Source: Candidatus Rokuibacteriota bacterium (lineage in GTDB: Bacteria; Methylomirabilota; Methylomirabilia; Rokubacteriales; CSP1-6). From it: a stretch of 64,000 nt of DNA. The DNA lies in NCBI GenBank assembly GCA_016866775.1, contig VGLJ01000012.1, positions 1-64,000 of the forward strand, given 5' to 3'. Within the stretch, counting starts at the first letter, position 1. Every line of letters begins with the position of its first letter. Shown here piece after piece: positions 1-64,000 of the stretch. The position numbers were made by a program, and so were the translations under genes. Under the pieces are notes generated by a model. The model was given only the letters and a program-made list of their open reading frames with translations. It searched no databases and was not told where the DNA came from.

Positions 1-101
1 ACGGCGTACGAGCTCCTGGCCCGGGCCCTGCTGCAACGATTGCCCTGTCGCTCGTGTGGACGGCTCCCGGAGACGGGATGATATTTAGTAACACAGTAGT
101 A

Positions 102-1222
102 CTAGCTCTCGCGCATCCCCTCGGGCAGGGCCCGCCCTTCGGCACCCGGAAGCCCGACGCCGAGAAGCCGCCGCCGTCGGGGCGACGTCGAGCATCGAGA
201 CGTCGTCCACCACGACACCTTCGCGGATCGAAGGTCCGGCCATCACGAGTGCCGCGCCCAGCTCGGGCGCGTCCGGATGATGGCCGTGGGTGGCGCGATA
301 GAGCGGCGCCCGCTCCGCGGCCTCGGCGGTTGCCTGTCCCCTGAACCGGACACCTGGTGCGGCGATCAGCACGAGATCGCCCTGCGTCGCGTCCTCGCCC
401 GCCGCGGGCAAGCCCAAGGCGTTGAAGCCGGAGCTCTCGATCACGGACACACCCGGCAGTGAGGCGAAGCGTTCGCGGAGCCGCGCGAGCGCGGTGCGCG
501 GCGCGCCGTCCAGCACGTAGACGTGGGCCGCGACGCCGTTCGTCGCCACCCACGCGCGCCGCCCGACCACCTTGCCGCGCGCGTCGAGGTCCACGAGCCC
601 TTCGGCGTGCAACACCTGGTTCGGGTAGTGCGCGTCGTCCACGTCCACGAAGCCGTGGTCGCCGAAGACCATGAACGTCGTCGCGTCGAGCCCGCGCGCG
701 CGATCGATGCCGTCGACGAGCCGGCCGAGCAGCATGTCCACGTGCGCGAGCGCCCAGCGCGCCTCCGGGCTCGCGATCCCGTGCTCGTGCTCGAACGCGT
801 CGAGCGCGAGGAAGTGCACGAGGAGCAGGCGCGGGGCGCGCGTGGCGACGATGTGGAGCGCCGCCTCGAGCGTCAGCCAGTCCTGCATCGGCGTCAGCGC
901 GTGGCGCGCGCTCCACGCGCCGTAACGATCGACGGGCAGCGCACGCTCGCGCAGCTCGCGCCACAGCCGCGGCGACGCGAACTCGTCGCACAACGGCTGC
1001 TCGAGGAACTCGGGAATGTTGTCCGGGATCGCGGCGGCGCCGCGTGTCTTCGGCGAGCGTCGTGTGGCAGGGCCACGTGACGCTCGGGAAGACGGGACGC
1101 ACGCGCCGCGCGCGGGTGCCCCGCGCGGCGAGCGCGCGAAGCGTGGGGATGGATGCGGCCGCGTCGTCGAGCGCGGCGCCGCGCAAGCCATCGAGACTGA
1201 CCATCACGAGCATGTCCGTCAT
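102..1222 (-). pseudogene. type I phosphodiesterase / nucleotide pyrophosphatase family protein, broken
   Basis: The gene starts at ATG 1222 (reading MTDMLVMVSLDGLRG), which gives the usual metal-binding Asp and then the nucleophile block PSVTWPCHTTL. Near 1050 the frame changes and roughly 50 residues expected in this family are missing before TRGAAAIPDNIPE. The middle is intact, with the metal-binding motif VFGDHGF. Near 160 the frame shifts again and the natural C-terminus (RLLGVGLPGAEGRALPEGMRES) ends at the TAG at 102-104. Members are alkaline-phosphatase-fold enzymes that cleave phosphodiester or pyrophosphate bonds. Two frame changes plus an internal deletion indicate a pseudogene or an assembly fault. 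It is divergent from the dehydrogenase at 1253. Confidence 0.7.
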
Positions 1223-1235
1223 GGGGCGGCGCGGG

Positions 1236-1245
1236 ATGATACCGT
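1236..1245. promoter_or_regulatory. symmetric divergent -10 element
   Basis: ATGATACCGT reads as TATCAT on the minus strand and TACCGT on the plus strand, with the two hexamers sharing the central TA. The plus hexamer ends 7 nt before ATG 1253, which has no Shine-Dalgarno, so that transcript is probably leaderless. The minus hexamer ends 13 nt before ATG 1222. Confidence 0.5.
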
Positions 1246-1252
1246 GCCGGGC

Positions 1253-2161
1253 ATGACACGGCCAATCGAGAGTGTCGTGGTGGTGGGCTACGGCGTCATG
1301 GGCGAAGGGATCGTGCGGTCGTTCGCCGACGCCGGCTTCCGAGTGACCGTCGTGAGCCGCCGCGCGCGCTCGCTCGCGGGAGTGCCGCCGGGCGTGACGG
1401 TCACCGCGGAGCTGCCGGCATCGCCGTCGGACCTCGTGATCGAGACGATCGTCGAGGAGGCCGGCGCGAAGCGCGCCGTCTACAAGCAGGTCGAAGCGGT
1501 GTACCCGCCGGAGACGATCATCGGCACCAACACGTCGGGATTGCCGCTCGAGACCCTCGCCGCGGGGCTCGCGCACCCCGAACGCTTCGTCGGCGTCCAC
1601 TGGTTCCATCCGGCCGACGTGTTCCCGATGGTGGAAGTCGTCGCGGGCCCGGCCGCGCCGGCGGCGATCCTCGAGCGCGTGGCCACGGCGCTCGAGCGCA
1701 CGGGCAAGGAGCCGATCGTCCTCACGCGGCCCGTCGTCGGCTACGTCATCAACCGGCTCCAGCACACGATCCTGCACGAGGCGTATCACATGATCGACGC
1801 CGGCATCGCGAGCGCGGCCACCATCGACAAGGTCGCCCGCTGGCTGCTCGGGCCGCGAATGTGCGTGACGGGACTGGTCGAGCAGAAGGACATCGCCGGC
1901 CTGACGATCCACGCGTTCGCGCAGCGGTCGATCGTGCCGACGCTGCATCACACCGCGACGCCGAACGCGATGCTGCAATCGATGGTCGCGCGCGGCGACA
2001 CGGGCCTCGAGGCGGGGCGCGGCTTCTTCGACTGGGCCGGGCTCGACGCGGCGGCCGTCCGGAGGGACGCGAGCGCGCGGCTGCGGGCGTTGCTCGACAC
2101 GCTCGAGCGCCTGCGCCCGGCCGCCGCGCCGCGAAGCCGCGCAAGGGAGGAGCTGCCATGA
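1253..2161 (+). CDS. 3-hydroxyacyl-CoA dehydrogenase family protein
   Basis: A 302-residue protein with an N-terminal Rossmann fold (GYGVMGEGI, residues 12-20) and the family block NTSGLPLETLA followed by VGVHWFHPADVFPMVEVV, where the catalytic His lies. A helical C-terminal domain ends with the typical GRGFFDW segment. It should oxidise a 3-hydroxyacyl-CoA, or a related 3-hydroxy acid, with NAD. The substrate cannot be read from sequence. The start ATG lies 7 nt after a -10-like TACCGT and no Shine-Dalgarno is visible. The stop overlaps the next start (ATGA), so it forms an operon with the hydrolase downstream. Confidence 0.85.
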   Translation: MTRPIESVVVVGYGVMGEGIVRSFADAGFRVTVVSRRARSLAGVPPGVTVTAELPASPSDLVIETIVEEAGAKRAVYKQVEAVYPPETIIGTNTSGLPLETLAAGLAHPERFVGVHWFHPADVFPMVEVVAGPAAPAAILERVATALERTGKEPIVLTRPVVGYVINRLQHTILHEAYHMIDAGIASAATIDKVARWLLGPRMCVTGLVEQKDIAGLTIHAFAQRSIVPTLHHTATPNAMLQSMVARGDTGLEAGRGFFDWAGLDAAAVRRDASARLRALLDTLERLRPAAAPRSRAREELP

Positions 2162-2970
2162 ACGTCGTCGTGGCCGCGGGACTCCGCCTCGCCTACCGCG
2201 AGCTCGGCAGCGGACCGCCGGTCCTGCTGCTCCACGGCTGGCCGACGTCGTCGTTCCTCTGGCGGGAGGTCATGCCGCCGATCGCGCGCGTCAACCGCGT
2301 CGTGGCCGTCGACCTGCCGGGCTTCGGCGCGTCCGACAAGCCCGCCGGCGTGCGCTACACCTTCGAGTTCTTCGAGCGCGCCATCGAGGCGTTCCTCACG
2401 CAGCTCGGCATCGAGCAGGTCGGGCTCGCGGTCCACGATCTCGGCGGGCCGATCGGCTTGCACTGGATGCTCGAGCACCCCGCGCGCGTGACGAAGCTCG
2501 CGCTCCTCAACACGCTCGTCTACCCCGAGTTCTCGGAAGCCACGAAGGAGTTCGTGCGGGCGTGCGCGTCACCGGAGCTCCGCGAGCAGATCACCGGCCC
2601 GGCCGGCCTGGAGACGATCGTCCGCGACGGGCTCGCCGATCCCGCGAAGCTCGACCCCGCGGTCCTCGCCGCGGTGCAAGCGCCGTTCGGGACGCCGGAG
2701 GCGCGGCGTGCGCTGGCCGATGCCGGCATCGGCGTGTCGCGGAAGGGCTTCGTGCAGATCGCGCGCTGGCTCCCGACGCTGCGCATTCCGGTGCGGATCG
2801 TGTACGGCGCGCGCGATCGCGTCCTGCCCGACATCGGCGAGACGATGGCGCGCGTGAAGCACGATCTCCCGCACGCGGAGGTCACGATCCTGCCGAACTG
2901 CGGCCACTTCCTGCAGGAGGAGGCGCCCGCGGACGTCGGCGCGCTGCTGGCGCGCTTCTTCGCCGGCTGA
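2158..2970 (+). CDS. alpha/beta hydrolase, haloalkane/haloacetate dehalogenase-like
   Basis: A 270-residue alpha/beta hydrolase. The oxyanion-hole motif HGWPTSS is near residue 26. The nucleophile elbow VHDLGG puts Asp near residue 94, where esterases have Ser; this is the dehalogenase type. The rest of the triad is Asp in GARDRVLPD (about 220) and His in NCGHFLQEE (about 250). An Asp nucleophile is typical of haloalkane and haloacetate dehalogenases and of epoxide hydrolases, so dehalogenation is likely but not proven. The ATG overlaps the preceding stop by 4 bp, indicating translational coupling with the hydroxyacyl-CoA dehydrogenase. Confidence 0.8.
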   Translation: MNVVVAAGLRLAYRELGSGPPVLLLHGWPTSSFLWREVMPPIARVNRVVAVDLPGFGASDKPAGVRYTFEFFERAIEAFLTQLGIEQVGLAVHDLGGPIGLHWMLEHPARVTKLALLNTLVYPEFSEATKEFVRACASPELREQITGPAGLETIVRDGLADPAKLDPAVLAAVQAPFGTPEARRALADAGIGVSRKGFVQIARWLPTLRIPVRIVYGARDRVLPDIGETMARVKHDLPHAEVTILPNCGHFLQEEAPADVGALLARFFAG

Positions 2971-2982
2971 GCGCGGCGTCCG

Positions 2983-3336
2983 TCAGGCGCGCGTGACGTG
3001 CGCGGCCACGCAGATCCAGCGCCCGCCGCGGCGCGCCCACGTGTCGGTGTAGCGTCCCGCGCCGGCGCCGCCGTCGGGCTTCGTGTACGTCGTGCGCGCG
3101 TGGATGAGCGCGACGTCGCCGAGGATCCGGATCCGCACGTCCTCGATGGCGAGGCTCTTGATCGGACACGGCGGCGCGATCTGCTTGAGGAAGCCCGCGC
3201 GGTCGACGAGCGAGCCGTCGGGGTTGCTGTTCAGGAAATCGTCGGACAGATTCGCGTCGAACCAGCGCACGTCCGACTCCTGCACCGAGCGGATGTAGTG
3301 CGCGTTGAGCTGCTCCAGCGTCTTCAGATCGTCCAT
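2983..3336 (-). CDS. SnoaL/NTF2-like protein (DUF4440-type)
   Basis: A 117-residue protein with the cone-shaped NTF2-like pattern: an N-terminal helix (LEQLNAHYIRSVQESDVRWFDANLSDDF), then strands ending in YTDTWARRGGRWICVAAHVTRA. Such proteins bind small hydrophobic ligands or act as isomerase- or hydrolase-like enzymes; no catalytic residues are decisive here. It is convergent with the dehalogenase-like gene, separated by 12 bp. Confidence 0.75.
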   Translation of the reverse strand: MDDLKTLEQLNAHYIRSVQESDVRWFDANLSDDFLNSNPDGSLVDRAGFLKQIAPPCPIKSLAIEDVRIRILGDVALIHARTTYTKPDGGAGAGRYTDTWARRGGRWICVAAHVTRA

Positions 3337-3352
3337 GACGGCCTCCCCCGCA

Positions 3353-3520
3353 TCATCTGGCGGACGACTCGACGCGCAGCACGCCCTGCGCGCGCCGCGT
3401 ACGCTCGCTCTGGATCACCTCGCCGAACTCCTCGACGCTCTTGAACCGCCGGTACGTGCCGGTCAGCTCGCCCGTCGGCACCCGATCATCGCGTAGCGCG
3501 ACCCAGAGCCGGTCGCGCGT
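3353..3520 (-). pseudogene. coding-like remnant downstream of a TAG stop
   Basis: No ATG, GTG or TTG opens this stretch, yet the frame that continues past the TAG at 3521-3523 stays open for about 55 codons. It has protein-like composition (DRLWVALRDDRVPTGELTG, then RRFKSVEEFGEVI) and ends at TGA 3353-3355. It is either the severed C-terminus of a gene or the readthrough extension of the upstream reading frame. No family was recognised. Confidence 0.35.
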
Positions 3521-3799
3521 CTAACGGCGACAGGACACCCAGATCTCCAGCGTCCGCTCCCGCACGCCGGGCACCGTGAGGAGCGTATACCGTGCCGCCG
3601 GTCGCTCGGCTCCCGTGACGTGCGTCCAGACCGCGTCGAGCACCCGATCGCCCGGGCTCCCCGGCGCGGCGCCGTCCGTGAGGAGACCGACGTGCTCGCG
3701 ACGCGCGAGGAACTCGCGGGCGCGCGCCTCGCCGACGCTGCGGACCTCCTCGGAAAGGATCACGAATGCGCCCGCGCTCGAGCCCGGCGACGCGACCAT
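3521..3799 (-). CDS. hypothetical protein, probably a gene fragment
   Basis: The frame from ATG 3799 gives 92 residues with protein-like composition (GAFVILSEEVRSVGEARAREF, then RYTLLTVPGVRERTLEIWV). It probably belongs with the open frame just upstream (3760-4320) through a frameshift near 3800, because coding character moves from one frame to the other there. No family was recognised. Codon use is GC-rich like its neighbours. Confidence 0.35.
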   Translation of the reverse strand: MVASPGSSAGAFVILSEEVRSVGEARAREFLARREHVGLLTDGAAPGSPGDRVLDAVWTHVTGAERPAARYTLLTVPGVRERTLEIWVSCRR

Positions 3800-4320
3800 C
3801 CGCCTCCGGTGGCGCGTGGATGCCGGATCTCGCTCGTGCGCCCGGTGCCCGGCGCGACGTGTCGCGGCAGATGAGTGAGCGCGGCCTCGTCCGCGATCTG
3901 CCATCCCTCTTCCCCGACGTGCGCGGCGAAGAGCGCCGCCGGCGCGGCGCCGCGCCGCCGGCTGCCCGGCACCGTGCGGGGGAAGAACACCCAACCGGGC
4001 CCGAACCCTCCGGTCATCAGCCGAATGCGCGTGCCGACGAGACGCTCGACGTCGCGCGCGAGCTGCTCCGTGCCGTGAACGACGCTAGGGGTCAGCGGAT
4101 TGCTCGTGAAGAACCGCGCACCTTCCCCGGATTCCACCCGGTAGACGCGACGATCCCAGTCGAGCGTCGCGCCGACGAGGCGCACGCGGCTCTCGCCGCG
4201 CCGGGTGAGCAGGTCCGGCGCGGTCACGACGTCCGCGTAGCGAATCGGGGTCAGGCCGAACCATCGAGCGAGCGCGATGGCCAGGAGCACCAGCGCGAAC
4301 ACGGCCGTGAGCCGCGCCAC
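3760..4320 (-). CDS. hypothetical membrane-anchored protein
   Basis: GTG 4320 overlaps the stop of the upstream gene. The first 20 residues are a hydrophobic anchor (LTAVFALVLLAIALARWFGL), followed by a soluble domain with an LTRRGESRVRLVGATLDWDRRVYRV segment containing alternating strands. Coding quality is good to about residue 165, then falls to Arg-rich sequence around a 21-nt repeat at 3803-3823, where the true frame probably shifts into the 3521-3799 reading. Function is unknown. Confidence 0.45.
   Translation of the reverse strand: MARLTAVFALVLLAIALARWFGLTPIRYADVVTAPDLLTRRGESRVRLVGATLDWDRRVYRVESGEGARFFTSNPLTPSVVHGTEQLARDVERLVGTRIRLMTGGFGPGWVFFPRTVPGSRRRGAAPAALFAAHVGEEGWQIADEAALTHLPRHVAPGTGRTSEIRHPRATGGGWSRRRARARAHS
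3803..3823. repeat. 21-nt direct repeat, copy 1
   Basis: The 21 nt here are identical to 4621-4641. In the minus-strand sense both encode IHAPPE in one frame. Both copies lie in adjacent unrecognised genes, near places where the coding frame changes. Confidence 0.6.
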
Positions 4321-5086
4321 TACGGCGGACCGTACGGACTGTCGGCATAGTCGGCGCGCAGGCGCGTCTTCTCTTCACCATCCGGCAGGACGTGAAGCGC
4401 GTCGTTCCAGCCGCTCTCGAGCGCAATGCGAACGAACGCCAGGCGCGTCTCCGCGCCGAAGCCGGCCGCGAGGCCGAACGCGCACGCGCGGAGCTGGGCG
4501 GCGACGAGCTCATCGTCCGGCGCCGTGCCGCCGTACGAATGCTCGTCGTCGCGATCGACAGGCAGCGGACCATCGGCAGGATCGCGCCGTCGGGCAGCGC
4601 GCTCGACGGCGCGCGAACCACCTCCGGTGGCGCGTGGATGCTCCGATAGTCCCGCCATCGGGGATCGGATGGCGGAGGCGCCGGCGCGTCGCGCGGCACC
4701 ACGAGACGATCCTCGGCCCGCACGTAGCGCGGCCGCCCGGTCGTCGCTTCGCGCGCCGCGCGCCACGCGGCCCAGACGGCCTTCCGCGCGTCGTAGCGGC
4801 GGAGCGCCGGCCGGGCGCGCTCCAGCAGCCCGCTCGCCTCGGCGAGCAGCCCGTCCGTGTCGAGCGCCGCGCCGTCGCGGTCCCGCCGCGCGAGGCGCTC
4901 GGCGATGAACGCGTCCATCGTCTCGGAGCGCTCGACGTACCTGCGCGCGCCGTCGAGCCCGAGATCGATCACGTCGAGGAGCCACGCGATCTTCGACGCG
5001 GAGGGCGGATCGACCTGGAGGCGTTCGCCGAGTCGCGTGCGCCGCTCTGCCCCTTCGCGCGCCAGCTTCTCGCGGGCGCTGGTCAC
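4320..5086 (-). pseudogene. hypothetical protein with internal frameshift
   Basis: GTG 5086 overlaps the stop of the LarA-like gene (GTGA). The first frame reads convincingly (KIAWLLDVIDLGLDGARRYV, then RAEDRLVVPRDAPAPPP and SALPDGAILPMVRC) to about 4572. Coding character then moves to another frame (PVDRDDEHSYGGTAPDDELV, then FGLAAGFGAETRLAFVRIAL) and runs to TAG 4320. If repaired, it would encode about 255 residues. No family was recognised. It follows the LarA-like gene with overlap, so the two are probably co-transcribed. The frameshift may be an indel in the assembly. Confidence 0.5.
4621..4641. repeat. 21-nt direct repeat, copy 2
   Basis: Identical over 21 nt to 3803-3823 and in the same orientation, about 820 bp away. 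It could be local gene duplication, or a short dispersed element. Confidence 0.6.
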
Positions 5087-6480
5087 CGCGCCGCGCGATC
5101 GGGATCGGCGGGCATCGCCGCCTGCTCGACGACGCCGACCGTCGCGCCGCGGCCGTGCATCGCCTGCGCGCGGGCGATCGCCTCTTCCACGCTGTCCGCG
5201 ACCTCGAAGCCGAGGTGGCGCGGCACGTGGCCGTCGCGCGCGCCGACGACGATCACGCGCCCGACGTGCCGCAGCCGCTTGAGCGGATGCGTGGCGAGGA
5301 TGCCGTGGATCGGGTGGAACGCGAAGCGATGCCGGTACGCGTCGATGTGTCCGGCGTGGCGCGCGAACGCGTCCTCGAAGCGCGCGCTGATCTCGTAGGG
5401 ATCGCGCGTGACCGGCAGGATCTGCTCCCACACGTCCGGATACGACGGGTGATGCACGCGGTCCCACGCGTCGCGCACGGCGGCGGCCATGATGACCGTG
5501 CAGCCCGGCTTGCCCGCGGCGTCGATCATCCCGCCGAGATAGCCGAGCCCCATCGAGATCATCGTGAGAATTGGATTCAAAGACGCCCAGATCGCGTACG
5601 GGCTCGAGTCCGGCACGCCGTAGACGAGGATGTCGACGCGCTCCGGCGCGGCCGCCCGGCGCGGCGGGAACCGCCGCGCCTGCACCTCGAGCGCCGCGCG
5701 CCGCGTCTCGTCGATGCCGCCCGCGAAGACGTGCGAGGCGCGCAGCGGATCGGCGAGCACCGTGTCGATCTTGAAGAGACGCCGGCCGAGACGCTGCTCC
5801 AGGTGGTGGCCCATCTCGTCGAGCACCGCGTGCATGCGGTTGCGGTCGAGCGACATCGACATCCCGTCGGGGTGGTGCGTCACGCGGATCGAGTTCCACG
5901 TCGAGAGCCCGATGCAGACCGACTTCCAGCCGCCGGTGAAGCCGCGGATGTAGTTCGTGTTCACGTACACGGTGAGATCGGCGTCGGTGACGTGCCGGCT
6001 CACCTCGACCGGGTAGCCGTGCTCGGCCGTGGGGCCGAGATCCGCGATCTGGTCGGGATCCTCGGCGTCGTGACAGACGAGCCTCCCTCCGAACTCCTGG
6101 ACGAGCGCGTCGTCGAGGAGCCGCACGAGCTCCGAGCGCCGGCACATCCGGTGGAGGGCGTTCGCGCACACCAGCGTCACCTGCGAGCGCGCCACGCCCG
6201 CGGCCGCGAGCTCGTCGAGGACGGCGCGGATCGCCACCGGCCGGATCGGCCCGAACGAGCCGACGGTGTGGTCGTCGAACGCGATCGTGACGCGCGCGTC
6301 CGGCTTCACGAGCTCGCGGATGCGCGGCATGCCGAGCGGTGAGCCCAGCGCCGCGCGCACGGCGGCGTCGAGGTCGGCGACGGGCGGTAACGCACTCTCT
6401 CCGGCGCTGGACAGGCGCTGGCTGCCGTCGGGCACCGTGGCGCTCAGCGCGCCGTCGCCGTACGGAAGCTCGACCTTCAT
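5083..6480 (-). CDS. LarA-like nickel-dependent racemase/epimerase family (DUF2088)
   Basis: A 465-residue protein with the DUF2088/LarA N-terminal signature IAFDDHTVGSFGPIRPVAIR, followed by VNTNYIRGFTGGWKSVCIGL and HHLEQRLGRRLFKIDTVL. LarA is the lactate racemase that carries a nickel-pincer nucleotide; many homologues epimerise other 2-hydroxy acids. No larB, larC or larE gene is visible in the window, so cofactor supply must come from elsewhere if it is a true LarA. The gene lies between a Uma2 gene (stop overlaps its ATG) and an unrecognised frameshifted gene, in one apparent operon. Confidence 0.75.
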   Translation of the reverse strand: MKVELPYGDGALSATVPDGSQRLSSAGESALPPVADLDAAVRAALGSPLGMPRIRELVKPDARVTIAFDDHTVGSFGPIRPVAIRAVLDELAAAGVARSQVTLVCANALHRMCRRSELVRLLDDALVQEFGGRLVCHDAEDPDQIADLGPTAEHGYPVEVSRHVTDADLTVYVNTNYIRGFTGGWKSVCIGLSTWNSIRVTHHPDGMSMSLDRNRMHAVLDEMGHHLEQRLGRRLFKIDTVLADPLRASHVFAGGIDETRRAALEVQARRFPPRRAAAPERVDILVYGVPDSSPYAIWASLNPILTMISMGLGYLGGMIDAAGKPGCTVIMAAAVRDAWDRVHHPSYPDVWEQILPVTRDPYEISARFEDAFARHAGHIDAYRHRFAFHPIHGILATHPLKRLRHVGRVIVVGARDGHVPRHLGFEVADSVEEAIARAQAMHGRGATVGVVEQAAMPADPDRAAR

Positions 6481-7061
6481 CACGGCAGGAGGTCGGCGAC
6501 GCGCACCATCGCGGCCGGTGCGTCGAGCGGCGTGAGCGCTGCGTCGGCGCCGAGCGTTTCGATGAGCGCATAGCCCCAGCGCTGACGCGCGGGTCCGGGC
6601 CGCGCCGGCTCGCGATACAGCTCGACCACGCGGTCGACCAGGTTGACGATCCAGTAGTCCGCGATCCGCGCCCGCGCGTAGACGGCGGCCTTTCGTCCGC
6701 GCGCGACGCGGAGACCGGACTGTGCGACCTCGACGACCAGCGCCGGCCGTCTCGGATGCGCGGCGGCATAGTCGCGCGGCGCGCCACGGACCACGCACAC
6801 GTCCGGCTCCGGCTCGGACCGCCGCCCGAGCGCGATGGGACTCTGCGTCTGCACGAACCACCCGTCGCCGAATGCCCGCTCCAGCGCCTTGGCGACCAGC
6901 AGCACCGCGGTGCGGTGCGGACTGTGCTGCGGCTCCTTGACGAGCAAGAGCCCATCGAGCAGCTCGATCGGATCGTCCTCGTGGAGGAAGCCGTGGTCGA
7001 TCAATCGCGCGTACTCGCGGCGCGTCCAGCGACGCAGGGCCGGCCGCTTCGTGGCCGTCAT
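6480..7061 (-). CDS. Uma2 family (DUF820) restriction-endonuclease-fold protein
   Basis: A 193-residue protein with the family pattern: YARLIDHGFLHEDDPIELLDGLLL at the N-terminus, then SEPEPDVCVVRG (the acidic PD motif), PALVVEVAQSG (the E-x-S/K region) and KAAVYARARIADYWIVNL. This is the PD-(D/E)XK fold widespread in cyanobacteria and soil bacteria; its biological role is unsettled. A TACGCT hexamer (7069-7074 on the plus strand as AGCGTA) ends 7 nt before the ATG and no Shine-Dalgarno is seen, so the operon probably starts leaderless. Confidence 0.85.
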   Translation of the reverse strand: MTATKRPALRRWTRREYARLIDHGFLHEDDPIELLDGLLLVKEPQHSPHRTAVLLVAKALERAFGDGWFVQTQSPIALGRRSEPEPDVCVVRGAPRDYAAAHPRRPALVVEVAQSGLRVARGRKAAVYARARIADYWIVNLVDRVVELYREPARPGPARQRWGYALIETLGADAALTPLDAPAAMVRVADLLP

Positions 7062-7125
7062 GGAGCGGAGCGTAGGCCCCGCGGCATGGCGCGGTCAATG
7101 TCTCGAAACTGATACGATCGCTGCC

Positions 7126-8505
7126 ATGTCCGCCGTCCGGCGCCCCAACGTGCTCGTGATCCTGATCGACGATCTCCGCTTCGACGAGTGCGGCATCACG
7201 GGCCACCCCTACATGAAGACGCCGCACATCGACCGGCTCGGTCACGAGGGCGCGGTGTTCACGAACGCGTTCCACACGACGCCGCTCTGCTCGCCCAACC
7301 GCGCGTGCATCCTCACCGGCCAGTACGCGAGCCGGCACGGGATCATCGACAACGTCGGCCGCGACCAGGCGAGTCATCGGCTGGCGAACTACCACGTGAC
7401 GCTCCAGGCGCTCGGCTACGAGACGGCGCACGTCGGCAAGTGGCACATGGGCAACGACGCCTCGCCGCGCCCCGGCTACGACGCGTGGGTCAGTTTTCCG
7501 GGCCAGGGCAAGCTCGTCGACCCGGAGCTGTGGGAGGACGGCGCGCTGCGGCCCGCGCGCGGCTACATGACCGATCTGCTCAACGAGCGCGCGGTGGCGT
7601 TCCTCCGCCGCCCGCGAACGAAGCCGTTCGCGCTCTTCCTCGCGCACAAGGCCGTCCATCCCGACATCATCCAGCGGCAGGACGGCCGCATGGACGAGAG
7701 CTGGATCGGCGGCTACGTGCTGCCCGAGCGCCACCGCGATCTGTATGCCGGGTCGCACTATCCGCCGCGTCCGAGCGTGCGGCCGCTCGAGGAGGTGGCG
7801 AAGGAGAAGCCGGCGCTGCGCACGCTCTTCGCCGAGCGCGCGAAGCCGGCCTCGCAAGCGATCCTCGCGAAGATGGATGCGGGCACGCAGGAGGAGATCC
7901 GCAAGCGCGCGGCGATGATGGCGTCGGTCGACGAAGGCGTCGGCATGGTGCGCGAGGCGCTCGAAGCGACGGGCCGGCTCGACGACACGTGCATCGTCTT
8001 CCTCGGCGACAACGGGTTCTTCTTCGGCGAGCACGGCCTCACGGTCGAGCGGCGCTTCGCCTACGAGGAAGGGATTCGCACGCCGTTCCTCGTCCGCTAT
8101 CCGCCGCGCATCGCGGCCGGTGCCACGATCGAGCCGATGGTCATCGCGCTCGACATCGCGCCCACTTTGATCGAGCTCGCCGGTGGACGGCCGGGCCCGC
8201 ACGTGCAGGGCCGCTCGTTCGTGCCGCTGCTCGACGGCAAGACCGACGGCTGGCGGCGCTCGTTCTTCGTCGAGTACTACAGCGAGGGCGCGTGGCCGTG
8301 GCTCGTCGGCATGGGGTATCGCGCCGTCCGCACCGAGCGCCACAAGTACATCCGCTGGACGCATCACGACCTGAGCGAGCTCTACGACCTTTCGAGAGAC
8401 CCGTACGAGATGACGAACCTCGCCGGCGATCCGGCGCACGCCACCCTGCGCGCGGACCTGAACGACGAGCTGCGCCGTCTCGCGGCCGACGCGTTCGGCC
8501 TGTGA
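7126..8505 (+). CDS. sulfatase (formylglycine-dependent type I)
   Basis: A 459-residue sulfatase. The metal-binding pair IDD is at residues 14-16. The C-x-P-x-R signature (CSPNRACILTGQYASRHG) has Cys55, which would be converted to formylglycine by a formylglycine-generating enzyme not found in this window. HVGKWH and FLGDNGFFFGEHGL supply the remaining active-site residues. There is no clear signal peptide, so it is probably cytoplasmic. The substrate (a sulfate ester, or possibly a phosphonate ester as in some relatives) is unknown. TACGAT 7113-7118 ends 7 nt before the ATG with no Shine-Dalgarno. It converges on the radical SAM gene with a 4-bp gap. Confidence 0.9.
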   Translation: MSAVRRPNVLVILIDDLRFDECGITGHPYMKTPHIDRLGHEGAVFTNAFHTTPLCSPNRACILTGQYASRHGIIDNVGRDQASHRLANYHVTLQALGYETAHVGKWHMGNDASPRPGYDAWVSFPGQGKLVDPELWEDGALRPARGYMTDLLNERAVAFLRRPRTKPFALFLAHKAVHPDIIQRQDGRMDESWIGGYVLPERHRDLYAGSHYPPRPSVRPLEEVAKEKPALRTLFAERAKPASQAILAKMDAGTQEEIRKRAAMMASVDEGVGMVREALEATGRLDDTCIVFLGDNGFFFGEHGLTVERRFAYEEGIRTPFLVRYPPRIAAGATIEPMVIALDIAPTLIELAGGRPGPHVQGRSFVPLLDGKTDGWRRSFFVEYYSEGAWPWLVGMGYRAVRTERHKYIRWTHHDLSELYDLSRDPYEMTNLAGDPAHATLRADLNDELRRLAADAFGL

Positions 8506-8509
8506 GCCG

Positions 8510-10455
<1,946 letters not shown>

Positions 10456-10471
10456 GACGCGCGGGCCTGGA

Positions 10472-10867
10472 CTAGAGCTTCTGCCCCCTCGCCGGCGAAC
10501 GGTCGACGATCGACTCCGGGTCGCGCTCGCTCTTGATCACGACCGCGATGCCGACGACGATCACGGCGCCGCCGACGACGGCGATGATGCCCACCGCGAT
10601 GGAGATCGTCTTGCGCTCCTCCATCTCACCCATGATGTACGGGTGCAGGTTCGCCGTCCGGGCATTGAACGTCCTCGCGTAGAGATGGTCCAGCAGCTCG
10701 CCGGTGTCCGTCTCGGCGAGGCGCCGCTCGGCATCGTCCGACAGGCCCAGGCCGAGGCGTTGCGCGATCTCGCGAGGACGGCCGCGGACGTCGTCGAGGT
10801 AGCGGCCGTCGAGCAGGACGCGATCCAGGAGGGTGTCGATCTCGTCGTGAACGGTCCCGGGCGTCAT
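10472..10867 (-). CDS. candidate RiPP precursor / small membrane protein
   Basis: A 131-residue protein with a strong Shine-Dalgarno (GAGGAG). Residues 6-52 look like a helical leader of the Nif11/nitrile-hydratase/Franean type (VLLDGRYLDDVRGRPREIA, then LGLGLSDDAERRL). Residues 87-111 are a run of Ile, Val, Ala and Gly (ISIAVGIIAVVGGAVIVVG), followed by a charged tail. It sits directly before a B12-radical-SAM C-methyltransferase, which in proteusin pathways modifies Val/Ile-rich cores. I infer a precursor peptide. The plain alternative is a single-pass membrane protein, and no cleavage motif is certain. Confidence 0.5.
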   Translation of the reverse strand: MTPGTVHDEIDTLLDRVLLDGRYLDDVRGRPREIAQRLGLGLSDDAERRLAETDTGELLDHLYARTFNARTANLHPYIMGEMEERKTISIAVGIIAVVGGAVIVVGIAVVIKSERDPESIVDRSPARGQKL

Positions 10868-10895
10868 GCGCCTCTCCTCGGGGACGGGTGTGCAA

Positions 10896-10905
10896 ACTAT
10901 ACTAT
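10896..10905. promoter_or_regulatory. symmetric divergent -10 element
   Basis: ACTATACTAT gives TATAGT leftward and TACTAT rightward sharing the central TA; TATACT at 10898 is a second plus-strand option. The element is exactly 28 nt from each start codon (10867 and 10934), and both genes have Shine-Dalgarno sequences, so both transcripts have short leaders. Confidence 0.55.
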
Positions 10906-10933
10906 CGGGCACCTTTCTCCGAAAGGAGCCCTC

Positions 10934-12001
10934 ATGGGGATTCCCGCAACCATGCTCGCGACGGTGCTCGTCGCGCCGCACCGATTCGAGCTGCAGGAGC
11001 GGCCGGTGCCCGAGCCCGGCGAGGAAGACGTGCTCGTGCGCGTGAGGGCCTGCGGCATCTGAGGGACGGATCTGAAAATCATCCACCAGGGCATGCCCCA
11101 GATGCCGCCCTACGGCGAGTTCATCTTCGGGCATGAGTACGCGGGCGACATCGTCGCCGTGGGCAAGACGGTGGATGAGTTTCAGGTCGGCGACCGGGTG
11201 GTCGTCGAAGCGCACATGGGCTGCCGTCGCTGCGAGAACTGCATCCGCGGGCAGTACACCGCCTGCCTGAACTACGGCAACCGCGCGCGCGGTCACCGCG
11301 CGAACGGCTTCACCACGAACGGCGGCCTCGCCGAGTACGCCGTGAACCACGTCAACACGCTCTACCGCATCCCCGCCGGCGTCTCCTATGAGGAGGCGAC
11401 GGTGGTGATGACCTCCGGCAGCCCGCTCTTCGGTCTGGAGAACGCGGGCGGCTACTTCGCGGGCGAGACCGTCGCCGTGCTCGGGCCGGGTCCGATCGGC
11501 CTCATGGCGATCCAGCTCGTGCGGGCGCTCGGCGCCACCCGCGTGATCCTCACGGGCACGCGCGAGTCACGCTTGCGCATCGGCCGCCGGCTCGGCGCGG
11601 ACGTCGTCGTCAACAGCCGCGAGAAGGATCCGGTCGCGGCCGTGATGGAGGCGACGCAGGGCAAGGGCGCCGATCTCGTGATCGACTGCGCGGGCGGCGA
11701 CGAGACGTTCGATCAGTCGATCAAGATGTCGAAGCCGGGCGGCAAGGTGCTGCTCGTCGCGTTCTATCACGGCCCGGTCACCGCGGACATCTCCCATGCG
11801 GTGCGACGCAACGTCACGATCTACACGGAGCGTGGTGAAGGCGGGACGAGTGTCGGACGCGCGCTCGCGCTGCTCGCGGCCGGCCGGCTCACCGCCAAGC
11901 CCTTGATCACGCACCAGTTCCCCCTGCGCCAGGTCCACGACGCGATCGACACGCTGGAGCAGCGGACCGGCGATCCACTCAAGGTGGTGCTCATCCCATG
12001 A
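10934..12001 (+). CDS. zinc-dependent MDR alcohol dehydrogenase with in-frame TGA at the catalytic Cys codon
   Basis: The start ATG follows AAAGGAG by 5-6 nt. Codon 43 is TGA (11060-11062) inside the motif CGI-x-GTD, where the family has Cys as catalytic-zinc ligand; the frame then continues intact to 12001. Reading through gives 355 residues, normal for the family. Other features are whole: GHEYAG (second zinc ligand), the structural-zinc set C-x2-C-x2-C-x7-C in GCRRCENCIRGQYTAC, and the NAD-binding LGPGPIGLMAIQL. Selenocysteine is possible, as is a simple TGC/TGT-to-TGA mutation or sequence error. Without readthrough the protein is dead. The stop overlaps the next gene (ATGA). Confidence 0.75.
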
Positions 12002-13533
12002 ACACGCGTGCGATGGCGGTCGCTGTGTTGCTGCTGGTCGCCGTGGTCGGGACCGCCGAGCGGGCGGGCGCTCAAGCGCGAGATCAAATGACCTGGGCCC
12101 TGCACTTCTCGCTGGCGCCCACCCTGTTCGAGCCGGCGGAAACGCCGGGCGTGGTGTCTCCGTTCATGATCCTCTACGCCCTGCACGACGCGCTGATCAA
12201 GCCGATGCCGGGCAACAACGCCGCGCCGAGCCTCGCGGAATCGTGGACCGTCTCGCCCGACGGGCTCGTGTACGAGTTCGTGCTGCGCAAGGGGCCGCGC
12301 TTCCACACCGGCGAGCCGGTCACCGCCGAGGATGTGAAGTTCTCGTTCGAGCGCTACCGCGGGATCTCCGCGAAGATGCTCAAGGACCGGGTGGCCGCGG
12401 TGGAGACGCCCGACGCCGGGCGCGTGCGCTTCCGGCTCAAGCTGCCGTGGGCGGACTTCCTCACGTTCTACGGCGGCATCGCCACCGGCGCGAACTGGGT
12501 GGTGCCGAAGAAGTACGTCGAGCGCGTCGGCGAGGAAGGATTCAAGAAGGCGCCGGTCGGCGCGGGCCCGTACAAGTTCGTCTCGTTCACCCCCGGGATC
12601 GAGCTCGTGGTCGAAGCGACCGACACCTACTGGCGGAAGAACCCGAGCGTGAAGCGCATCGTCTTCAAGTCGGTCCCCGACGTCGCCACGCGCCTCGTCG
12701 CGCTCAAGAGCGGCGACGCGGACGGCGCCTACGCGCTGCCCGGCGAGCTCGGCGAGGAAGTGCAGCGCACGGCCGGGCTCACGCTGCGGCCGACGCCGTT
12801 CACGAGCACGCACTGGATCCTGTTCGCCGATCAGTTCGACAAGAGCTCGCCCTGGCACGACCGGCGCGTGCGGCTCGCGGCCACCCACGCCGTCGATCGC
12901 CAGGCGATCAACCAGGCGGTGAGCCTCGGCTACTCGAAGATCACCGGCAGCATCATCCCGACGAGCTTCGACTTCTACTGGCAGCCGCCGCCGATCCCCT
13001 ACGACGTGGCGAAGGCGAAGCAGCTGCTCGCCGAAGCGGGGTATCCGAAGGGCTTCGACGCCGGCGATCTGTGGTGCGACATCTCGACGACCGCGCAGGC
13101 CGAGGCGTCGATCAACTATCTGCTCGCCGCCGGGATCAAGGTGAAGCTGCGCCCGGTCGAGCGCGCCGGGTTCCTCAAGCAGTACCAGGAAAAGAAGCTC
13201 AAGAATCTGATCTTCGGGCTGAGCGGCATCGGCGGGAATGCGGCGACGCGCATCGAGGCGTTCACCGCCTCGACCGGCACGTTCGCCTACGGCAGCTACC
13301 CCGACGTCGACGGGCTCTTCCGCGACCAGGCGGGCGAGATGGACCGGAAGAAGCGCGAGGCGCTCCTCCACAAGATCCAGCAGTTGATGCACGACAAGGT
13401 GATGTACCTGCCGATCTGGCAGCTCTCGGTCCTGAACGCGTTCGGGCCGCGCGTCGCCGAGTCGGGCCTCGGCCTCATCAACGGCTACCCATGGGCGGCA
13501 CCGTACGAGGACGTGAAGCTGAAGGCCCGGTAA
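11998..13533 (+). CDS. ABC transporter substrate-binding protein, family 5 (peptide/nickel/opine)
   Basis: A 511-residue periplasmic binding protein. The N-terminal signal peptide (AVAVLLLVAVVGTAERAGAQA) is followed by the family-5 pattern SLAESWTVSPDGLVYEFVLR, FHTGEPVTAEDVKFSFERYR and AKQLLAEAGYPKGFD. It would deliver a peptide or similar solute to an inner-membrane permease, but no permease or ATPase genes are adjacent. It is translationally coupled to the alcohol dehydrogenase, so the ligand may be that enzyme's substrate or product source (inference). Confidence 0.9.
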   Translation: MNTRAMAVAVLLLVAVVGTAERAGAQARDQMTWALHFSLAPTLFEPAETPGVVSPFMILYALHDALIKPMPGNNAAPSLAESWTVSPDGLVYEFVLRKGPRFHTGEPVTAEDVKFSFERYRGISAKMLKDRVAAVETPDAGRVRFRLKLPWADFLTFYGGIATGANWVVPKKYVERVGEEGFKKAPVGAGPYKFVSFTPGIELVVEATDTYWRKNPSVKRIVFKSVPDVATRLVALKSGDADGAYALPGELGEEVQRTAGLTLRPTPFTSTHWILFADQFDKSSPWHDRRVRLAATHAVDRQAINQAVSLGYSKITGSIIPTSFDFYWQPPPIPYDVAKAKQLLAEAGYPKGFDAGDLWCDISTTAQAEASINYLLAAGIKVKLRPVERAGFLKQYQEKKLKNLIFGLSGIGGNAATRIEAFTASTGTFAYGSYPDVDGLFRDQAGEMDRKKREALLHKIQQLMHDKVMYLPIWQLSVLNAFGPRVAESGLGLINGYPWAAPYEDVKLKAR

Positions 13534-13587
13534 CCGATCGGAAATAAAGGTTGGCACCCGAGCGCGGGACCACCTAAGTAGGGGGCC

Positions 13588-14777
13588 ATGCCGGTCGCCG
13601 TCCGCCGACGCTCTGGGGCGTTCGCCGCCGCGCTCGGGGTCCTCCTGTTGCTGGCTCCGCGCCCCGCCGTGGCCACCAATTTCGTGAATCTCCCGGCGTT
13701 CAGCGCCGCCAGCCAGGGCATGGGGGGGCGCGGACTCTGTCAGCGTGCTCGACACCTCGCTGATCAATACGAACCCCGGGGCGCTCTTCCTTCTGCCGCG
13801 CAGCACGGACCCCGCCGCGAAGGGCTGATTCGACGGCGGCGTGGCGAACCTCACGCTCGGATACCTGCAGCCGTTCCTGCACCACACCGACCAGTTCGCC
13901 AACTCGCGTGACAGCGAGAACGACCCGGTCCTCGCGCTGCACGGCGGCTTCGCCGCGCACGTGCGCGAGATCCCGAGGCTGACGGTCGGCATCGGGCTCT
14001 TCACGCAAGGCGGGCTCGGCACGGACTTCCGCAACCTCACCACCGCGTTCGGCACGCGCGACGACGCCTCCTCGTTCCTGCGCCACATCAAGCTGGCGTT
14101 CGCCGCGAGCTACGAGATCGTCGACGGCTTCTCGATCGGCGTCGCGCCGCACATCAGCTACTCGGACCTGTCGTTCCGGCTGTTTCCGAAGACGTCCGCG
14201 GGCCTCGCATTCTCCGGCGTCGACCTCGGCGAGCGCTGCCAGCGCAATCAGGGCCTCGGCGAGCCGGGCGGCGATTGTCCGTGGGACGTCGCGGGCGGCG
14301 TGAAGATCGGCGCCGCGTGGAAGGTCACGCCGATGGTGACGGTCGGCCTCGCGTACACGTCGCCCGCCGACTTCCACTATCACAGCGGCGAGGGCAAGCT
14401 GAACTTCAGCTCGCTCGGCCTCGGGCGCGTGAGCTGCGACGTCGACGTCCTCGGAGTCCAGTGGCCAGTTCATCGTCGCGCTCGGCGCCGCGTACGAGGT
14501 CATCCCGAATGTCGTCACCGTGCGCGGCGGCTACAACTGGGCGAACAACCCGCTGCGCGAGCGCACGTTCGACCCCGCCGTGCAGGTGCCGTTCGAGCAT
14601 CACATCGCCGTCGGCGTCGGCGTGAAGCCGTGGAAGCACTGGGAGATGGACGCGGGCTTCTATTACGCGCTGCCGAAGAAGGTCACGTACACGAACCCCG
14701 AGCTGCCGTACGGGACGAAGGCGACGGACAACCCGCAGGGCTTCCAGCTCGACGTCACCATGGGGTATCGCTTCTGA
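13588..14777 (+). pseudogene. outer-membrane protein, OmpP1/FadL-like, multiply broken
   Basis: A signal peptide (AAALGVLLLLAPRPAVA) leads into TNFVNLPAFSAASQGMGG. A run of seven G at about 13725 breaks the frame; the next frame reads SVSVLDTSLINTNPGALFLL, then meets TGA at 13826-13828 and continues open as FDGGVANLTLGYLQPFLHH. A further shift near 14465 moves coding to GQFIVALGAAYEVIPN and the C-terminal strand GFQLDVTMGYRF, ending in aromatic Phe as beta-barrels do. The family forms hydrophobic-substrate channels in the outer membrane. Three lesions suggest decay or poor sequence. It overlaps the cyclase start. Confidence 0.65.
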
Positions 14778-17428
14778 GCACCGCCACGCCCACGACACGC
14801 GGCACGTCGGCGGCGCGGCTCCGCTACTACCTGGTGTGGACGTACGTCATCGGCTCTGCCGCCGCCGTCGCCGTGACGTTCTTCCTGATCGGCCTCGGCC
14901 TCGAGTTCACGCTGCAGCAGTGGATCCACTTCCTGATCATCGCCACGTTCGTGATCCCCTGCTACACGCTGCCCGACATCTACCTGATCTCCCGCCACAT
15001 CCGGCCGATCTCGAGCGTGCTGGCGCAGGTGGACCGCGGCGAGCGCCCGTCGCCGTACGACGTCTCGCGGGCGATCGTGCGCGCGCTGAACCTGCCGTAC
15101 TTCTCGTTCCTGCGCGTGACGTTCTTCCACGGTCCGAGCGCCGCGCTGATGGCGGGCGGCGGCATGGTCGTCGGCAACTCCGTCATCGACAGCGGCTTCG
15201 CCTGGTGGCAGATCATCGGCGTCACGCTCAACATCTTCCTCTTCGCCTCGCCGACCCGCGCGATCGCGGAGTTCTTCGTCACCGCGCGGAAGATCGTGCC
15301 CGAGATCCAGCAGCTCTGGGCCTACACCGACGAGATCGATCCGAAGCACCAGGGCCAGCTCATCGCCGTGCCGCTGCGCAGCAAGCTCCTCTACCTGTCG
15401 GTCTTCGTGAACATGCTGCCGCTGCTGTTCCTCGCCGGCTCGATGGTGTTCAAGACCGACCGCGTGCTCGTCGCCGCCGGGATCTCGGCGCAGCTCGAGA
15501 CGTTGATGCCGGTCACCCTGTACGCGGCCGGGGTCGCGCTGGTCTGCATGGTCGGCACCCTGGTGATGTCGGTCCTCACGGCCTCCGAGGTCTCGCGCTC
15601 GGCCGCGCGGCTGGCCGAGGCGATGCGCGGGGTCGAGCAGGGTGACCTGAACCACGACCTGCGCCTGTCGTCGACCGACGAGTACGCCGCGCTGTTCCGC
15701 GGCTTCAACCTGATGGTCGGCAGCCTCCGCGAGGAGGTCCGGATCCTCCAGCTCTCCCACGCGCTCGCGGGCGAGCTGAACCTCGACAAGCTGCTCACGC
15801 GCCTCGTCCACGCGACGTCGGAGCTCCTGGGCGCCGACCGCTGCACGCTGTTCCTCTACGACCGCAAGACCGGCGAGCTCTTCTCGCGCATCGCCGAAGG
15901 GCTCGAGATCAAGGAGATCCGGATCCCGTCCGACCGGGGGATCGCCGGCGCCGTGTTCACGACGCGCAAGACCGAGAGCATCACCGACCCCTACAAGGAC
16001 CCGCGCTTCAACCAGGACGTGGACCGCAGCACGGGGTATCGCACCGAGAGCATCCTCGCCATGCCGATCATCAACAAGGCGGGCGACTGCATCGGCGTGA
16101 CGGAGGTGCTCAACAAGAAGGCCGGGCGCTTCACGGCGAAGGACGAGACCCGGCTGGGGGCGTTCACCGCGCAGATCACCATCGCGCTGGAGAACGCGAA
16201 GCTCTTCGAGGACGTCCTCAACGAGAAGAACTACAACGAGGGCATCCTGCGCTCGACCACCGACGGCATCGTGACGCTCGACGCGACCGACAAGATCCTC
16301 ACCGCCAACGACGCGGCGCTGAAGATCATGAAGCGCGACCGGAGCGAGCTGATCGGCAAAGCACTCACCGACGCGTTCACCGGCCAGAACAGCTGGGTGC
16401 CGAACACGCTCGAGAGGGTGAAGCAGAGCGGCAAGCGCGAGATCGCCGTCGAGATGGAGCTGCACGTCGGCGAGCGCGACATCGCGTCGGTGAACCTCGC
16501 GATGAACCCGCTCATCGACATCAACGAGGAGCAGATCGGCTCGATGATCGTGGTCGAGGACATCACGAGCGAGAAGCGCATCCGCAGCACGATGGCGCGC
16601 TACATGTCGCCCGAGATCGCCGACCAGCTCCTCGCGGAAGGCGAGCAGGTGCTGGGCGGCAAGGACCAGCAGGCGTCGATCCTCTTCTCCGACATCCGGA
16701 GCTTCACGACCATGTCGGAGTCGCTGGGCGCGCGCGACCCGGTCGCCATGCTCAACGAGTACTTCGAGCAGATGGTCGACGTCGTGCTGAGCCACGGCGG
16801 CGTGCTCGACAAGTTCATCGGCGACGCCGTCATGGCGCTGTTCGGCGTGCCGTTCAAGGGCGAGCACGACGCCGACGACGCGGTCCGCGTCGCCAACACG
16901 ATGTGGGTCGTCCTCCGCCAACTCAACCGCGAGCGCCGCGCCCAGGGCAAGGCGCCGATCGCGATCGGCGTCGGCATCGCGTCGGGCATCGTCGTCGTCG
17001 GCAACATCGGCTCGACCAAGCGGATGGAGTACACCGCGATCGGCGACACCGTGAACCTGGCCTCCCGCCTCGAGGGCGCGACGAAGTACTACGGGGTCGG
17101 CGTGCTGCTCGGCGAGTCCACGAAGCAGGAGCTGACGGCGAAGACGCTGGTCCGCGAGATGGACCTCCTGCGCGTGAAGGGCAAGCACGAGCCCGTGGCG
17201 ATCTACGAGGCGATGGATCACCTGACCGAGGAAGAGTTCCCCAACCTCACGCGCGGGGTCGAGCTCTACTCCGAAGGTATTAGGCTCTATCGCGACCGCG
17301 CGTTCAAGCACGCGATGGACTGCTTCAAGGAGACGCTGAGCGGCTGGCAGACGTTCGGCGTGTTCAAGAACCAGGGCGACTGCGTAAGCTTCGTCGCCAC
17401 GGGCGGGAAGAACAAGCCGGCGAACTGA
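14774..17428 (+). CDS. class III adenylate cyclase with membrane, HAMP, GAF and PAS domains
   Basis: About 884 residues. Several N-terminal membrane segments (VWTYVIGSAAAVAVTFFLIG onward) are followed by a HAMP-like linker (SAARLAEAMRGVEQGDL), a GAF domain (about 335-480), a PAS domain (about 490-600) and a cyclase catalytic domain from about 620. Metal-binding Asp are in FSDIRSFTTM and DKFIGDAVMALFG. KRMEYTAIGDTVNLASRLE holds the Lys-Asp pair of ATP-specific cyclases. It should make cAMP in response to a ligand sensed by GAF or PAS. No ATG fits: CTG 14774 overlaps the previous TGA (CTGA), and GTG 14834 is the alternative. The last 30 residues diverge from the usual tetratricopeptide-like tail. 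Confidence 0.85.
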   Translation: MSTATPTTRGTSAARLRYYLVWTYVIGSAAAVAVTFFLIGLGLEFTLQQWIHFLIIATFVIPCYTLPDIYLISRHIRPISSVLAQVDRGERPSPYDVSRAIVRALNLPYFSFLRVTFFHGPSAALMAGGGMVVGNSVIDSGFAWWQIIGVTLNIFLFASPTRAIAEFFVTARKIVPEIQQLWAYTDEIDPKHQGQLIAVPLRSKLLYLSVFVNMLPLLFLAGSMVFKTDRVLVAAGISAQLETLMPVTLYAAGVALVCMVGTLVMSVLTASEVSRSAARLAEAMRGVEQGDLNHDLRLSSTDEYAALFRGFNLMVGSLREEVRILQLSHALAGELNLDKLLTRLVHATSELLGADRCTLFLYDRKTGELFSRIAEGLEIKEIRIPSDRGIAGAVFTTRKTESITDPYKDPRFNQDVDRSTGYRTESILAMPIINKAGDCIGVTEVLNKKAGRFTAKDETRLGAFTAQITIALENAKLFEDVLNEKNYNEGILRSTTDGIVTLDATDKILTANDAALKIMKRDRSELIGKALTDAFTGQNSWVPNTLERVKQSGKREIAVEMELHVGERDIASVNLAMNPLIDINEEQIGSMIVVEDITSEKRIRSTMARYMSPEIADQLLAEGEQVLGGKDQQASILFSDIRSFTTMSESLGARDPVAMLNEYFEQMVDVVLSHGGVLDKFIGDAVMALFGVPFKGEHDADDAVRVANTMWVVLRQLNRERRAQGKAPIAIGVGIASGIVVVGNIGSTKRMEYTAIGDTVNLASRLEGATKYYGVGVLLGESTKQELTAKTLVREMDLLRVKGKHEPVAIYEAMDHLTEEEFPNLTRGVELYSEGIRLYRDRAFKHAMDCFKETLSGWQTFGVFKNQGDCVSFVATGGKNKPAN

Positions 17429-17435
17429 GGCGAAG

Positions 17436-17467
17436 GGGGCGTCATCGCCGCGCGGCGATGACGCCCC
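17436..17467. terminator. perfect 32-nt palindrome after the cyclase gene
   Basis: The 15 nt from GGGGCGTCATCGCCG are repeated as their exact inverse complement, with a 2-nt centre, 8 bp after the cyclase stop. There is no T-run on either side, so it may act as a hairpin-type terminator without a U-tract, a transcript 3-prime protector or a protein-binding site. Confidence 0.5.
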
Positions 17468-17591
17468 GATCCTCCGCACGCGAGCTGTCGGGTATCATGC
17501 GCGCATGCCACGCGGGGATCTCCGATGAGCTGGAACATCCGCCACCAGCGGCCCGTCGTCTCGGCGCGCCAGCACTACGAGCGTCGCGCGC

Positions 17592-18827
17592 ATGCCTGAC
17601 CTGAGGGTCGACGGCGCGCGCTTCTGGGACACCGTCATGCGCTCCGGCGAGATCGGGCCGGGGAAAGCCGGTGGCCTGCGACGGCTGGCGCTCACCGACG
17701 CCGACAAGGAGATGCGCGATCTGTTCGTCACCTGGTGCACCGAGGCCGGGTGCACGGTGACGATCGATCGCGTCGGCAACGTCTTCGCGCGACGTCCCGG
17801 CAGCGACGATCACCTGCCGCCGGTCCTGATCGGCAGCCATCTCGACACGCAGGTCGCGGGCGGCAAGTACGACGGCATCGTCGGCGTGCTCGCGGGGCTC
17901 GAAATCTTGAGGTCGCTCGATCAGCACCGTGTTCGCACGAAACGGCCGCTCGAGCTCGTCTGCTGGACGAACGAAGAAGGTGCGCGCTTCACGCCGCCGA
18001 TGGTCGCCTCCGGCGCGTTCGCGAGCGTCTTCGACGTCGACTGGGTGCTCGCGCTGCGCGACGACGACGGCAAGGTCTTCGGTGACGAGCTGAAGCGGAT
18101 CGGCTACGACGGCAAGACGGACGTCGGCGGCCGCGGCATCGACGCCTACTTCGAGCTGCACATCGAGCAGGGCCCGATCCTCGACAAGGAGACCGTGCCT
18201 GTCGGCATCGTGACCGGCGGCTACGCCGTGCGCGGCATGCACGTCGACGTGCACGGCGAGACCGCGCACGCCGGGCCGACGCCGATGGACAAACGGCGCA
18301 ACGCGCTCATCGGCGCGTCGATGCTCGCCGTCGCCGTCAACGACGTCGGCTGGAAGTATCACGACACCGAGGGCAAGGCGACGGTGCCGCGGATCGTCGC
18401 GTGGCCGAACAAGGCCGGCATCCTCTCGGAGTACGCGCAGATCACGTGCGACGTCCGTCACGCCGACGCGGCGACCGCCGATCGCATGTGGGCCGAGATC
18501 AAGGCGGCGATGGCCGACTGCGCGAAGCGCGCGAACGTGGAGCTGCGCGTCGCGAGCGAGTGGCGGTTCGGCAGCGAGCGCTTCGATCCGTCCTGCATCC
18601 GGCTGATCCGCGAGGCCGCGCAGCAGCTCGGCGTTCCCCACCGCGACATCCTCAGCCAGGCGGGCCACGACGCGTACTACATCTCGCGGATCGCGCCGAC
18701 CGCGATGATCTTCACGCCGTGCCGCGACGGGATCTCGCACAACGAGGCCGAGCACGCCGAGCGCGATCAGACGGTGCCCGGCGTCAACGTGCTGCTCCAC
18801 GCGGTCCTCGGCCGTGCGGATCGTTAG
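17592..18827 (+). CDS. M20-family Zn hydrolase, N-carbamoyl-L-amino-acid hydrolase / allantoate amidohydrolase-like
   Basis: A 411-residue protein with the family signatures LIGSHLDTQVAGGKYDGIVG (zinc His and bridging Asp), CWTNEEGARFTPPM (Glu ligand and catalytic Glu), FELHIEQGPIL, and the dimerisation-domain motif GETAHAGPTPMDKRRNAL. ISHNEAE near the C-terminus carries the last zinc His. Enzymes of this type hydrolyse N-carbamoyl amino acids, ureidopropionate or allantoate. The substrate is not fixed by sequence; hydantoin or pyrimidine catabolism is plausible. It is followed within 6 bp by dispersed-repeat copy A. Confidence 0.85.
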   Translation: MPDLRVDGARFWDTVMRSGEIGPGKAGGLRRLALTDADKEMRDLFVTWCTEAGCTVTIDRVGNVFARRPGSDDHLPPVLIGSHLDTQVAGGKYDGIVGVLAGLEILRSLDQHRVRTKRPLELVCWTNEEGARFTPPMVASGAFASVFDVDWVLALRDDDGKVFGDELKRIGYDGKTDVGGRGIDAYFELHIEQGPILDKETVPVGIVTGGYAVRGMHVDVHGETAHAGPTPMDKRRNALIGASMLAVAVNDVGWKYHDTEGKATVPRIVAWPNKAGILSEYAQITCDVRHADAATADRMWAEIKAAMADCAKRANVELRVASEWRFGSERFDPSCIRLIREAAQQLGVPHRDILSQAGHDAYYISRIAPTAMIFTPCRDGISHNEAEHAERDQTVPGVNVLLHAVLGRADR

Positions 18828-18832
18828 TCCAT

Positions 18833-18897
18833 GGGGGGCTCCGGGCGCCCCCCAGGCCCCCCACGCTCCGGGCCCGGAATGAATCCGGGCCCTCCGC
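18833..18897 (-). repeat. two-hairpin dispersed repeat, copy A
   Basis: Hairpin with 7-bp GGGGGGC/GCCCCCC arms (18833-18839 and 18847-18853), then hairpin with 9-bp arms GGGCCCGGA/TCCGGGCCC (18870-18878 and 18884-18892) and loop ATGAA. It matches copy B (28772-28839) and copy C (52305-52370) in order and linker, in the reverse orientation relative to C, with paired changes in the stems. Confidence 0.7.
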
Positions 18898-19607
18898 GAC
18901 GCGCGCTGCGGGTGCTGCACACCGCCGACGTGCACCTCGACAGCGACTCGTACGGCAACGCCGAGCAGCGGGCGGCGCACCGGGAGCGCGAGCGGCGCAT
19001 GTTCCAGCGGATCATCGACCGCGCGCTGGCCGACGAGATCGATCTCCTGCTGATCGCCGGCGACCTGTTCGATCACAACCGCGTGCCGGACGAGACCATC
19101 GCGTTCGTGCAGGCGGAGTTCGCGCGGCTTCGCCAGCCGGTCGTCATCCTGCCGGGCAACCACGATTGTCTTCAGCCGAAGGGCGTCTACGACCGGCACG
19201 ACTTCGCGACGGGCGCCAGGCACGTCCACGTGATCCAGGGGCTCGACGGCGAGACGCTCGAGTTCCCCGAGCTCGAGGCCGTCGTGTGGGGCCGCGGCAT
19301 GCCCGAGCACGAGCTCGCGTTCCAGCCGCTCGCGCACATCCCGTCGCGTCTCGCCGGGCACCATTGCCTGGCGCTCGCGCACGGCTTCTTCTACGACGAG
19401 CGCCAGCGGCCGGAGCGCTCGTCGCCGATCTTCGCCGAGGAGATTCGCGACACGGGCTGGGACTACGTCGCGCTCGGCCACCAGCACGTGCAGGCCGACG
19501 TGAGCCAGAACGGCGTTGCCGCCTGGTACGCGGGCTCCCCCGGCACCGTCCTCCGTATCGACTTCGCGGCGGACGGCGGCGTCCGCGTGGAGGCCCGCGC
19601 GCTCTAG
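18879..19607 (+). CDS. metallophosphoesterase (SbcD/Mre11-like calcineurin fold)
   Basis: The protein has the metallophosphatase motifs in order: TADVHLDS, AGDLFDHNRV, LPGNHDC, ALAHGFF and ALGHQHVQ. This is the calcineurin-like fold used by SbcD/YhaO-type DNA exonucleases and other phosphoesterases; no partner ATPase is adjacent. The start is uncertain: ATG 18879 lies in a loop of repeat copy A, ATG 18831 lies at its edge, and GTG 18912 (VLHTADVHL) best matches where family members begin. The stop overlaps the convergent MFS gene by 4 bp. Confidence 0.8.
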   Translation: MNPGPPRRALRVLHTADVHLDSDSYGNAEQRAAHRERERRMFQRIIDRALADEIDLLLIAGDLFDHNRVPDETIAFVQAEFARLRQPVVILPGNHDCLQPKGVYDRHDFATGARHVHVIQGLDGETLEFPELEAVVWGRGMPEHELAFQPLAHIPSRLAGHHCLALAHGFFYDERQRPERSSPIFAEEIRDTGWDYVALGHQHVQADVSQNGVAAWYAGSPGTVLRIDFAADGGVRVEARAL

Positions 19608-20734
19608 ATGCGCTTCAGGCGGGGGAAGAGCAGACTCGTCGCGCTCGCGAGGATCACCAGCGCCAGTCCGCTCGTTCCGAGCGCGATGCTGACGCCGAAC
19701 AGCGAGGCGAGCGCCCCGATCTGGAGCTGGCCGAGCGGCGCCAGACCGATCGCAACGACCCACGCGCCGCCCGCGCGTCCGCGCAGCTCCTTCGGCACGC
19801 TGAGCTGGAGGAGGCTCTGCGCGAGCAAATCCGCGAGCCCTCCCATCGCGTTCACCAGCGTGACGACGACGAAGACGCCGGCGAAGCCCACCACGTAGGG
19901 AGCGGCGCCCAGGGCGATCAGGCCCGCGCCGAAGCCGAAGAGCACCGCGAGGAAGAGCGCGCCGCCGCCGATCCCGCCCCGCGCCGAAGCCCCGAGGAGG
20001 CCGAGGATTCCGCCCACCGAGCGCGCCGCCGTCAGTACCCCGAGTCCGGCGGGCCCCGTGTGGAGGATGTCGCGCGCGAGACTCGGCAGGAGCGCCTGAT
20101 GGGCGAAGCCCAGGATCTCCGCGCCGGCCGTGAGCATCATCAGGACGAGCAGCCGCCGGTCACGTCTCAGCGCGCCGAGGAACTCGACGGTACTTCGCCA
20201 CACCGAGCTCGTCGCGCCCGATCGGGTGCGAGGCGGTGCCATCGCCCGCATCAGCACCAGCGCGCTGCCGAGGAAACCGAGCGCGACGACGAGGTAGGCG
20301 GCGCCGGATCCAAAGCGCGCAATGACGGCGCCGACGACGAGCGAGCCGACCAGCCCGCCGCTCCGCATGCCCACCCCCAGCACGGCGAGCCCGCTCACGA
20401 GCGCCGCGGGACCGACGACATCGTGGGCGTAGCTCTGTCGCGCCGCCTGCTCGACGCCGCGGAAGATGCCGGCGGCCAGCGTCACCAGCATCACGTGGGC
20501 CACGGTCACCATCCCGAGCAGGACGACGATCGCGAGCGTCGACGCCGCGAGCGCCTGACCGAACCCGGCCGCCATGAGCAGGCGAGGACGCGGCACCTGA
20601 TCGGCCAGCGCTCCCGCGGGCACGCCGATGAAGAAGAGCGGCAGCATGCGCATGCTCAGCGCGGCGCTGACCATGAACGGCGAGTTCGTCAGCTCGAGCG
20701 TGAGCCAGCCGACCACGACGGTCTCGCCCACCAT
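19604..20734 (-). CDS. MFS transporter (enterobactin-exporter/DHA3-like)
   Basis: About ten to twelve hydrophobic segments with MFS character, including GVPAGALADQVPRPRLLMAA (the loop 2-3 motif) and a DHA3-like central region. The first available ATG (20734) is inside what should be the first membrane helix. The frame upstream still encodes a typical N-terminus (IVQLALFRLPDFRRLGASIF) back to the TGA at 20819-20821, but offers no ATG, GTG, TTG or CTG early enough; ATC 20809 is the only candidate. Either the start is non-canonical or a base is missing. The exported compound is unknown. Confidence 0.7.
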   Translation of the reverse strand: MVGETVVVGWLTLELTNSPFMVSAALSMRMLPLFFIGVPAGALADQVPRPRLLMAAGFGQALAASTLAIVVLLGMVTVAHVMLVTLAAGIFRGVEQAARQSYAHDVVGPAALVSGLAVLGVGMRSGGLVGSLVVGAVIARFGSGAAYLVVALGFLGSALVLMRAMAPPRTRSGATSSVWRSTVEFLGALRRDRRLLVLMMLTAGAEILGFAHQALLPSLARDILHTGPAGLGVLTAARSVGGILGLLGASARGGIGGGALFLAVLFGFGAGLIALGAAPYVVGFAGVFVVVTLVNAMGGLADLLAQSLLQLSVPKELRGRAGGAWVVAIGLAPLGQLQIGALASLFGVSIALGTSGLALVILASATSLLFPRLKRI

Positions 20735-20818
20735 GCCGAGGGAGCTCAGGAAGATCGACGCGCCGAGGCGGCGGAAGTCGGGGAGGCGGAAGAGCGCGAG
20801 CTGGACGATGGATGGTCC

Positions 20819-21700
20819 TCAGCCGCGGGCGGCGGCCAGCGTCATCGCGCGGTCGTGAAGCGTCGGCGCGCCGAGACGCTCGGCCCAGGCCGCGAACTCC
20901 GCACGCGGGCCCTTCCAGCGCAGGCCGTCGACGCCGACGCCGATCGGCGCATCGGTGCGCAGCGTCGCGAGCCGGCGGAACAGCAGCGCGTCGTCGTGCT
21001 GCTCGGCGAGCGTCGTCGCGAGGCGCGGCGCGCCGCGCACGGAGACGTCCCAGTCACCGGCGAGCTTCGGAATCCGCTCGAGATGCTCGTAGCGCGCGAG
21101 GACGGCCGCGGCGGACTTCGCGCCCCAGCCCCGCAACCCGGGATAGCCGTCGGCCGTGTCGCCGACGAGCGCGAGCCAGTCGGGGATCGACGCCGGCGCG
21201 ACGCCGAACTTCCGGCGCACGCCGTCGGCGTCACGCAGCTCCCTGGTGCGGCGGTCGAGCTGCACGATCCGCGCCTCCCGCACGCACTGGGCGAGGTCCT
21301 TGTCCGGCGTGCAGATGACCACCTGCGCCACACGCGCATCGGCCGCGGCCATCACCGCGGCCGCCCCCAGCGCGTCGTCGGCCTCGAGCTCCACCATCGC
21401 CCACACGACCACGCCGAGCGCCGTCAACGCATTCTCCAGGTGCTCGAACTGCGCGAAGAGCACGGGGTCGATGCCCTCGCCGGTCTTGTAGCCGGGCCAG
21501 AGGTCGTTGCGGAACGACTCGATGACGTGGTCGGTCGCGACCCCGAGATGGGTGACGCCGTCCTCCAGCATGCCGAGCACCGAGCCCACGACCCCGCGCA
21601 CCGCGCGCAGCGCCTCGGGCGTGGTCCGGTCGAAGGCCGCCGCCGGGGAGAGGAAGTAGCGGAAAAGCTCGAAGGTGCCGTCGACCAGGTGGACGATCAC
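20819..21700 (-). CDS. 5'-3' exonuclease domain protein (FEN/Xni-like)
   Basis: A free-standing homologue of the DNA polymerase I 5'-nuclease domain. HLVDGTFELFRYF at the N-terminus, LEADDALGAAAV and CTPDKDLAQ supply metal-binding Asp residues, and GDTADGYPGLRGWGAKSAAAVL is the helix-3-turn-helix DNA-binding motif. GTG 21700 is preferred because a -10-like TATCGT ends only at 21713, which would place transcription start at or after ATG 21712. About 293 residues. The expected role is flap or RNA-primer removal. Confidence 0.8.
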   Translation of the reverse strand: MIVHLVDGTFELFRYFLSPAAAFDRTTPEALRAVRGVVGSVLGMLEDGVTHLGVATDHVIESFRNDLWPGYKTGEGIDPVLFAQFEHLENALTALGVVVWAMVELEADDALGAAAVMAAADARVAQVVICTPDKDLAQCVREARIVQLDRRTRELRDADGVRRKFGVAPASIPDWLALVGDTADGYPGLRGWGAKSAAAVLARYEHLERIPKLAGDWDVSVRGAPRLATTLAEQHDDALLFRRLATLRTDAPIGVGVDGLRWKGPRAEFAAWAERLGAPTLHDRAMTLAAARG

Positions 21701-21747
21701 GCCGGGAACCATACGATAGTCGCGTGGGCGTGGCCCAGCAATTCCCG

Positions 21748-21753
21748 TAGAAT
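21748..21753 (+). promoter_or_regulatory. -10 hexamer of a leaderless gene
   Basis: TAGAAT ends 8 nt before ATG 21762 and no Shine-Dalgarno precedes that ATG, so transcription would start at the initiation codon. Confidence 0.5.
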
Positions 21754-21761
21754 TGAACACG

Positions 21762-22622
21762 ATGGATCGCGCGTTCCCGATCGTCAAGCGTCCGGTCGCG
21801 GACGCGCGTCTCCCGATCGTCGTGAGCGTGCCGCACTACGGCACGCAGGCCCTGCCACACGTCACCGCCGACGACTACTGCGAGCCGCGCTTCGCCACGT
21901 TCGCCTTCGGCTTCGCCGACCTGTTCGCCGGCGATCTCTACGGGGACCTGCACGAGCACGGCGCGACCGTGCTGGCCACACCGATCTCGCGCATGTTCGT
22001 GGACGTCAACCGCCGCCGCGACGACTTCGAGGTGCGCGACGGCGAGGTGCGCTCGCGCCGCGGCGTCGTCCGCACGCACACGATGCGCGAGGTGGCGATC
22101 TTCAAGCGCGGTCTCGCGCCCTCGGAGCTGGAGCAGCGGCTGCGGACCCTCTACGATCCGTATTACGCCGCGATCCGCACGCTGCTCGACGAGCTGCGCG
22201 CGGCGCACGGCGCCGCGATCCTGCTCGACGGCCACACCGGCAGCCCGCGCCGGATGAAAGACCACCAGATCATCGTGGGGACGTGCCGCGAGGCGACGTG
22301 CGCGCCGGAGCTCGCCGCCACCGTCGCGGAGATCTTCACGCGCGCCGGCTTCGAGGTGCACCACAACGTGAGCGGGTACAGCGGCGGGAACATCGTGGCC
22401 GCGCACGGGCGACCGGGCGCCGGCGGCGTGCACGCGATCCAGATCGAGATCAACGCCGCGCTGCTGACGACGACGCCGGGCGAGGAGCTGGTCGCGACGA
22501 TCTCGCGCGGCGACGTCCCCACGAAATCCGAGCCGAATATCGCGCGTGTGCGCGCGTGCCTGCGCGAGGTGCTGGCGGCCCTGCCCGCCGTCCTCGCGGC
22601 CGTGCCCGCGCCGACGAGGTGA
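21762..22622 (+). CDS. N-formylglutamate amidohydrolase family protein
   Basis: A 286-residue protein with the FGase pattern: PIVVSVPHYGTQALPHV near the N-terminus, ISRMFVDVNRRRDDFE in the middle, LLDGHTGSPRRM, and a C-terminal IQIEINAALL. The family removes formyl groups from N-formylglutamate in histidine degradation; neighbours here include no hut genes, so the substrate may differ. A TTG at 21753 is the other start. Four bp separate it from the flavin oxidoreductase gene, suggesting one operon. Confidence 0.8.
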   Translation: MDRAFPIVKRPVADARLPIVVSVPHYGTQALPHVTADDYCEPRFATFAFGFADLFAGDLYGDLHEHGATVLATPISRMFVDVNRRRDDFEVRDGEVRSRRGVVRTHTMREVAIFKRGLAPSELEQRLRTLYDPYYAAIRTLLDELRAAHGAAILLDGHTGSPRRMKDHQIIVGTCREATCAPELAATVAEIFTRAGFEVHHNVSGYSGGNIVAAHGRPGAGGVHAIQIEINAALLTTTPGEELVATISRGDVPTKSEPNIARVRACLREVLAALPAVLAAVPAPTR

Positions 22623-22626
22623 GCCG

Positions 22627-23502
22627 ATGAAGATCCGAATCGGAGTGGGCGGGGCGTCCTCGACGCCCGAAGGCTTCCACGAGCTCGTCACCGGGCTCGA
22701 CGACTTCGGCTTCGACTCGCTGTGGCTCTCGGAGGTGCTGACGGGCCCCGGCCTCGATCCGATCGTCGGGCTCTCGTGGGCGGCGGCGACGCGGCCGCGG
22801 CTGAAGATCGGAACGACGGCGCTCTTACCCGGTCGCAACGTGCTGCGGCTCGCGAAACAGCTCGCGAGCCTCGACGTCCTCTGCCAGGGACGGTTGCTGG
22901 TCACGCTCGTCCCCGGGCTCACCTTCTCGCCGGAGCGCGAGGCGATCGGCGGCGATCCGAAGCGGCGCGGCGCCTTCATCGACGAAGCGCTGCCGCTGCT
23001 GCGACGGCTCTGGGCCGGCGAGACCGTGACGCACGAAGGCGCGGCCGGCTCGCTGCGCGACGTGAAGCTCTCGCCCTTGCCGGTGCAGCGGCCGCTCGAA
23101 GTCTGGCTCGGCGGCAACGTGCCCGCCGCGCTCGAGCGCTGCGGCCGCCTGTCGGACGGCTGGCTGCCGTCGCAGTGCACGCCCGAGGAAGCCGCCGCCG
23201 GACGCACGGTGATCGAAGAGGCGGCCGCGCGCGCGAATCGCACGATCAGCCCCGAGCACTTCGGCTTCAGCGTGGGCTACGCGACGGCGCCGATCGATCC
23301 GGCGGCGGCGAAGCGCCTCGTCGCGCGCAGCCCGCGCGCGCTCGAGCTGACGCCGGTCGGGTTGCCGGCGCTGCGCGCGAAGATCGAGAGCTTCATCGAC
23401 GTCGGCTTCTCGAAGTTCGTCGTCCGTCCGCTGGTCACGCCGAAGTCGTGGCGCGCGGAGCTCGAGACGCTCGCCGGCGCCGTCGGCAATCTCCAGACCT
23501 GA
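22627..23502 (+). CDS. LLM-class flavin-dependent oxidoreductase
   Basis: A 291-residue luciferase-like TIM barrel: GLDDFGFDSLWLSEVLTGPG, LKIGTTALLPGRNVLRLAKQ, LASLDVLCQGRLLVTLVPG and SDGWLPSQCTPEEAAAG. Such proteins use FMN or coenzyme F420; the sequence alone does not decide. It follows the formylglutamate-deformylase-like gene by 4 bp and converges on the CoA transferase with a 3-bp gap. Confidence 0.85.
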   Translation: MKIRIGVGGASSTPEGFHELVTGLDDFGFDSLWLSEVLTGPGLDPIVGLSWAAATRPRLKIGTTALLPGRNVLRLAKQLASLDVLCQGRLLVTLVPGLTFSPEREAIGGDPKRRGAFIDEALPLLRRLWAGETVTHEGAAGSLRDVKLSPLPVQRPLEVWLGGNVPAALERCGRLSDGWLPSQCTPEEAAAGRTVIEEAAARANRTISPEHFGFSVGYATAPIDPAAAKRLVARSPRALELTPVGLPALRAKIESFIDVGFSKFVVRPLVTPKSWRAELETLAGAVGNLQT

Positions 23503-23505
23503 GCG

Positions 23506-24702
23506 TCAAATCGCGCCGTCGCTTTTCAGCTGAGCCAGCTCCGCGGCGGAGAGCCCGAGGAGGCGGCCCAGCACCTCCGCGGTGTGCTCACCCAGCAGCG
23601 GGGCGCGACGCACGTCGGTCGGCGAGTCCGACAGCCGGATCGGGTTGCCCAGCATCGGGAAACGGCCGCGGTCGGGATGTTCGAGGTCCACGACCATCCC
23701 GCGCTGGCGCAAATGCTCGTTGGCGAGCAGCTCGGCGGAGTCGAGCACGGCGCCGCACGCGACGCCCGCACCCGCGAGGATCTCCATCGCCTCGTGCTTC
23801 GTGTGCTTCTCCGTCCACGCCTCGATCAGCGCGTCGATCTCGTCGACGCGCGCGAAGCGGCCGGCGCGCGTCTTCAGCGTCGGATCGTCCGCGAGATCGG
23901 GACGGCCGATGATGCGCATGAGCGCCTGGAACATCTCCGGCAGCACGCCGTGCACGAAGAGGTAGTCGTTGGGCCCGCCGGGCCGGCAGCGGTAGCAGTT
24001 GACGGGCGCGTTGCCGAACTGATGATTGCCCCGGCGGGCGACGGGCTCGCCGTTCATGTACTGCTCGCGGATGTGCACGCGCGTGAGATTGGCGACCGCG
24101 TCCTGCTGCGCGACCTCCACCTGCTGGCCCACGCCGGTGGTCTGGCGGTGCACGATCGCGGCGAGGATGCCGATGCCGAGGTGGAGGCCCGCGCCGGTGT
24201 CTCCGAGGCCCGCGGGCACCTTGAGCGGCGGGCCGTCGACCTCGCCGTTCAGGCTCATCGCGCCGCCCATCGCCTGCGCGACGAACTCGAAGCTCTTGTA
24301 GCCCGCGTAGGGCCCGCTCGATCCGAAGCCCTTGACGGACGCCGCGATCAGCCGCGGGTTCAGCGCGTGCAGCGCCTCCCAGCCGAGGCCGAGTCGCTCC
24401 ATCGTCCCGGGTCCGAAGTTCTCGACGACGACGTCGGCGCGGCGGAGGAGGTCATCGAGCATGGCGCGCCCGCGCGGATGCTTGAGGTTCAGCGTCACGC
24501 TCTTCTTGTTGGCGTTGAAGAAGAGGAAGCCCCAGCTGTCGACGCCCGGCTTGTCGCTGATGCCGAGGCGGTTCGCCTCTCCGGTGAGCGGCTCCACCTT
24601 GATCACCTCGGCGCCGAGCCACGCGAGGGTCTGCGTGCACGAGGGCCCCGCCTCGAACTGCGTCAGGTCGATGATGCGGATGCCTTCCAGCGCCTTCGTC
24701 AT
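23506..24702 (-). CDS. CaiB/BaiF family (class III) CoA transferase
   Basis: A 398-residue protein with the class III pattern: IIDLTQFEAGPSCTQTLAWL, GAEVIKVEPL, NANKKSVTLNLKHPRGR, VVVENFGPGTMERLGLGW and GLGDTGAGLHLGIGI, where Asp is the CoA-ester-forming residue. It transfers CoA between carboxylic acids, as formyl-CoA:oxalate and carnitine CoA transferases do. The ATG overlaps the stop of the SelA-like gene (ATGA), and it is the last gene of the dipeptide-importer operon. It may activate the acid released from the imported compound (inference). Confidence 0.88.
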   Translation of the reverse strand: MTKALEGIRIIDLTQFEAGPSCTQTLAWLGAEVIKVEPLTGEANRLGISDKPGVDSWGFLFFNANKKSVTLNLKHPRGRAMLDDLLRRADVVVENFGPGTMERLGLGWEALHALNPRLIAASVKGFGSSGPYAGYKSFEFVAQAMGGAMSLNGEVDGPPLKVPAGLGDTGAGLHLGIGILAAIVHRQTTGVGQQVEVAQQDAVANLTRVHIREQYMNGEPVARRGNHQFGNAPVNCYRCRPGGPNDYLFVHGVLPEMFQALMRIIGRPDLADDPTLKTRAGRFARVDEIDALIEAWTEKHTKHEAMEILAGAGVACGAVLDSAELLANEHLRQRGMVVDLEHPDRGRFPMLGNPIRLSDSPTDVRRAPLLGEHTAEVLGRLLGLSAAELAQLKSDGAI

Positions 24703-25973
24703 GGTGTGTCTCCCAGGATCATTCTGCTCGCACCGTCGAGATCGCGGCGCGCGCGCGCGAGCCGAGCGAACGCGCGCTCGAGCGACTGCGCGATGGCCTC
24801 GGCGCCGAGGCGGTGTCCGTCCGGATACATCATCAGCCGCACGACCGGCGCGCTGCCCGGCATCGACACCGCCGAGATCGTCAGCACGCCGTCGGCACGC
24901 AGCATCTCCATCGCGACGATCGTGTTGGCTTCGACGGGAACGAGCGTGGAAGCCTCACCACCGCCGCCGAGCTCACGCGCGATGTCCAGCGCGTCCTCGC
25001 CGGTGATCGACACGCCGGGCCCGCCGAGATAGACGCGCTCCTTCCCGTAGCGCGCCTGCAGCAGGCGGAGGACCTCGGTGGCCAGCTCACCCGCCCGCGC
25101 GATCGCCTTCGGCTCGAACTGGCGCAGCGCGTTCGCGACGCCGACGTACTGGCTCGTCTGCGCCTCGAGCCCGAGCTCGAAGGCGCGCGAGCGCAGGTCG
25201 CGGACGAGGTCTCGGCGCCCCACGAGGATGCCCGCGCGCGGACCCGCGACGTGCTTGTCCGCCGAGCACACGGCGAGATCGATCGGGCCGAGCGCGAACG
25301 TCGGCGGGTCGCCGAAGAACCCGATGCGCGAGGCGAGGTGCGCGTCGTCGACGAAGATCAGGGTGCCCGGACGGCGTGGGAGCGCGAGCGCGTTGCGGAA
25401 AGCGTCGAGGTCGAGGTGCCGCTTGGAGGCCGTGATCGGCGTGATGACGAGCATCCGCGGCACCACGCCGCTCGTCCACGCCTTGACGAGCTCGTCGATC
25501 GCGTGGAGCTCCTCGAGCGACGCGCCCGCCATCTCGACGGGGCGCGTGACGGACGGATGGCTGACGCCGCCGGCCGGGGCCAGCGCGAGGACCCGATCGC
25601 CGCGCTCGAGCAAGGTCGTGAGCGCGAGGAAGTTGGCGGCGGACACGCGATTGAGGATGAGCGCGTCGTGCACGGCCGGGTCGCCGCCCATGTGGCGGAT
25701 GGCGATCGGCTCGGTCTCGCCTTCGAAGCCCGCGAAGAACGCGACGTGACTCGTGAGCTGCTTCGCGTCCTCCGGCGAGAGCCCGGCGCCGCGGTTCATT
25801 CCGGTGAGGTCGTAGATCGCGTCCCCCCCGCGGGCCTCGATGCGCTCGCGCACGAGGCGGCGCGCGTGGAGCGTCTTCGCGACTTCTTCGTCGGTGCCAC
25901 GGAGGATGGTCCCGCGCGCGTAGCCGACCGCGGAATCGATCGCATTGCCGAACCGGTCGTGGGTGACCCCCAT
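24699..25973 (-). CDS. SelA-like fold-type I PLP-dependent enzyme
   Basis: A 424-residue protein. CSADKHVAGPRAGILVGRRD carries the PLP-binding Lys in the SelA-type context (S-x-DK-x-x-x-GP-x-AG-I), with IFVDDAHLASR supplying the cofactor Asp. The SelA superfamily includes seryl-tRNA(Sec) selenium transferase but also sugar-acid ammonia lyases and aldolase-like enzymes. There is no SelB, SelD or tRNA-Sec nearby, and it sits between an ABC importer and a CoA transferase, so a catabolic lyase or racemase is more likely than selenocysteine synthesis. It starts 10 bp after the OppF gene. Confidence 0.7.
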   Translation of the reverse strand: MGVTHDRFGNAIDSAVGYARGTILRGTDEEVAKTLHARRLVRERIEARGGDAIYDLTGMNRGAGLSPEDAKQLTSHVAFFAGFEGETEPIAIRHMGGDPAVHDALILNRVSAANFLALTTLLERGDRVLALAPAGGVSHPSVTRPVEMAGASLEELHAIDELVKAWTSGVVPRMLVITPITASKRHLDLDAFRNALALPRRPGTLIFVDDAHLASRIGFFGDPPTFALGPIDLAVCSADKHVAGPRAGILVGRRDLVRDLRSRAFELGLEAQTSQYVGVANALRQFEPKAIARAGELATEVLRLLQARYGKERVYLGGPGVSITGEDALDIARELGGGGEASTLVPVEANTIVAMEMLRADGVLTISAVSMPGSAPVVRLMMYPDGHRLGAEAIAQSLERAFARLARARRDLDGASRMILGDTP

Positions 25974-25983
25974 GGATGCCTCG

Positions 25984-26949
25984 CTAATAAAGGTGGCAGG
26001 CGACCTCGCCGCCGCCGTCGCGCGGTTGCAGGACCGGCTCGACCTGCGAGCAGATCGGCATCGTCGCGGGGCAGCGCGGATGGAAGCGACAGCCGGACGG
26101 CACGTTCATGGCGCTCGGGACCTCGCCCGCCACCGCGGTCGCCGCGTGGCGGTCGTCGGGGTGTGACGGCAGCGCCGCCTCGAAGAGCGCCTTCGTGTAC
26201 GGGTGCATCGGGCGCGCGCACAGCGCGTCGCTGTCCGCGTGCTCGACGATCTTGCCGAGGTACATCACCGCGATGCGATGGCTGATGTGCGCCACCGTCG
26301 CGAGGTCGTGGCCGATGAAGAGGTAGCTCACACCGAGCGTCCGCTGCAGGTGCTCGAGCTGGTTGATGATCTGCGCGCGCACCGACACGTCCAGCGCGGA
26401 CACCGGCTCGTCGAGCACGATCAGCTTCGTGTCCGTCGCGAGCGCGCGCGCGATGGCGACGCGCTGACGCTGGCCGCCGCTGAACTCGTGCGGGAACAGC
26501 GGTGCGACGTCGGAGGGCAGGCCGACCAGCTCCAGCACCGCGGCGACGCGCTGCCGGATCGCGGCGCGCTCGAGATCGGTGTGGATCTCCAGCGGCTCCG
26601 CGATGATGTCCTCGACGCGCATCCGCGGGCTCAGCGAGCTGAACGGATCCTGGAAGACGACCTGCACCGCGCGGCGGTACGCCATCAGCGCGGCGCCGGC
26701 GAGGCCGGTGATGTCACGGCCCTGGAACATGATCGAGCCCTCGGTGGGCGGCTCCTGCAGCAGGATGAGCTTCGACGTGGTCGTCTTGCCGCAGCCGGAC
26801 TCGCCGATGAGCCCGAGCGTCTCGCCGGCGTGGATCGCAAAGTCGACACCGTCGACGGCCTTCACCCACCCCCGCGGGCGCCCGAACAGGCCGGCGCGCG
26901 CGGGAAAGCGCTTCTTCAGCCCGCGGACTTCAAGAATGCGATCGGCCAT
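25984..26949 (-). CDS. oligopeptide/dipeptide ABC transporter ATP-binding protein (OppF/DppF type)
   Basis: A 321-residue ATPase: Walker A GESGCGKTT, signature FSGGQRQRVAIARAL, Walker B LIVLDEPVSALD and switch His in IGHDLATV. The C-terminal Cys-rich oligopeptide-transporter domain is present (CRFHPRCPATMPIC). It partners the OppD-type ATPase, whose stop it overlaps by 20 bp, and the two permeases upstream. Confidence 0.92.
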   Translation of the reverse strand: MADRILEVRGLKKRFPARAGLFGRPRGWVKAVDGVDFAIHAGETLGLIGESGCGKTTTSKLILLQEPPTEGSIMFQGRDITGLAGAALMAYRRAVQVVFQDPFSSLSPRMRVEDIIAEPLEIHTDLERAAIRQRVAAVLELVGLPSDVAPLFPHEFSGGQRQRVAIARALATDTKLIVLDEPVSALDVSVRAQIINQLEHLQRTLGVSYLFIGHDLATVAHISHRIAVMYLGKIVEHADSDALCARPMHPYTKALFEAALPSHPDDRHAATAVAGEVPSAMNVPSGCRFHPRCPATMPICSQVEPVLQPRDGGGEVACHLY

Positions 26950-27931
26950 GCGAAGCGGCGGCGTGCTCGTCGAGACGCCAGCAGCGGGCGGCGTGTCCCG
27001 CGCCCGGATGGAAGTCGATCGGCTCTTCGTCCGCGCAGCGCGGCAGCGCCTCGGGGCAGCGCGGGTGGAACGCGCAGCCGGACGGAAGGCTCGCGAGGTT
27101 GGGCGGCTGCCCGGGGATCGCGTAGAGCGGGTCCTTGTTGCCGAGCTTCGGCACGGACCCGAGCAGCGCGCGCGTGTACGGGTGCTTCGGGTCGTCGAAC
27201 AGCTCGCGCACCGGCGCCTGCTCGACGATCTTCCCCGCGTACATCACCGCGACGCGGTCGCACATCTTCGCGACGATGCCGAGGTTGTGCGTCACGAAGA
27301 TCAGCGCGACGCCCGTCTCCCGCTGGATGTCCTTGAGGAGGTCGAGGTACTGCGCCTGGATGGTGACGTCGAGGTTCGTCGTCGGCTCGTCGGCGATGAC
27401 CAGGCTCGGCCCGCCCGCGAGCGCGATCGCGCCGACAATGCGCTGGCGCATGCCGCCGCTCATCTGGTGCGGGTACTCGCGCATCCGCCACTCCGGCGAC
27501 GGGATGCGGACGGCCTTGAGCAGATGCTGCACGCGGCTCCTGAGCGAGCGCCCGCGGAGCCGCTGGTGGAAGAACGCGGGCTCCGCCACCTGACGGAAGA
27601 TCGTGAAGAGGGGGTTCAGCGACGCCATCGGGTCCTGGAGGATCATCGCGATGCGGCGGCCGCGGATCGCCCGCAGCTCGCGCTGGCTCTTCGTCGTGAG
27701 CTCCTCGCCCTCGAAGAGGACGCTGCCGCCGACGATCCGCGCGGCGCGCGGCAGGAGCCCGACGATCGACATGCACGTCGTGGTCTTGCCGCTCCCCGAC
27801 TCGCCGACGAGGCCCAGCGTCTCGCCCGCGCGCAGCGCGAAGCTCACCCCGTCGACCGCCTTGACGATGCGTGTTCCGCCGAAGGTGAAGAAGTGCGTCT
27901 GGAGATTGGAGACGGTCAGGACGTCCGTCAG
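26930..27931 (-). CDS. oligopeptide/dipeptide ABC transporter ATP-binding protein (OppD/DppD type)
   Basis: About 333 residues with Walker A GESGSGKTT, signature MSGGMRQRIVGAIAL, Walker B LVIADEPTTNLD, switch THNLGIV and C-terminal CAFHPRCPEALPRC. The only start in the right place is CTG 27931, which overlaps the TGA of the permease gene as CTGA; the frame before it belongs to that gene. This suggests a translationally coupled non-ATG start. It pairs with the OppF-type subunit. Confidence 0.9.
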   Translation of the reverse strand: MTDVLTVSNLQTHFFTFGGTRIVKAVDGVSFALRAGETLGLVGESGSGKTTTCMSIVGLLPRAARIVGGSVLFEGEELTTKSQRELRAIRGRRIAMILQDPMASLNPLFTIFRQVAEPAFFHQRLRGRSLRSRVQHLLKAVRIPSPEWRMREYPHQMSGGMRQRIVGAIALAGGPSLVIADEPTTNLDVTIQAQYLDLLKDIQRETGVALIFVTHNLGIVAKMCDRVAVMYAGKIVEQAPVRELFDDPKHPYTRALLGSVPKLGNKDPLYAIPGQPPNLASLPSGCAFHPRCPEALPRCADEEPIDFHPGAGHAARCWRLDEHAAASHGRSHS

Positions 27932-28773
27932 AGGTTCCTCTGTTGCGGATCCAGCTTCACGCGCAACCAGTCGCCGAAGAGCTGGGTCGCGAGCACGATC
28001 AGCAGGATGCAGACACCGGGAAAGACGGTCAGCCACCACTGGCCGGCGAGGAGCGTCGGCCGCGCCTCGGACAGCATCAGACCCCACGCCGGCTGCGGCG
28101 GCGGCACGCCGACGCCGAGGAAGCTGAGCGACGCCTCCGCGATGATGACGACGCCGACCGTGAGGCTGGCGAGCACCATGGCCGTGTTCGCGACGTTCGG
28201 CAGGATGTGGCGCTTGATGATGCGCAGCTTGCTCGCGCCCGCGATCTCCGCCAGCTTCACGAACTCGCGCTCGCGCAGCGTCAGCACCTCGCCGCGGATC
28301 ACGCGCGCGTAGCGCGTCCAGTACACCGCGCCGAGGATCACGATGATGTTCCACATGCTGGGCCCGATCATCGCGGCGAGGAAGATCGCGAACACGATGG
28401 CCGGCAGCGCGAGCCACGCGTCGGTCACGCGCATGATGACCTGGTCGACCCAGCCGCCGATGTAGCCCGAGAGAATCCCCATCAGCGTGCCGATGGCGCC
28501 CGCGACCAGCGTGCCCATCAGGCCGACGATCAACGACACGCGCGTGCCGTAGATCAGGCGGCTCAGGATGTCGCGCGCCTGGAAGTCGGTGCCGAGCGGC
28601 GCGGCCGTCGAGCCGCCTTCCATCCAGAACGGCGGGTCGAAGACGTTCGCGCCCGGGACGGGCAGCGTCGGATCGTGCGGCGCCAGCAGATCGGCGAAGA
28701 TCGCCACCAACACCAGCGCCGCCAGGATCACGACCGCGGCGAGCGGAGCCTCGCGCCGCGACCTGATCGACAT
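27928..28773 (-). CDS. ABC transporter permease, DppC/OppC type
   Basis: A 281-residue inner-membrane permease. The first helix (LAAVVILAALVLVAIFADLL) is followed by APLGTDFQARDILSRLIYGT, the usual DppC lead-in, and the EAA loop that contacts the ATPases. The ATG comes immediately after repeat copy B with no Shine-Dalgarno, which is unusual for a mid-operon gene; translation may depend on the hairpin or on coupling. It partners the DppB-type permease. Confidence 0.92.
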   Translation of the reverse strand: MSIRSRREAPLAAVVILAALVLVAIFADLLAPHDPTLPVPGANVFDPPFWMEGGSTAAPLGTDFQARDILSRLIYGTRVSLIVGLMGTLVAGAIGTLMGILSGYIGGWVDQVIMRVTDAWLALPAIVFAIFLAAMIGPSMWNIIVILGAVYWTRYARVIRGEVLTLREREFVKLAEIAGASKLRIIKRHILPNVANTAMVLASLTVGVVIIAEASLSFLGVGVPPPQPAWGLMLSEARPTLLAGQWWLTVFPGVCILLIVLATQLFGDWLRVKLDPQQRNL

Positions 28774-28839
28774 GGGGGGTGCGAGGCGCACCCCCCAAGC
28801 CCCCCGCGCTCCGGGCGCGGAATCAATCCGCGCCCTCCG
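28772..28839 (-). repeat. two-hairpin dispersed repeat, copy B
   Basis: Hairpin arms GGGGGGTGCG/CGCACCCCCC (28774-28783 and 28787-28796) with a 3-nt loop, then GGGCGCGGA/TCCGCGCCC (28813-28821 and 28827-28835) with loop ATCAA. Compared with copy A, the stems differ by matched substitutions. It fills most of the 110-bp gap between the two permease genes and touches the DppC start codon. Confidence 0.7.
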
Positions 28840-28883
28840 CGACTGCCGACCGGCCTCGCCGCCTCGCAGGGTCGCCATTGGTC

Positions 28884-29804
28884 CTACCTCGTGAGCCGGA
28901 TCCGCGGGTCGATCACCGCGTAGGCGATGTCCACGACCAGGTTGATGCCGACGATCATGAAGCCCGCCAGGATCACGACGCCCTGCACCAGCGGGAAGTC
29001 GCGCTGGAAGATCCCCTCGTAGAGCAGCCGCCCGATGCCGGGCCACGCGAAGATCACCTCGATGATCACGGCCGCGTTGACCATGACCACGAGGTTCACG
29101 CCCGCGAGCGTGAAGACGGGGATCAGCGCGTTCTTGAACGCGTGCATCGCGATGACGACCACGTCCGGCAGCCCCTTGAGGCGCGCGAGCTTGATGTACT
29201 CGCTGCCGAGCACCTCGAGCATGCTCGAGCGCGTCAGCCGGAGCATCGACGCCGCGAAGTACCATCCGAGCGCGACGGCGGGCATGAGCACGTGCCGCCA
29301 GTCACCGGCCCCGGAGGTCGGCAGCCAGCGCAGGGACACGGAGAACACGAGGATCAGCACCAGGCCGAGCCAGAAGCCCGGGATCGAGAGCCCGAGCAGC
29401 GCCACGCCCTTGGCGATGCTATCCCACCACGTATTCACCTTCACCGCCGAGACGATCCCGGCGGGGACGCCGATGAGCAGCGAGATCAGCGTCGCGAAGA
29501 GCCCGAGCTGCAGCGAGTTCGGCAGGCGCTGGAAGTAGAGCTCGCTCACCGGCAGGCGGTAGTTGAACGACTTGCCGAGCTCGCCGGTGAGCGCGTTCTG
29601 CATGAACGTCACGTACTGCACGGCCCACGAGCGGTCGAGCCCCCACTGCTGGCGGATGCGCGCGAGGTCTTCCGTGCTCGCGCCGGCTTCGGCCATCAGC
29701 AGCACCGGGTCACCCGTGAGACGGACGATCAGGAAGATCGTTCCGCTCAGGATGACGAGCGTGACGACGCTGTAGAGGATGCGCCGGGCGATGAACGCGG
29801 CCAC
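28884..29804 (-). CDS. ABC transporter permease, DppB/OppB type
   Basis: A 306-residue permease starting at GTG 29804 (VAAFIARRILYSVVTLVILS), with the DppB periplasmic region (VRLTGDPVLLMAEAGASTEDL, LGKSFNYRLPV), the EAA-type loop and a C-terminal VVDIAYAVIDPRIRL. GTG overlaps the TAG of the binding-protein gene. Together with the DppC-type gene it forms the transmembrane pore. Confidence 0.92.
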   Translation of the reverse strand: MAAFIARRILYSVVTLVILSGTIFLIVRLTGDPVLLMAEAGASTEDLARIRQQWGLDRSWAVQYVTFMQNALTGELGKSFNYRLPVSELYFQRLPNSLQLGLFATLISLLIGVPAGIVSAVKVNTWWDSIAKGVALLGLSIPGFWLGLVLILVFSVSLRWLPTSGAGDWRHVLMPAVALGWYFAASMLRLTRSSMLEVLGSEYIKLARLKGLPDVVVIAMHAFKNALIPVFTLAGVNLVVMVNAAVIIEVIFAWPGIGRLLYEGIFQRDFPLVQGVVILAGFMIVGINLVVDIAYAVIDPRIRLTR

Positions 29805-31369
29805 TAGTCTCTGACCTTCAGATCCTCCCAGGGATACGCGTAGCCGGTCGTGATCGTCGGGAAGACGTCCTGCCACTTCTGCGCGGCGACCTTCGGCCCG
29901 ATCGCGTTCACGAAGGCGTGACGGTAGACGGGCACGAGGTAGTGGTTCTCGAGGATCGCGCGCTGGATCTCCTCCGCGAGCTTCTTGCGCTCCGCCGGGT
30001 TGACCGACTTCTCGTAGCGGTCGAACTTGTCGTCGAGCTCCTTCACGCAGATCCGGTCGCGCGAGTTCGAGCCGCCGCACTTCATGTACGCCTCGTACCA
30101 GAACGACCAGCTCCCGGCGATCCGGACGCCGTGCAGAATGAGCTGCACGCCCGGGAACTCCTTGAGCCCGCCGCGGAGCTTCTGGAAGAAGATCCCGCGC
30201 TCCATGGTCTGGAGCCGGCCGCGGATGCCGACCTCGCGGAGCTGGGCGATGACGCGCTCGCCGCGCGAGTAGAACGCGGGCAGCGGCGTCACCCAGTCGA
30301 CGTCGAAGCCGTTCGGATAGCCGGCCTCGCGGAGGAGCTGCTTGGCCTTCTCGACGTTGCGCGGGAACTCCGGCCAGTCGAGCGCGTACAGCACGTCGTC
30401 GTTGATCCAGTTGCCGGACACCTTGCCGAGCCCGCCGGACTCCACCTGATTCATCCCGCGCCGGTCGATGGCGAGGCTCACCGCCTCACGCACGCGCGTG
30501 TCGCGGAACGGGTTCTTCGGGTCCTGGAAGTTGACGAACTCGAGGAAGAACGAGCCCGAGAGCACGGGCGCCAGCGTCACGCCCTTCATGCTCTTCACCT
30601 TGTTGATGAGCTCGCCGGGCACGTTGTAGATGATGTCGGCCTCGCCGCGCTCGAGCATCGCCACGCGCGTCGCCGCCTCCGGCACCGCGACCATGACGAG
30701 CTCCTTCGTGTGCACCGGGCGGTAGTAGCCGTCGAACGCCTCCATCTCGACCTTCACGCCCGGCTCCTGCCGCACGAGCTTGTAGGGGCCGGCGCCGATC
30801 GGCTTCTGCTTGAAGGCGTCGGGCCCGACCTGCTTGTAGTACTTCTCGGGCACGATCCAGCCGGGCGCGGCGACGTTCGACGTTCCGAAGAGGATGCCGA
30901 AGTCGAGGAACGGCTCCTTGAAGACGAAGCGGATCGTGCCGGCGTCGACGATCTCGACCCGTTCTGTTCGGTTCTTGAAGACGTCGGCCTTGGCGCCGCG
31001 GTAGCTCTCGTAGCTGAATTTCACGTCCTGCGCCGTGATGGGGTCGCCGTTGTGGAACTTGACGCCCTTCCGGAGCGTGAACGTGGCGCTCTTCGCGTCG
31101 GCCGCGATCGAGAACTTCTCGGCGAGCGCCGGATGGTCGAAGAGCTTGGTCCCCTGGTTCTTCACGAGGCCGTCGTGGAGGGCCCAGAAGAAGTTGTCCG
31201 GCGTCGCGGTGCCGTCGTGCTCCTGCGGATCGAGCCACCGGGAGGCGAACCCGGCGTGCCAGGCGAGGACGATCTTGCCTTTGGCCGCGGCGGCTGCCGA
31301 CGGCACGTAGGGCAGCGCGGCGGTGACCGCCGCGAGCAGGACCAGCGCGAGGGTGAACACGCGAATCAT
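29804..31369 (-). CDS. ABC transporter substrate-binding protein, family 5
   Basis: A 521-residue periplasmic protein with a signal peptide (LALVLLAAVTAALPYVPSAA) and the family pattern LRKGVKFHNGDPITAQDVKF, PIGAGPYKLVRQEPG and LLREAGYPNGFDV. It is the first gene of a seven-gene operon (binding protein, two permeases, two ATPases, SelA-like enzyme, CoA transferase). The ATG follows GTGGAGG. The cargo is unknown; the downstream catabolic genes suggest an amino-acid-like or small-acid compound and not a general peptide (inference). Confidence 0.93.
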   Translation of the reverse strand: MIRVFTLALVLLAAVTAALPYVPSAAAAAKGKIVLAWHAGFASRWLDPQEHDGTATPDNFFWALHDGLVKNQGTKLFDHPALAEKFSIAADAKSATFTLRKGVKFHNGDPITAQDVKFSYESYRGAKADVFKNRTERVEIVDAGTIRFVFKEPFLDFGILFGTSNVAAPGWIVPEKYYKQVGPDAFKQKPIGAGPYKLVRQEPGVKVEMEAFDGYYRPVHTKELVMVAVPEAATRVAMLERGEADIIYNVPGELINKVKSMKGVTLAPVLSGSFFLEFVNFQDPKNPFRDTRVREAVSLAIDRRGMNQVESGGLGKVSGNWINDDVLYALDWPEFPRNVEKAKQLLREAGYPNGFDVDWVTPLPAFYSRGERVIAQLREVGIRGRLQTMERGIFFQKLRGGLKEFPGVQLILHGVRIAGSWSFWYEAYMKCGGSNSRDRICVKELDDKFDRYEKSVNPAERKKLAEEIQRAILENHYLVPVYRHAFVNAIGPKVAAQKWQDVFPTITTGYAYPWEDLKVRD

Positions 31370-31417
31370 ATCGGCGCCTCCACTCGGGAGATCGGTGTCG
31401 CTGCTCGAAAAGTGCCG

Positions 31418-31424
31418 TAGGCTA
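31418..31424. promoter_or_regulatory. overlapping divergent -10 element
   Basis: TAGGCTA reads TAGGCT on the plus strand and TAGCCT on the minus strand. It lies 48 nt from the start of the binding-protein operon and 51 nt from the CoA transferase start, both of which have Shine-Dalgarno sequences. Confidence 0.4.
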
Positions 31425-31463
31425 GCCCGAAGCCGCGCGACAGGTCAAGCGGCGACGGCTGTC

Positions 31464-31470
31464 AAGGAGG
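31464..31470 (+). promoter_or_regulatory. Shine-Dalgarno preceding a CTG start
   Basis: AAGGAGG with a 5-nt spacer to CTG 31476. No ATG, GTG or TTG lies at a suitable distance, so this site decides the start as CTG. Confidence 0.65.
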
Positions 31471-31475
31471 GTAAC

Positions 31476-32684
31476 CTGAGCGATTCCGCGCTCGGCGACG
31501 TGACGGTGCTGGACCTCGGCCAGGTCATCGCGATGCCGTTCTGCACGATGCTGCTCGCGGACCTCGGCGCGCGCGTGATCAAGGTGGAGTCGCGCGAGCG
31601 CGGCCGCGAGCGGGTGTCGCTCGGGGTCAAGCGGGTGCGCGACGGCGTCGAGGAGCGCGTCCCCGTCGCGCAGTACCGCGACCGCAACAAGCTCGGGGTC
31701 ACGCTCGAGCTGAAGTCCGCCAGGGGCGTCGATCTCTTCAGGGAGCTGGTGAAGCGCGCCGACGTCGTCACCGAGAACTTCAGCGTCGGCACGATGGACC
31801 GGCTCGGCCTCGGCTACGACGAGCTGAAGAGGGTGAACCCCGCGATCATCTACGCGTCGGTCACCGCGTTCGGCCAGCACGGCCCGTACGCGCCGCAGCG
31901 CGGCTACGACATGCTCGCGCAGGCGATCAGCGGCTACATGAGCATCACGGGCGAGCGTGGCGGGCCGCCGATGCGCTCGGGCCAGTCGATCTCCGACTAC
32001 TACGCGGGGATGCTGTGCGCGTTCAGCATCGTGTCGGCGCTGCACTACCGGCATCGGACCGGCCGCGGGCAGCGCGTGGACATGGCGCTGCTCGACAGCC
32101 TGATCGTCGCGCTCGACAATCTCGGCGAGCGCTACACGGTGGGCGGCGAGATCCTGACGCGCGCGGGCAACGTCTCGTTCGCCGGCTCCGCGACCGGCAT
32201 CTACCCGGCAACCGACGGCCACGTCGCGGTCGCCGCCGCCGCGAGCAACGCGGTGTGGGCACGCTTCTGCGCGATCATCGGGCGCGACGACCTCATCACC
32301 GACCCGGGCTTCGCCACGGCCGCCGCGCGCCGCGATCGTCGCGACGAGATCGCGGCGATCATCGCGGGCTGGACGGGCCGGCGGACGAAGGCCGAGATCG
32401 TGAAGGTGCTGACTCCCGCGGGCGTGCCGGCGGCGCCGGTGAACAACGTGGCGGAGATGGTCGCGGACCCGCAGGTGCAGGCGCGCGAGATGTTCGTCGA
32501 GCTCGAGCATCCGGTCTACGGCCCGGTGAAGACCACGGGCACGCCGCTGAAGATGCCGGAGACGCCGGGGCGCGTGCGCTGGCTCGCGCCGATGCCGGGC
32601 GAGCACAACGAGGACGTCTTCGTGGGGATGCTGGGCTACACGCGCGAGGACCTCGCGCGCTGGCGCGAGGAGGGTGTGATCTAG
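31476..32684 (+). CDS. CaiB/BaiF family (class III) CoA transferase
   Basis: A 402-residue protein with VTVLDLGQVIAMPFCTMLLA, ARVIKVESRERGRERV, YRDRNKLGVTLELKSARGVD and VVTENFSVGTMDRLGLGY; the catalytic Asp is probably in SGQSISDYYAGM. Activity would be CoA transfer to a carboxylic acid. It is monocistronic, divergent from the dipeptide-importer operon that ends with a second class III CoA transferase. The start is taken as CTG 31476 because a perfect AAGGAGG sits 5 nt upstream. Confidence 0.88.
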   Translation: MSDSALGDVTVLDLGQVIAMPFCTMLLADLGARVIKVESRERGRERVSLGVKRVRDGVEERVPVAQYRDRNKLGVTLELKSARGVDLFRELVKRADVVTENFSVGTMDRLGLGYDELKRVNPAIIYASVTAFGQHGPYAPQRGYDMLAQAISGYMSITGERGGPPMRSGQSISDYYAGMLCAFSIVSALHYRHRTGRGQRVDMALLDSLIVALDNLGERYTVGGEILTRAGNVSFAGSATGIYPATDGHVAVAAAASNAVWARFCAIIGRDDLITDPGFATAAARRDRRDEIAAIIAGWTGRRTKAEIVKVLTPAGVPAAPVNNVAEMVADPQVQAREMFVELEHPVYGPVKTTGTPLKMPETPGRVRWLAPMPGEHNEDVFVGMLGYTREDLARWREEGVI

Positions 32685-33083
32685 CCGTATCCACGCGTCT
32701 CCGGTGAACCGGTGCATGAGATCGGCGTTGCCTCGTCGTGCCGAGAAGGCTATGGTTTCGGCGACTCGCTATGGGTGTCGCGCATCCGGCGCCCGCTCTG
32801 CGGTACGAACCGGTGACTGATCATGCCGCCGGAACGGCGGTTCGCGAGGACGTGCCGCCAAGCTCACCGGAAACATGACAATCCCGCAACGGCCATTCGT
32901 GGTCGCCGTGCCGATACCCCGACCGACGCCGTCGAGATATCTGCTTCCAGATGGATAACGTTAGCCCCACCGCCGCGGGGCGGTGCCTGCGTCGACGCCG
33001 CTTGGCTGGCGACGCGCAGGTCCGAGTCGCGCGTGAGAAAGGGACGGTCATCGACGAGGACGGAAAAGAAGTGGGGGCAAAGC
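32685..33083. other. 399-bp stretch without a recognised gene
   Basis: No reading frame here has convincing protein-like composition or a family match, and composition is visibly less GC-rich than the flanks. I see no hairpin, repeat or RNA gene. It precedes a chimera-like fragment gene, so it may be decayed or foreign DNA. Confidence 0.4.
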
Positions 33084-33633
33084 ATGGTTACGATCCTCAG
33101 CGAGCACCAGCGGCGCGTTGTCTTCCGTCTCGGACGAGTGACGCGAGTCGCGGGCCCGGGCGCGGTGTGGCGCATTCCCATGGTCGACCGCGTCATGGTC
33201 GTCGACCTGAATCGGACTCTTCCCGGATGGCGGGGCCTATCCGAACGGGAGATCGAGCAGCGAGTCCAATTCATCGTCTTGCACTATCCCGAAGTCCCGG
33301 TGGGGCTCTCCGAGAGCGAACTCTCGCAGGCGATGGAGCGTGAAGCGCACGGGAACCAGCAGCTTCGCAGCGCTATCGAGAGCCGGGCAGGTGGATCGGG
33401 CGATCGAGGTCCTGATCGCACGCGAGCCGGGCCTCAGCAAAGACAGCGGCATCGCAGCTGTTCAGCTGCGGTTCCTCGCCCTTCCCTGCGACAACACGGA
33501 TCTCGAAGAGGTCATGCGCTTGGCGCTCGCCGGTCAACGGGAGAAGGCATTGCCGGGTCTGTGCAGGGCCCTGGGCATTGACGAGGATCGCGGCCGCCGG
33601 GTGCTCGAGTTCTTCTTGAGAGGAAGGGCATGA
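33084..33633 (+). pseudogene. stomatin/SPFH-like fragment joined to an unknown helical region, frameshifted
   Basis: From ATG 33084 the first 45 residues match the start of stomatin/slipin proteins (SEHQRRVVFRLGRVTRVAGP, then IPMVDRVMVVDLN), but the SPFH domain stops there and continues as WRGLSEREIEQRVQFIVLHY. Around 33380 coding moves to another frame (LSRAGQVDRAIEVLIAREPG, then EVMRLALAGQREKALPGLCR) and ends at 33633; that part faintly recalls ribosomal L7/L12 C-terminal domains. I read it as one frameshifted or chimeric gene. Function is unknown. Codon use is less GC-biased than the surroundings. Confidence 0.45.
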
Positions 33634-33748
33634 CTGCTACTCGAACTCCGTCGACGGTGGGGCGCGGTCGCGAGGTTCGACACACGCTGGGCCTGCGAGG
33701 GGCTCAAGCCGTTCCACGAAAGGCGACGACGGCTTGAGTCGCTTCGGG

Positions 33749-34624
33749 CTAGACTTGCGCCGTCGTCGGCGCCGAGCCCGCCAGGGTCGTGCGCCGCATG
33801 TCGCGCGGCTGGCTCTCGTCGTAGCGGCGCACGCGGTGCATCGTGCGCTGGTTGTCCCACATCACGAAGTCGCCCGGGCGCCAGACATGCGCGTACACGA
33901 ACGCCGGCTGCGTCGCGTGCTCGGTGAGATCGCGGAGGAGCACGCGCGCCTCGGGCGTCGGCATCCCGATGATCTTGCCGGCGTGTGAGGAGAGATACAG
34001 CGACTTCCGTCCGGTCACCGGATGCGTGCGCACGAGCCGCTGGCGGACCGGCTTGAACATCGCGCGCTCGTCGTCCGTGAAGTCCTCCTGGCCGAGCGAG
34101 CCGCGCGAGTAGAGCAGCGAGTGCTCGCAGATCAGGCCCTCGATCTCCGCCTTCGTCGCGGCGTCGAGCGCCTCGTACGCGGCCCGCATGTCGGCGAACT
34201 CGGTGTTGCCGCCGCGCGGATTCACCACGCGAGCCGAGAGCAGCGAATACTTCGCCGGCACGGCGCGGTAGGAGCTGTCGGAGTGCCAGAGCATGTTGCC
34301 GAGGTTGAACAGGCGCTGGCGCGACTCGCGCTCGTGCAGCGCCCCGTCCTTGCGGATGTTGGAGACGTCCGCCATGCCGGGCTGGAGCCGCCGCTCCTCC
34401 GGCTTCGTGATGTTGCCGCCGCGCGCGGTCTCCAGTGTGCCGAAGTTGACCGTGAACGCGATCTGCTGCTCGTCGGTCAGGGACTGGTCGTGGAAGACGA
34501 GCACGGCGTGGCGATTCATCCCGTCGTCGATCGCCGCGACCTCTTCGGGCGAGAGCGGCTTGCTGATGTCGACGCCCGACACCTCGCCCACGAACACCGG
34601 GTGGATCTGACGGATCGCGATCAT
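33749..34624 (-). CDS. TauD/TfdA family Fe(II)/2-oxoglutarate dioxygenase
   Basis: A 291-residue protein. The facial triad is H-x-D in MLWHSDSSYRAVPAKYSLL and the distal His in DNQRTMHRVRRYDE; the closing Arg lies in PRDMRRTTL. The N-terminus (IHPVFVGEVSGVDISKPLSP) is typical of the TauD/TfdA group. It couples 2-oxoglutarate decarboxylation to hydroxylation of taurine, alkyl sulfate, aryloxyacetate or another acid; which one is not determined. ATG 34624 lies 5 nt after the stop of the histidine phosphatase gene. Confidence 0.88.
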   Translation of the reverse strand: MIAIRQIHPVFVGEVSGVDISKPLSPEEVAAIDDGMNRHAVLVFHDQSLTDEQQIAFTVNFGTLETARGGNITKPEERRLQPGMADVSNIRKDGALHERESRQRLFNLGNMLWHSDSSYRAVPAKYSLLSARVVNPRGGNTEFADMRAAYEALDAATKAEIEGLICEHSLLYSRGSLGQEDFTDDERAMFKPVRQRLVRTHPVTGRKSLYLSSHAGKIIGMPTPEARVLLRDLTEHATQPAFVYAHVWRPGDFVMWDNQRTMHRVRRYDESQPRDMRRTTLAGSAPTTAQV

Positions 34625-34628
34625 CGCT

Positions 34629-35228
34629 TCACTCCCGGATCTCGACACCGAGGCGCCAATCCTGGTTCCAGACCTGGACGACCCGCGTCTCCCGCTCGTA
34701 GCCGAGCACGCTGATCGAGGCGGTGCCCAGCGTCAGGTGGCGCCCGTGGATCGGCGCCAGCCCCATCCAGCACGCGCCGAGGATCCTGAGGAAGTGCGCG
34801 TGCGCGAACAGCGCGACGTCGCCCTTCATCGCGTCGACGCGCTCGATGACGCGCCGGGCGCGCTCGCCGACCTGGTCGACGGTCTCGCCTTCGGGCACCG
34901 GTGACGTCCAGATCGTCCACCCCGGCTGCTGTTCGCGGACCGACGCCGTGGTGACGCCTTCGTAGATGCCGTAGTTCCACTCGCGCAGGTCGTCGGAGAC
35001 CTCGGCGACACCGTCGAAGCCGGCGAGCCGGCACGTCTCGCGCGCGCGAGAGAGCGGGCTCGTGAGCACTTGCGCGAACGTGTGGCCGGCGAGATGCCGC
35101 GCGAGCGCTTGGCCCTGCCGCTCGCCGGTCGGCGTCAGCGGAATGTCGGTACGGCCGGTGTGCTGGCCGCTCTTGCTCCACTCGGTCTCGCCGTGGCGCA
35201 CGAGGAAGATGCGATGAGGGTGCGCCAT
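34629..35228 (-). CDS. histidine phosphatase (phosphoglycerate-mutase-like) family protein
   Basis: A 199-residue protein with the nucleophilic LVRHGETEWSKSGQHTGRTD (His at residue 12), TSPLSRARETC and FAHAHFLRI carrying the second His. Members are phosphatases acting on diverse small phosphates; CobC and broad sugar phosphatases belong here. The ATG overlaps the stop of the flavin oxidoreductase gene, and the TauD gene follows. The same pairing of a luciferase-like enzyme with a histidine phosphatase recurs at 46645/47530. Confidence 0.88.
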   Translation of the reverse strand: MAHPHRIFLVRHGETEWSKSGQHTGRTDIPLTPTGERQGQALARHLAGHTFAQVLTSPLSRARETCRLAGFDGVAEVSDDLREWNYGIYEGVTTASVREQQPGWTIWTSPVPEGETVDQVGERARRVIERVDAMKGDVALFAHAHFLRILGACWMGLAPIHGRHLTLGTASISVLGYERETRVVQVWNQDWRLGVEIRE

Positions 35229-36259
35229 CAGGCCGCCAGCTTGGCCATCAGCTCCATCGCCTCGGGCTGATCCGTGGTGATCGTCAGCCCCGTGATGCCG
35301 GCGTCCGCCCACGCGCGGTAACGCTCGGTGATCCGCGCGACCGGGCCCACGAGCGACATCTCGTCGCAGAACTCGTCGGGCACGGCGGCCACCGCTTCGT
35401 CCTTGCGCTTCGCGAGATAGAGCTCCTGGATCTTCTGCGCGGCGCCGCCGAAGCCGCGGCGGACCATCATGTCCTTGTGGAAGTTCTTGTCGCGATGGCC
35501 CATGCCGCCGACGTAGAGCGCGATGTTCGGCTTCATGCGCGCGAACGCGCCCTTCGTGTCGTCGGTGATGATCACGGTGGCGCGCGGCTGGATCTCGAAG
35601 TCCGCGTAGCCCTTGCCGCCGCCGGCGCGCCGAAACCCTTCCTCGAGCCACGGGCGCAGCATCGGCATCAGGCGCGGCACGAAGCCGAGCGGCAGCCAGC
35701 CGTCGGCGATCTCCGCCGTGAGCTTCACGTTCGCCTCGGTGCCGGTGCCGAGCCAGATCGGGAGCCGCGGGTTCATGTGGAGGATCGACGTGAGCGGCTT
35801 GCCGACGCCGAGCGCGCCGGGCCCCCTGTACGGCAGCGAGATCTCGCGCCCCTCGTGCGCGACGGGATCCTTCCGCTCGAACACCTTGCGCATGATCGCG
35901 ACGTAGTCGCGGATGCGCCAGTACGGCTTGCCCCACGGCTGGCCGTACCAGCCTTCGACGATCTGCGGCCCGGACACGCCGAGTCCGGCGATCACACGGT
36001 TGCCGCCGGCGAGCGCGTCCACGGTGCCCGCCGCCATCGCGGCCGAGGCCGGCGGCCGCGCGGCGAGCTGCATGATCCCGGTGCCGAGCCGGATGCGCTT
36101 CGTCAGCGCGGCGAGATACGCGAGCGGCGTGATCGCGTCCGATCCGTACGCTTCCGCCGTCCACACGGAGTCGAAGCCGAGCTTCTCCGCGAGCAGCACT
36201 TTCTCGACGGGGAGCTTCAGCTCCGCGCCCGAATACCCGATGCTGAGCCCGAGCTTCAT
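35228..36259 (-). CDS. LLM-class flavin/F420-dependent oxidoreductase
   Basis: A 343-residue luciferase-like barrel: LLAEKLGFDSVWTAEAYGSD, RIRLGTGIMQLAARPPASAA, VDALAGGNRVIAGLGVSGPQ and ADGWLPLGFVPRLM. The AEAYGSDA and GLGVSGPQ blocks resemble F420-dependent members; cofactor assignment is inference. It is the first gene of an operon with the histidine phosphatase and TauD genes. Its Shine-Dalgarno (AGGAGGG) lies in one arm of a perfect 15-bp inverted repeat. Confidence 0.85.
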   Translation of the reverse strand: MKLGLSIGYSGAELKLPVEKVLLAEKLGFDSVWTAEAYGSDAITPLAYLAALTKRIRLGTGIMQLAARPPASAAMAAGTVDALAGGNRVIAGLGVSGPQIVEGWYGQPWGKPYWRIRDYVAIMRKVFERKDPVAHEGREISLPYRGPGALGVGKPLTSILHMNPRLPIWLGTGTEANVKLTAEIADGWLPLGFVPRLMPMLRPWLEEGFRRAGGGKGYADFEIQPRATVIITDDTKGAFARMKPNIALYVGGMGHRDKNFHKDMMVRRGFGGAAQKIQELYLAKRKDEAVAAVPDEFCDEMSLVGPVARITERYRAWADAGITGLTITTDQPEAMELMAKLAA

Positions 36260-36265
36260 GTCGCC

Positions 36266-36313
36266 CTCCTGGCTGGCCGCACTGTAGCCGATTCGATGGC
36301 GGCCAGCCAGGAG
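36266..36313. promoter_or_regulatory. 15-bp perfect inverted repeat covering a Shine-Dalgarno
   Basis: Arms 36266-36280 and 36299-36313 (CTCCTGGCTGGCCGC and its exact inverse complement) with an 18-nt loop. On the minus transcript the 3-prime arm ends in the AGGAGG that serves the gene starting at 36259, so folding would hide that ribosome-binding site. It could also terminate transcription from the cupin gene (stop 36324). Confidence 0.6.
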
Positions 36314-36323
36314 AGCGGGGGTG

Positions 36324-36790
36324 CTAGTTCTTCTTGCGCGGGTCGTCGGCCGGATTCACGAACGTGAGGTCCGTGGGGCCCACGCCGTGGACCTGCACCA
36401 TGGTCTCCTGCGTGCCCGCCCACGCGAAGTGCGCGTGCTTCGGCGGAAGCGACACGAACCCGCCGACGGGCAATTCCTGGCCCGAGCCCTGATCGACTTC
36501 TCGCCGAGCCCGACGAAGAAGACGCCGGACAGCACGGTGACGTTCTCGCTCGCCTTGTGCGTGTGCGGCGGGATCTTGTAGCCCGCCGGCATCTTGACCC
36601 GATAGACGAAGAGCCCCTCCTTGCTCGGGTCGCCGTGCACGATCGCAAGACGCGCGCCCGGAAGTGTCGCCGGCTCGACCCACTTCAGCGTGTCGGGCAT
36701 GGCCACGTGGTGCGGCTGGTGCGGCTGCGCGAGGACCGGAAGCACCGCGACGACGGCGATCAGCAACGCTCCGGGAATGAGACGGCGCAT
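36324..36790 (-). pseudogene. secreted cupin-domain protein with a one-base frameshift
   Basis: ATG 36790 is chosen because AGGAGG lies 6 nt before it. A signal peptide (LIPGALLIAVVAVLPVLA) precedes a single cupin: YKIPPHTHKASENVTVLSG holds the metal-binding His and Glu residues. At about 36497 the frame breaks; restoring one T gives KFDQGSGQELPVGGFVSL and PPKHAHFAWA with the last His, ending PADDPRKKN. Family members bind a metal in a small beta-barrel and range from dioxygenases to sensors. The lesion may be a sequencing indel. Confidence 0.7.
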
Positions 36791-36939
36791 CGTCATCCTC
36801 CTGAGAGACGTTTGGCTCCGAGGCGGGAGCAAGCGCCGTGCCTCGCCTAAACATCCGATTTTTCGCGAGGAGGACGACGACGAGCGCAAGGTGACGATGC
36901 GGCCGCGCAAGCTCACATGGCGGGAATCCTCATGCGCCG

Positions 36940-37230
36940 CTACCGGCACACGTCGAGCGGCTTGCCACGCTCGGCCCGGCGCCACGTCGTCTCATCGACG
37001 GGAGTCCAGTCGCCGTCGGCGGCGCGCACCCAGCAGCTGCGCTCGACGGCGTCGCGACGGACCGCCTCGGGGCGGCCGCTCACCGGGTGGGGACGGACCG
37101 ACTCGACGCGCGACTCGAGTCGCTCCTGCTGCTGCATCTCGGCCACGACGATCGTCGCCGGCACACAGGTGAGGACGGTGCAGCCCGCGAGCAGCAGGGC
37201 GGCGAGGACCGCGAAGAAGACGCGCGTCAT
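36940..37230 (-). CDS. small lipoprotein, hypothetical
   Basis: A 96-residue protein with a signal and lipobox (FFAVLAALLLAGC) predicting a lipid-anchored envelope protein. The mature part ends in a short region with three Trp (SCWVRAADGDWTPVDETTWR) and no recognised family. Its ATG overlaps the SDR stop (ATGA), so it is the last gene of the molybdenum-hydroxylase operon. Confidence 0.7.
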   Translation of the reverse strand: MTRVFFAVLAALLLAGCTVLTCVPATIVVAEMQQQERLESRVESVRPHPVSGRPEAVRRDAVERSCWVRAADGDWTPVDETTWRRAERGKPLDVCR

Positions 37231-37973
37231 TCCATCAGCACTCCGCCGTCCACGTTGAAGCTCTCGCCGAAGACGAAGCTCGCGGCGTCGGACAGGAGGA
37301 ACAGGACGGCGTTGGCGATCTCTTCCGGGCGGCCGAAGCGGCCGAGCGGGATGCGGCCGGCGACCATCTCGCGCTGCGACGGCGTGAGCGGCGCGTGCAT
37401 CGGCGTATCGCACGGGCCGGGGTTGACGCAGTTGATGCGCACGCCCGTGCCGGCGAGCTGGCGCGCGAAGCCTTTCGTCATCGTCACGACCGCGCCCTTC
37501 GTCGCCGCGTACGGAATGTTCGCGATGCGGCCGCCGCCGAGCTTGTAGCTGTCCGATCCGATCGTCACGATCCGGCCGTGCTTGCGCGGCAGCATCCGCT
37601 TCAGCGCGGCCTGCACCGCGAAGAACGTGCCCTTCGCGTTCACCGCGAAGACGCGGTCCCACTCCTCGGACGTCACCTCGAGCAGCGGCAGCGTCGTGAT
37701 GATGCCGGCGCACGTGACCAGGCCGTCGACGCGGCCGAGCTCGCGCTCGGCCAGGTCGAAGACCGCATCGATCTCGGGAAGCCTGGTGACGTCCGCGCGC
37801 AGCGAGCGGACCTCTCCGCCGAGCTCGCCGGCCGTCGTCTTCAGCCGTGCCTCGTCGAAGTCCGACAGGACGAGCCGCGCGCCCTCGCCGCTCGCGGCGC
37901 GCGCGATCGCGCGTCCCATCCCCGAGGCCGCGCCGGTGATGACGATGACCTGGTCGCGAAGATTCAGGTCCAT
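37227..37973 (-). CDS. short-chain dehydrogenase/reductase
   Basis: A 248-residue classical SDR: GAASGMGRA cofactor motif, CAGI in place of NNAG, catalytic Ser in IGSDSYK, and YAATK with the Tyr-Lys pair; the C-terminus has GESFNVDGG. Note that Asp in VLSDFDEA favours NAD. Two bp after the deacetylase gene and overlapping the lipoprotein gene, so part of the same operon. The substrate is unknown. Confidence 0.9.
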   Translation of the reverse strand: MDLNLRDQVIVITGAASGMGRAIARAASGEGARLVLSDFDEARLKTTAGELGGEVRSLRADVTRLPEIDAVFDLAERELGRVDGLVTCAGIITTLPLLEVTSEEWDRVFAVNAKGTFFAVQAALKRMLPRKHGRIVTIGSDSYKLGGGRIANIPYAATKGAVVTMTKGFARQLAGTGVRINCVNPGPCDTPMHAPLTPSQREMVAGRIPLGRFGRPEEIANAVLFLLSDAASFVFGESFNVDGGVLME

Positions 37974-37975
37974 GC

Positions 37976-38899
37976 TCAGCGGCTCCCGGGGACGATGCCC
38001 GCCGGCAACGACTCGATGTGCGCGCAGATGTCGCGCGGACGCGTCAGCCAGACCCGGTCGCGGTGCGTCGTGATGTGTTCGAACGCGCGACGCAGCCGGC
38101 GGACACGATACGGGCGGCCGGTGACGAACGGGTGCAGCGAGATCGGGCAGACGAGCGGCTGACGCTGCGACTGCGCCAGCATCTCGTCGAACTGGTCGAC
38201 GATCATGTCCGCGAACTCGTCGGCCGTGTAGCGGTACCAGACGATCCCGCGCGTGTCGTTGACCTCGATCGGGTACGGCATCGCGAGGATCCGTCCCTTG
38301 CGCGTGCGGATCCAGATCGGCTGGTCGTCCATCGTCCAGTCCATGAAGTAGCGATAGCCGGCCTCCTGGAGCAGGTCGGCCGTGCGCCCGCTGTTCGAGA
38401 GCCACGGGCTCATCCAGCCGGCGGGCGGGGCACCCTCGTGCTGCGCGATGGTCTTCGTCACCTGCGCGATCAGCGCGCGCTCCGCCGTCTCCGAAAGGTG
38501 ACCCTGCTCGTCGGAGTTCGTGACGCCGTGGCCGAGGATCTCGTCGCCGCGCTTGCGGAGCCGCTCGGGGATGTCGGGCGCCACGCCGTAGATCGCGGTG
38601 TTCATCTGGGCCTCGGCCGGAATGCCGAGGTCGTCGAGCAGCTCGAAGAGGCGCCAGATGCCCACGCGATTGCCGTAGTCGCGCCAGCTGTAGATGCTGT
38701 GGCTCTGCGCCTGGTCCGGCGGCGCGATGGCCGCGCCTTTCCCCTTGCCGAACCGGAAGGCCTCGATGTTGAGCGCGACGTAGACGGCGAGCCGTCGACC
38801 ATCCGGCCAGCTGTAGTCGGGCCGCGCGGTGACGTTCGAGTACTCGTAGCGTCCGTGGGTCTCGAGCGCGTCGCTTCGCTTCCGCACCGGCTTCTTCAT
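37976..38899 (-). CDS. polysaccharide deacetylase (PuuE/allantoinase-like) family protein
   Basis: A 307-residue NodB-like fold protein. ALNIEAFRFGKGKG replaces the usual Asp-Asp strand, EILGHGVTNSDEQGHLSE holds the metal-binding His, GWMSPWLSNSGRTADLLQEA is the substrate Arg/Pro region and ISLHPFVTGRPYRV carries the C-terminal catalytic His. This subgroup includes cofactor-independent allantoinase (PuuE) and related amidases rather than sugar deacetylases. It sits in an operon with a molybdenum hydroxylase, fitting a role in opening a cyclic amide (inference). Confidence 0.82.
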   Translation of the reverse strand: MKKPVRKRSDALETHGRYEYSNVTARPDYSWPDGRRLAVYVALNIEAFRFGKGKGAAIAPPDQAQSHSIYSWRDYGNRVGIWRLFELLDDLGIPAEAQMNTAIYGVAPDIPERLRKRGDEILGHGVTNSDEQGHLSETAERALIAQVTKTIAQHEGAPPAGWMSPWLSNSGRTADLLQEAGYRYFMDWTMDDQPIWIRTRKGRILAMPYPIEVNDTRGIVWYRYTADEFADMIVDQFDEMLAQSQRQPLVCPISLHPFVTGRPYRVRRLRRAFEHITTHRDRVWLTRPRDICAHIESLPAGIVPGSR

Positions 38900-39159
38900 G
38901 GGACGTCCTCCAGCGATCCGCCCGCGATCTGCGGCAGGATGAACACCTCGCTGTCCGCGCCGATCGGCTCGAGCAGCGCGTCCTGATAGATCTGGCCGTC
39001 GATGGCGACGGCCACGCCTTCTTCGAGGTGCGGCGCGATCTCCGGGTGCAGATCGGCGAGCTGACGGAAGAGCTGCCTCACGGACGTCGCCGAGAGGTCG
39101 AACTCGGCGACGCCGCCCGTGAGCTGCGTGAGGTTACCGACCAGCACCACCCGCGCCAT
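38896..39159 (-). CDS. MoaD/ThiS-family ubiquitin-like sulfur carrier with C-terminal extension
   Basis: An 87-residue beta-grasp protein: LTGGVAEFDLSATSVRQLFR, EEGVAVAIDGQ and VFILPQIAGG. MoaD and ThiS normally end exactly at Gly-Gly, which is adenylated and thiocarboxylated. Here six residues (SLEDVP) follow, so activation would need cleavage, or the protein has another role. The start lies 26 nt inside the end of the molybdenum-hydroxylase large-subunit gene, linking it to molybdenum cofactor supply. Confidence 0.8.
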   Translation of the reverse strand: MARVVLVGNLTQLTGGVAEFDLSATSVRQLFRQLADLHPEIAPHLEEGVAVAIDGQIYQDALLEPIGADSEVFILPQIAGGSLEDVP

Positions 39160-41422
39160 ACTTCTCCTTGAGCGCTTTCAGCACCTTCGGCGGCGACATC
39201 GGCAGCTCGGTGAACCGAATGCCCGTCGCGTTCTCCATCGCGTTGGCGATCGCGCCGAGCGGCGGCACGATCGGCGTCTCGCCGACCCCGCGCACGCCGT
39301 ACGGGTGCCGCGGGTTCGCCACCTCGACCACGATCGCGTCGATCTTCGGCACGTCGGAGGCCACCGGCATCCGGTAGTCGAGGAAGCCCGCGTTCTGGAG
39401 CTTGCCGTCGGCGCCGTAGATGTACTCCTCGTTCAGCGCCCAGCCGATGCCCTGCACGGCGCCGCCCTGGAACTGCCCCTCGACGTACGCGGGGTGCAGC
39501 GCCTTGCCCGCGTCCTGCGCCACCGTGTAGCGCAGGATCGTCACGCGCCCGGTCTCCGGATCGACTTCGAGGTCGACCAGGTGCGTGCCGAGGCTCGGCC
39601 CCGCGCCCTGCGCGTTGATGCGGCCGACGCCGCCGATCGGGCCGCCGGTCTTGCCCGCCACCTTCGCGAAGTCGACGAGCGACATCGGCGTGACCTTCTC
39701 GCTGGCCACCTTCGGCTTCACGTGCCCGCCGGCGTACTCGATCTCGTCGGGCTTCATCTCCCACAGCTTCGCCGCGCGCGCGCACAGCTCCGACTTGATC
39801 TGCTTCGCCGCTTCGACGATCGCCATCGAGCCGGAGAACGCGGAGCGGCTGCCGCCGGTGAGGAAGTTGAAGCCGAGCGAGCCCGTGTCGCCGATGATCG
39901 GCCGCACCTTGTCGTACGGGATGCCGAGCTCGTCCGCCGCCACGGCCGCGAGCGACGCGCGCAGGCCGCCGATGTCCGGCGTGCCCGCCATCAGCGACAC
40001 CGTGCCGTCCTCGTTCACCGTGAGCGACACGCACGTCTCGCCGCCGATGTTGAACCAGAACCCGGACGCGACGCCGCGGCCCTGCCACTTCCGGAGCGGC
40101 GTGTTCCAGTGCTCGGTCTTCTTGATCGAGTTGAGCGTCTCCTCGAGCCCGAGCGGGCCGAACTTCGGGCCGTACGCGGCCTTCGTCCCTTCGTGCGCCG
40201 CGTTCATCATGCGGAGCTGGATCGGATCGATGCCGAGCTTCTTCGCGATCTCGTCGACGACGCTCTCGACCGCGTACTCGGAGATCGGCGCGCCCGGCGC
40301 GCGATAGGCGGCGACCTTCGGGCGGTTCGAGACCACGTCGTACCCGACGACCTTCACGTGCTCGATCTCGTACGGCGCGTAGGCGCACATCACGCCCGGC
40401 TGCACCGGCGAGCCCTGGAACGCGCCGGCCTGGTACTTCAGCTCCGCCCAGCCCGCGACGAACTTGCCGTCCTTCGTCGCGCCCATCTTCACTTTCACGA
40501 CCGCGCCCGACGTCGGGCCCGAGGCCTTGAAGACTTCCTCGCGCGACATCACCATCTTCACGGGCCGCTTCGCCTTGCGCGAGAGCGCGAGCGCGAGCGG
40601 CTCGAGGTACACGACGGTCTTGCCGCCGAACCCGCCGCCGATCTCCGCCGCGTTGACGCGGATCTTGCCGATGTCCATGCCGAGCAGGCGCGCGCAGTGC
40701 GCGCGGACGATGTAGTGGCCCTGCGTCGAGACCCAGACCTCGGCCGAGCCGTCTTCGGAGACGGTGGCGAGCACCGCGTGAGGCTCGATGTAGCCCTGAT
40801 GCACCGGCGCGGTCTTGAACTCGCGCTCGACGATGACGTCCGCCCGCTTGAAGCCCGCGTCGATGTCGCCCTGCGAGATCTCGACGCGCTTGGCAACGTT
40901 CGACGGCCGGTCGGGCTTCGGCTCGACGCCCACGGTGAACAGGTCGTCGTGCAGGATCGGCGCGCCGGGCTGCATCGCCTCGACGACGTCGATGACGTGC
41001 GGCAGGACGTCGTACGTCACGTCGATGAGCTTGAGCGCCTTCTTCGCGATCACCGCGCTCGTCGCCGCGACCGCGGCCACCGCGTGGCCCTCGTACAAGG
41101 CCTTCTCGCGCGCCATCACGTTCCGGGTGACGTCCTTGTAGTTCATCATCATCTCGCCGGCCGGGATGAACTCCGACGGCATGTCGGCGAAGTCGTCGCG
41201 CGTGATCACCGCCTTCACGCCGGGCAGCGCCTCGGCCTTCGACGTGTCGATCGAGACGATGCGCGCGTGCGGATGCGGGCTGCGCAGCACCTTCCCGATG
41301 AGCTGGCCCGCGAGGTTGTAGTCGGCGCCGAAGCGTGCGCGTCCCGTGACCTTGTCCGCGCCGTCCGGCCGGATCGTGCGGGTACCGACGTACTGCTGTC
41401 CGTTCGTGCCGTTCCCGGCCAT
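39134..41422 (-). CDS. xanthine-dehydrogenase-family molybdenum-binding subunit
   Basis: A 762-residue large subunit. GKVLRSPHPHARI starts the aldehyde-oxidase N-terminal domain; AEIGGGFGGKTVVYLEPL is the first Mo-cofactor loop, VAAYRAPGAPISEYAVESVV the substrate-loop region (not the carbon-monoxide type AYRCSFR), and YGVRGVGETPIVPPLGAIAN contains the active-site Glu. It hydroxylates a heterocycle or aldehyde with water as oxygen source. ATG 41422 is chosen because AAAGGG is 6 nt upstream; ATG 41428 abuts that site. Works with the small and medium subunits just upstream. Confidence 0.93.
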   Translation of the reverse strand: MAGNGTNGQQYVGTRTIRPDGADKVTGRARFGADYNLAGQLIGKVLRSPHPHARIVSIDTSKAEALPGVKAVITRDDFADMPSEFIPAGEMMMNYKDVTRNVMAREKALYEGHAVAAVAATSAVIAKKALKLIDVTYDVLPHVIDVVEAMQPGAPILHDDLFTVGVEPKPDRPSNVAKRVEISQGDIDAGFKRADVIVEREFKTAPVHQGYIEPHAVLATVSEDGSAEVWVSTQGHYIVRAHCARLLGMDIGKIRVNAAEIGGGFGGKTVVYLEPLALALSRKAKRPVKMVMSREEVFKASGPTSGAVVKVKMGATKDGKFVAGWAELKYQAGAFQGSPVQPGVMCAYAPYEIEHVKVVGYDVVSNRPKVAAYRAPGAPISEYAVESVVDEIAKKLGIDPIQLRMMNAAHEGTKAAYGPKFGPLGLEETLNSIKKTEHWNTPLRKWQGRGVASGFWFNIGGETCVSLTVNEDGTVSLMAGTPDIGGLRASLAAVAADELGIPYDKVRPIIGDTGSLGFNFLTGGSRSAFSGSMAIVEAAKQIKSELCARAAKLWEMKPDEIEYAGGHVKPKVASEKVTPMSLVDFAKVAGKTGGPIGGVGRINAQGAGPSLGTHLVDLEVDPETGRVTILRYTVAQDAGKALHPAYVEGQFQGGAVQGIGWALNEEYIYGADGKLQNAGFLDYRMPVASDVPKIDAIVVEVANPRHPYGVRGVGETPIVPPLGAIANAMENATGIRFTELPMSPPKVLKALKEKYGAGGAGR

Positions 41423-41424
41423 GG

Positions 41425-41901
41425 TCATCCCTTTCTCATCGCGCCGGCGGCGTCCTGCACGGCGGTGATGATCTTGTCGTAGCCGGTGCACCGGCAGAGG
41501 TTGCCGGCGAGCCAGTAGCGAATCTCGGTCTCGGTCGGATTCGGGTTTCTCTCGAGCAGCGCCTTGCTGGCGACGAGAAAGCCCGGCGTGCAGATGCCGC
41601 ACTGGAGCGCGGCGTGCTCGAGGAAGCGTTGCTGGAGCGGATGGAGCGTCTCGCCCTTCGCCATCCCCTCGATCGTCTCGATCGTGCGTCCGCCGACCTC
41701 GCAGCCGAGCACGAGGCACGAGCAGACCAGGCGGCCGTCGAGCGTCACGCTGCAGGCGCCGCAGTCCCCGGACGAGCAGCCTTCCTTGCTCCCGGTGAGA
41801 TGCAGCGTGTCACGCAGGACGTCGAGCAGCGTCTCCTCGGTCTCGCAGAGGAACTCGACCGGGTCTCCGTTCACGATCGCTTCGACGTGGTGCTTGGCCA
41901 T
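41425..41901 (-). CDS. 2Fe-2S subunit of a molybdenum hydroxylase (CoxS/XdhC-type)
   Basis: A 158-residue protein with the plant-ferredoxin-like cluster CSSGDCGAC plus a further Cys in GRLVCSCLV, and the second cluster CGICTPGFL with CRCTG. These two [2Fe-2S] clusters pass electrons from the Mo centre to FAD. The ATG overlaps the stop of the FAD subunit gene. Confidence 0.95.
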   Translation of the reverse strand: MAKHHVEAIVNGDPVEFLCETEETLLDVLRDTLHLTGSKEGCSSGDCGACSVTLDGRLVCSCLVLGCEVGGRTIETIEGMAKGETLHPLQQRFLEHAALQCGICTPGFLVASKALLERNPNPTETEIRYWLAGNLCRCTGYDKIITAVQDAAGAMRKG

Positions 41902-42761
41902 CAGCGCGTCCTCGCTCGGTCCATCGCGATCAGCGCCGCGCGGCGTGCGAGCACGCCCGCGACGTCGACGCGGAATTCGGTCGTGCCTCGCTTGTCGTCG
42001 ATCGGCCGGCACGCGGCGCGCGCCGCGGCGGCCAGCCGCTCCTGCGCGGCGTCGTCCAGCCGGCTCCCGATGATCGCCTGCGCCGCCTCCGCGACGAGCA
42101 GCACGCGCGGCGCGACCGCGCCGAGCGAGACACGCGCGGCGGTGATCGTGCCGGCGCCGTCGACCGCGATGCTCACGCCCGCGCCCACGACGGCGATGTC
42201 CATCTCGGTGCGCGGGATGAAGCGCAGGTAGGCATCGGCGGAGCGCGGCGGGCGCGGCGGCAGGAGGAACGAGACGACGAACTCGCCGGGGCGCAGCGCC
42301 AGCGTGCGCGGCCCGAGCATCACGTCCTCGACGGGCAGGTCGCGCTGGCCGTGCGGCCCGGCGAGCTTCGCGACGGCGCCCGCCGCGATCAGCGCGGGCA
42401 CGCTGTCCGCCGCCGGTGAGCCGTTGCAGAGGTTCCCGCCGAGGGTCGCGCGTCCCTGCACCTGCGTGGAGCCGATCAGGTTCGCCGCCTCCACCACGCC
42501 CGGCCACGCCTGCTTGAGCGGCGCGTGCTCCTTGAGCTCGGCGCCCGTGACCGCGGCGCCGATGCGCCACCCGCCGTTCTCCTGCGTGACCGCGCGGGTC
42601 TCGCGGATCCGCTTGATGTCGACGATCAGCTCGGGCTCGACGACGTCGGCGCGCATCTGGACCAGGAGGTCGGTGCCTCCCGCCAGCACGCGCGCGTCGC
42701 CGTTCGCCGCCGCGAGCAACGCGACCGCTCCCTGCACCGATTCCGGGGCCTCGTATCGCAT
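41901..42761 (-). CDS. FAD-binding medium subunit of a molybdenum hydroxylase (CoxM type)
   Basis: A 286-residue protein with VLAGGTDLLVQMR (FAD-binding), GRATLGGNLCNGSPAADSVP and the CO-dehydrogenase flavoprotein C-terminal domain (VSLGAVAPRVLLVAEAAQAI). It takes electrons from the iron-sulfur subunit. ATG 42761 is preferred because GAAAGG lies 6 nt upstream; ATG 42767 directly abuts it. Confidence 0.92.
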   Translation of the reverse strand: MRYEAPESVQGAVALLAAANGDARVLAGGTDLLVQMRADVVEPELIVDIKRIRETRAVTQENGGWRIGAAVTGAELKEHAPLKQAWPGVVEAANLIGSTQVQGRATLGGNLCNGSPAADSVPALIAAGAVAKLAGPHGQRDLPVEDVMLGPRTLALRPGEFVVSFLLPPRPPRSADAYLRFIPRTEMDIAVVGAGVSIAVDGAGTITAARVSLGAVAPRVLLVAEAAQAIIGSRLDDAAQERLAAAARAACRPIDDKRGTTEFRVDVAGVLARRAALIAMDRARTR

Positions 42762-42763
42762 GG

Positions 42764-44125
42764 TCATCCTTTCGACGTGATCGAGCGGGCGGTCTCACGC
42801 GCGGCAGCGGCAGCGCGCTCCGCGAACTGGCGACAGAGCCCGGTGTATTGCGCGGGATCGAGCAGCGCGTCCACCTGCGCGGGCGAGAGCGTCGCGCTGA
42901 CGTGCGCGTCCTCGGCGAGGAGGTCGCGGAACGGGCGCGACGCGGTGACCGAGGCCTGCGCGGCGTCGTAGATCGCGTCGTGCGCGCGCTGGCGGCCGAT
43001 CTGCTTGCCCAGCTCGAGCATGAGCGCCTCGGCCATGATCAGGCCGCCGGAGAGATCGAGGTTCTCGCGCATGCGCTCGGGGAAGACGTGCAGCCCGTCG
43101 AACAGCGCGATCATCCGCTGCAGCATGTCGCCGGTGAGCTCGCACGCCTGCACCACCGCGCGGCCCATCATGATGCTCGTCGTCCGGTCCGCTTCGTGCT
43201 CGGTCTGCATCGCCTCGAGCGCGAGCGGCACCATCGCGCGGATCTGCGCGCCGGCCGCGATGATGTCCTGCGAGAGCTTCGGGTTCCGCTTCTGCGGCAT
43301 CGTGCTGCTGCCGACGGTGCCGGGCGGCACCGGCTCCTCCACCTCGCCGAACTCCTGCTTCATGAGCGTGTAGATCTCGCGCCCGACCTTGCTGCACGTG
43401 GACGCGAGCATCCCGAGGAGCAGCACGTACTCCGCCTGGTGATCGCCGATCGTGCGCGCGGGCACGGGCATGGGCCGCATGCCGAGCGCCGCGGCCATCT
43501 TCTCCTGCGTCGCGAGCCCCGCTTCACCGAGCGAGGCGAGCGTGCCGGCGCCGCCGCCGAGCATCGCGACGAACACGCGCCCCTCGCAGCCGCGTAGACG
43601 CTCCACGTGGCGGCCCAGCTCGTCGATCCACACGGCGACCTTGTATCCGAAGGTGGCCGGCACCGCGTGCTGGCCGTGCGTGCGCCCCGGCAGCAGCATG
43701 TCCTTCGTGCGCTCGGCGAGACCGGCCAGCGTGACCAGCAGCGTGGCGAGCTGGCGCAGGAAGATCGCGTGCGCCTTCCGCACCTGGAGGAGCTGGCCCG
43801 TCTGCGTGATGTTCTGCGTCGTGGCGCCCCAGTGCACGTAGCCGCCCGCGTCGCCGTCGCACGCCTTGTCGAGCGCCCAGACGACGGGCACGATCGGATG
43901 GCCGGTCTTCGCGAGTCCGGCGCGGATGGCGTCGAGATCGAGAAACTTCAGATGCGCCTTGCGCCGGATCTCCTCCGCGGCGTGCTTGGGAATGATGCCG
44001 AGCCCGGCCTGCGCGTCCGCGAGCGCGGCCTCGACGTCGAGCCACGACTGGAAGCGCGCGTGCTCGGTGAAGAGCGCGCGGATGCCGGGATCGTCGATCC
44101 GGAGGGAGGTCGGCTCTTCAAGCAT
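42764..44125 (-). CDS. adenylosuccinate lyase / 3-carboxymuconate cycloisomerase superfamily protein
   Basis: A 453-residue fumarase/aspartase-superfamily enzyme: HWGATTQNITQTGQLLQ, GRTHGQHAVPATFGYKVAVW and the signature loop GSSTMPQKRNPKLSQDI with the catalytic Ser. The superfamily eliminates fumarate or opens and closes lactones. Its place between an amidohydrolase and a molybdenum hydroxylase argues for a catabolic lyase and not purine biosynthesis (inference). It overlaps the amidohydrolase gene by 8 bp. Confidence 0.85.
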   Translation of the reverse strand: MLEEPTSLRIDDPGIRALFTEHARFQSWLDVEAALADAQAGLGIIPKHAAEEIRRKAHLKFLDLDAIRAGLAKTGHPIVPVVWALDKACDGDAGGYVHWGATTQNITQTGQLLQVRKAHAIFLRQLATLLVTLAGLAERTKDMLLPGRTHGQHAVPATFGYKVAVWIDELGRHVERLRGCEGRVFVAMLGGGAGTLASLGEAGLATQEKMAAALGMRPMPVPARTIGDHQAEYVLLLGMLASTCSKVGREIYTLMKQEFGEVEEPVPPGTVGSSTMPQKRNPKLSQDIIAAGAQIRAMVPLALEAMQTEHEADRTTSIMMGRAVVQACELTGDMLQRMIALFDGLHVFPERMRENLDLSGGLIMAEALMLELGKQIGRQRAHDAIYDAAQASVTASRPFRDLLAEDAHVSATLSPAQVDALLDPAQYTGLCRQFAERAAAAARETARSITSKG

Positions 44126-45260
44126 GGGCGGTCAGCCTCGGGACGTCGAAACGGTAGACGCGCGCGGTGTTGGCGCCGACGATCTTCGCCTGCTCGTCCG
44201 CGGGCACTCCCGCGAGGATCTCGCTCAGGATCTTCCGCGACTGCGGAAACGTCGACTCGCTGTGTGGATAGTCGGAGCCCCACATCATGGTGTCGACGCC
44301 GATCACGTCGCGCAGCCGGATGCCGATCGCGTCTTCCTGGAAGCTCAGCACGATGTTCCGGTGGAAGAAGTCGCTCGGCCGCATCTCGCCCTTGAAGCGA
44401 TAGATCGCCTCTTCGGTCCGCTCGCGGTACGTGTAGTCCATCGTGTCGAGCAGGTGCGGCACCCACGAGAGCTCGAACTCCACGATGGCGACGACGAGAC
44501 GCGGATAGCGCTCGAAGACGCCGGAGAAGATCAGGTCGCACATCGACGTCGCGGGTCCGAAGGCTTTCGTGGCGCGGCTGCTCGCATCGCGCAGCGTCTG
44601 CCCGGGCGCGCCGCGAATCCGGCCCTGGCGGCGCGTCGCGGTGTGCAGGCTCAGCGGCATCTCGAGCGCTTCGGCCGTGGCCCAGAAGCGCTCGTACTCC
44701 GGCTGGTCGTAACGGCGCTCGTCGAGCGGCAATTCGGTGATCATCGCGCCCGCGAGGCCGAGGCGCGCGGCGCGCTCCAGCTCCTCGATGCCATCGCCGA
44801 CGTCGTCGAGGTTGACCATGGCGATGCCCTTGAGCCGGGACGGATCCGTGCGGCAGAACTCCGCGAGCCAGTCGTTGTACGCGCGGAACACGGCGGACAT
44901 CAGCGCCGAGTCCTTCAGGCGGAAGTAGAAGAGGCCCTGCGACGGGTAGAGCACCTCGCCCGCGACGCCGTCGAGCCGCATGTCCGCGAGGTGCTGCTCG
45001 GGATCGTAGCCGCCGCGCGGCACGTCCTCGAAGCGCCCGCGTCCCGAGATGGTCTCCGGCGCCTCGAACCGCGCGCCGGCGTTGGAGATGAGACCGATGC
45101 CGGACAGGACCTGGCCGGCTTCGACCACGATCTGGTCGGCGCCGTCGATACGCTGGATCCGCGGCGCGCGGGCGCGAAAGGCCTTGTCGATGCGGGTCGC
45201 CCAGAGATCGGGCGGCTCGAACACGTGCGAGTCGGAGGAGAGGATCAGGCCCGGCAGCAT
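44118..45260 (-). CDS. amidohydrolase 2 family protein (ACMSD/resorcylate-decarboxylase type)
   Basis: About 380 residues. SSDSHVFEPPDLWATRIDKA is the N-terminal metal motif (D-x-H variant), with MPLSLHTATRR, VVAIVEFELSWVPHLLDTMD and MMWGSDYPHSESTFPQSRKI supplying further His and Asp. Relatives hydrolyse or decarboxylate cyclic acids. ATG 45260 is 7 nt after TACCCT (minus strand), suggesting leaderless initiation; ATG 45287 would collide with the divergent SDR start. First gene of a nine-gene operon. Confidence 0.85.
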   Translation of the reverse strand: MLPGLILSSDSHVFEPPDLWATRIDKAFRARAPRIQRIDGADQIVVEAGQVLSGIGLISNAGARFEAPETISGRGRFEDVPRGGYDPEQHLADMRLDGVAGEVLYPSQGLFYFRLKDSALMSAVFRAYNDWLAEFCRTDPSRLKGIAMVNLDDVGDGIEELERAARLGLAGAMITELPLDERRYDQPEYERFWATAEALEMPLSLHTATRRQGRIRGAPGQTLRDASSRATKAFGPATSMCDLIFSGVFERYPRLVVAIVEFELSWVPHLLDTMDYTYRERTEEAIYRFKGEMRPSDFFHRNIVLSFQEDAIGIRLRDVIGVDTMMWGSDYPHSESTFPQSRKILSEILAGVPADEQAKIVGANTARVYRFDVPRLTAHA

Positions 45261-45267
45261 GGGCGAG

Positions 45268-45277
45268 AGGGTATCAT
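45268..45277. promoter_or_regulatory. symmetric divergent -10 element
   Basis: AGGGTATCAT gives TACCCT leftward (7 nt before ATG 45260) and TATCAT rightward (8 nt before ATG 45286), sharing the central TA. The whole intergenic gap is 25 bp and neither gene has a Shine-Dalgarno. Confidence 0.6.
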
Positions 45278-45285
45278 CCTCGGTC

Positions 45286-46044
45286 ATGGGAAAGCTCGAC
45301 GGCAAGGTGGCGCTGATCAGCGGCGGGTCGCGGGGCCAGGGCGCGGCGGAGGCGGAGACGTTCGTCAAGGAAGGCGCGAAGGTCGTGTTCGGCGACATTC
45401 GCGACGCGGACGGCCAGAAGGTCGAGGCCGCCATCCGCGCGAGCGGCGGAGCGGCGACGTACGTGCATCTCGACGTGACCAGCGAGGACGACTGGAAGCG
45501 CGCGGTGCAGACCGCGGTCGATCGCTACGGCAAGCTCGACGTCCTCGTCAACAACGCGGCGATCACGATCAAGCGCGTCCCGATCGAGGAGCGCACGGTC
45601 GCGGAGTGGGACCAGGTGATGGCGGTGAACGCGAAGGGTGTCTTCCTCGGCACCAAGCACGCCATCCCGGCCATGCGGCGCGCGGGCGGCGGATCGATCG
45701 TGAACATCTCGTCGATCGCCGGCATCGGCCAGTCGCTCATGCAGGAGCCGGCCTACGCGGCGAGCAAGGCCGCGGTCCGGATCTTCACGAAGGTGACGGC
45801 GGCGCAGCACGCGAAGGACGGAATCCGCTGCAACTCCGTGCACCCGGGGCCGGTCGACACGGAGATGTTCCACAACGCGTTCCCCGACAAGGACGTCATG
45901 GCGCGCCGGCTCGCGCGCATTCCCCTCGGCCGCATGGGGACGGTCTCGGAGATGGTGAGCCTCGTCCTCTATCTCGCGTCCGACGACTCCGCGTACATGA
46001 CCGGCAGCGAGATCCTGATCGACGGCGGCGCGATGGCCATGTAG
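45286..46044 (+). CDS. short-chain dehydrogenase/reductase
   Basis: A 252-residue SDR: GGSRGQGAAEAE cofactor loop, NNAA, catalytic Ser in NISSIAG, YAASK, and GSEILIDGG at the C-terminus. FGDIRDA suggests NAD preference. It is divergent from the molybdenum-hydroxylase operon, with a 25-bp shared promoter, so it may act in the same pathway. The substrate is unknown. Confidence 0.9.
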   Translation: MGKLDGKVALISGGSRGQGAAEAETFVKEGAKVVFGDIRDADGQKVEAAIRASGGAATYVHLDVTSEDDWKRAVQTAVDRYGKLDVLVNNAAITIKRVPIEERTVAEWDQVMAVNAKGVFLGTKHAIPAMRRAGGGSIVNISSIAGIGQSLMQEPAYAASKAAVRIFTKVTAAQHAKDGIRCNSVHPGPVDTEMFHNAFPDKDVMARRLARIPLGRMGTVSEMVSLVLYLASDDSAYMTGSEILIDGGAMAM

Positions 46045-46093
46045 ACCGCGCTCAAGGTTCCCCGGGCCGGGCCGATCCTCTCGAAGAGGACTC

Positions 46094-46648
46094 ATGATGG
46101 CCCTGCCCGTCGACGTGCCGCTGCTCAGCTCATCCCGGTTCTCCACGGCTCCGTTCTTCGCCGCCGTCGGGTACGTGCTCTTCGGGCTGGTCGCCGCCGC
46201 CCTCGTCGCGTTCGTTCTCGTCAAGGTGCTGCGACGGCGCGGCGTCGTCAGATACTGGCGCATCGCGCTCAAGACGAGCGTGGTCGTCTTCCTGTTGATC
46301 ACGAGCTGGGCCTGGGTGACGTCGAAGCACTACACCGTCGTGAGGGTCACGGCCGATGCGGTCGAGCTGCGGTTCGCGAACTGGCCGTGGCCGGCGCAGC
46401 GCTTCACCTTCGACGAGATCGAATCCGTGTCGCTGTCGACGTCGACGCGTCGGGGGCGCGCCGTCGGGCACGGGCTCGTGATCATGACCAAGCCCACGAG
46501 TCTCTTCGCCAGCACGTACTGGCCGTCAGCGCCGGCCGAACGTGAGCACGTCATCCCCGCGATCCAATGGGTCGAGCACGCCAGCGGCGGGCGCCTCACG
46601 CGCTCGGCACGCGCCCGCGACATGCTGACGTCCACGCCCCAACGCTAA
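46094..46648 (+). CDS. hypothetical membrane protein
   Basis: A 184-residue protein with two predicted membrane helices (PFFAAVGYVLFGLVAAALVA and ALKTSVVVFLLITSWAWV) followed by a soluble strand-rich domain (VVRVTADAVELRFANWPWPA, FTFDEIESVSL) that recalls bacterial PH-like domains. No family is certain. It overlaps the convergent flavin oxidoreductase gene by 4 bp. Confidence 0.65.
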   Translation: MMALPVDVPLLSSSRFSTAPFFAAVGYVLFGLVAAALVAFVLVKVLRRRGVVRYWRIALKTSVVVFLLITSWAWVTSKHYTVVRVTADAVELRFANWPWPAQRFTFDEIESVSLSTSTRRGRAVGHGLVIMTKPTSLFASTYWPSAPAEREHVIPAIQWVEHASGGRLTRSARARDMLTSTPQR

Positions 46649-47505
46649 AGCAGCGCGCGCGCGACCATCTCCATGCTCGACCGCGCCTCGCGCAGGTCGC
46701 TCGTGTTGCCGGAGACGATCAGCGTGTCGACGCCGAGCGCGGCGAACGCCTTCGCGTTGGCGGCGATCTCCGAAGGCTCCGCCCCGAGCGCGTAGCGTCC
46801 GGGGCGCGACGCCGCCAGCGAGAGCGCGATCGACACCGGGATCTTCGTGACGTCGCGTCCCGCGGCGTCGGCTTCCTCGCGCAACGCGGCCATGCCCTGC
46901 GCGAGCGCGTCGGGTGACAGGCCGAGCGGCTGCCAGCCGTCGCCGAGCCGCGCGGCCCGCCGGATCGCGGCGCGGCTGACGCCGCCGATCACGACCGGAA
47001 TGTCCTGACGCGGCTTCGGCGAGAACGTCATCCCGTCGAAGTGCGAGAACGTGCCCTCGAAGCTCGGATCCTCGTCGCGCCACAGCGTGCGCATCACCGC
47101 GATCGCCTCGTCCGTGAAGGCGCCGCGCACCTTGAACGGCGTGCCCAGCGCCTCCATCTCTTTCTGGATCGCGCCGACGCCGATGCCGAGGATGAGACGG
47201 CCGCCGCTCAGCACGTCGAGCGTCGCCGCCGTCTTCGCGAGCCGGATCGGGTTGTGGTACGGCAGCACGAGCACCGACGTGCCGAGACGGATACGCCGCG
47301 TGCGGGCCGCCACGAAGCTCAGCACCGTCAAGGGCTCGTAGTACGGGCGGCCGCCGATCCGGTCGAAGACGTGGCCGACATTGAAGACGTGGTCGTGCGC
47401 CCACACCGAATCGAAGCCGAGCGCCTCGGCCCGCACGCCGAGCTCGACGACGGCCTCCGGGTCTTCGAGGCCCCAGTTGTTGAGCAGCGAGATCCCGATC
47501 CGCAT
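46645..47505 (-). CDS. LLM-class flavin/F420-dependent oxidoreductase
   Basis: A 286-residue luciferase-like protein: GVRAEALGFDSVWAHDHVFN, RIRLGTSVLVLPYHNPIRLA, ATLDVLSGGRLILGIGVGAI and LGDGWQPLGLSPDAL, matching the group annotated as probable F420-dependent oxidoreductases. It is divergent, by 24 bp, from a histidine phosphatase gene, echoing the pair at 34629-36259. Confidence 0.87.
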   Translation of the reverse strand: MRIGISLLNNWGLEDPEAVVELGVRAEALGFDSVWAHDHVFNVGHVFDRIGGRPYYEPLTVLSFVAARTRRIRLGTSVLVLPYHNPIRLAKTAATLDVLSGGRLILGIGVGAIQKEMEALGTPFKVRGAFTDEAIAVMRTLWRDEDPSFEGTFSHFDGMTFSPKPRQDIPVVIGGVSRAAIRRAARLGDGWQPLGLSPDALAQGMAALREEADAAGRDVTKIPVSIALSLAASRPGRYALGAEPSEIAANAKAFAALGVDTLIVSGNTSDLREARSSMEMVARALL

Positions 47506-47516
47506 GGGTTTCGCGC

Positions 47517-47523
47517 TATCGTA
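47517..47523. promoter_or_regulatory. overlapping divergent -10 element
   Basis: TATCGTA reads TATCGT on the plus strand, ending 7 nt before GTG 47530, and TACGAT on the minus strand, ending 12 nt before ATG 47505. It is the only AT-containing core in a 24-bp gap and neither gene has a Shine-Dalgarno. Confidence 0.5.
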
Positions 47524-47529
47524 CTCCAC

Positions 47530-48135
47530 GTGATCTACCTCATCCGTCACGGCGAGACTCCGGGCAATGCCGCGCGCATCGTGCAACGACCTGAGATTCC
47601 GCTCTCGGCGCGTGGCGAGGCGCAGGCCGAGCGGCTCGCGCGCCGCCTCGCGAGTGCTCCGATCGCCGCGATCCTCTCGAGCGATCTGAGGCGCGCGGCG
47701 ATGACCGCCGAGCCTCTCGCGCGCGCGACCGGTACCGGCATCACGTTCGAGCCGCTGCTGCACGAGCGCAACTTCGGCGACATCCGCGGGACGGCGTACG
47801 CGGACCTCGGCCTGGATCCCTTCGATCCCGATTACGCGCCGCCGAACGGCGAGACGTGGCCCGTCTTCCACGCGCGCGTCGACCGCGCGTGGGCGCGGAT
47901 CCGCGAGATGGCGGCGGCCACGCGGGGTGATCTCGCCGTGGTCACGCACGGCCTCGTCTGCAAGTCGCTGGCGGGCCGGTATCTCGTGCTCCCCGACGGC
48001 GAAGGCGTCCCCGAGCGCTGGGAGAACTGTTCCGTGACGCTCGTCGAGGCGGACGCGCCGTGGCGCGTTCAGCTGCTCAACTGCTGCGCGCACCTCGACG
48101 GCCTCACGGCCACGCCGCCGGCCGGCATCGCGTGA
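47530..48135 (+). CDS. histidine phosphatase family protein
   Basis: A 201-residue protein: IYLIRHGETPGNAARIVQ nucleophile motif, ILSSDLRRAAMTAEPLA, LLHERNFGDIRG acid-base Glu, and VVTHGLVCKSL with the second His. It is a small-molecule phosphatase of unknown substrate. GTG 47530 lies 7 nt after the TATCGT hexamer and lacks a Shine-Dalgarno. Divergent partner of the luciferase-like gene. Confidence 0.88.
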   Translation: MIYLIRHGETPGNAARIVQRPEIPLSARGEAQAERLARRLASAPIAAILSSDLRRAAMTAEPLARATGTGITFEPLLHERNFGDIRGTAYADLGLDPFDPDYAPPNGETWPVFHARVDRAWARIREMAAATRGDLAVVTHGLVCKSLAGRYLVLPDGEGVPERWENCSVTLVEADAPWRVQLLNCCAHLDGLTATPPAGIA

Positions 48136-48145
48136 CGTCGAAGAG

Positions 48146-48589
48146 CTGACCCGTCGCGTCGCGCATGGATGCGTCCTGTGCCTCGCCCGGCGGAACCGTC
48201 CCGACGGTGCCGGATACGAGGTCGTCGGCTACGAGCTTGCCGAGCTCGGCGTGTTCTCCGCGCTCGGGCGCCGCATGGCCGTCGCGACGGACGTCGTGTT
48301 CTCGCACTGGGCGGAGGTCGTCCCGGCGCATCGCGGCCGGCGCATTCACGGGCTCCTCTTCGCGGCGCGCGACGCCTACTTCCGCCCCCGCGGCGGCCGG
48401 ATCGTCGTCGGCGTCTGCGCGCGGCGCAATCGCGCGTCGCTGCGGGCCCTGCGCCGTGACGGCGCCGTCGTCGTGGGCTGCGTCGGGCAGCTCGCGGTCT
48501 TGTCGCTGATCGTGTGGGACACGCCGTGGCCGCCGAGGGTCTCACGCCGACTCACGCGTAGCACCGCGCGCAGCCGGTATAATCCGGCC
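48146..48589 (+). pseudogene. GNAT-type acetyltransferase-like region without its own stop
   Basis: The frame from CTG 48146 reads as a GNAT-like domain (GYELAELGVFSALGRRM, AHRGRRIHGLLFAARDAYF, VVGVCARRNRASLRALRRDG, which resembles the C-terminal N-x-x-S-x-R segment). It then becomes Arg-rich and, without meeting a stop, runs in frame into the next gene. No standard start codon fits at the 5-prime end. Either a fragment, or the N-terminal half of a fusion ending at 48985. Confidence 0.45.
48578..48583 (+). promoter_or_regulatory. consensus -10 box of a leaderless gene
   Basis: A perfect TATAAT ends 6 nt before ATG 48590. No Shine-Dalgarno and no good -35 are visible. Confidence 0.6.
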
Positions 48590-48985
48590 ATGCAGATCCG
48601 TCTGACGCGTGATGTCGAAGCGCAGGTGCGCGCCTCCAGCCCCCTGAGCGTCGACCGCTTCCTCGCACGCTTCCCCGAAGTGCCGCGCGACTTGCGCGAC
48701 GAGCCCATCCTGACGCAGTTCGTCCGCGCGTTCGGCCCGCAGCTCGACGTGGCCGAGAAGCCGTCGCCGTGCGTCGCCCGCGACGGCGGAGGCGACGCGC
48801 CGCACCACTTCTACACGCGGCTCGTCAACGACCTCGCGATCTACGGCGTCGGTCTCGCGAAGCGCGACCGCACGCTGCAGCGCCTCGAGCGCCTGCTCGC
48901 CGAGTATCGCGCGCAGCCCGCCACGTTCGCGTGCACGCTCGTCCCGCGCAAGGCCCCGGGCGCTCCGCGCCCCCAGTGCGGCTAG
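48590..48985 (+). CDS. hypothetical protein
   Basis: A 131-residue, apparently soluble protein (SPLSVDRFLARFPEVPRDLR, DAPHHFYTRLVNDLAIYGVG, LQRLERLLAEYRAQPATFAC); no family recognised. A perfect TATAAT lies 6 nt before its ATG, supporting an independent leaderless start even though the frame is open upstream. It is followed by the amidohydrolase gene 23 bp later, which has its own GGAGG. Confidence 0.6.
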   Translation: MQIRLTRDVEAQVRASSPLSVDRFLARFPEVPRDLRDEPILTQFVRAFGPQLDVAEKPSPCVARDGGGDAPHHFYTRLVNDLAIYGVGLAKRDRTLQRLERLLAEYRAQPATFACTLVPRKAPGAPRPQCG

Positions 48986-49008
48986 TCACGAACCTTCCGG
49001 AGGATGTC

Positions 49009-50025
49009 ATGAGCGACGTCGTGTTCACGATCTGCGGCGGATCCGATGCGCCCCGCACGCGCCGGCGGGAAGTCGTCGTCAACGGCAGGCGCGTGAAGAC
49101 CGTCGACATCCACGCGCACTGCGCGGTGCCCGAGGCGAACGCGATGATGGGCCTCGAGGTCGAAGCGCAAGGCCTGCTCCAGTCGCGCATGGAGGACCGG
49201 CTCCGCGCGATGGACGAGCAGGGCATCGACGTCGAGGCGCTCAGCATCAACCCGTACTGGTACAGGGCGGAGCGCGACGTCGCCGCGAAGCTCATCCAGC
49301 TCCAGAACGAGAAGCTCGCGGAGCTCTGCGCGGCGCATCCCGACCGCTTCGTCGCGTTCGCCACGGTGGCGCTGCAGCATCCGGACCTGGCGGCGCAGCA
49401 GCTCCAGGACGCGGTGAAGAAGTACGGGCTGCGCGGCGCGGGCACGGGCGGCAGCGTGGCCGGGCTCGAGCTGAGCGACCCGAAGTTCCACCCGTTCTGG
49501 GCGAAGGCCGAGGCGCTCGGGGTCCTCGTCTTCATCCACCCGCAGGGCACGCCGGAGCTCGAGGCGACGAGCCGGCTCGGGGGCAACGGACTCCTGACGA
49601 ACACGATCGGCAACCCGCTCGAGACGACGATCGCGCTCTCGCACCTGATCTTCGAGGGCACGCTCGACCGGTTCCCCGGTCTCAAGATCTGCGCCGCGCA
49701 CGGCGGCGGCTACCTGCCCTCGTACGCCGCGCGCTCCGACGCGGTGATGCAGACGTTCCCGCAGCGCATGACCGGCACGATGAAGCAGCGGCCGACCGAG
49801 TACGTGCGCCAGCTCTACTACGACTCGATCGTGTTCACGCCGGAGGCGCTGCGCCACCTCGCCGCCGAGGCGGGGCCCGGCCAGATCGTGATGGGCACCG
49901 ACTATCCGTTCCCGTGGACGTCGACGTCGGTGGACCACATCCTCGGCACGCCGGAGCTGAGCGACGCGGAGAAGATCGCGATGCTCGGCGGCACGGCGGC
50001 GAAGCTGCTCGGCCTCACGAGCTAG
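49009..50025 (+). CDS. amidohydrolase 2 family protein (ACMSD-like)
   Basis: A 338-residue TIM-barrel metal enzyme. KTVDIHAHCAVPEA holds the H-x-H zinc motif, VLVFIHPQGTPEL a further His, FPGLKICAAHGGGYLPSYA the next His and VMGTDYPFPW the catalytic Asp. Related to aminocarboxymuconate-semialdehyde decarboxylase and resorcylate or salicylate decarboxylases; the reaction here is unknown. The start follows CCGGAGG by 6 nt. Ends overlapping the convergent secreted-protein gene by 4 bp. Confidence 0.87.
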   Translation: MSDVVFTICGGSDAPRTRRREVVVNGRRVKTVDIHAHCAVPEANAMMGLEVEAQGLLQSRMEDRLRAMDEQGIDVEALSINPYWYRAERDVAAKLIQLQNEKLAELCAAHPDRFVAFATVALQHPDLAAQQLQDAVKKYGLRGAGTGGSVAGLELSDPKFHPFWAKAEALGVLVFIHPQGTPELEATSRLGGNGLLTNTIGNPLETTIALSHLIFEGTLDRFPGLKICAAHGGGYLPSYAARSDAVMQTFPQRMTGTMKQRPTEYVRQLYYDSIVFTPEALRHLAAEAGPGQIVMGTDYPFPWTSTSVDHILGTPELSDAEKIAMLGGTAAKLLGLTS

Positions 50026-50627
50026 GGCCGAGGTAGCGATCGAGGACGGCCGAGCGTGGTGCCGTCGGCGAGCCACAGCGTGAGCCAGTAGCGCGGCGTG
50101 CCGAACCCCTGCGGACGCGGCGGCCGCACTGCGCCGCGCGTGAGGATGCCGACGAGCGCCTCGACGTCCTCGGACGACGTGATCCGCACCGGTGTTCCCG
50201 GCGCCGCCGGAGTCGGCTCACCGCGCTCGACGTCGATCGCCCGGACTCTGCCGGCGACGTCGTAGAGGTCGGCGCCGACTTTCGCGCGCGCGTTCCGCCA
50301 CGCCTGGTAGAGGAAGATCCGGTCGTTGACCACGGCCGCGAGCCGGAAGCTGGTCCGATAGCCACGGACGGCGTACACCCGTGTGCCGGCCGGCATGAAC
50401 GCGGCCGCCGCGTCGAGGCCGAAGGCGCAGTGGCGTCGATCCTCGGCCATCGAGCATTCGACGGCGGCGAACTCCATCCCGAGGTCTTCCCTCGTGAGCG
50501 CGCGCCCGGGCTCCTGCGCCCATCGGAGGTAGTGGATGCCGTCGAACGTCACGAAGTCGAGGGGGCTTTGCGCGGAGGCGGGCGCCGCGACGAGGACGAG
50601 CATGAGCGCGACGGCCACGCGGGTCAC
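50022..50627 (-). CDS. secreted hypothetical protein
   Basis: A 201-residue protein with a signal peptide (VAVALMLVLVAAPASAQ) and a mature domain with FVTFDGIHYLRWAQEPGRAL and VYAVRGYRTSFRLAAVVNDR; no family recognised. GTG 50627 overlaps the stop of the hydrolase gene (GTGA). The last residues (GRPRSLPRP) look wrong: a neighbouring frame gives AVLDRYLGPSS with a natural stop near 50015, so one base may be missing near the end. Confidence 0.6.
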   Translation of the reverse strand: MTRVAVALMLVLVAAPASAQSPLDFVTFDGIHYLRWAQEPGRALTREDLGMEFAAVECSMAEDRRHCAFGLDAAAAFMPAGTRVYAVRGYRTSFRLAAVVNDRIFLYQAWRNARAKVGADLYDVAGRVRAIDVERGEPTPAAPGTPVRITSSEDVEALVGILTRGAVRPPRPQGFGTPRYWLTLWLADGTTLGRPRSLPRP

Positions 50628-51481
50628 GCGATGAACTCGCGGATCACGGCCAGCGCGCGCTCGGGCGCATCCGTCAGCACGCCGTGGCCGCAGTCGGCGA
50701 AGCGCTCGAAGCGCACGAGCTCGGCCGGCAGCGCCCTGGCGATATCGATCTGGCATTCGATCGGAACCATCGGATCGTCCTCGCCGCCCATCACGAGCGT
50801 CGGACAGCGGATGCGGGAGAGCGCGGGGAAAAAGTCGAACGTCTGCCCCTCGCCTCCCGGCCGCGTGAACCACTGCGTCACCTCGGGCCGGCGGACCACA
50901 CGCTGCGCGACCATCGGATCGCGCGGCTTGCGCGTGTAGTGCGGAAACGCGAGCCGGACCCACGCGTCCAGCGTCGCCGCGTCCGTGTGACCCTCGATGA
51001 ACCGCCGGCGCGCGAGCGCGCCGACCTCCGGACCGCCGAGGCGCTCGAAGAGCTCCACGCGCCGCTCGCGATACGAGGTACCCGCGGCTTCCGTGCTCAC
51101 GAGGATCAGCTTCGCCGGATGCTCGGGATGGCGTGTCGCGTACGCGAGCGCGGCCATGCCGCCGAACGACACGCCGAGCACGATCGGACGCTCGATGCCG
51201 AGCGCCTCGCAGAACGCGCGCACGTCGTCGCCCCACTGCGCGAGCGTCCACGAGTCGCGCGGCCCGGCCTCGCTCCGGCCGTTGCCGCGGTGATCGAGGT
51301 AGACTACCTGCGCGACGGCGCCGAGCGCCGAGAACGCCGGCTTGTACGCGGAGTGATCGAAGCCGGGCCCGCCGTGCCGCAAGACGAGCGTCGGCTCCTC
51401 GCGCATCGTCGCGCCGTCGGGCACGAGGCCCGCGCCATCGACGTCGAAGTAGAGCCGCACCCCGTTCACGCGCACTCGCAT
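50624..51481 (-). CDS. alpha/beta hydrolase, proline-iminopeptidase-like
   Basis: A 285-residue hydrolase: HGGPGFDHSAYKP (oxyanion region typical of prolyl aminopeptidases), YLDHRGNGRSE, GVSFGGMAALAYA with nucleophilic Ser, GGEDDPMVP acid Asp and DCGHGVLTDAP catalytic His. It may cleave N-terminal proline or other small amides and esters. ATG 51481 is chosen because AAGGAAG lies 7 nt upstream. Confidence 0.85.
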   Translation of the reverse strand: MRVRVNGVRLYFDVDGAGLVPDGATMREEPTLVLRHGGPGFDHSAYKPAFSALGAVAQVVYLDHRGNGRSEAGPRDSWTLAQWGDDVRAFCEALGIERPIVLGVSFGGMAALAYATRHPEHPAKLILVSTEAAGTSYRERRVELFERLGGPEVGALARRRFIEGHTDAATLDAWVRLAFPHYTRKPRDPMVAQRVVRRPEVTQWFTRPGGEGQTFDFFPALSRIRCPTLVMGGEDDPMVPIECQIDIARALPAELVRFERFADCGHGVLTDAPERALAVIREFIA

Positions 51482-51530
51482 CACCAACTTCCTTAGCACG
51501 ACTTTTGCGAGAGGGAGTGGGGGAGGAGCC

Positions 51531-52295
51531 GTGTTCCCTTATCACGACGAGAACCGCACGCTGCGCCGCCCGGTCGTGACCTGGGCGCTCATCGGGGCCA
51601 ACGTCGCGACGTGGCTGATGGTTCAGGGCGCCGGCACCAGCCCGGCGCTGCCCGCGTCGGTCTGCAACTTCGGCCTCATCGCGGGCGAATTGACGGGCGC
51701 GGTTCCGCCCGGGACGGCGGTCGAGATCGGCGAGGGGCTCGCGTGCGTCACCGAAGGCCGCGCCCAGCTCACCGACGTCTTCACGTCGATGTTCATGCAC
51801 GGCTCGTGGCTCCACCTCCTCGGCAACATGTGGTTCCTCTATCTCTTCGGGAACAACGTCGAGGATTCGATGGGACGCGGACGCTTCGCGGTGTTCTACC
51901 TGTTGTCCGGCGTGGCCGCCGCGATGCTCCAGGTGATGCTCGACCCGGCCGCGCCGGTGCCGATGGTCGGCGCCTCCGGCGCGATCAGCGGCGTGATGGG
52001 CGGCTACCTCGTGCTCTATCCGACCGTGCGGGTCTACACGTTGATCCCGATCGGGTTCTTCGTGACGACGATGAAGCTGCCCGCGTGGACGATGCTGGTC
52101 TACTGGCTCGTCATCCAGGTCGCCGGCGGCTTCGCGGCGATCGCGGGCGCGAAGAGCGGTGGCGTCGCGTTCGGCGCGCACGTGGGCGGCTTCATCGCGG
52201 GCGCGATCCTCGTCAAGCTCTTCGCGCGGGGCGACTACGTCGCGCAGCACCGCGCGGGCACGTACGTCCCCACGAACGTCCGCCGGGTCGCGTAG
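51531..52295 (+). CDS. rhomboid family intramembrane serine protease
   Basis: A 254-residue polytopic protein. MFMHGSWLHLLGNMWFLYLF is the H-x-x-x-N oxyanion helix, VGASGAISGVMGGY holds the catalytic Ser (about residue 148) and FGAHVGGFIAGA the catalytic His (about 218). It cleaves membrane-spanning substrates within the bilayer. GTG 51531 follows GGGAGGAG. Followed by repeat copy C. Confidence 0.92.
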   Translation: MFPYHDENRTLRRPVVTWALIGANVATWLMVQGAGTSPALPASVCNFGLIAGELTGAVPPGTAVEIGEGLACVTEGRAQLTDVFTSMFMHGSWLHLLGNMWFLYLFGNNVEDSMGRGRFAVFYLLSGVAAAMLQVMLDPAAPVPMVGASGAISGVMGGYLVLYPTVRVYTLIPIGFFVTTMKLPAWTMLVYWLVIQVAGGFAAIAGAKSGGVAFGAHVGGFIAGAILVKLFARGDYVAQHRAGTYVPTNVRRVA

Positions 52296-52304
52296 CCGGC
52301 ACTC

Positions 52305-52370
52305 GCGAAGCGGCACGGCTTCGCCGGGCCGCGGAGCGTGGGGGGCTCGGGGGGCGCCCGGAGCCCCCCA
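52305..52370 (+). repeat. two-hairpin dispersed repeat, copy C
   Basis: First hairpin arms GCGAAGC/GCTTCGC (52305-52311 and 52318-52324), linker GGAGCGT, second hairpin arms GGGGGGCTC/GAGCCCCCC (52340-52348 and 52361-52369). The linker and the G-run hairpin match copies A and B; the first hairpin has an unrelated stem sequence of similar shape. It occupies the gap between convergent genes. Confidence 0.7.
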
Positions 52371-52371
52371 A

Positions 52372-53379
52372 TCAACAATGTCGCAGCACGCGCTCGCCGA
52401 AGAGCCGGATCGCCTCCATGATCTTCTCGTGCGGCGGTCCGCCCGAATGCGCGTGGCGCAGCCGCAGCAGGAAGTAGTCCGCGCCGGTCGCCTTCTGCCA
52501 GCGCTGGAACTCGCGCACGCACGTCTCGGGATCGCCGAGCACCAGCCGATCGGGCGCCAGGTTCTCGAGCGTGAACGGCGTGCCCGCCGGCAACGACCGG
52601 AACTCCGCGAGCTTGTTCTCCCAGTAATACCGGTACGCGGTCATCACGTGCGGGCCGTACACCGCGTCCGCCTCCGCGCGCGTGGCGGCGACCCACGCGT
52701 CGCGCATCTGGATCACCTGCGCGGGGCGCCCGGCCTCCCGCGCCGCCGCCGCGTAGATCGTCGCCAGCGCGCTCGCATTGGCCATGCTCGTGCTCGGCGT
52801 GCCGACGAAGCCGTCGGCGATGCGCCCGGCGCGGCGCGCCGCCGCCGGCACGCTCGCGCCGATCCACAGCGGCGGCCCGGACTTGTGGTACGGGCGCGGC
52901 ATGACGCGCACGTCGTCGAGCACATAATGCTTGCCACGGAACGAGAACGGCTCCCCCGCGAAGCACAGGCGGAGGAGCTCGAAGCTCTCCTCGAAGCGCG
53001 CGAGGCGCTCGTCCATCGGCACCGCGAACGCCTGGAAGTCCGCGGGCTGATAGCCGATGCCGACGCCCAGCACCACGCGCCCCTTCGACACGAGATCGAG
53101 CGTGATGACGTCCTCGGCGAGGCGCACGGGATGATGGAGCGGCAGCAGGATGACGGTGGTGCCCACGCGCAGCGTGCGCGTGCGCGCCGCCACCGCCGCG
53201 GCGACGATCAGCGGCGACGGCAGGAAGCCGTCCTTGTCCTGGTGGTGCTCGCCGAAGAAGCAGGAGTCGAAGCCGACGGACTCCGCGAGCTGCGCCTCGG
53301 CGATGGTCTCGTCGATCGCGCGGTCGAGGTGCTCGCCGCGCGGCGGGTTGGCGATGGACGCGTAGAGCCCGAATTTCAT
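52372..53379 (-). CDS. LLM-class flavin-dependent oxidoreductase (bacterial-luciferase-like)
   Basis: A 335-residue protein: AESVGFDSCFFGEHHQDKDG, LRVGTTVILLPLHHPVRLAE, ITLDLVSKGRVVLGVGIGYQ and FEESFELLRLCFAGEPFSF. The GEHH motif and length fit the alkanal-monooxygenase-like FMN group more than the F420 group. Stop lies 2 bp from repeat copy C. Confidence 0.87.
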   Translation of the reverse strand: MKFGLYASIANPPRGEHLDRAIDETIAEAQLAESVGFDSCFFGEHHQDKDGFLPSPLIVAAAVAARTRTLRVGTTVILLPLHHPVRLAEDVITLDLVSKGRVVLGVGIGYQPADFQAFAVPMDERLARFEESFELLRLCFAGEPFSFRGKHYVLDDVRVMPRPYHKSGPPLWIGASVPAAARRAGRIADGFVGTPSTSMANASALATIYAAAAREAGRPAQVIQMRDAWVAATRAEADAVYGPHVMTAYRYYWENKLAEFRSLPAGTPFTLENLAPDRLVLGDPETCVREFQRWQKATGADYFLLRLRHAHSGGPPHEKIMEAIRLFGERVLRHC

Positions 53380-53386
53380 CGCCGCC

Positions 53387-53935
53387 TCACGCGGGCAGCT
53401 TGTCCCCGTCGGGCGGCGCGGGGACGTCGAACGCGTTGACCACGCCGGAGAGGAACCCGAAGTAGTTCGCGGCCGCCGTGAGCTCGACCATCCACTGCTC
53501 GTCGTGCCGGCTCTTCAGCGCGTCGAACGTCTTCTGGTCGACGCGGTTGCTGCGCAGGAGCTGGCGGACGTAGTTCACGACGTCGCGTTCTTCGGCGCCG
53601 AGCTTGCCCGCGCCCCCTTTCGCGCGGAGGACGTCGATCACGTCCTCGCCCAGCCCGTTGCGCCGGGCGGCGCCGACTTGCGCCGCCCACACGTACGCGG
53701 CTTCGCGCTCGCGCACGGCGGCGAGAATCGCGACGGAGCGGAGCTTCGCGTCGACCACGCTCTCCTCGCGGAAGAACGTCACGAGCGGCAGCACGCGCTC
53801 GGCCAGCTTCGGGCTGTGGAGCAGCATGCTGAACGGGCCGCGCACGTTGCCGAACACTTTCTGGACGGCGTCGACGACCGCGTGGTGCTCGGGCTTCACG
53901 TCGGACTTGCTGGAGACCTGGGCGATGCGGGGCAT
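53387..53935 (-). CDS. carboxymuconolactone decarboxylase / AhpD-fold protein without Cys pair
   Basis: A 182-residue all-helical AhpD-like protein: FSMLLHSPKLAERVLPLVTF, LRSVAILAAVREREAAYVW and NYVRQLLRSNRVDQKTFDAL. The redox C-x-x-C of AhpD is absent, so it is not a peroxidase partner of that type. AAAGGAG lies 6 nt before the ATG. Divergent from the VOC gene. Confidence 0.82.
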   Translation of the reverse strand: MPRIAQVSSKSDVKPEHHAVVDAVQKVFGNVRGPFSMLLHSPKLAERVLPLVTFFREESVVDAKLRSVAILAAVREREAAYVWAAQVGAARRNGLGEDVIDVLRAKGGAGKLGAEERDVVNYVRQLLRSNRVDQKTFDALKSRHDEQWMVELTAAANYFGFLSGVVNAFDVPAPPDGDKLPA

Positions 53936-53965
53936 GACGGGCTCCTTTCCGGCGGTCAATGGGCG

Positions 53966-53972
53966 TACCCTA
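53966..53972. promoter_or_regulatory. overlapping divergent -10 element
   Basis: TACCCTA reads TACCCT rightward and TAGGGT leftward. Both flanking genes have Shine-Dalgarno sequences 22-31 nt away, consistent with short leaders. Confidence 0.45.
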
Positions 53973-53993
53973 CTCCACCGGGAGGGCGAGCGC

Positions 53994-54395
53994 ATGGCCA
54001 TTCAGCTCGACCACGTCATCGTTCCGTCGCACGACCGGCTCGCGGGCGCGAAGTTCCTCGCGGAGCTGCTCGACGTGCCGTGGGCGGAGTCGCAGGGCAG
54101 CTTCACGCCCGTGTACGTCAACGAGAACCTCACGCTCGACTTCGCCGATCGCGAGCGCTTCGAAGGCCACCATTTCTGCTTCCGCGTGAGCGACGAGCAG
54201 TTCGACGCGATCCTCGGCCGCATCCAGGCGCGGAACGTGCAGTACCGGAGCCGCCCGCGCGGCGAGACCGACATGCAGATCAACCGGCGGCTCGGCGGCA
54301 AGAACCTCTACTGGGAGGACGCCGACAGCCACCTCTGGGAGATCCTGACGATCAGCTACGCGCGGCCCGAGTCGGCCTCGCTCAGCGCGGTGTAG
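53994..54395 (+). CDS. VOC family (glyoxalase/dioxygenase fold) protein
   Basis: A 133-residue protein with a VOC module (IQLDHVIVPSHDRLAGAKFL, FEGHHFCFRVSDEQFDAILG, NLYWEDADSHLWEILTISY) including the metal-ligand His near the start and Glu near the end. Members bind a divalent metal and catalyse isomerisation or dioxygenation, or give drug resistance. The ATG follows GGGAGGG. Convergent with the cupin gene, with no gap. Confidence 0.83.
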   Translation: MAIQLDHVIVPSHDRLAGAKFLAELLDVPWAESQGSFTPVYVNENLTLDFADRERFEGHHFCFRVSDEQFDAILGRIQARNVQYRSRPRGETDMQINRRLGGKNLYWEDADSHLWEILTISYARPESASLSAV

Positions 54396-54872
54396 CTAAC
54401 CCTCCGCACGGAGGATCTTGCCGCCGGCCTCCACCGACTTCGCGTCGATGAGGATCACCGCGAGCACGCACGGCGCCGTGCCGCGGTTGATCCAGTTGTG
54501 GATCGTCCCGCGCTGGACCATCACGTCGCCCGCCTTCAGGTGGACGACGGTGTCGTCCAGCTCCATGTCGATCTCGCCGGACATGCAGACGATGTAGTCG
54601 ATCGAGTCGGTGCGGTGGTTGCGCGGCGCGAGCCCCGGCGCGAACTCGAGGATCCGGAAGATCGTGCCGTTCGGAATGGTCGTGCCGACCTTGCGCAGTC
54701 CGGCGTCCTCGCTGCCGTCGTTGTCGGCCGGAAACCCTTCCGTCGTCCAGACGTTGCACACCGTCGCGCCGGGCCGGCCCTCGTGGAGATGCTTCGCGAC
54801 CTCGTCGATCTTGACCACGGCCTTGCCGTTCGCGTCGTGCCCCGTGATCACCCGTCGCACCTTCAGTGCCAT
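54396..54872 (-). CDS. cupin domain-containing protein
   Basis: A 158-residue single-cupin protein: FAPGLAPRNHRTDSIDYIVC, MSGEIDMELDDTVVHLKAGD and VMVQRGTIHNWINRGTAPC. Only part of the usual His-x-His...Glu set is present (NHRTDSIDY), so metal binding is uncertain. GGGAGG precedes the ATG. Confidence 0.83.
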   Translation of the reverse strand: MALKVRRVITGHDANGKAVVKIDEVAKHLHEGRPGATVCNVWTTEGFPADNDGSEDAGLRKVGTTIPNGTIFRILEFAPGLAPRNHRTDSIDYIVCMSGEIDMELDDTVVHLKAGDVMVQRGTIHNWINRGTAPCVLAVILIDAKSVEAGGKILRAEG

Positions 54873-54895
54873 GTGGTCTCCCTCCCGAGAATCCA

Positions 54896-54905
54896 ATCCT
54901 AGTAT
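54896..54905. promoter_or_regulatory. symmetric divergent -10 element
   Basis: ATCCTAGTAT gives TAGGAT leftward and TAGTAT rightward sharing the central TA. Distances to the start codons are 23 nt (54872) and 25 nt (54931); both genes have Shine-Dalgarno sequences. Confidence 0.55.
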
Positions 54906-54930
54906 GCTGGCGGCGGCGAAGGAGGCGGGC

Positions 54931-55161
54931 ATGGGTTGGGTGATCGCCGAGTTCCCCGAGACACGCGAGATCCTCGTCGACGACAAGCCGCAGGGTCCCA
55001 ATCGCTGGCCGAACGGAGAATACCGCACCATCATCATCGACGACGGCGACCACACGTTCCGTCTCGGCCCGCCGCCCGACGGCACTCCGGCCGCGCAGAA
55101 GCTCGTCGTCGAGAAGACGAGCGTCCTCGCGCCCCTCCACGTCGTCTTCACGAAAGTCTAG
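54931..55161 (+). CDS. small hypothetical protein
   Basis: A 76-residue protein (VIAEFPETREILVDDKPQGP, IIDDGDHTFRLGPPP) with a strand pattern that faintly recalls PEGA-type domains; no confident family. AAGGAGG lies 5 nt before ATG 54931, so the longer frame from 54904 is rejected. It ends 1 bp before the patatin gene, so they are probably co-transcribed. Confidence 0.7.
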   Translation: MGWVIAEFPETREILVDDKPQGPNRWPNGEYRTIIIDDGDHTFRLGPPPDGTPAAQKLVVEKTSVLAPLHVVFTKV

Positions 55162-55162
55162 C

Positions 55163-56638
55163 GTGCGCGCGAGCGCGGTCGTCGCCGTGGCGCTGCTCCT
55201 CGCCGGCTGCGCGACGCCGCGGGTGAACAACAAGCTCGCGACGTTCGACGGCACGAGCGGCTACCGCTACGACACGCTCTCGAAGGACGGCACCGGCGAC
55301 GACCTGTTCGTGATCCTCGCGTTCTCGGGCGGCGGCACGCGCGCCGCCGCGTTCTCCTACGGCGTCATGGAAGCGCTGCGCGATGCGCGGCACACGACCA
55401 ACCGGCCGTTGCTCGACGACGTCGACGTCATCTCCTCCGTCTCGGGCGGAAGCTTCACCGCGGCGTACGACGCGCTGTTCCGGGACGCGATGTTCACCGA
55501 CCAGGGACGCGAGGTCTATCTCCACGAGAAGATCCACCCGCAAGATCAGCTCGTGCGGCGCGCGCTCTGGCCGGCCTCGTGGTTCAAGCTGCTGTCGCGC
55601 GACTACGATCGCATCAACCTCGCGGCCGACCTCTACGACGAGACCATCTTCGAGGGCAAGACGTTCGCGGCGCTCATGGGCAAGAAGCCGTACCTCATCC
55701 TCAACGCGACCGACATGTCGCTCGGGCAGCGGTTCGAGTTCACGCAGGACCAGTTCGACCTGCTGTGCTCGGATCTGTCGTCCGTCAAGGTCGCGAGCGG
55801 CGTGGCGGCGTCGTCGGCGTTTCCCGGCCTCCTGAGTCCGCTGACGCTCGAGAGCTTCGCGGCGGAGGGCTGCAGCTACAGGGAGCCGCTGTGGCTCACG
55901 AACGCGAAGTCACCCGACAATCCCGCGCGGCGATGGAAGCGCGGGCTCGATGCCGCGTCGTACCAGGACGAGAAGGCGGATCGCCGGTTCATCCACCTCC
56001 TCGACGGCGGCCTCGCGGACAACATCGGGCTGCGCGGGCCGTACGTCGCGCTCACGAGCAACGACAGCGGCTGGGGCGTCATCCAGAAGATCAACCAGGG
56101 CGTGATCAGCCGCGTGGTCGTGGTCACCGCCAACGCGAAGACGAAACACAAGACCGCCTGGGACCAGCGCCGCGACGCGCCGGGCCTGCTGTCCGTGCTG
56201 GGCTTCGTCACCAGCGGTCCCATGGACAACTACTCGTTCGACAGCGTGCAGCTCGTCACCGACTACTTCGACCGCCTGCGCGAGTCGTTCCAGGACTTCA
56301 CGGCGTGCAAGACCCTGCTCGAGGCTCGGTGCCCCGGCGCCACGCTGCCCGGCCTTGCCCGGCCGGCCGACTTCCACGCGATCGAGATTTCGTTCGAAGG
56401 CTTCCGCGGCGCGGACGATCGCGTCCGCCGGTGCCTGGAGGAGCTGCCCACGACGTTCAAGCTCAGCCGCGATCAGGTCGAGCTGCTGCGCCGCGCGGCG
56501 TACGTCCTCGTCACGACATCGGCGTCGTTCAACGCCGCGATGAAGGCGATCGACGCGCGGTGGACGCCGCGCGACGCGGCGATCGATCCGGCGCTGGTCG
56601 CGCGCGCGTGCGCCGCTACGACGTCCGGAACGCGTTGA
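55163..56638 (+). CDS. patatin-like phospholipase, lipoprotein
   Basis: A 491-residue lipoprotein with lipobox LLLAGC. FSGGGTRAAAFSYGVMEAL is the oxyanion loop, ISSVSGGSFTAAY the nucleophile elbow with Ser and LLDGGLADNIGLRGP the catalytic Asp of the Ser-Asp dyad. It should hydrolyse phospholipids or other acyl esters at the envelope. GTG start. The 3-prime end overlaps the convergent AhpD-like gene by 23 bp. Confidence 0.9.
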   Translation: MRASAVVAVALLLAGCATPRVNNKLATFDGTSGYRYDTLSKDGTGDDLFVILAFSGGGTRAAAFSYGVMEALRDARHTTNRPLLDDVDVISSVSGGSFTAAYDALFRDAMFTDQGREVYLHEKIHPQDQLVRRALWPASWFKLLSRDYDRINLAADLYDETIFEGKTFAALMGKKPYLILNATDMSLGQRFEFTQDQFDLLCSDLSSVKVASGVAASSAFPGLLSPLTLESFAAEGCSYREPLWLTNAKSPDNPARRWKRGLDAASYQDEKADRRFIHLLDGGLADNIGLRGPYVALTSNDSGWGVIQKINQGVISRVVVVTANAKTKHKTAWDQRRDAPGLLSVLGFVTSGPMDNYSFDSVQLVTDYFDRLRESFQDFTACKTLLEARCPGATLPGLARPADFHAIEISFEGFRGADDRVRRCLEELPTTFKLSRDQVELLRRAAYVLVTTSASFNAAMKAIDARWTPRDAAIDPALVARACAATTSGTR

Positions 56639-56924
56639 CGGCGGTCACGAGCGCCGGCGTGCCCCCGAAGAGATAAGCGACCTCGACAGCCTCGTTGATC
56701 TCCGCCTCCGACGCGCCGGCGGCCCGCGCCCGGTTGGCGATGGTCGTCACGCCGTCGGGATGCGCGAGCAGCGCGTCGACGATCATCGTCATCAGGATCT
56801 TGTACTTGGCGGGGATGGCGCCGTCGGCGAGGATGCGCTCGCGCTGCGCCAGGTAGGACTTCGCGAACTCGGGATCGCGCTGCTGCAGCGACTGGATCCA
56901 CGGCGGCAGGGTCGGCTGGGCCAT
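56616..56924 (-). CDS. carboxymuconolactone decarboxylase / AhpD-fold small protein
   Basis: A 102-residue helical protein (YKILMTMIVDALLAHPDGVT, ANRARAAGASEAEINEAVEV, AYLFGGTPALVTAVNAF) with the CMD-family core but no Cys pair. It probably forms oligomers; function is unknown. Divergent from the SDR at 56982. Confidence 0.82.
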   Translation of the reverse strand: MAQPTLPPWIQSLQQRDPEFAKSYLAQRERILADGAIPAKYKILMTMIVDALLAHPDGVTTIANRARAAGASEAEINEAVEVAYLFGGTPALVTAVNAFRTS

Positions 56925-56947
56925 GTGGTTGCCTCCTTTGGCCCGGA

Positions 56948-56957
56948 AGGGTATCAG
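56948..56957. promoter_or_regulatory. near-symmetric divergent -10 element
   Basis: AGGGTATCAG gives TACCCT leftward and TATCAG rightward (last base off-consensus), 23 and 24 nt from the two start codons. Confidence 0.4.
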
Positions 56958-56981
56958 TAGGACGCCCGCAAGGAGGACGCG

Positions 56982-57746
56982 ATGATCGATCCGGCATTCA
57001 GCCTCGAGAAGAAGGTCGCCCTGGTGGTCGGCGCCGCGAACGGGATCGGACGGGCGACGTCGCTCGCGTTCGCCGCGGCCGGAGCGGCGGTGGTGTGCGC
57101 CGACATCGAGGACGCGAAGCCCACGGTGGCCGGCATCGAGAAGGGCGGCGGCCACGCGATGGCCGTGCATCTCGACGTCACCGACGGCGGAAGCTGCCGC
57201 GGCGCGGTCGCGGCCGCGGTCGAGCGGTTCGGCGGCCTCGACGTGCTGATGTACGGCGCGGCCGACAGCGACATGGCGGCCAAGGTCCCCGACATCGACG
57301 ACGCCGTGTGGGACCGCGTGATCCGGATCAACCTCACCGGCGCGTTCCTGATGACGAAGGCGGCGATCCCGGCGATGATCGCGCGCGGCGGCGGCAGCAT
57401 CATCCTGATCGCGTCGCAGCTCGGCCGTGTGGCGCGTCCGGGCCGCGCCGCGTACTGCGCGACCAAGGGCGCGCTGGTGCAGTTCGCGAAGGTCCTCGCG
57501 ACCGATCACGCGGCGGACGGGATTCGCGCGAACACCTTGTCGCCCGGCGCGATCGAGACACGACGCATGCTGCGCCAGTGGAAGAGCATGGAGGACGCGC
57601 GGAAGGGCATGGGGCCGCTGCACCTGCTGGGCCGCATCGGCCGCCCGGAGGAGATCGCGCGCGCGGCCGTCTACCTCGCGAGCGACGCGTCGTCGTTCAT
57701 GACCGGCAGCGACCTGCTGATCGACGGCGGATACACGGCGACCTGA
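56982..57746 (+). CDS. short-chain dehydrogenase/reductase
   Basis: A 254-residue SDR: GAANGIGRATS cofactor loop, VVCADIEDA (Asp favours NAD), Ser in IASQLGRV, YCATKGA with Tyr-Lys, and GSDLLIDGG. The NNAG motif is replaced by MYGAADS. AAGGAGG precedes the ATG. Its end overlaps the convergent PAP2 gene by 76 bp. Confidence 0.9.
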   Translation: MIDPAFSLEKKVALVVGAANGIGRATSLAFAAAGAAVVCADIEDAKPTVAGIEKGGGHAMAVHLDVTDGGSCRGAVAAAVERFGGLDVLMYGAADSDMAAKVPDIDDAVWDRVIRINLTGAFLMTKAAIPAMIARGGGSIILIASQLGRVARPGRAAYCATKGALVQFAKVLATDHAADGIRANTLSPGAIETRRMLRQWKSMEDARKGMGPLHLLGRIGRPEEIARAAVYLASDASSFMTGSDLLIDGGYTAT

Positions 57747-58528
57747 CGGACCCGCGCGAACGCCGCACGCCGGAGCATCGCGAAGCCGGCATCGAGCGGG
57801 CCGCCGAGCGTGAACGCGCCGAGCCACACCGTGCCCACGGCGACGCCGGCGATGACGTCGGACAGCCAGTGCACGCCGAGCACCATCCGCGAGGCGCCGG
57901 ACAGCACCGCGAGCACGAAGGCGAGCGCGTACAGCACCGCGCGTGACCGGACCGTCGCTGACCGCGCGAGGATGTGGACCAGAAGCCCCGCCGCGACGAG
58001 GGTGACCAGCGTGTGGCCGCTCGGAAAGCCGTAGCGGTCGAGCGAGCCGGGGCGTGGAACCGCGAACACGGCCTTGAGCAATCCTCCGAGCGCCCACGCG
58101 CTGATGGTGCCGGCGGCGAACAGCAGGGCATCGCGCGAACGTCGGGTGCCGGCGAGGCAGAGCGTCGCCGCGAGAACGCCGGTGGCGAGCCCGATGCCCG
58201 TCAGGCCGCTGATCGCCGTGGCCGCGCTCCGAATCGACGGATGCGCGGCGGCGCTCGTCACCCAGTCGCGGGCGAGGACGTCGAGCACCGAGATGAGCTC
58301 GGCCGGCTCGCGTTCGAGCACGTCCTCGGCGACGACGAACAGCGTCGCGAGACCGAGCGCGATGAACAAGGCCTGCGTGGCGCCCGGGCGTCCCCACTGT
58401 CCCGCGAGAACACGCGCACCCGAGGATCGGCGGTCGACCAGAGGCCAGAACCGCAGCACGAGCAGGACCCAGAAGAACGCGGTACAGGCCGTGTCCAGCG
58501 TCTCGTACCAGGGCGGCAGCGCGAGCAT
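57671..58528 (-). CDS. PAP2 family membrane phosphatase
   Basis: A 285-residue polytopic protein with the three PAP2 motifs: KAVFAVPRP, PSGHTLV and SRMVLGVHWLSDV. It would remove phosphate from a lipid phosphate such as undecaprenyl pyrophosphate or phosphatidate. ATG 58528 follows TACAGT by 8 nt without a Shine-Dalgarno. The C-terminal 25 residues overlap the SDR gene on the other strand; the true end is therefore slightly uncertain only if a frameshift exists. Confidence 0.87.
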   Translation of the reverse strand: MLALPPWYETLDTACTAFFWVLLVLRFWPLVDRRSSGARVLAGQWGRPGATQALFIALGLATLFVVAEDVLEREPAELISVLDVLARDWVTSAAAHPSIRSAATAISGLTGIGLATGVLAATLCLAGTRRSRDALLFAAGTISAWALGGLLKAVFAVPRPGSLDRYGFPSGHTLVTLVAAGLLVHILARSATVRSRAVLYALAFVLAVLSGASRMVLGVHWLSDVIAGVAVGTVWLGAFTLGGPLDAGFAMLRRAAFARVRQVAVYPPSISRSLPVMNDDASLAR

Positions 58529-58536
58529 CGTGTCTG

Positions 58537-58546
58537 ACTGTACTCT
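58537..58546. promoter_or_regulatory. symmetric divergent -10 element
   Basis: ACTGTACTCT gives TACAGT leftward (8 nt before ATG 58528) and TACTCT rightward (9 nt before ATG 58556), sharing the central TA, in a 27-bp gap. Confidence 0.6.
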
Positions 58547-58555
58547 ATGCCCGCC

Positions 58556-59521
58556 ATGATCACCGACATCCACGCGCACTATTTTCCGCAGGCGTACAAC
58601 GAGACGCTCCTCCGCATCGGCGGCCGGAGTCTTCCGGAGGCGGCGCGGGCGATCACCGCGCGGGCCATCCGCCACGATGATCCGTCGCAGATTCCGACAC
58701 GGCTCGAGCAGATGGACGACGCCGGCGTGGGGATGCAGGTGCTGTCGCCGGCCGCGAGCCCGCCGTACGCGGAGAAGGAGCCGGACGCCGTCGCCGCCGC
58801 CCGGCTGATCAACGACGCCTACGCCGAGATCGCGCGGAAGTACCCCGGGCGGTTCAACGCGGTGGTGTCGTTGCCGCTGCCGCACATCGACGCGTCGCTG
58901 CGGGAGATGGAGCGCGGCCTGGACCAGCTCGGGATGCTCGGCGTGTCCATGACCTGTTCCTGTGTCGACCGCTCGACGGCGGAGGCGGAGTTCGAGCCGC
59001 TCTACGCGGAGATGAACCGCCGGCGCACGGTGCTGAACTACCACCCGATCCAGAACGGCATCTGCTCGCCGTTCATCAACGACTACAAGTTCACGGTGGC
59101 GGTGGGCGCGTCCCTCGAGGACACCGCGATCGTCCTGCATCTGATCGCGCGCCGGATTCCCGAGCGCTACCCGAACATCACGTACGTGATCCCGCATCTC
59201 GGCGGCATGATCCCGATGCAGCTCCAGCGGCTCGACAACCAGGTGCCGAGCCGCCTGCCGGATCTGCCGGAGCGTCCGAGCGAGACCGCGCGCCGCTTCT
59301 TCTACGACATCGTGGGCCACGGCTCGCACGCCGCGCTGCTCTGCGCGTGGAAGGCGTTCGGGGCGGATCATCTCGTGGCGGGCAGCGACTATCCGGTGCT
59401 GATGGCGTTCGAGACGTACCGCCAGACGTTCCACTACGTGGCGGAGTGCGGGCTGCCTGCGGGCGATGTCGACAAGATCCTGAACCACAACTCGCAGATC
59501 GTCCTGCGCCTACCGCACTGA
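58556..59521 (+). CDS. amidohydrolase 2 family protein (ACMSD-like)
   Basis: A 321-residue protein: ITDIHAHYFPQAYNE (H-x-H), TVLNYHPIQNGICSP, ITYVIPHLGGMIPMQLQRLD and VAGSDYPVLMAFETYRQTF with the catalytic Asp. ATG 58556 is chosen over 58547 because it places the start 9 nt after the -10-like TACTCT and matches where relatives begin. It is the third ACMSD-type enzyme in the window; substrate unknown. Confidence 0.87.
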   Translation: MITDIHAHYFPQAYNETLLRIGGRSLPEAARAITARAIRHDDPSQIPTRLEQMDDAGVGMQVLSPAASPPYAEKEPDAVAAARLINDAYAEIARKYPGRFNAVVSLPLPHIDASLREMERGLDQLGMLGVSMTCSCVDRSTAEAEFEPLYAEMNRRRTVLNYHPIQNGICSPFINDYKFTVAVGASLEDTAIVLHLIARRIPERYPNITYVIPHLGGMIPMQLQRLDNQVPSRLPDLPERPSETARRFFYDIVGHGSHAALLCAWKAFGADHLVAGSDYPVLMAFETYRQTFHYVAECGLPAGDVDKILNHNSQIVLRLPH

Positions 59522-59551
59522 GTCAGACGACAGCCACGGGCGAATCGTCTC

Positions 59552-59580
59552 TTGACACGGTCGCCACCGCTGCGTAGGGT
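59552..59580 (+). promoter_or_regulatory. sigma-70-type promoter
   Basis: A perfect TTGACA (59552-59557) is followed after exactly 17 bp by TAGGGT (59575-59580). It would drive the gene beginning at GTG 59651 with a leader of about 65 nt. Confidence 0.55.
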
Positions 59581-59650
59581 GCGCCAGAAGCCGGCCTCGA
59601 AACCAATAAGTCTCTTTCCACGATCCGGCCGCCTCGTGGAGAGGTAATGG

Positions 59651-60406
59651 GTGGCAGACACGCCGAGCCGATTCGTCCGAGCCCTCAGCGCCGCCGAGCG
59701 CGCAGAGCTCCGGCAGATGCGCCAGCAGCAGCCCCGGGCGCGGCGCGGGCGCGCGGAGGCCGTCCTCCTCTCCGAGCAACAGGTGCCGGTCGCGGAGATC
59801 ATGCGACGCCTCGGCCTCTCGCGCCCAACCGTCACGAGCTGGCTGACCCGGTTCGAGCGCTCGGGAGTGCCGGGACTCCTGCCGCGGCCTCGTTCCGGAC
59901 GGCCGCCGAAGATCACCGCCGACGTGTTGCGCCGCATCGTCACGGCGGCCGGCGCGGAGCCGCGCGCGCTGGGCGTGGGCGAATCCTCGTGGACGCTCCA
60001 GAAGCTCCGGACGTACCTCGTGCGCGCCGGTGTCGTTTCGACGATCTCCCGGGAGTCTCTCCGGCTTTCGCTTCGGAAGGCCGGGCTCAGGATCCGCATG
60101 CGCGTACACTTACCACGTGTCCAAGGCCTTCACGAACGAAGACACGCCGATCCCCGACGACGCGGACGCGCTGCCGCCTCGCACCGCCGCGTTGCCAATC
60201 ACACCCGCCGGGCTCGCACGACTGCAACGAGAGCTGGCGGACCTCACACGCGCCGGCGCATCCGAGCTCGGCGTGCGACGGGCACGCGTCATCGCGCAGG
60301 CGCTGGAGTCGATCTACGTGCTCGAGCCGTCGGCGCCGGACGGCCGGGTGGCGTTCGGTGCTCGGGTCGTGCTCGAAGACGAGACCGGTCAGCTCATCGC
60401 CTATGA
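59651..60406 (+). pseudogene. truncated IS630-type transposase N-terminal region
   Basis: The first 150 residues match the double HTH region of IS630-type proteins: AVLLSEQQVPVAEIMRRLGL, SRPTVTSWLTRFERSGVPGL, then LRTYLVRAGVVSTISRESLR. After LRKAGLRIRM (about 60105) the homology ends and the frame merely runs across the next gene to TGA 60406. The DDE catalytic domain is absent, so it cannot transpose; it might act as a DNA-binding protein. No terminal inverted repeats were seen. Confidence 0.65.
60105..60110 (+). promoter_or_regulatory. -10 hexamer of a leaderless gene
   Basis: TACACT ends 6 nt before GTG 60117, with no Shine-Dalgarno; the spacing equals that at 48578-48590. Confidence 0.5.
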
Positions 60407-60566
60407 GATCGTCGGCCCCGACGAGATGGACGTCGCCGCCGGCCGGATCAGTATCGCCTCGCCCGTCGCCCAGGCGCTGCTCGGCAAACGCGCCGGCGAC
60501 GCGGCGGTGCTTCGCCGACCCAAGGGCAACGCGGAGGTGACGATCGTATCGGTGGCGCTGCCGTGA
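60117..60566 (+). CDS. GreA/GreB-family transcription factor with shortened coiled coil
   Basis: A 149-residue protein. The N-terminus (SKAFTNEDTPIPDDADALPP) resembles GreB-type factors, ITPAGLARLQRELADL starts the helical arm, and the C-terminal FKBP-like domain is clear (VAFGARVVLEDETGQLIAYE, IVGPDEMDVAAGRISIASPV, AQALLGKRAGDAAVL). The helical arm between them is only about 40 residues, roughly half of normal, and lacks the long acidic-tipped hairpin that reaches the RNA polymerase active site. It may bind polymerase without stimulating cleavage. GTG start after TACACT; stop overlaps the asparaginase start. Confidence 0.75.
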   Translation: MSKAFTNEDTPIPDDADALPPRTAALPITPAGLARLQRELADLTRAGASELGVRRARVIAQALESIYVLEPSAPDGRVAFGARVVLEDETGQLIAYEIVGPDEMDVAAGRISIASPVAQALLGKRAGDAAVLRRPKGNAEVTIVSVALP

Positions 60567-61564
60567 CACTCCCGCGCGTCGCGATCATCGGCACGGGCGG
60601 CACGATCTCGTCGGTCGGGAAGGATTCGCTCGACGTCTGGCAGTACATGGACCACGGGACGAAGCTCGAAGCCGACGAGCTCGTCGCCGACATCCCGGAG
60701 CTCGCGAGCGTCGCCGACGTCGTTCCCGTGCGCCATCGCGCGATGTCGAGCCCGGCGATCGGTCCGAAGGACTGGCTCGAGCTCGGCACGCTGGTGGAGG
60801 ACGTCGCGGCGCGCTCACCGCGAGTCGACGGCATCGTCATCACGCACGGGACCGCCACGCTCGAGGAGACCGCGTACTTCCTCACTCTCACCTCGAAGGT
60901 GAGCGTGCCGATCGTGGTGGTCGGCGCGCAGCGGCCGTTCTCGGGGTTGAGCTCGGACGCGCGCATGAACCTCGTGAGCGCCACGCGCGTGGCCGGCTCT
61001 GCCGAGGCGCGCGGGCTCGGCGTGCTCGTGCTCCTCAACGACGAGATCCAGGCGGCGCGCGAGGTGACGAAGAGCTCGACGCTCCGGCTGGAGACGTTCC
61101 GCAGCCACGACCTGGGGATGCTGGGCTACGCCGATCCCGACGGCCGCGTCGCCATCTACCGCCGGCCGACCCGCCGCCACGCGCCGGACACGGAGTTCGA
61201 CGTCCGCGGGGCGTCCGACCTGCCGCGCGTCGACATCGCGTACTCGTACGCGGGCGCCGACGCGACGGCGATCGCGGCGTTCGTCCAGGCGGGCGCGCGG
61301 GCGATCGTCTCCGCGTCGATGGCGCCGGGGATGACGACCTTGGCCGAGATGACCGCCCTGCTGGAGGCGCGCCGTCGCGGTGCCCTGGTCGCGATCTCGA
61401 GCCGGGCGGGCAGCGGCCGCGTGCTCCTGCGCACGCGGTTCCGCGAGCAGGGCCTGCTCGTCGCCGACAATCTCTCGCCGCAGAAGGCGCGCATCCTGCT
61501 GATGCTCGCGTTGACGGTCACGGACGACGTGACCCGCGTCCAGCGCATGTTCGACCAGTACTAG
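60563..61564 (+). CDS. L-asparaginase family protein
   Basis: A 333-residue protein with GTGGTISS (first catalytic Thr), VDGIVITHGTATLEETAYFL (second Thr and the Thr-Lys-type pair region), VGAQRPFSGLSSDARMNL and PGMTTLAEM. It hydrolyses asparagine and possibly glutamine to the acid and ammonia. There is no signal peptide, so it is cytoplasmic. GTG overlaps the Gre-like stop, indicating one operon. Confidence 0.9.
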   Translation: MTLPRVAIIGTGGTISSVGKDSLDVWQYMDHGTKLEADELVADIPELASVADVVPVRHRAMSSPAIGPKDWLELGTLVEDVAARSPRVDGIVITHGTATLEETAYFLTLTSKVSVPIVVVGAQRPFSGLSSDARMNLVSATRVAGSAEARGLGVLVLLNDEIQAAREVTKSSTLRLETFRSHDLGMLGYADPDGRVAIYRRPTRRHAPDTEFDVRGASDLPRVDIAYSYAGADATAIAAFVQAGARAIVSASMAPGMTTLAEMTALLEARRRGALVAISSRAGSGRVLLRTRFREQGLLVADNLSPQKARILLMLALTVTDDVTRVQRMFDQY

Positions 61565-61755
61565 AGGCCGTCGCCGAGTGCCGCGCCGGATGGCAGCGCG
61601 CCGCGCGCCGCCGCTTTCCTGAGCAGCCTCATCCGGCGGTGTCCCGCGAGTGCGCGCCAATGCGTCGCCGCACCCGGGGGCACGGCGCTTGCTTTCCTCT
61701 ACGGCTCCCATGCCGAATCCTGTACGATGACGGCGCCGCTCGGCGGCACAGACGC

Positions 61756-62775
61756 ATGTCACTCCTGAGCGTGCGCGACCTCAGCGTCGAGTTCGCGACC
61801 CGGGACGGCGCGGTCCGCGCCGTCAACGCGGTCAGCTTCGAGCTACGCCCGGGACAGGTCCTCGCGCTGCTCGGCGAATCGGGGTCCGGCAAGAGCGTCA
61901 CGCTGCGCTCGATCCTGGGTCTGCATCCGCCCGTGCGCACACGCGTCGGCGGCGAAGTGCTGCTCAAGGGCCGCGACGTGAATCGCCTGGACGAGCAGGC
62001 GCGACAGGCGCTTCGCGGCGGTGTCGTGTCGATGGTCTTCCAGGAGCCGATGACGGCGCTCGATCCGGTCTACACGATCGGCCGCCAGATCGAGGAGACG
62101 CTCGTCCAGCACCGGGGCCTCGACCGCGCCGCCGCGCGTCGCCGCGCCCGCGAGCTGCTCGACCTCGTGCAAGTCCCGTCGCCCGAGCGGTGCCTCGCCA
62201 GCTATCCGCACGAGATCTCCGGCGGCATGCGCCAGCGCGCGATGATCGCGATCGCGCTTGCCTGCGAGCCGGAGCTGCTCCTCGCGGACGAGCCCACGAC
62301 GGCGCTCGACGTCACGGTGCAGGCGCAGATCCTCTGGCTCCTCCGGGACCTCCAGCGCCGCCTCGGTCTCGCGGTGATCTTCGTGACCCACGATCTCGGC
62401 GTGGCCGCCGAGATCGCCGACGACGCGGCGGTCATGTACGGCGGGCGCATCGTCGAGCAGGCGCCCGTCCGCGAGCTCTTCCGCGCGCCGGCGCATCCGT
62501 ACACCGAAGGGCTCATGCTGGCGACGGTCCGGCGCGGCCAGAAAGGCCGCGCGCTCGTCCCGATTCCGGGCGCGCCGCCGAATCTCGTCGCGCTGCCCCC
62601 GGGCTGCGCGTTCGCCCCGCGGTGTCCGCACGTGAAGCCGCCATGTCTCGAGACGCTTCCCCCGCTCCACGTGGTCGCCCCCGGCCACGGTTCACGCTGT
62701 CACCTCGTGCCCGCACGGTTCGCGTCGTCGCCCGCGCTCGCATCCAGCGCCACAGGCAGAGGAGGATTGTCATGA
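61756..62775 (+). CDS. dipeptide/oligopeptide ABC transporter ATP-binding protein (DppD type)
   Basis: A 339-residue ATPase: Walker [25 protein letters not shown], signature [15 protein letters not shown], Walker [13 protein letters not shown], switch THDLGVA, and C-terminal [14 protein letters not shown]. First gene of a second peptide-importer operon that continues past the window end. The 190 bp before it hold a possible TACGAT -10 (61723-61728) and nothing else recognisable. Confidence 0.92.
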
Positions 62776-64000
62776 ATCGCTTCGTCTCTTCACTCGTCGT
62801 CGTGATGCTGACCCTCGCGCTCGCGAGCGGAGCGTCGGCGCAAGGCACGCTGCGGATCGGGATGACCGCGGCCGACATCCCCTACACCGGCGGCCAGCCC
62901 GACAACGGCTTCGAGGGCTTCCGATTCGTCGGCTACCAGGTGTACGAGCCGCTCATCAACTGGGACCTCTCACGCAGCGACAAGCTCCCCGCGCTCGTGC
63001 CCGGGCTCGCGGAGTCGTGGGAAGTGAGCAAGGCCGACCCCAAGAAGTGGATCTTCAAGCTGCGCAAGAACGTGAAGTTCCACGACGGCAGCCCGTTCAA
63101 CGCCGACGCGGTCGTGTTCACGTTCGACTCCGTGAAGAACAAGCAGTCGCCGCAGTACGACACGTACGGCGGCGCGCAGCTCTCGTGGCGGCTCGCGGCG
63201 CTGAAGGCGATGCGCAAGATCGACGACTCCACGGTCGAGATCGAGACGCCGACGGTCTCCAGCTTCGTGCCGTACCAGGTCGTGTACATGCTGATCGTGT
63301 CGCCTACGCAGTGGAACAAGGTGAAGGACTGGCGCAAGTTCGCCGAGCAGCCGTCCGGCACCGGGCCGTTCAAGGTCACGCGCCTCGTGCCGCGCGAGCG
63401 GCTCGAGCTCGACGCGAACAAGGAGTACTGGGACCCGAAGCGGAAGCCGAAGGTCGACAAGCTCGTGCTGCTCCCGATGCCCGAGCCGACCACGCGCCTC
63501 GCCGCGCTGCGCAGCGGGCAGGTCGACTGGATCGAGGTGCCACCGCCGGACTCGATCCAGCAGCTCAAGGGCGCGGGCTTCCAGATCGTCACCAACAAGT
63601 ACCCGCACAACTGGGCCCACACGCTCCGGCTCGACAAGGAGCCGTGGAACAACAAGACCGTGCGCAAGGCGGCGAACTACGCGATCGACCGCGTGGGCAT
63701 CTGCAAGAACCTCCTCAACGACACGTGCGTCCCCAGCACGGGCGTGGCGTACAAAGGCCACCCGTGGTTCGGGAATCCCAAGGAGACCTACGAGTACAAC
63801 CCGGCGAAGGCGAAGGAGCTTCTCAAGCTGGCCGGGTTCGACGGCGCCTCGAAGCGGCCCGCGAAGGCCGTCGCGCTGATCTCCACGTCGGGCTCCGGGC
63901 AGATGCTCCCGCTCGCGATGAACGAGCTCGTGCAGAAGAACCTGAAGGACGCGGGCATCGACGTCGACCTGCAGCCGATCGAGTGGAACTCGCTCACCCA
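62772..64000 (+). CDS. ABC transporter substrate-binding protein, family 5 (partial, runs off the window)
   Basis: At least 409 residues before the window ends, still open. Signal peptide (SLVVVMLTLALASGASAQ), then LAESWEVSKADPKKWIFKLR, VKFHDGSPFNADAVVFTFDS, PSGTGPFKVTRLVPRERLEL and DRVGICKNLLNDTC. It overlaps the ATPase stop (ATGA) with GGAGGA upstream. Partner of the DppD-type ATPase; permeases are expected beyond 64000. Confidence 0.9.
   Translation, partial: MNRFVSSLVVVMLTLALASGASAQGTLRIGMTAADIPYTGGQPDNGFEGFRFVGYQVYEPLINWDLSRSDKLPALVPGLAESWEVSKADPKKWIFKLRKNVKFHDGSPFNADAVVFTFDSVKNKQSPQYDTYGGAQLSWRLAALKAMRKIDDSTVEIETPTVSSFVPYQVVYMLIVSPTQWNKVKDWRKFAEQPSGTGPFKVTRLVPRERLELDANKEYWDPKRKPKVDKLVLLPMPEPTTRLAALRSGQVDWIEVPPPDSIQQLKGAGFQIVTNKYPHNWAHTLRLDKEPWNNKTVRKAANYAIDRVGICKNLLNDTCVPSTGVAYKGHPWFGNPKETYEYNPAKAKELLKLAGFDGASKRPAKAVALISTSGSGQMLPLAMNELVQKNLKDAGIDVDLQPIEWNSLT

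Follow-up and report, generated by a model that had tools for sequence, protein, structure and literature searches.

Symmetric -10-like elements between divergent genes of a GC-rich bacterium: candidates for a compact two-way promoter

The founding paper on bacterial bidirectional promoters, by Warman, Forrest, Grainger and others, reportedly dates from 2021. In the relevant passages of work by Warman, Forrest, Grainger and others (PMC12825309, NAR 2026; PMC10268837, Salmonella plasmids, 2023), a shared or overlapping -10 element is read from both strands, by one polymerase at a time, with preferred start spacings of 18, 10 and 23 bp, the first being the most frequent. Leaderless genes, as presented in passages on M. 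tuberculosis (PMC3898074), on bacteria at large (PMC3160421) and on Deinococcus-Thermus (PMC12340547), carry a TAnnnT box a few nucleotides ahead of the start codon and no Shine-Dalgarno (SD) site. These passages treat the two subjects apart: a text search of PMC12825309 and PMC10268837 found no instance of the word 'leaderless', and a search of PMC12340547 and PMC3160421 gave no hits for 'divergent', 'bidirectional', 'head-to-head' or 'palindrom'. According to parts of PMC3898074, M. tuberculosis often has divergent promoters in close juxtaposition, and a legend gives the divergent pair Rv1129c/Rv1130 as leaderless on both sides; this pair is the nearest precedent, and the passages on it do not mention one shared -10 element. 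Overlapping polymerase sites of divergent genes are also described, in the sections concerned, for lysG/lysE of M. tuberculosis (PMC5648196), where a 108-bp gap contains an inverted repeat, and for the EcoRV restriction-modification genes (PMC5333194).

Here we describe a 64-kb window (the whole stretch of DNA analysed, 64,000 nucleotides) from a Rokubacteria-like genome of 70% GC, in which one small symmetric two-way box seems to serve both genes of many back-to-back pairs. Many of the elements share with leaderless genes the TAnnnT box close to the start codon and the lack of an SD site, and by arithmetic the form AnnnTAnnnT corresponds to the 23-bp geometry of the described bidirectional promoters. 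Unlike in the passages of PMC12825309 and PMC10268837, where 18 bp prevails, the 23-bp geometry is the commoner one here (35 vs 16 in gaps, 25 vs 7 in whole-genome patterns), and many of the pairs are of the mRNA/mRNA type with 20-28 bp between start codons. In contrast to lysG/lysE and EcoRV, which the sections cited present as regulator-controlled single cases, many unrelated enzyme pairs are involved, with no regulator among the 17 proteins scanned. Two-way promoters with symmetric -10 elements are already known, as the sequence-only reading had recognized, and so is their 23-bp class; what is new is the density of the elements and the existence of doubly leaderless pairs whose gaps measure 20-28 bp. 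The elements seem to represent a known type of two-way promoter in a compact form that is unusually frequent here.

The best reading, to which we assign a probability of roughly 0.85, is a two-way promoter of the sigma-70 type cut down to its -10 box. Each strand would present the three fixed key bases of a -10 element (T-12, A-11 and T-7); the central TA step of AnnnTAnnnT would be common to both boxes, and TAnnnTA would bring a greater overlap. RNA polymerase is predicted to occupy the box in one orientation or the other, a single molecule at a time, so that use of the two start sites would be mutually exclusive, and in short gaps the box would probably be the sole promoter of both genes. 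The transcription start would lie some 7 nt downstream of T-7, a step that implies start spacings of about 23 bp for AnnnTAnnnT and 18 bp for TAnnnTA; starts 18 bp or less apart had been expected earlier, which holds by arithmetic for TAnnnTA but not for AnnnTAnnnT. If 6-10 nt separate the box from the start codon, the mRNA would begin at or beside that codon and be leaderless, and a more distant codon would leave a leader with an SD site; any one pair could be leaderless both ways, leaderless on one side and leadered on the other, or leadered both ways. The direct basis of this reading is the presence of the element, its enrichment and restriction to divergent gaps, its position relative to the start codons, the agreement of SD sites with the implied leader length, the lack of a -35 element and of an inner dyad, and conservation at one pair.

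All nine strings listed in the sequence-only reading are located where it had placed them. A string check confirmed eight exact elements, namely AnnnTAnnnT at 1236, 10896, 45268, 54896 and 58537 and TAnnnTA at 31418, 47517 and 53966; the ninth (56948..56958) is a near-miss one base off, as had been said, with AnnnTA on the minus side, TAnnnnT on the plus side, distances of 23/24 nt and an SD-like site on both sides. One-by-one checking gave plausible start codons on both sides of the elements at 10896, 45268, 54896, 58537, 47517 and 53966, and the near-equal distances noticed earlier (28/28, 23/25, 23/24, 7/8 and 8/9 nt) were recovered. The element at 45268..45277 lies 7 and 8 nt from the two start codons in a 25-bp gap without SD sites, a predicted doubly leaderless pair. 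Its left gene (44118..45260, minus strand) encodes a 380-aa protein that has no NCBIfam match and 46 other matches at E<=0.001 within the same genome, and its right gene (45286..46044, plus strand) encodes an SDR-family oxidoreductase of 252 aa. A second candidate doubly leaderless pair surrounds 58537..58546 (8/9 nt, no SD), with a 285-aa gene on the minus strand that starts at ATG 58528 (57671..58528) and was overlooked by the caller, and a 321-aa gene on the plus strand (58556..59521). The candidate TAnnnTA at 47517..47523 is 12 nt from ATG 47505 (minus) and 7 nt from GTG 47530 (plus), again without SD.

Three further candidates have an SD-like site on both sides: 10896..10905 (28/28 nt), 54896..54905 (AnnnTAnnnT, 23/25 nt) and 53966..53972 (TAnnnTA, 31/22 nt). 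The first of these, ACTATACTAT, includes AnnnTAnnnT, AnTATAnT and TAnnnTA at once, and the predicted plus-strand product of its pair is a 42-aa ORF. One side is uncertain at the two remaining sites: AnnnTAnnnT at 1236..1245 is 7 nt from a leaderless-like plus-strand gene at 1253, and its doubtful minus-strand partner starts 44 nt off, without SD and with a weak coding score, while TAnnnTA at 31418..31424 has a minus-strand gene with SD at 49 nt and an uncertain plus-strand start.

Gap statistics cover 1.26 Mb of the 5.13-Mb genome, in which 140 divergent, 390 co-directional and 56 convergent gaps were scored; the scored window gaps measure 10-300 bp, ten of them being divergent according to the automatic caller, and 130 divergent gaps lie outside the window. 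Gene starts were taken from a purpose-made caller that lets alternative starts compete and misplaces some of them, and the chance level was obtained from dinucleotide shuffles (200 for the full gap set, 300 for the out-of-window set). The window contains 12 divergent pairs, as had been counted earlier (11 from the caller and the pair at 58537 from the start-codon check), and an exact element (AnnnTAnnnT or TAnnnTA) was found in 8 of them rather than in about nine; the caller on its own finds it in just 3 of the 10 window gaps, because it misplaced several starts. Outside the window any of four shared geometries occurs in 44 of 130 called divergent gaps (shuffle mean 11.2, maximum 21), so the claim that most divergent pairs have the element describes the window but not the wider sample, where about a third do.

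The symmetric elements do exist, in numbers well beyond chance expectation. We found AnnnTAnnnT in 33 of 140 divergent gaps, where shuffles gave a mean of 7.2 and a maximum of 14, and the excess persists with the window excluded (31/130 vs a mean of 6.7 and a maximum of 17). Co-directional gaps (7/390 vs 6.0 expected) and convergent gaps (0/56) of the same 1.26 Mb showed no enrichment, the elements being concentrated between divergent genes. The comparison with shuffles favours AnnnTAnnnT, but TAnnnTA gives a weak signal (16/140 vs 6.2, maximum 15), is raised co-directionally too (11/390 vs 4.5) and alone is barely specific to divergent gaps. Opposite-strand -10-like boxes in divergent gaps share or overlap in preferred geometries, with peaks at offsets +4 (35 vs 7.5), +2 (8 vs 0.24) and -1 (16 vs 6.4); these fall at the shared geometries only, and adjacent offsets are nearly empty. 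Genome-wide, the pattern CAT-5..9-AnnnTAnnnT-5..9-ATG has 25 matches vs 4 and 5 for controls of the same shape and 2 for a further control, and in 10 of the 11 matches examined ORFs of at least 85 codons begin at both ATGs. The reversed pattern is too lax a control, since it abolishes CAT..ATG as well (27 over G001-G021, vs 81 and 89 for controls of the same shape), and it was never used alone as proof.

The distance to the start codon and the presence of an SD site vary together. TAnnnT boxes most often end 6-9 nt upstream of start codons, in co-directional genes as well, and without SD, as in leaderless pairs. An SD site is present on 2 of 47 sides with the box at 6-10 nt and on none of 11 at 11-15 nt (2/58 over 6-15 nt), on 30 of 39 at 16-59 nt, on just 3 of 22 at 60-300 nt and on 2 of 5 below 6 nt. 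Some elements, mainly those in wide gaps, are therefore due to chance or wrongly bounded. We attribute the box-to-start distances of 7-9 nt to leaderless translation, a unifying feature absent from the sequence-only reading; those of 22-31 nt go with SD-led genes. Positions suit a -10 element for both genes, with either a leaderless distance or room for an SD site, and gaps of 20-28 bp leave scant room for other control elements. Box positions, together with SD sites, also serve to correct start codons that automatic callers misplace in such genomes.

It is quite possible, at less than even odds, that compaction alone produced the overlap: each gene would have its own leaderless promoter, a gap of about 25 bp would force the boxes together, and the shared TA would be a by-product. 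Among the 15 doubly leaderless pairs, 11 have a gap of at most 28 bp, and the boxes overlap in every one of these; leaderlessness on the two sides is mildly associated (15 vs 9.75 expected, Fisher P 0.034), and the association is absent in gaps above 40 bp (3 vs 2.7). However, gaps of 61-300 bp have room for two promoters and still contain 17 shared-TA boxes vs 4.7 expected, although they are rich in separate box pairs too (26 at offsets 9-100 vs about 4.2), and a single box common to both genes is found in mixed leaderless/leadered pairs as well. The outer A that turns a box into a two-way box occurs at 27 of 70 divergent leaderless-type starts vs 4 of 48 co-directional ones. Conversely, it may tentatively be proposed, as a rather unlikely idea, that selection, rather than compaction, gave this lineage its architecture of doubly leaderless shared-TA pairs: with no -35, SD or regulator, four fixed A/T bases would make up the entire control region for both genes and force one-polymerase-at-a-time expression, and the shared-TA form would be preferred over the 18-bp form since the C-9 A-8 of each partner is the opposite-strand TG of an extended -10. 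Of the 70 symmetric halves, 13 have TG, as do 14 of the 48 leaderless boxes of co-directional genes, vs 109 of 1469 boxes overall, and CA is found in 13/70 vs 3/48; these counts are modest support for an extended -10 preference, and TG stands on both sides at just 2 of 35 sites.

Operators are frequently palindromic and located between divergent genes, lysG/lysE being an example in the passages seen, and the dyad might be an operator for dimeric regulators and no promoter. This is very improbable, since the variable inner bases of the element (its two nnn stretches) are complementary in 33 of 105 cases vs 32.8 expected from column shuffles and dyad symmetry in the element flanks is near chance level, so that no dyad runs through and past the fixed bases. 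The 17 proteins scanned, which represent ten short-gap pairs (seven with both members, three with one), include no regulator-family match, two having matched nothing, and the location with respect to start codons and SD sites suits a -10 element. Chance, or AT-rich intergenic composition, is scarcely credible: weak TAnnnTA counts and distant elements lacking SD speak for it, but divergent-gap AnnnTAnnnT exceeds all 200 and all 300 shuffles, and these, the other gap types and the control patterns rule it out for the class, individual sites remaining uncertain.

For the two-way -10 box, a -35 element was sought as a TTGACA-like hexamer 15-19 bp upstream, and the mean best match (2.43 of 6) was no better than in shuffles (2.60); the -35 positions of leaderless starts were without information. 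The box would be a minimal form of two-way promoter, some 25 bp predicted to yield two leaderless mRNAs, and would bring bidirectional promoters and leaderless translation together. Within one genome, the orientation chosen by the polymerase could link the two members of many enzyme pairs or balance one against the other.

Conservation was observed at the queC/transporter pair, where the element is kept in all 7 loci with the divergent arrangement; it was found within 60 nt of queC in none of the remaining 23 queC loci. The 45268 pair was not found in relatives, and a plasmid DNA search with a piece of it returned nothing useful. By eye, the divergent neighbour of the TIGR03617 protein is not kept in two Rokubacteria-type relatives. 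The whole-genome pattern shows a rise of only about 1.5-1.7 fold across 21 other genomes of the family; a 354-kb sample of one family member (G017) showed no clear excess (4/32 gaps vs 2.2, maximum 7), and a genome of the same class (G045) had AnnnTAnnnT in 3 of 8 divergent gaps vs 2.9. Actinomycetota were considered as a second group and rejected, the pattern not being enriched over 198 genomes (2762 vs 3777 for the AT-centre control); in one of these genomes (G177), 400 kb were sampled and gave 4/51 gaps vs 2.0, maximum 6. The 114 actinomycetotal genomes with a control count of at most 10 have 506 vs 466, and 9 of the 198 have at least seven sites and three times the control.

The analyzed assembly comprises 5.13 Mb in 159 contigs, with 97.5% completeness and a GC content of about 70%; the window covers bases 1-64,000 of its contig C12. 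The genome is treated here as Rokubacteria-like, one of its proteins having matches at 77% identity in relatives named 'Candidatus Rokuibacteriota' and 'Candidatus Methylomirabilota'. A string check located all nine elements that the sequence-only reading had listed in the window. Five are exact AnnnTAnnnT matches and three are exact TAnnnTA matches, while the element at 56948 is, as had been said, one base off the exact pattern. Start codons were judged individually on either side of each element. Six sites have plausible start codons on both sides, and the pairing is less secure at two: the element at 1236 suits the gene at 1253 well as a leaderless box, but its partner gene is doubtful, and the plus-strand start at 31418 is not clear. 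Three of the six sites carry Shine-Dalgarno (SD)-like sequences on both sides (10896, 54896 and 53966, with 28/28, 23/25 and 31/22 nt to the minus-side/plus-side start codon), and three have an SD on neither side (45268, 58537 and 47517, with 7/8, 8/9 and 12/7 nt). Between the symmetric element at 10896 and the next called gene, at 11102, lies an ORF of 42 aa (10934-11062) that has an SD-like site and may be a small gene overlooked by the callers.

A purpose-written gene caller applied to 1.26 Mb of the genome yielded 1226 genes and 164 divergent pairs; below 400 bp, the most populated 5-bp bins of divergent gap length were 20-24 bp (n=9) and 25-29 bp (n=12), of 164. Gaps of 10-300 bp were scored against dinucleotide shuffles. 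AnnnTAnnnT was present in 33 of 140 divergent gaps (mean 7.2, maximum 14 in 200 shuffles), so the suggested recurrence of the element in divergent pairs survives comparison with shuffled sequence. No excess was observed in co-directional gaps (7 of 390, 6.0 expected), and convergent gaps contained none (0 of 56, 0.8 expected). Since the hypothesis arose from the window, the remaining sequence provides an independent test. With the window excluded, AnnnTAnnnT occurred in 31 of 130 divergent gaps (mean 6.7, maximum 17 in 300 shuffles), and at least one of four shared geometries in 44 of 130 (34%; mean 11.2, maximum 21). These shares are probably underestimates, because the caller puts some starts inside or beyond an element (for example, at C4:80503 on another contig and at 54896 in the window).

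When TAnnnT boxes were paired with boxes on the opposite strand, three offsets stood out: +4 (shared TA; 35 versus 7.5 expected), +2 (AnTATAnT; 8 versus 0.24) and -1 (TAnnnTA; 16 versus 6.4), with counts of 0-3 at the intervening and adjacent offsets. Of these elements, the TAnnnTA heptamer is on the weakest footing, because co-directional gaps show a raised count too (11 versus 4.5). Independently of gene calls, the pattern CAT-N5..9-AnnnTAnnnT-N5..9-ATG, that is, one shared box with two start codons pointing outward, has 25 matches in the whole genome. The same-shape controls gave 4 (AT centre) and 5 (arms shifted outward by one base), and the reversed string 2. In the part of the genome examined, 10 of 11 matches open ORFs of at least 85 codons from both exact ATGs, and one is spurious. 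The heptamer version has 7 matches genome-wide versus 0 for the reversed control, the sole control applied.

TAnnnT boxes end 6-9 nt ahead of start codons, co-directional genes included, a known mark that would, on sequence grounds, point to leaderless mRNAs. No -35 element was detected at these boxes, and an extended -10 TG is mildly represented (14 of 48 co-directional boxes versus 109 of 1469 boxes overall). What makes the box two-way is an additional A, four bases upstream of TA; among leaderless-type starts, 27 of 70 in divergent genes have it, compared with 4 of 48 in co-directional genes. The strongest internal test of the shared-box reading comes from ribosome-binding sites. If a shared box set both transcript starts, sides 6-15 nt away could not accommodate an SD, whereas more distant sides would require one. 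We scored GGAG, GAGG or AGGA as an SD in gaps of up to 300 bp, counting gaps with two geometries more than once. By distance from the box, the sides with an SD numbered 2 of 47 (6-10 nt), 0 of 11 (11-15 nt) and 30 of 39 (16-59 nt), against a background of 442 of 1222 starts. Each side follows this rule in several mixed pairs, such as C2:115870 (SD on the 19-nt side, none on the 9-nt side) and C1:122865 (SD on the 21-nt side, none on the 9-nt side). As counter-evidence, an SD occurs on 2 of 5 sides closer than 6 nt, and the 60-300 nt class has one on just 3 of its 22 sides; because of the latter, some elements, mainly in wide gaps, are chance matches or have wrong gene starts.

The overlap of boxes might instead be a by-product of short gaps between leaderless genes, an explanation we regard as somewhat doubtful yet worth weighing. 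Eleven of the 15 doubly leaderless pairs lie in gaps of at most 28 bp, all 11 with overlap, and two-sided leaderlessness is mildly associated (15 versus 9.75 expected, P 0.034). However, shared-TA boxes exceed expectation in gaps of 61-300 bp as well (17 versus 4.7), where separate box pairs (offsets 9-100) are likewise numerous (26 versus about 4.2); sharing is therefore favoured, not compulsory, given room. It is very improbable that the symmetric element serves regulator binding instead of a promoter, as complementarity among the inner bases, those flanked by the fixed A, TA and T, is at chance level (33 of 105, 32.8 expected), the flanks contain no dyad, and no regulator family was matched by the 17 proteins scanned from ten short-gap pairs, of which seven contributed both proteins and three contributed one; two of the 17 had no match at all.

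The two-way promoter reading combines known kinds. PMC12825309 and PMC10268837 establish two-way promoters with a shared -10, with starts most commonly 18 bp apart and frequently 10 or 23 bp; by arithmetic, AnnnTAnnnT here corresponds to the 23-bp geometry. Leaderless genes with TAnnnT are established in PMC3898074, PMC3160421 and PMC12340547, and a legend in the first names one divergent pair in which both genes are leaderless. None of the titles and abstract openings covered by the literature search, the level reached for most subscription articles, describes doubly leaderless pairs with one common -10, a variant of these kinds, as a genome-wide arrangement.

We searched for queC in 60 relatives, with matches in 38, and examined the best 30 loci, including the genome's own. 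In seven of these 30, a queuosine-precursor transporter gene lies upstream on the opposite strand, and all seven, from four genera, have AnnnTAnnnT in between, with differing spacing and inner bases. At the remaining 23 loci, where no transporter was found, the element was absent within 60 nt of queC. The own QueC (G000:C5:57599-58285, minus strand) reads LSGGLGS versus LSGGxDS in the 29 other loci, as far as printed; this glycine in place of the PP-loop aspartate may be an assembly error, or mark an altered enzyme adjoining its transporter. The arrangement at 45268, where the genes for a 380-aa protein (44118-45260, minus strand) and an SDR-family oxidoreductase (45286-46044, plus strand) diverge, was not found in relatives; orthologues in three genomes (82-86% identity) have different neighbours and an SD-like sequence. 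The 380-aa protein has 47 matches at E <= 0.001 in its own genome, a number that none of the 36 relatives searched reaches, the highest of them being G017 with 37. At the other eight Fpg loci examined, the ABC partner of Fpg was not found; two of these loci (L211 and L214) carry, by eye, a heptamer or shared-TA box.

Across the 21 other family genomes (G001-G021), the outward pattern occurs 137 times versus 81 and 89 for same-shape controls, about 1.5-1.7 fold; this genome stands out with 5-6 fold. The other 14 family genomes were compared against the reversed control alone. The pattern shows no overall excess in 198 Actinomycetota genomes, but nine of them (G259, G166, G164, G181, G139, G258, G075, G241 and G248) stand out, each with seven or more doubly leaderless shared-TA sites and at least a threefold excess over the AT-centre control. 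The architecture may have more than one origin; G259 has 14 sites versus 1 for that control.
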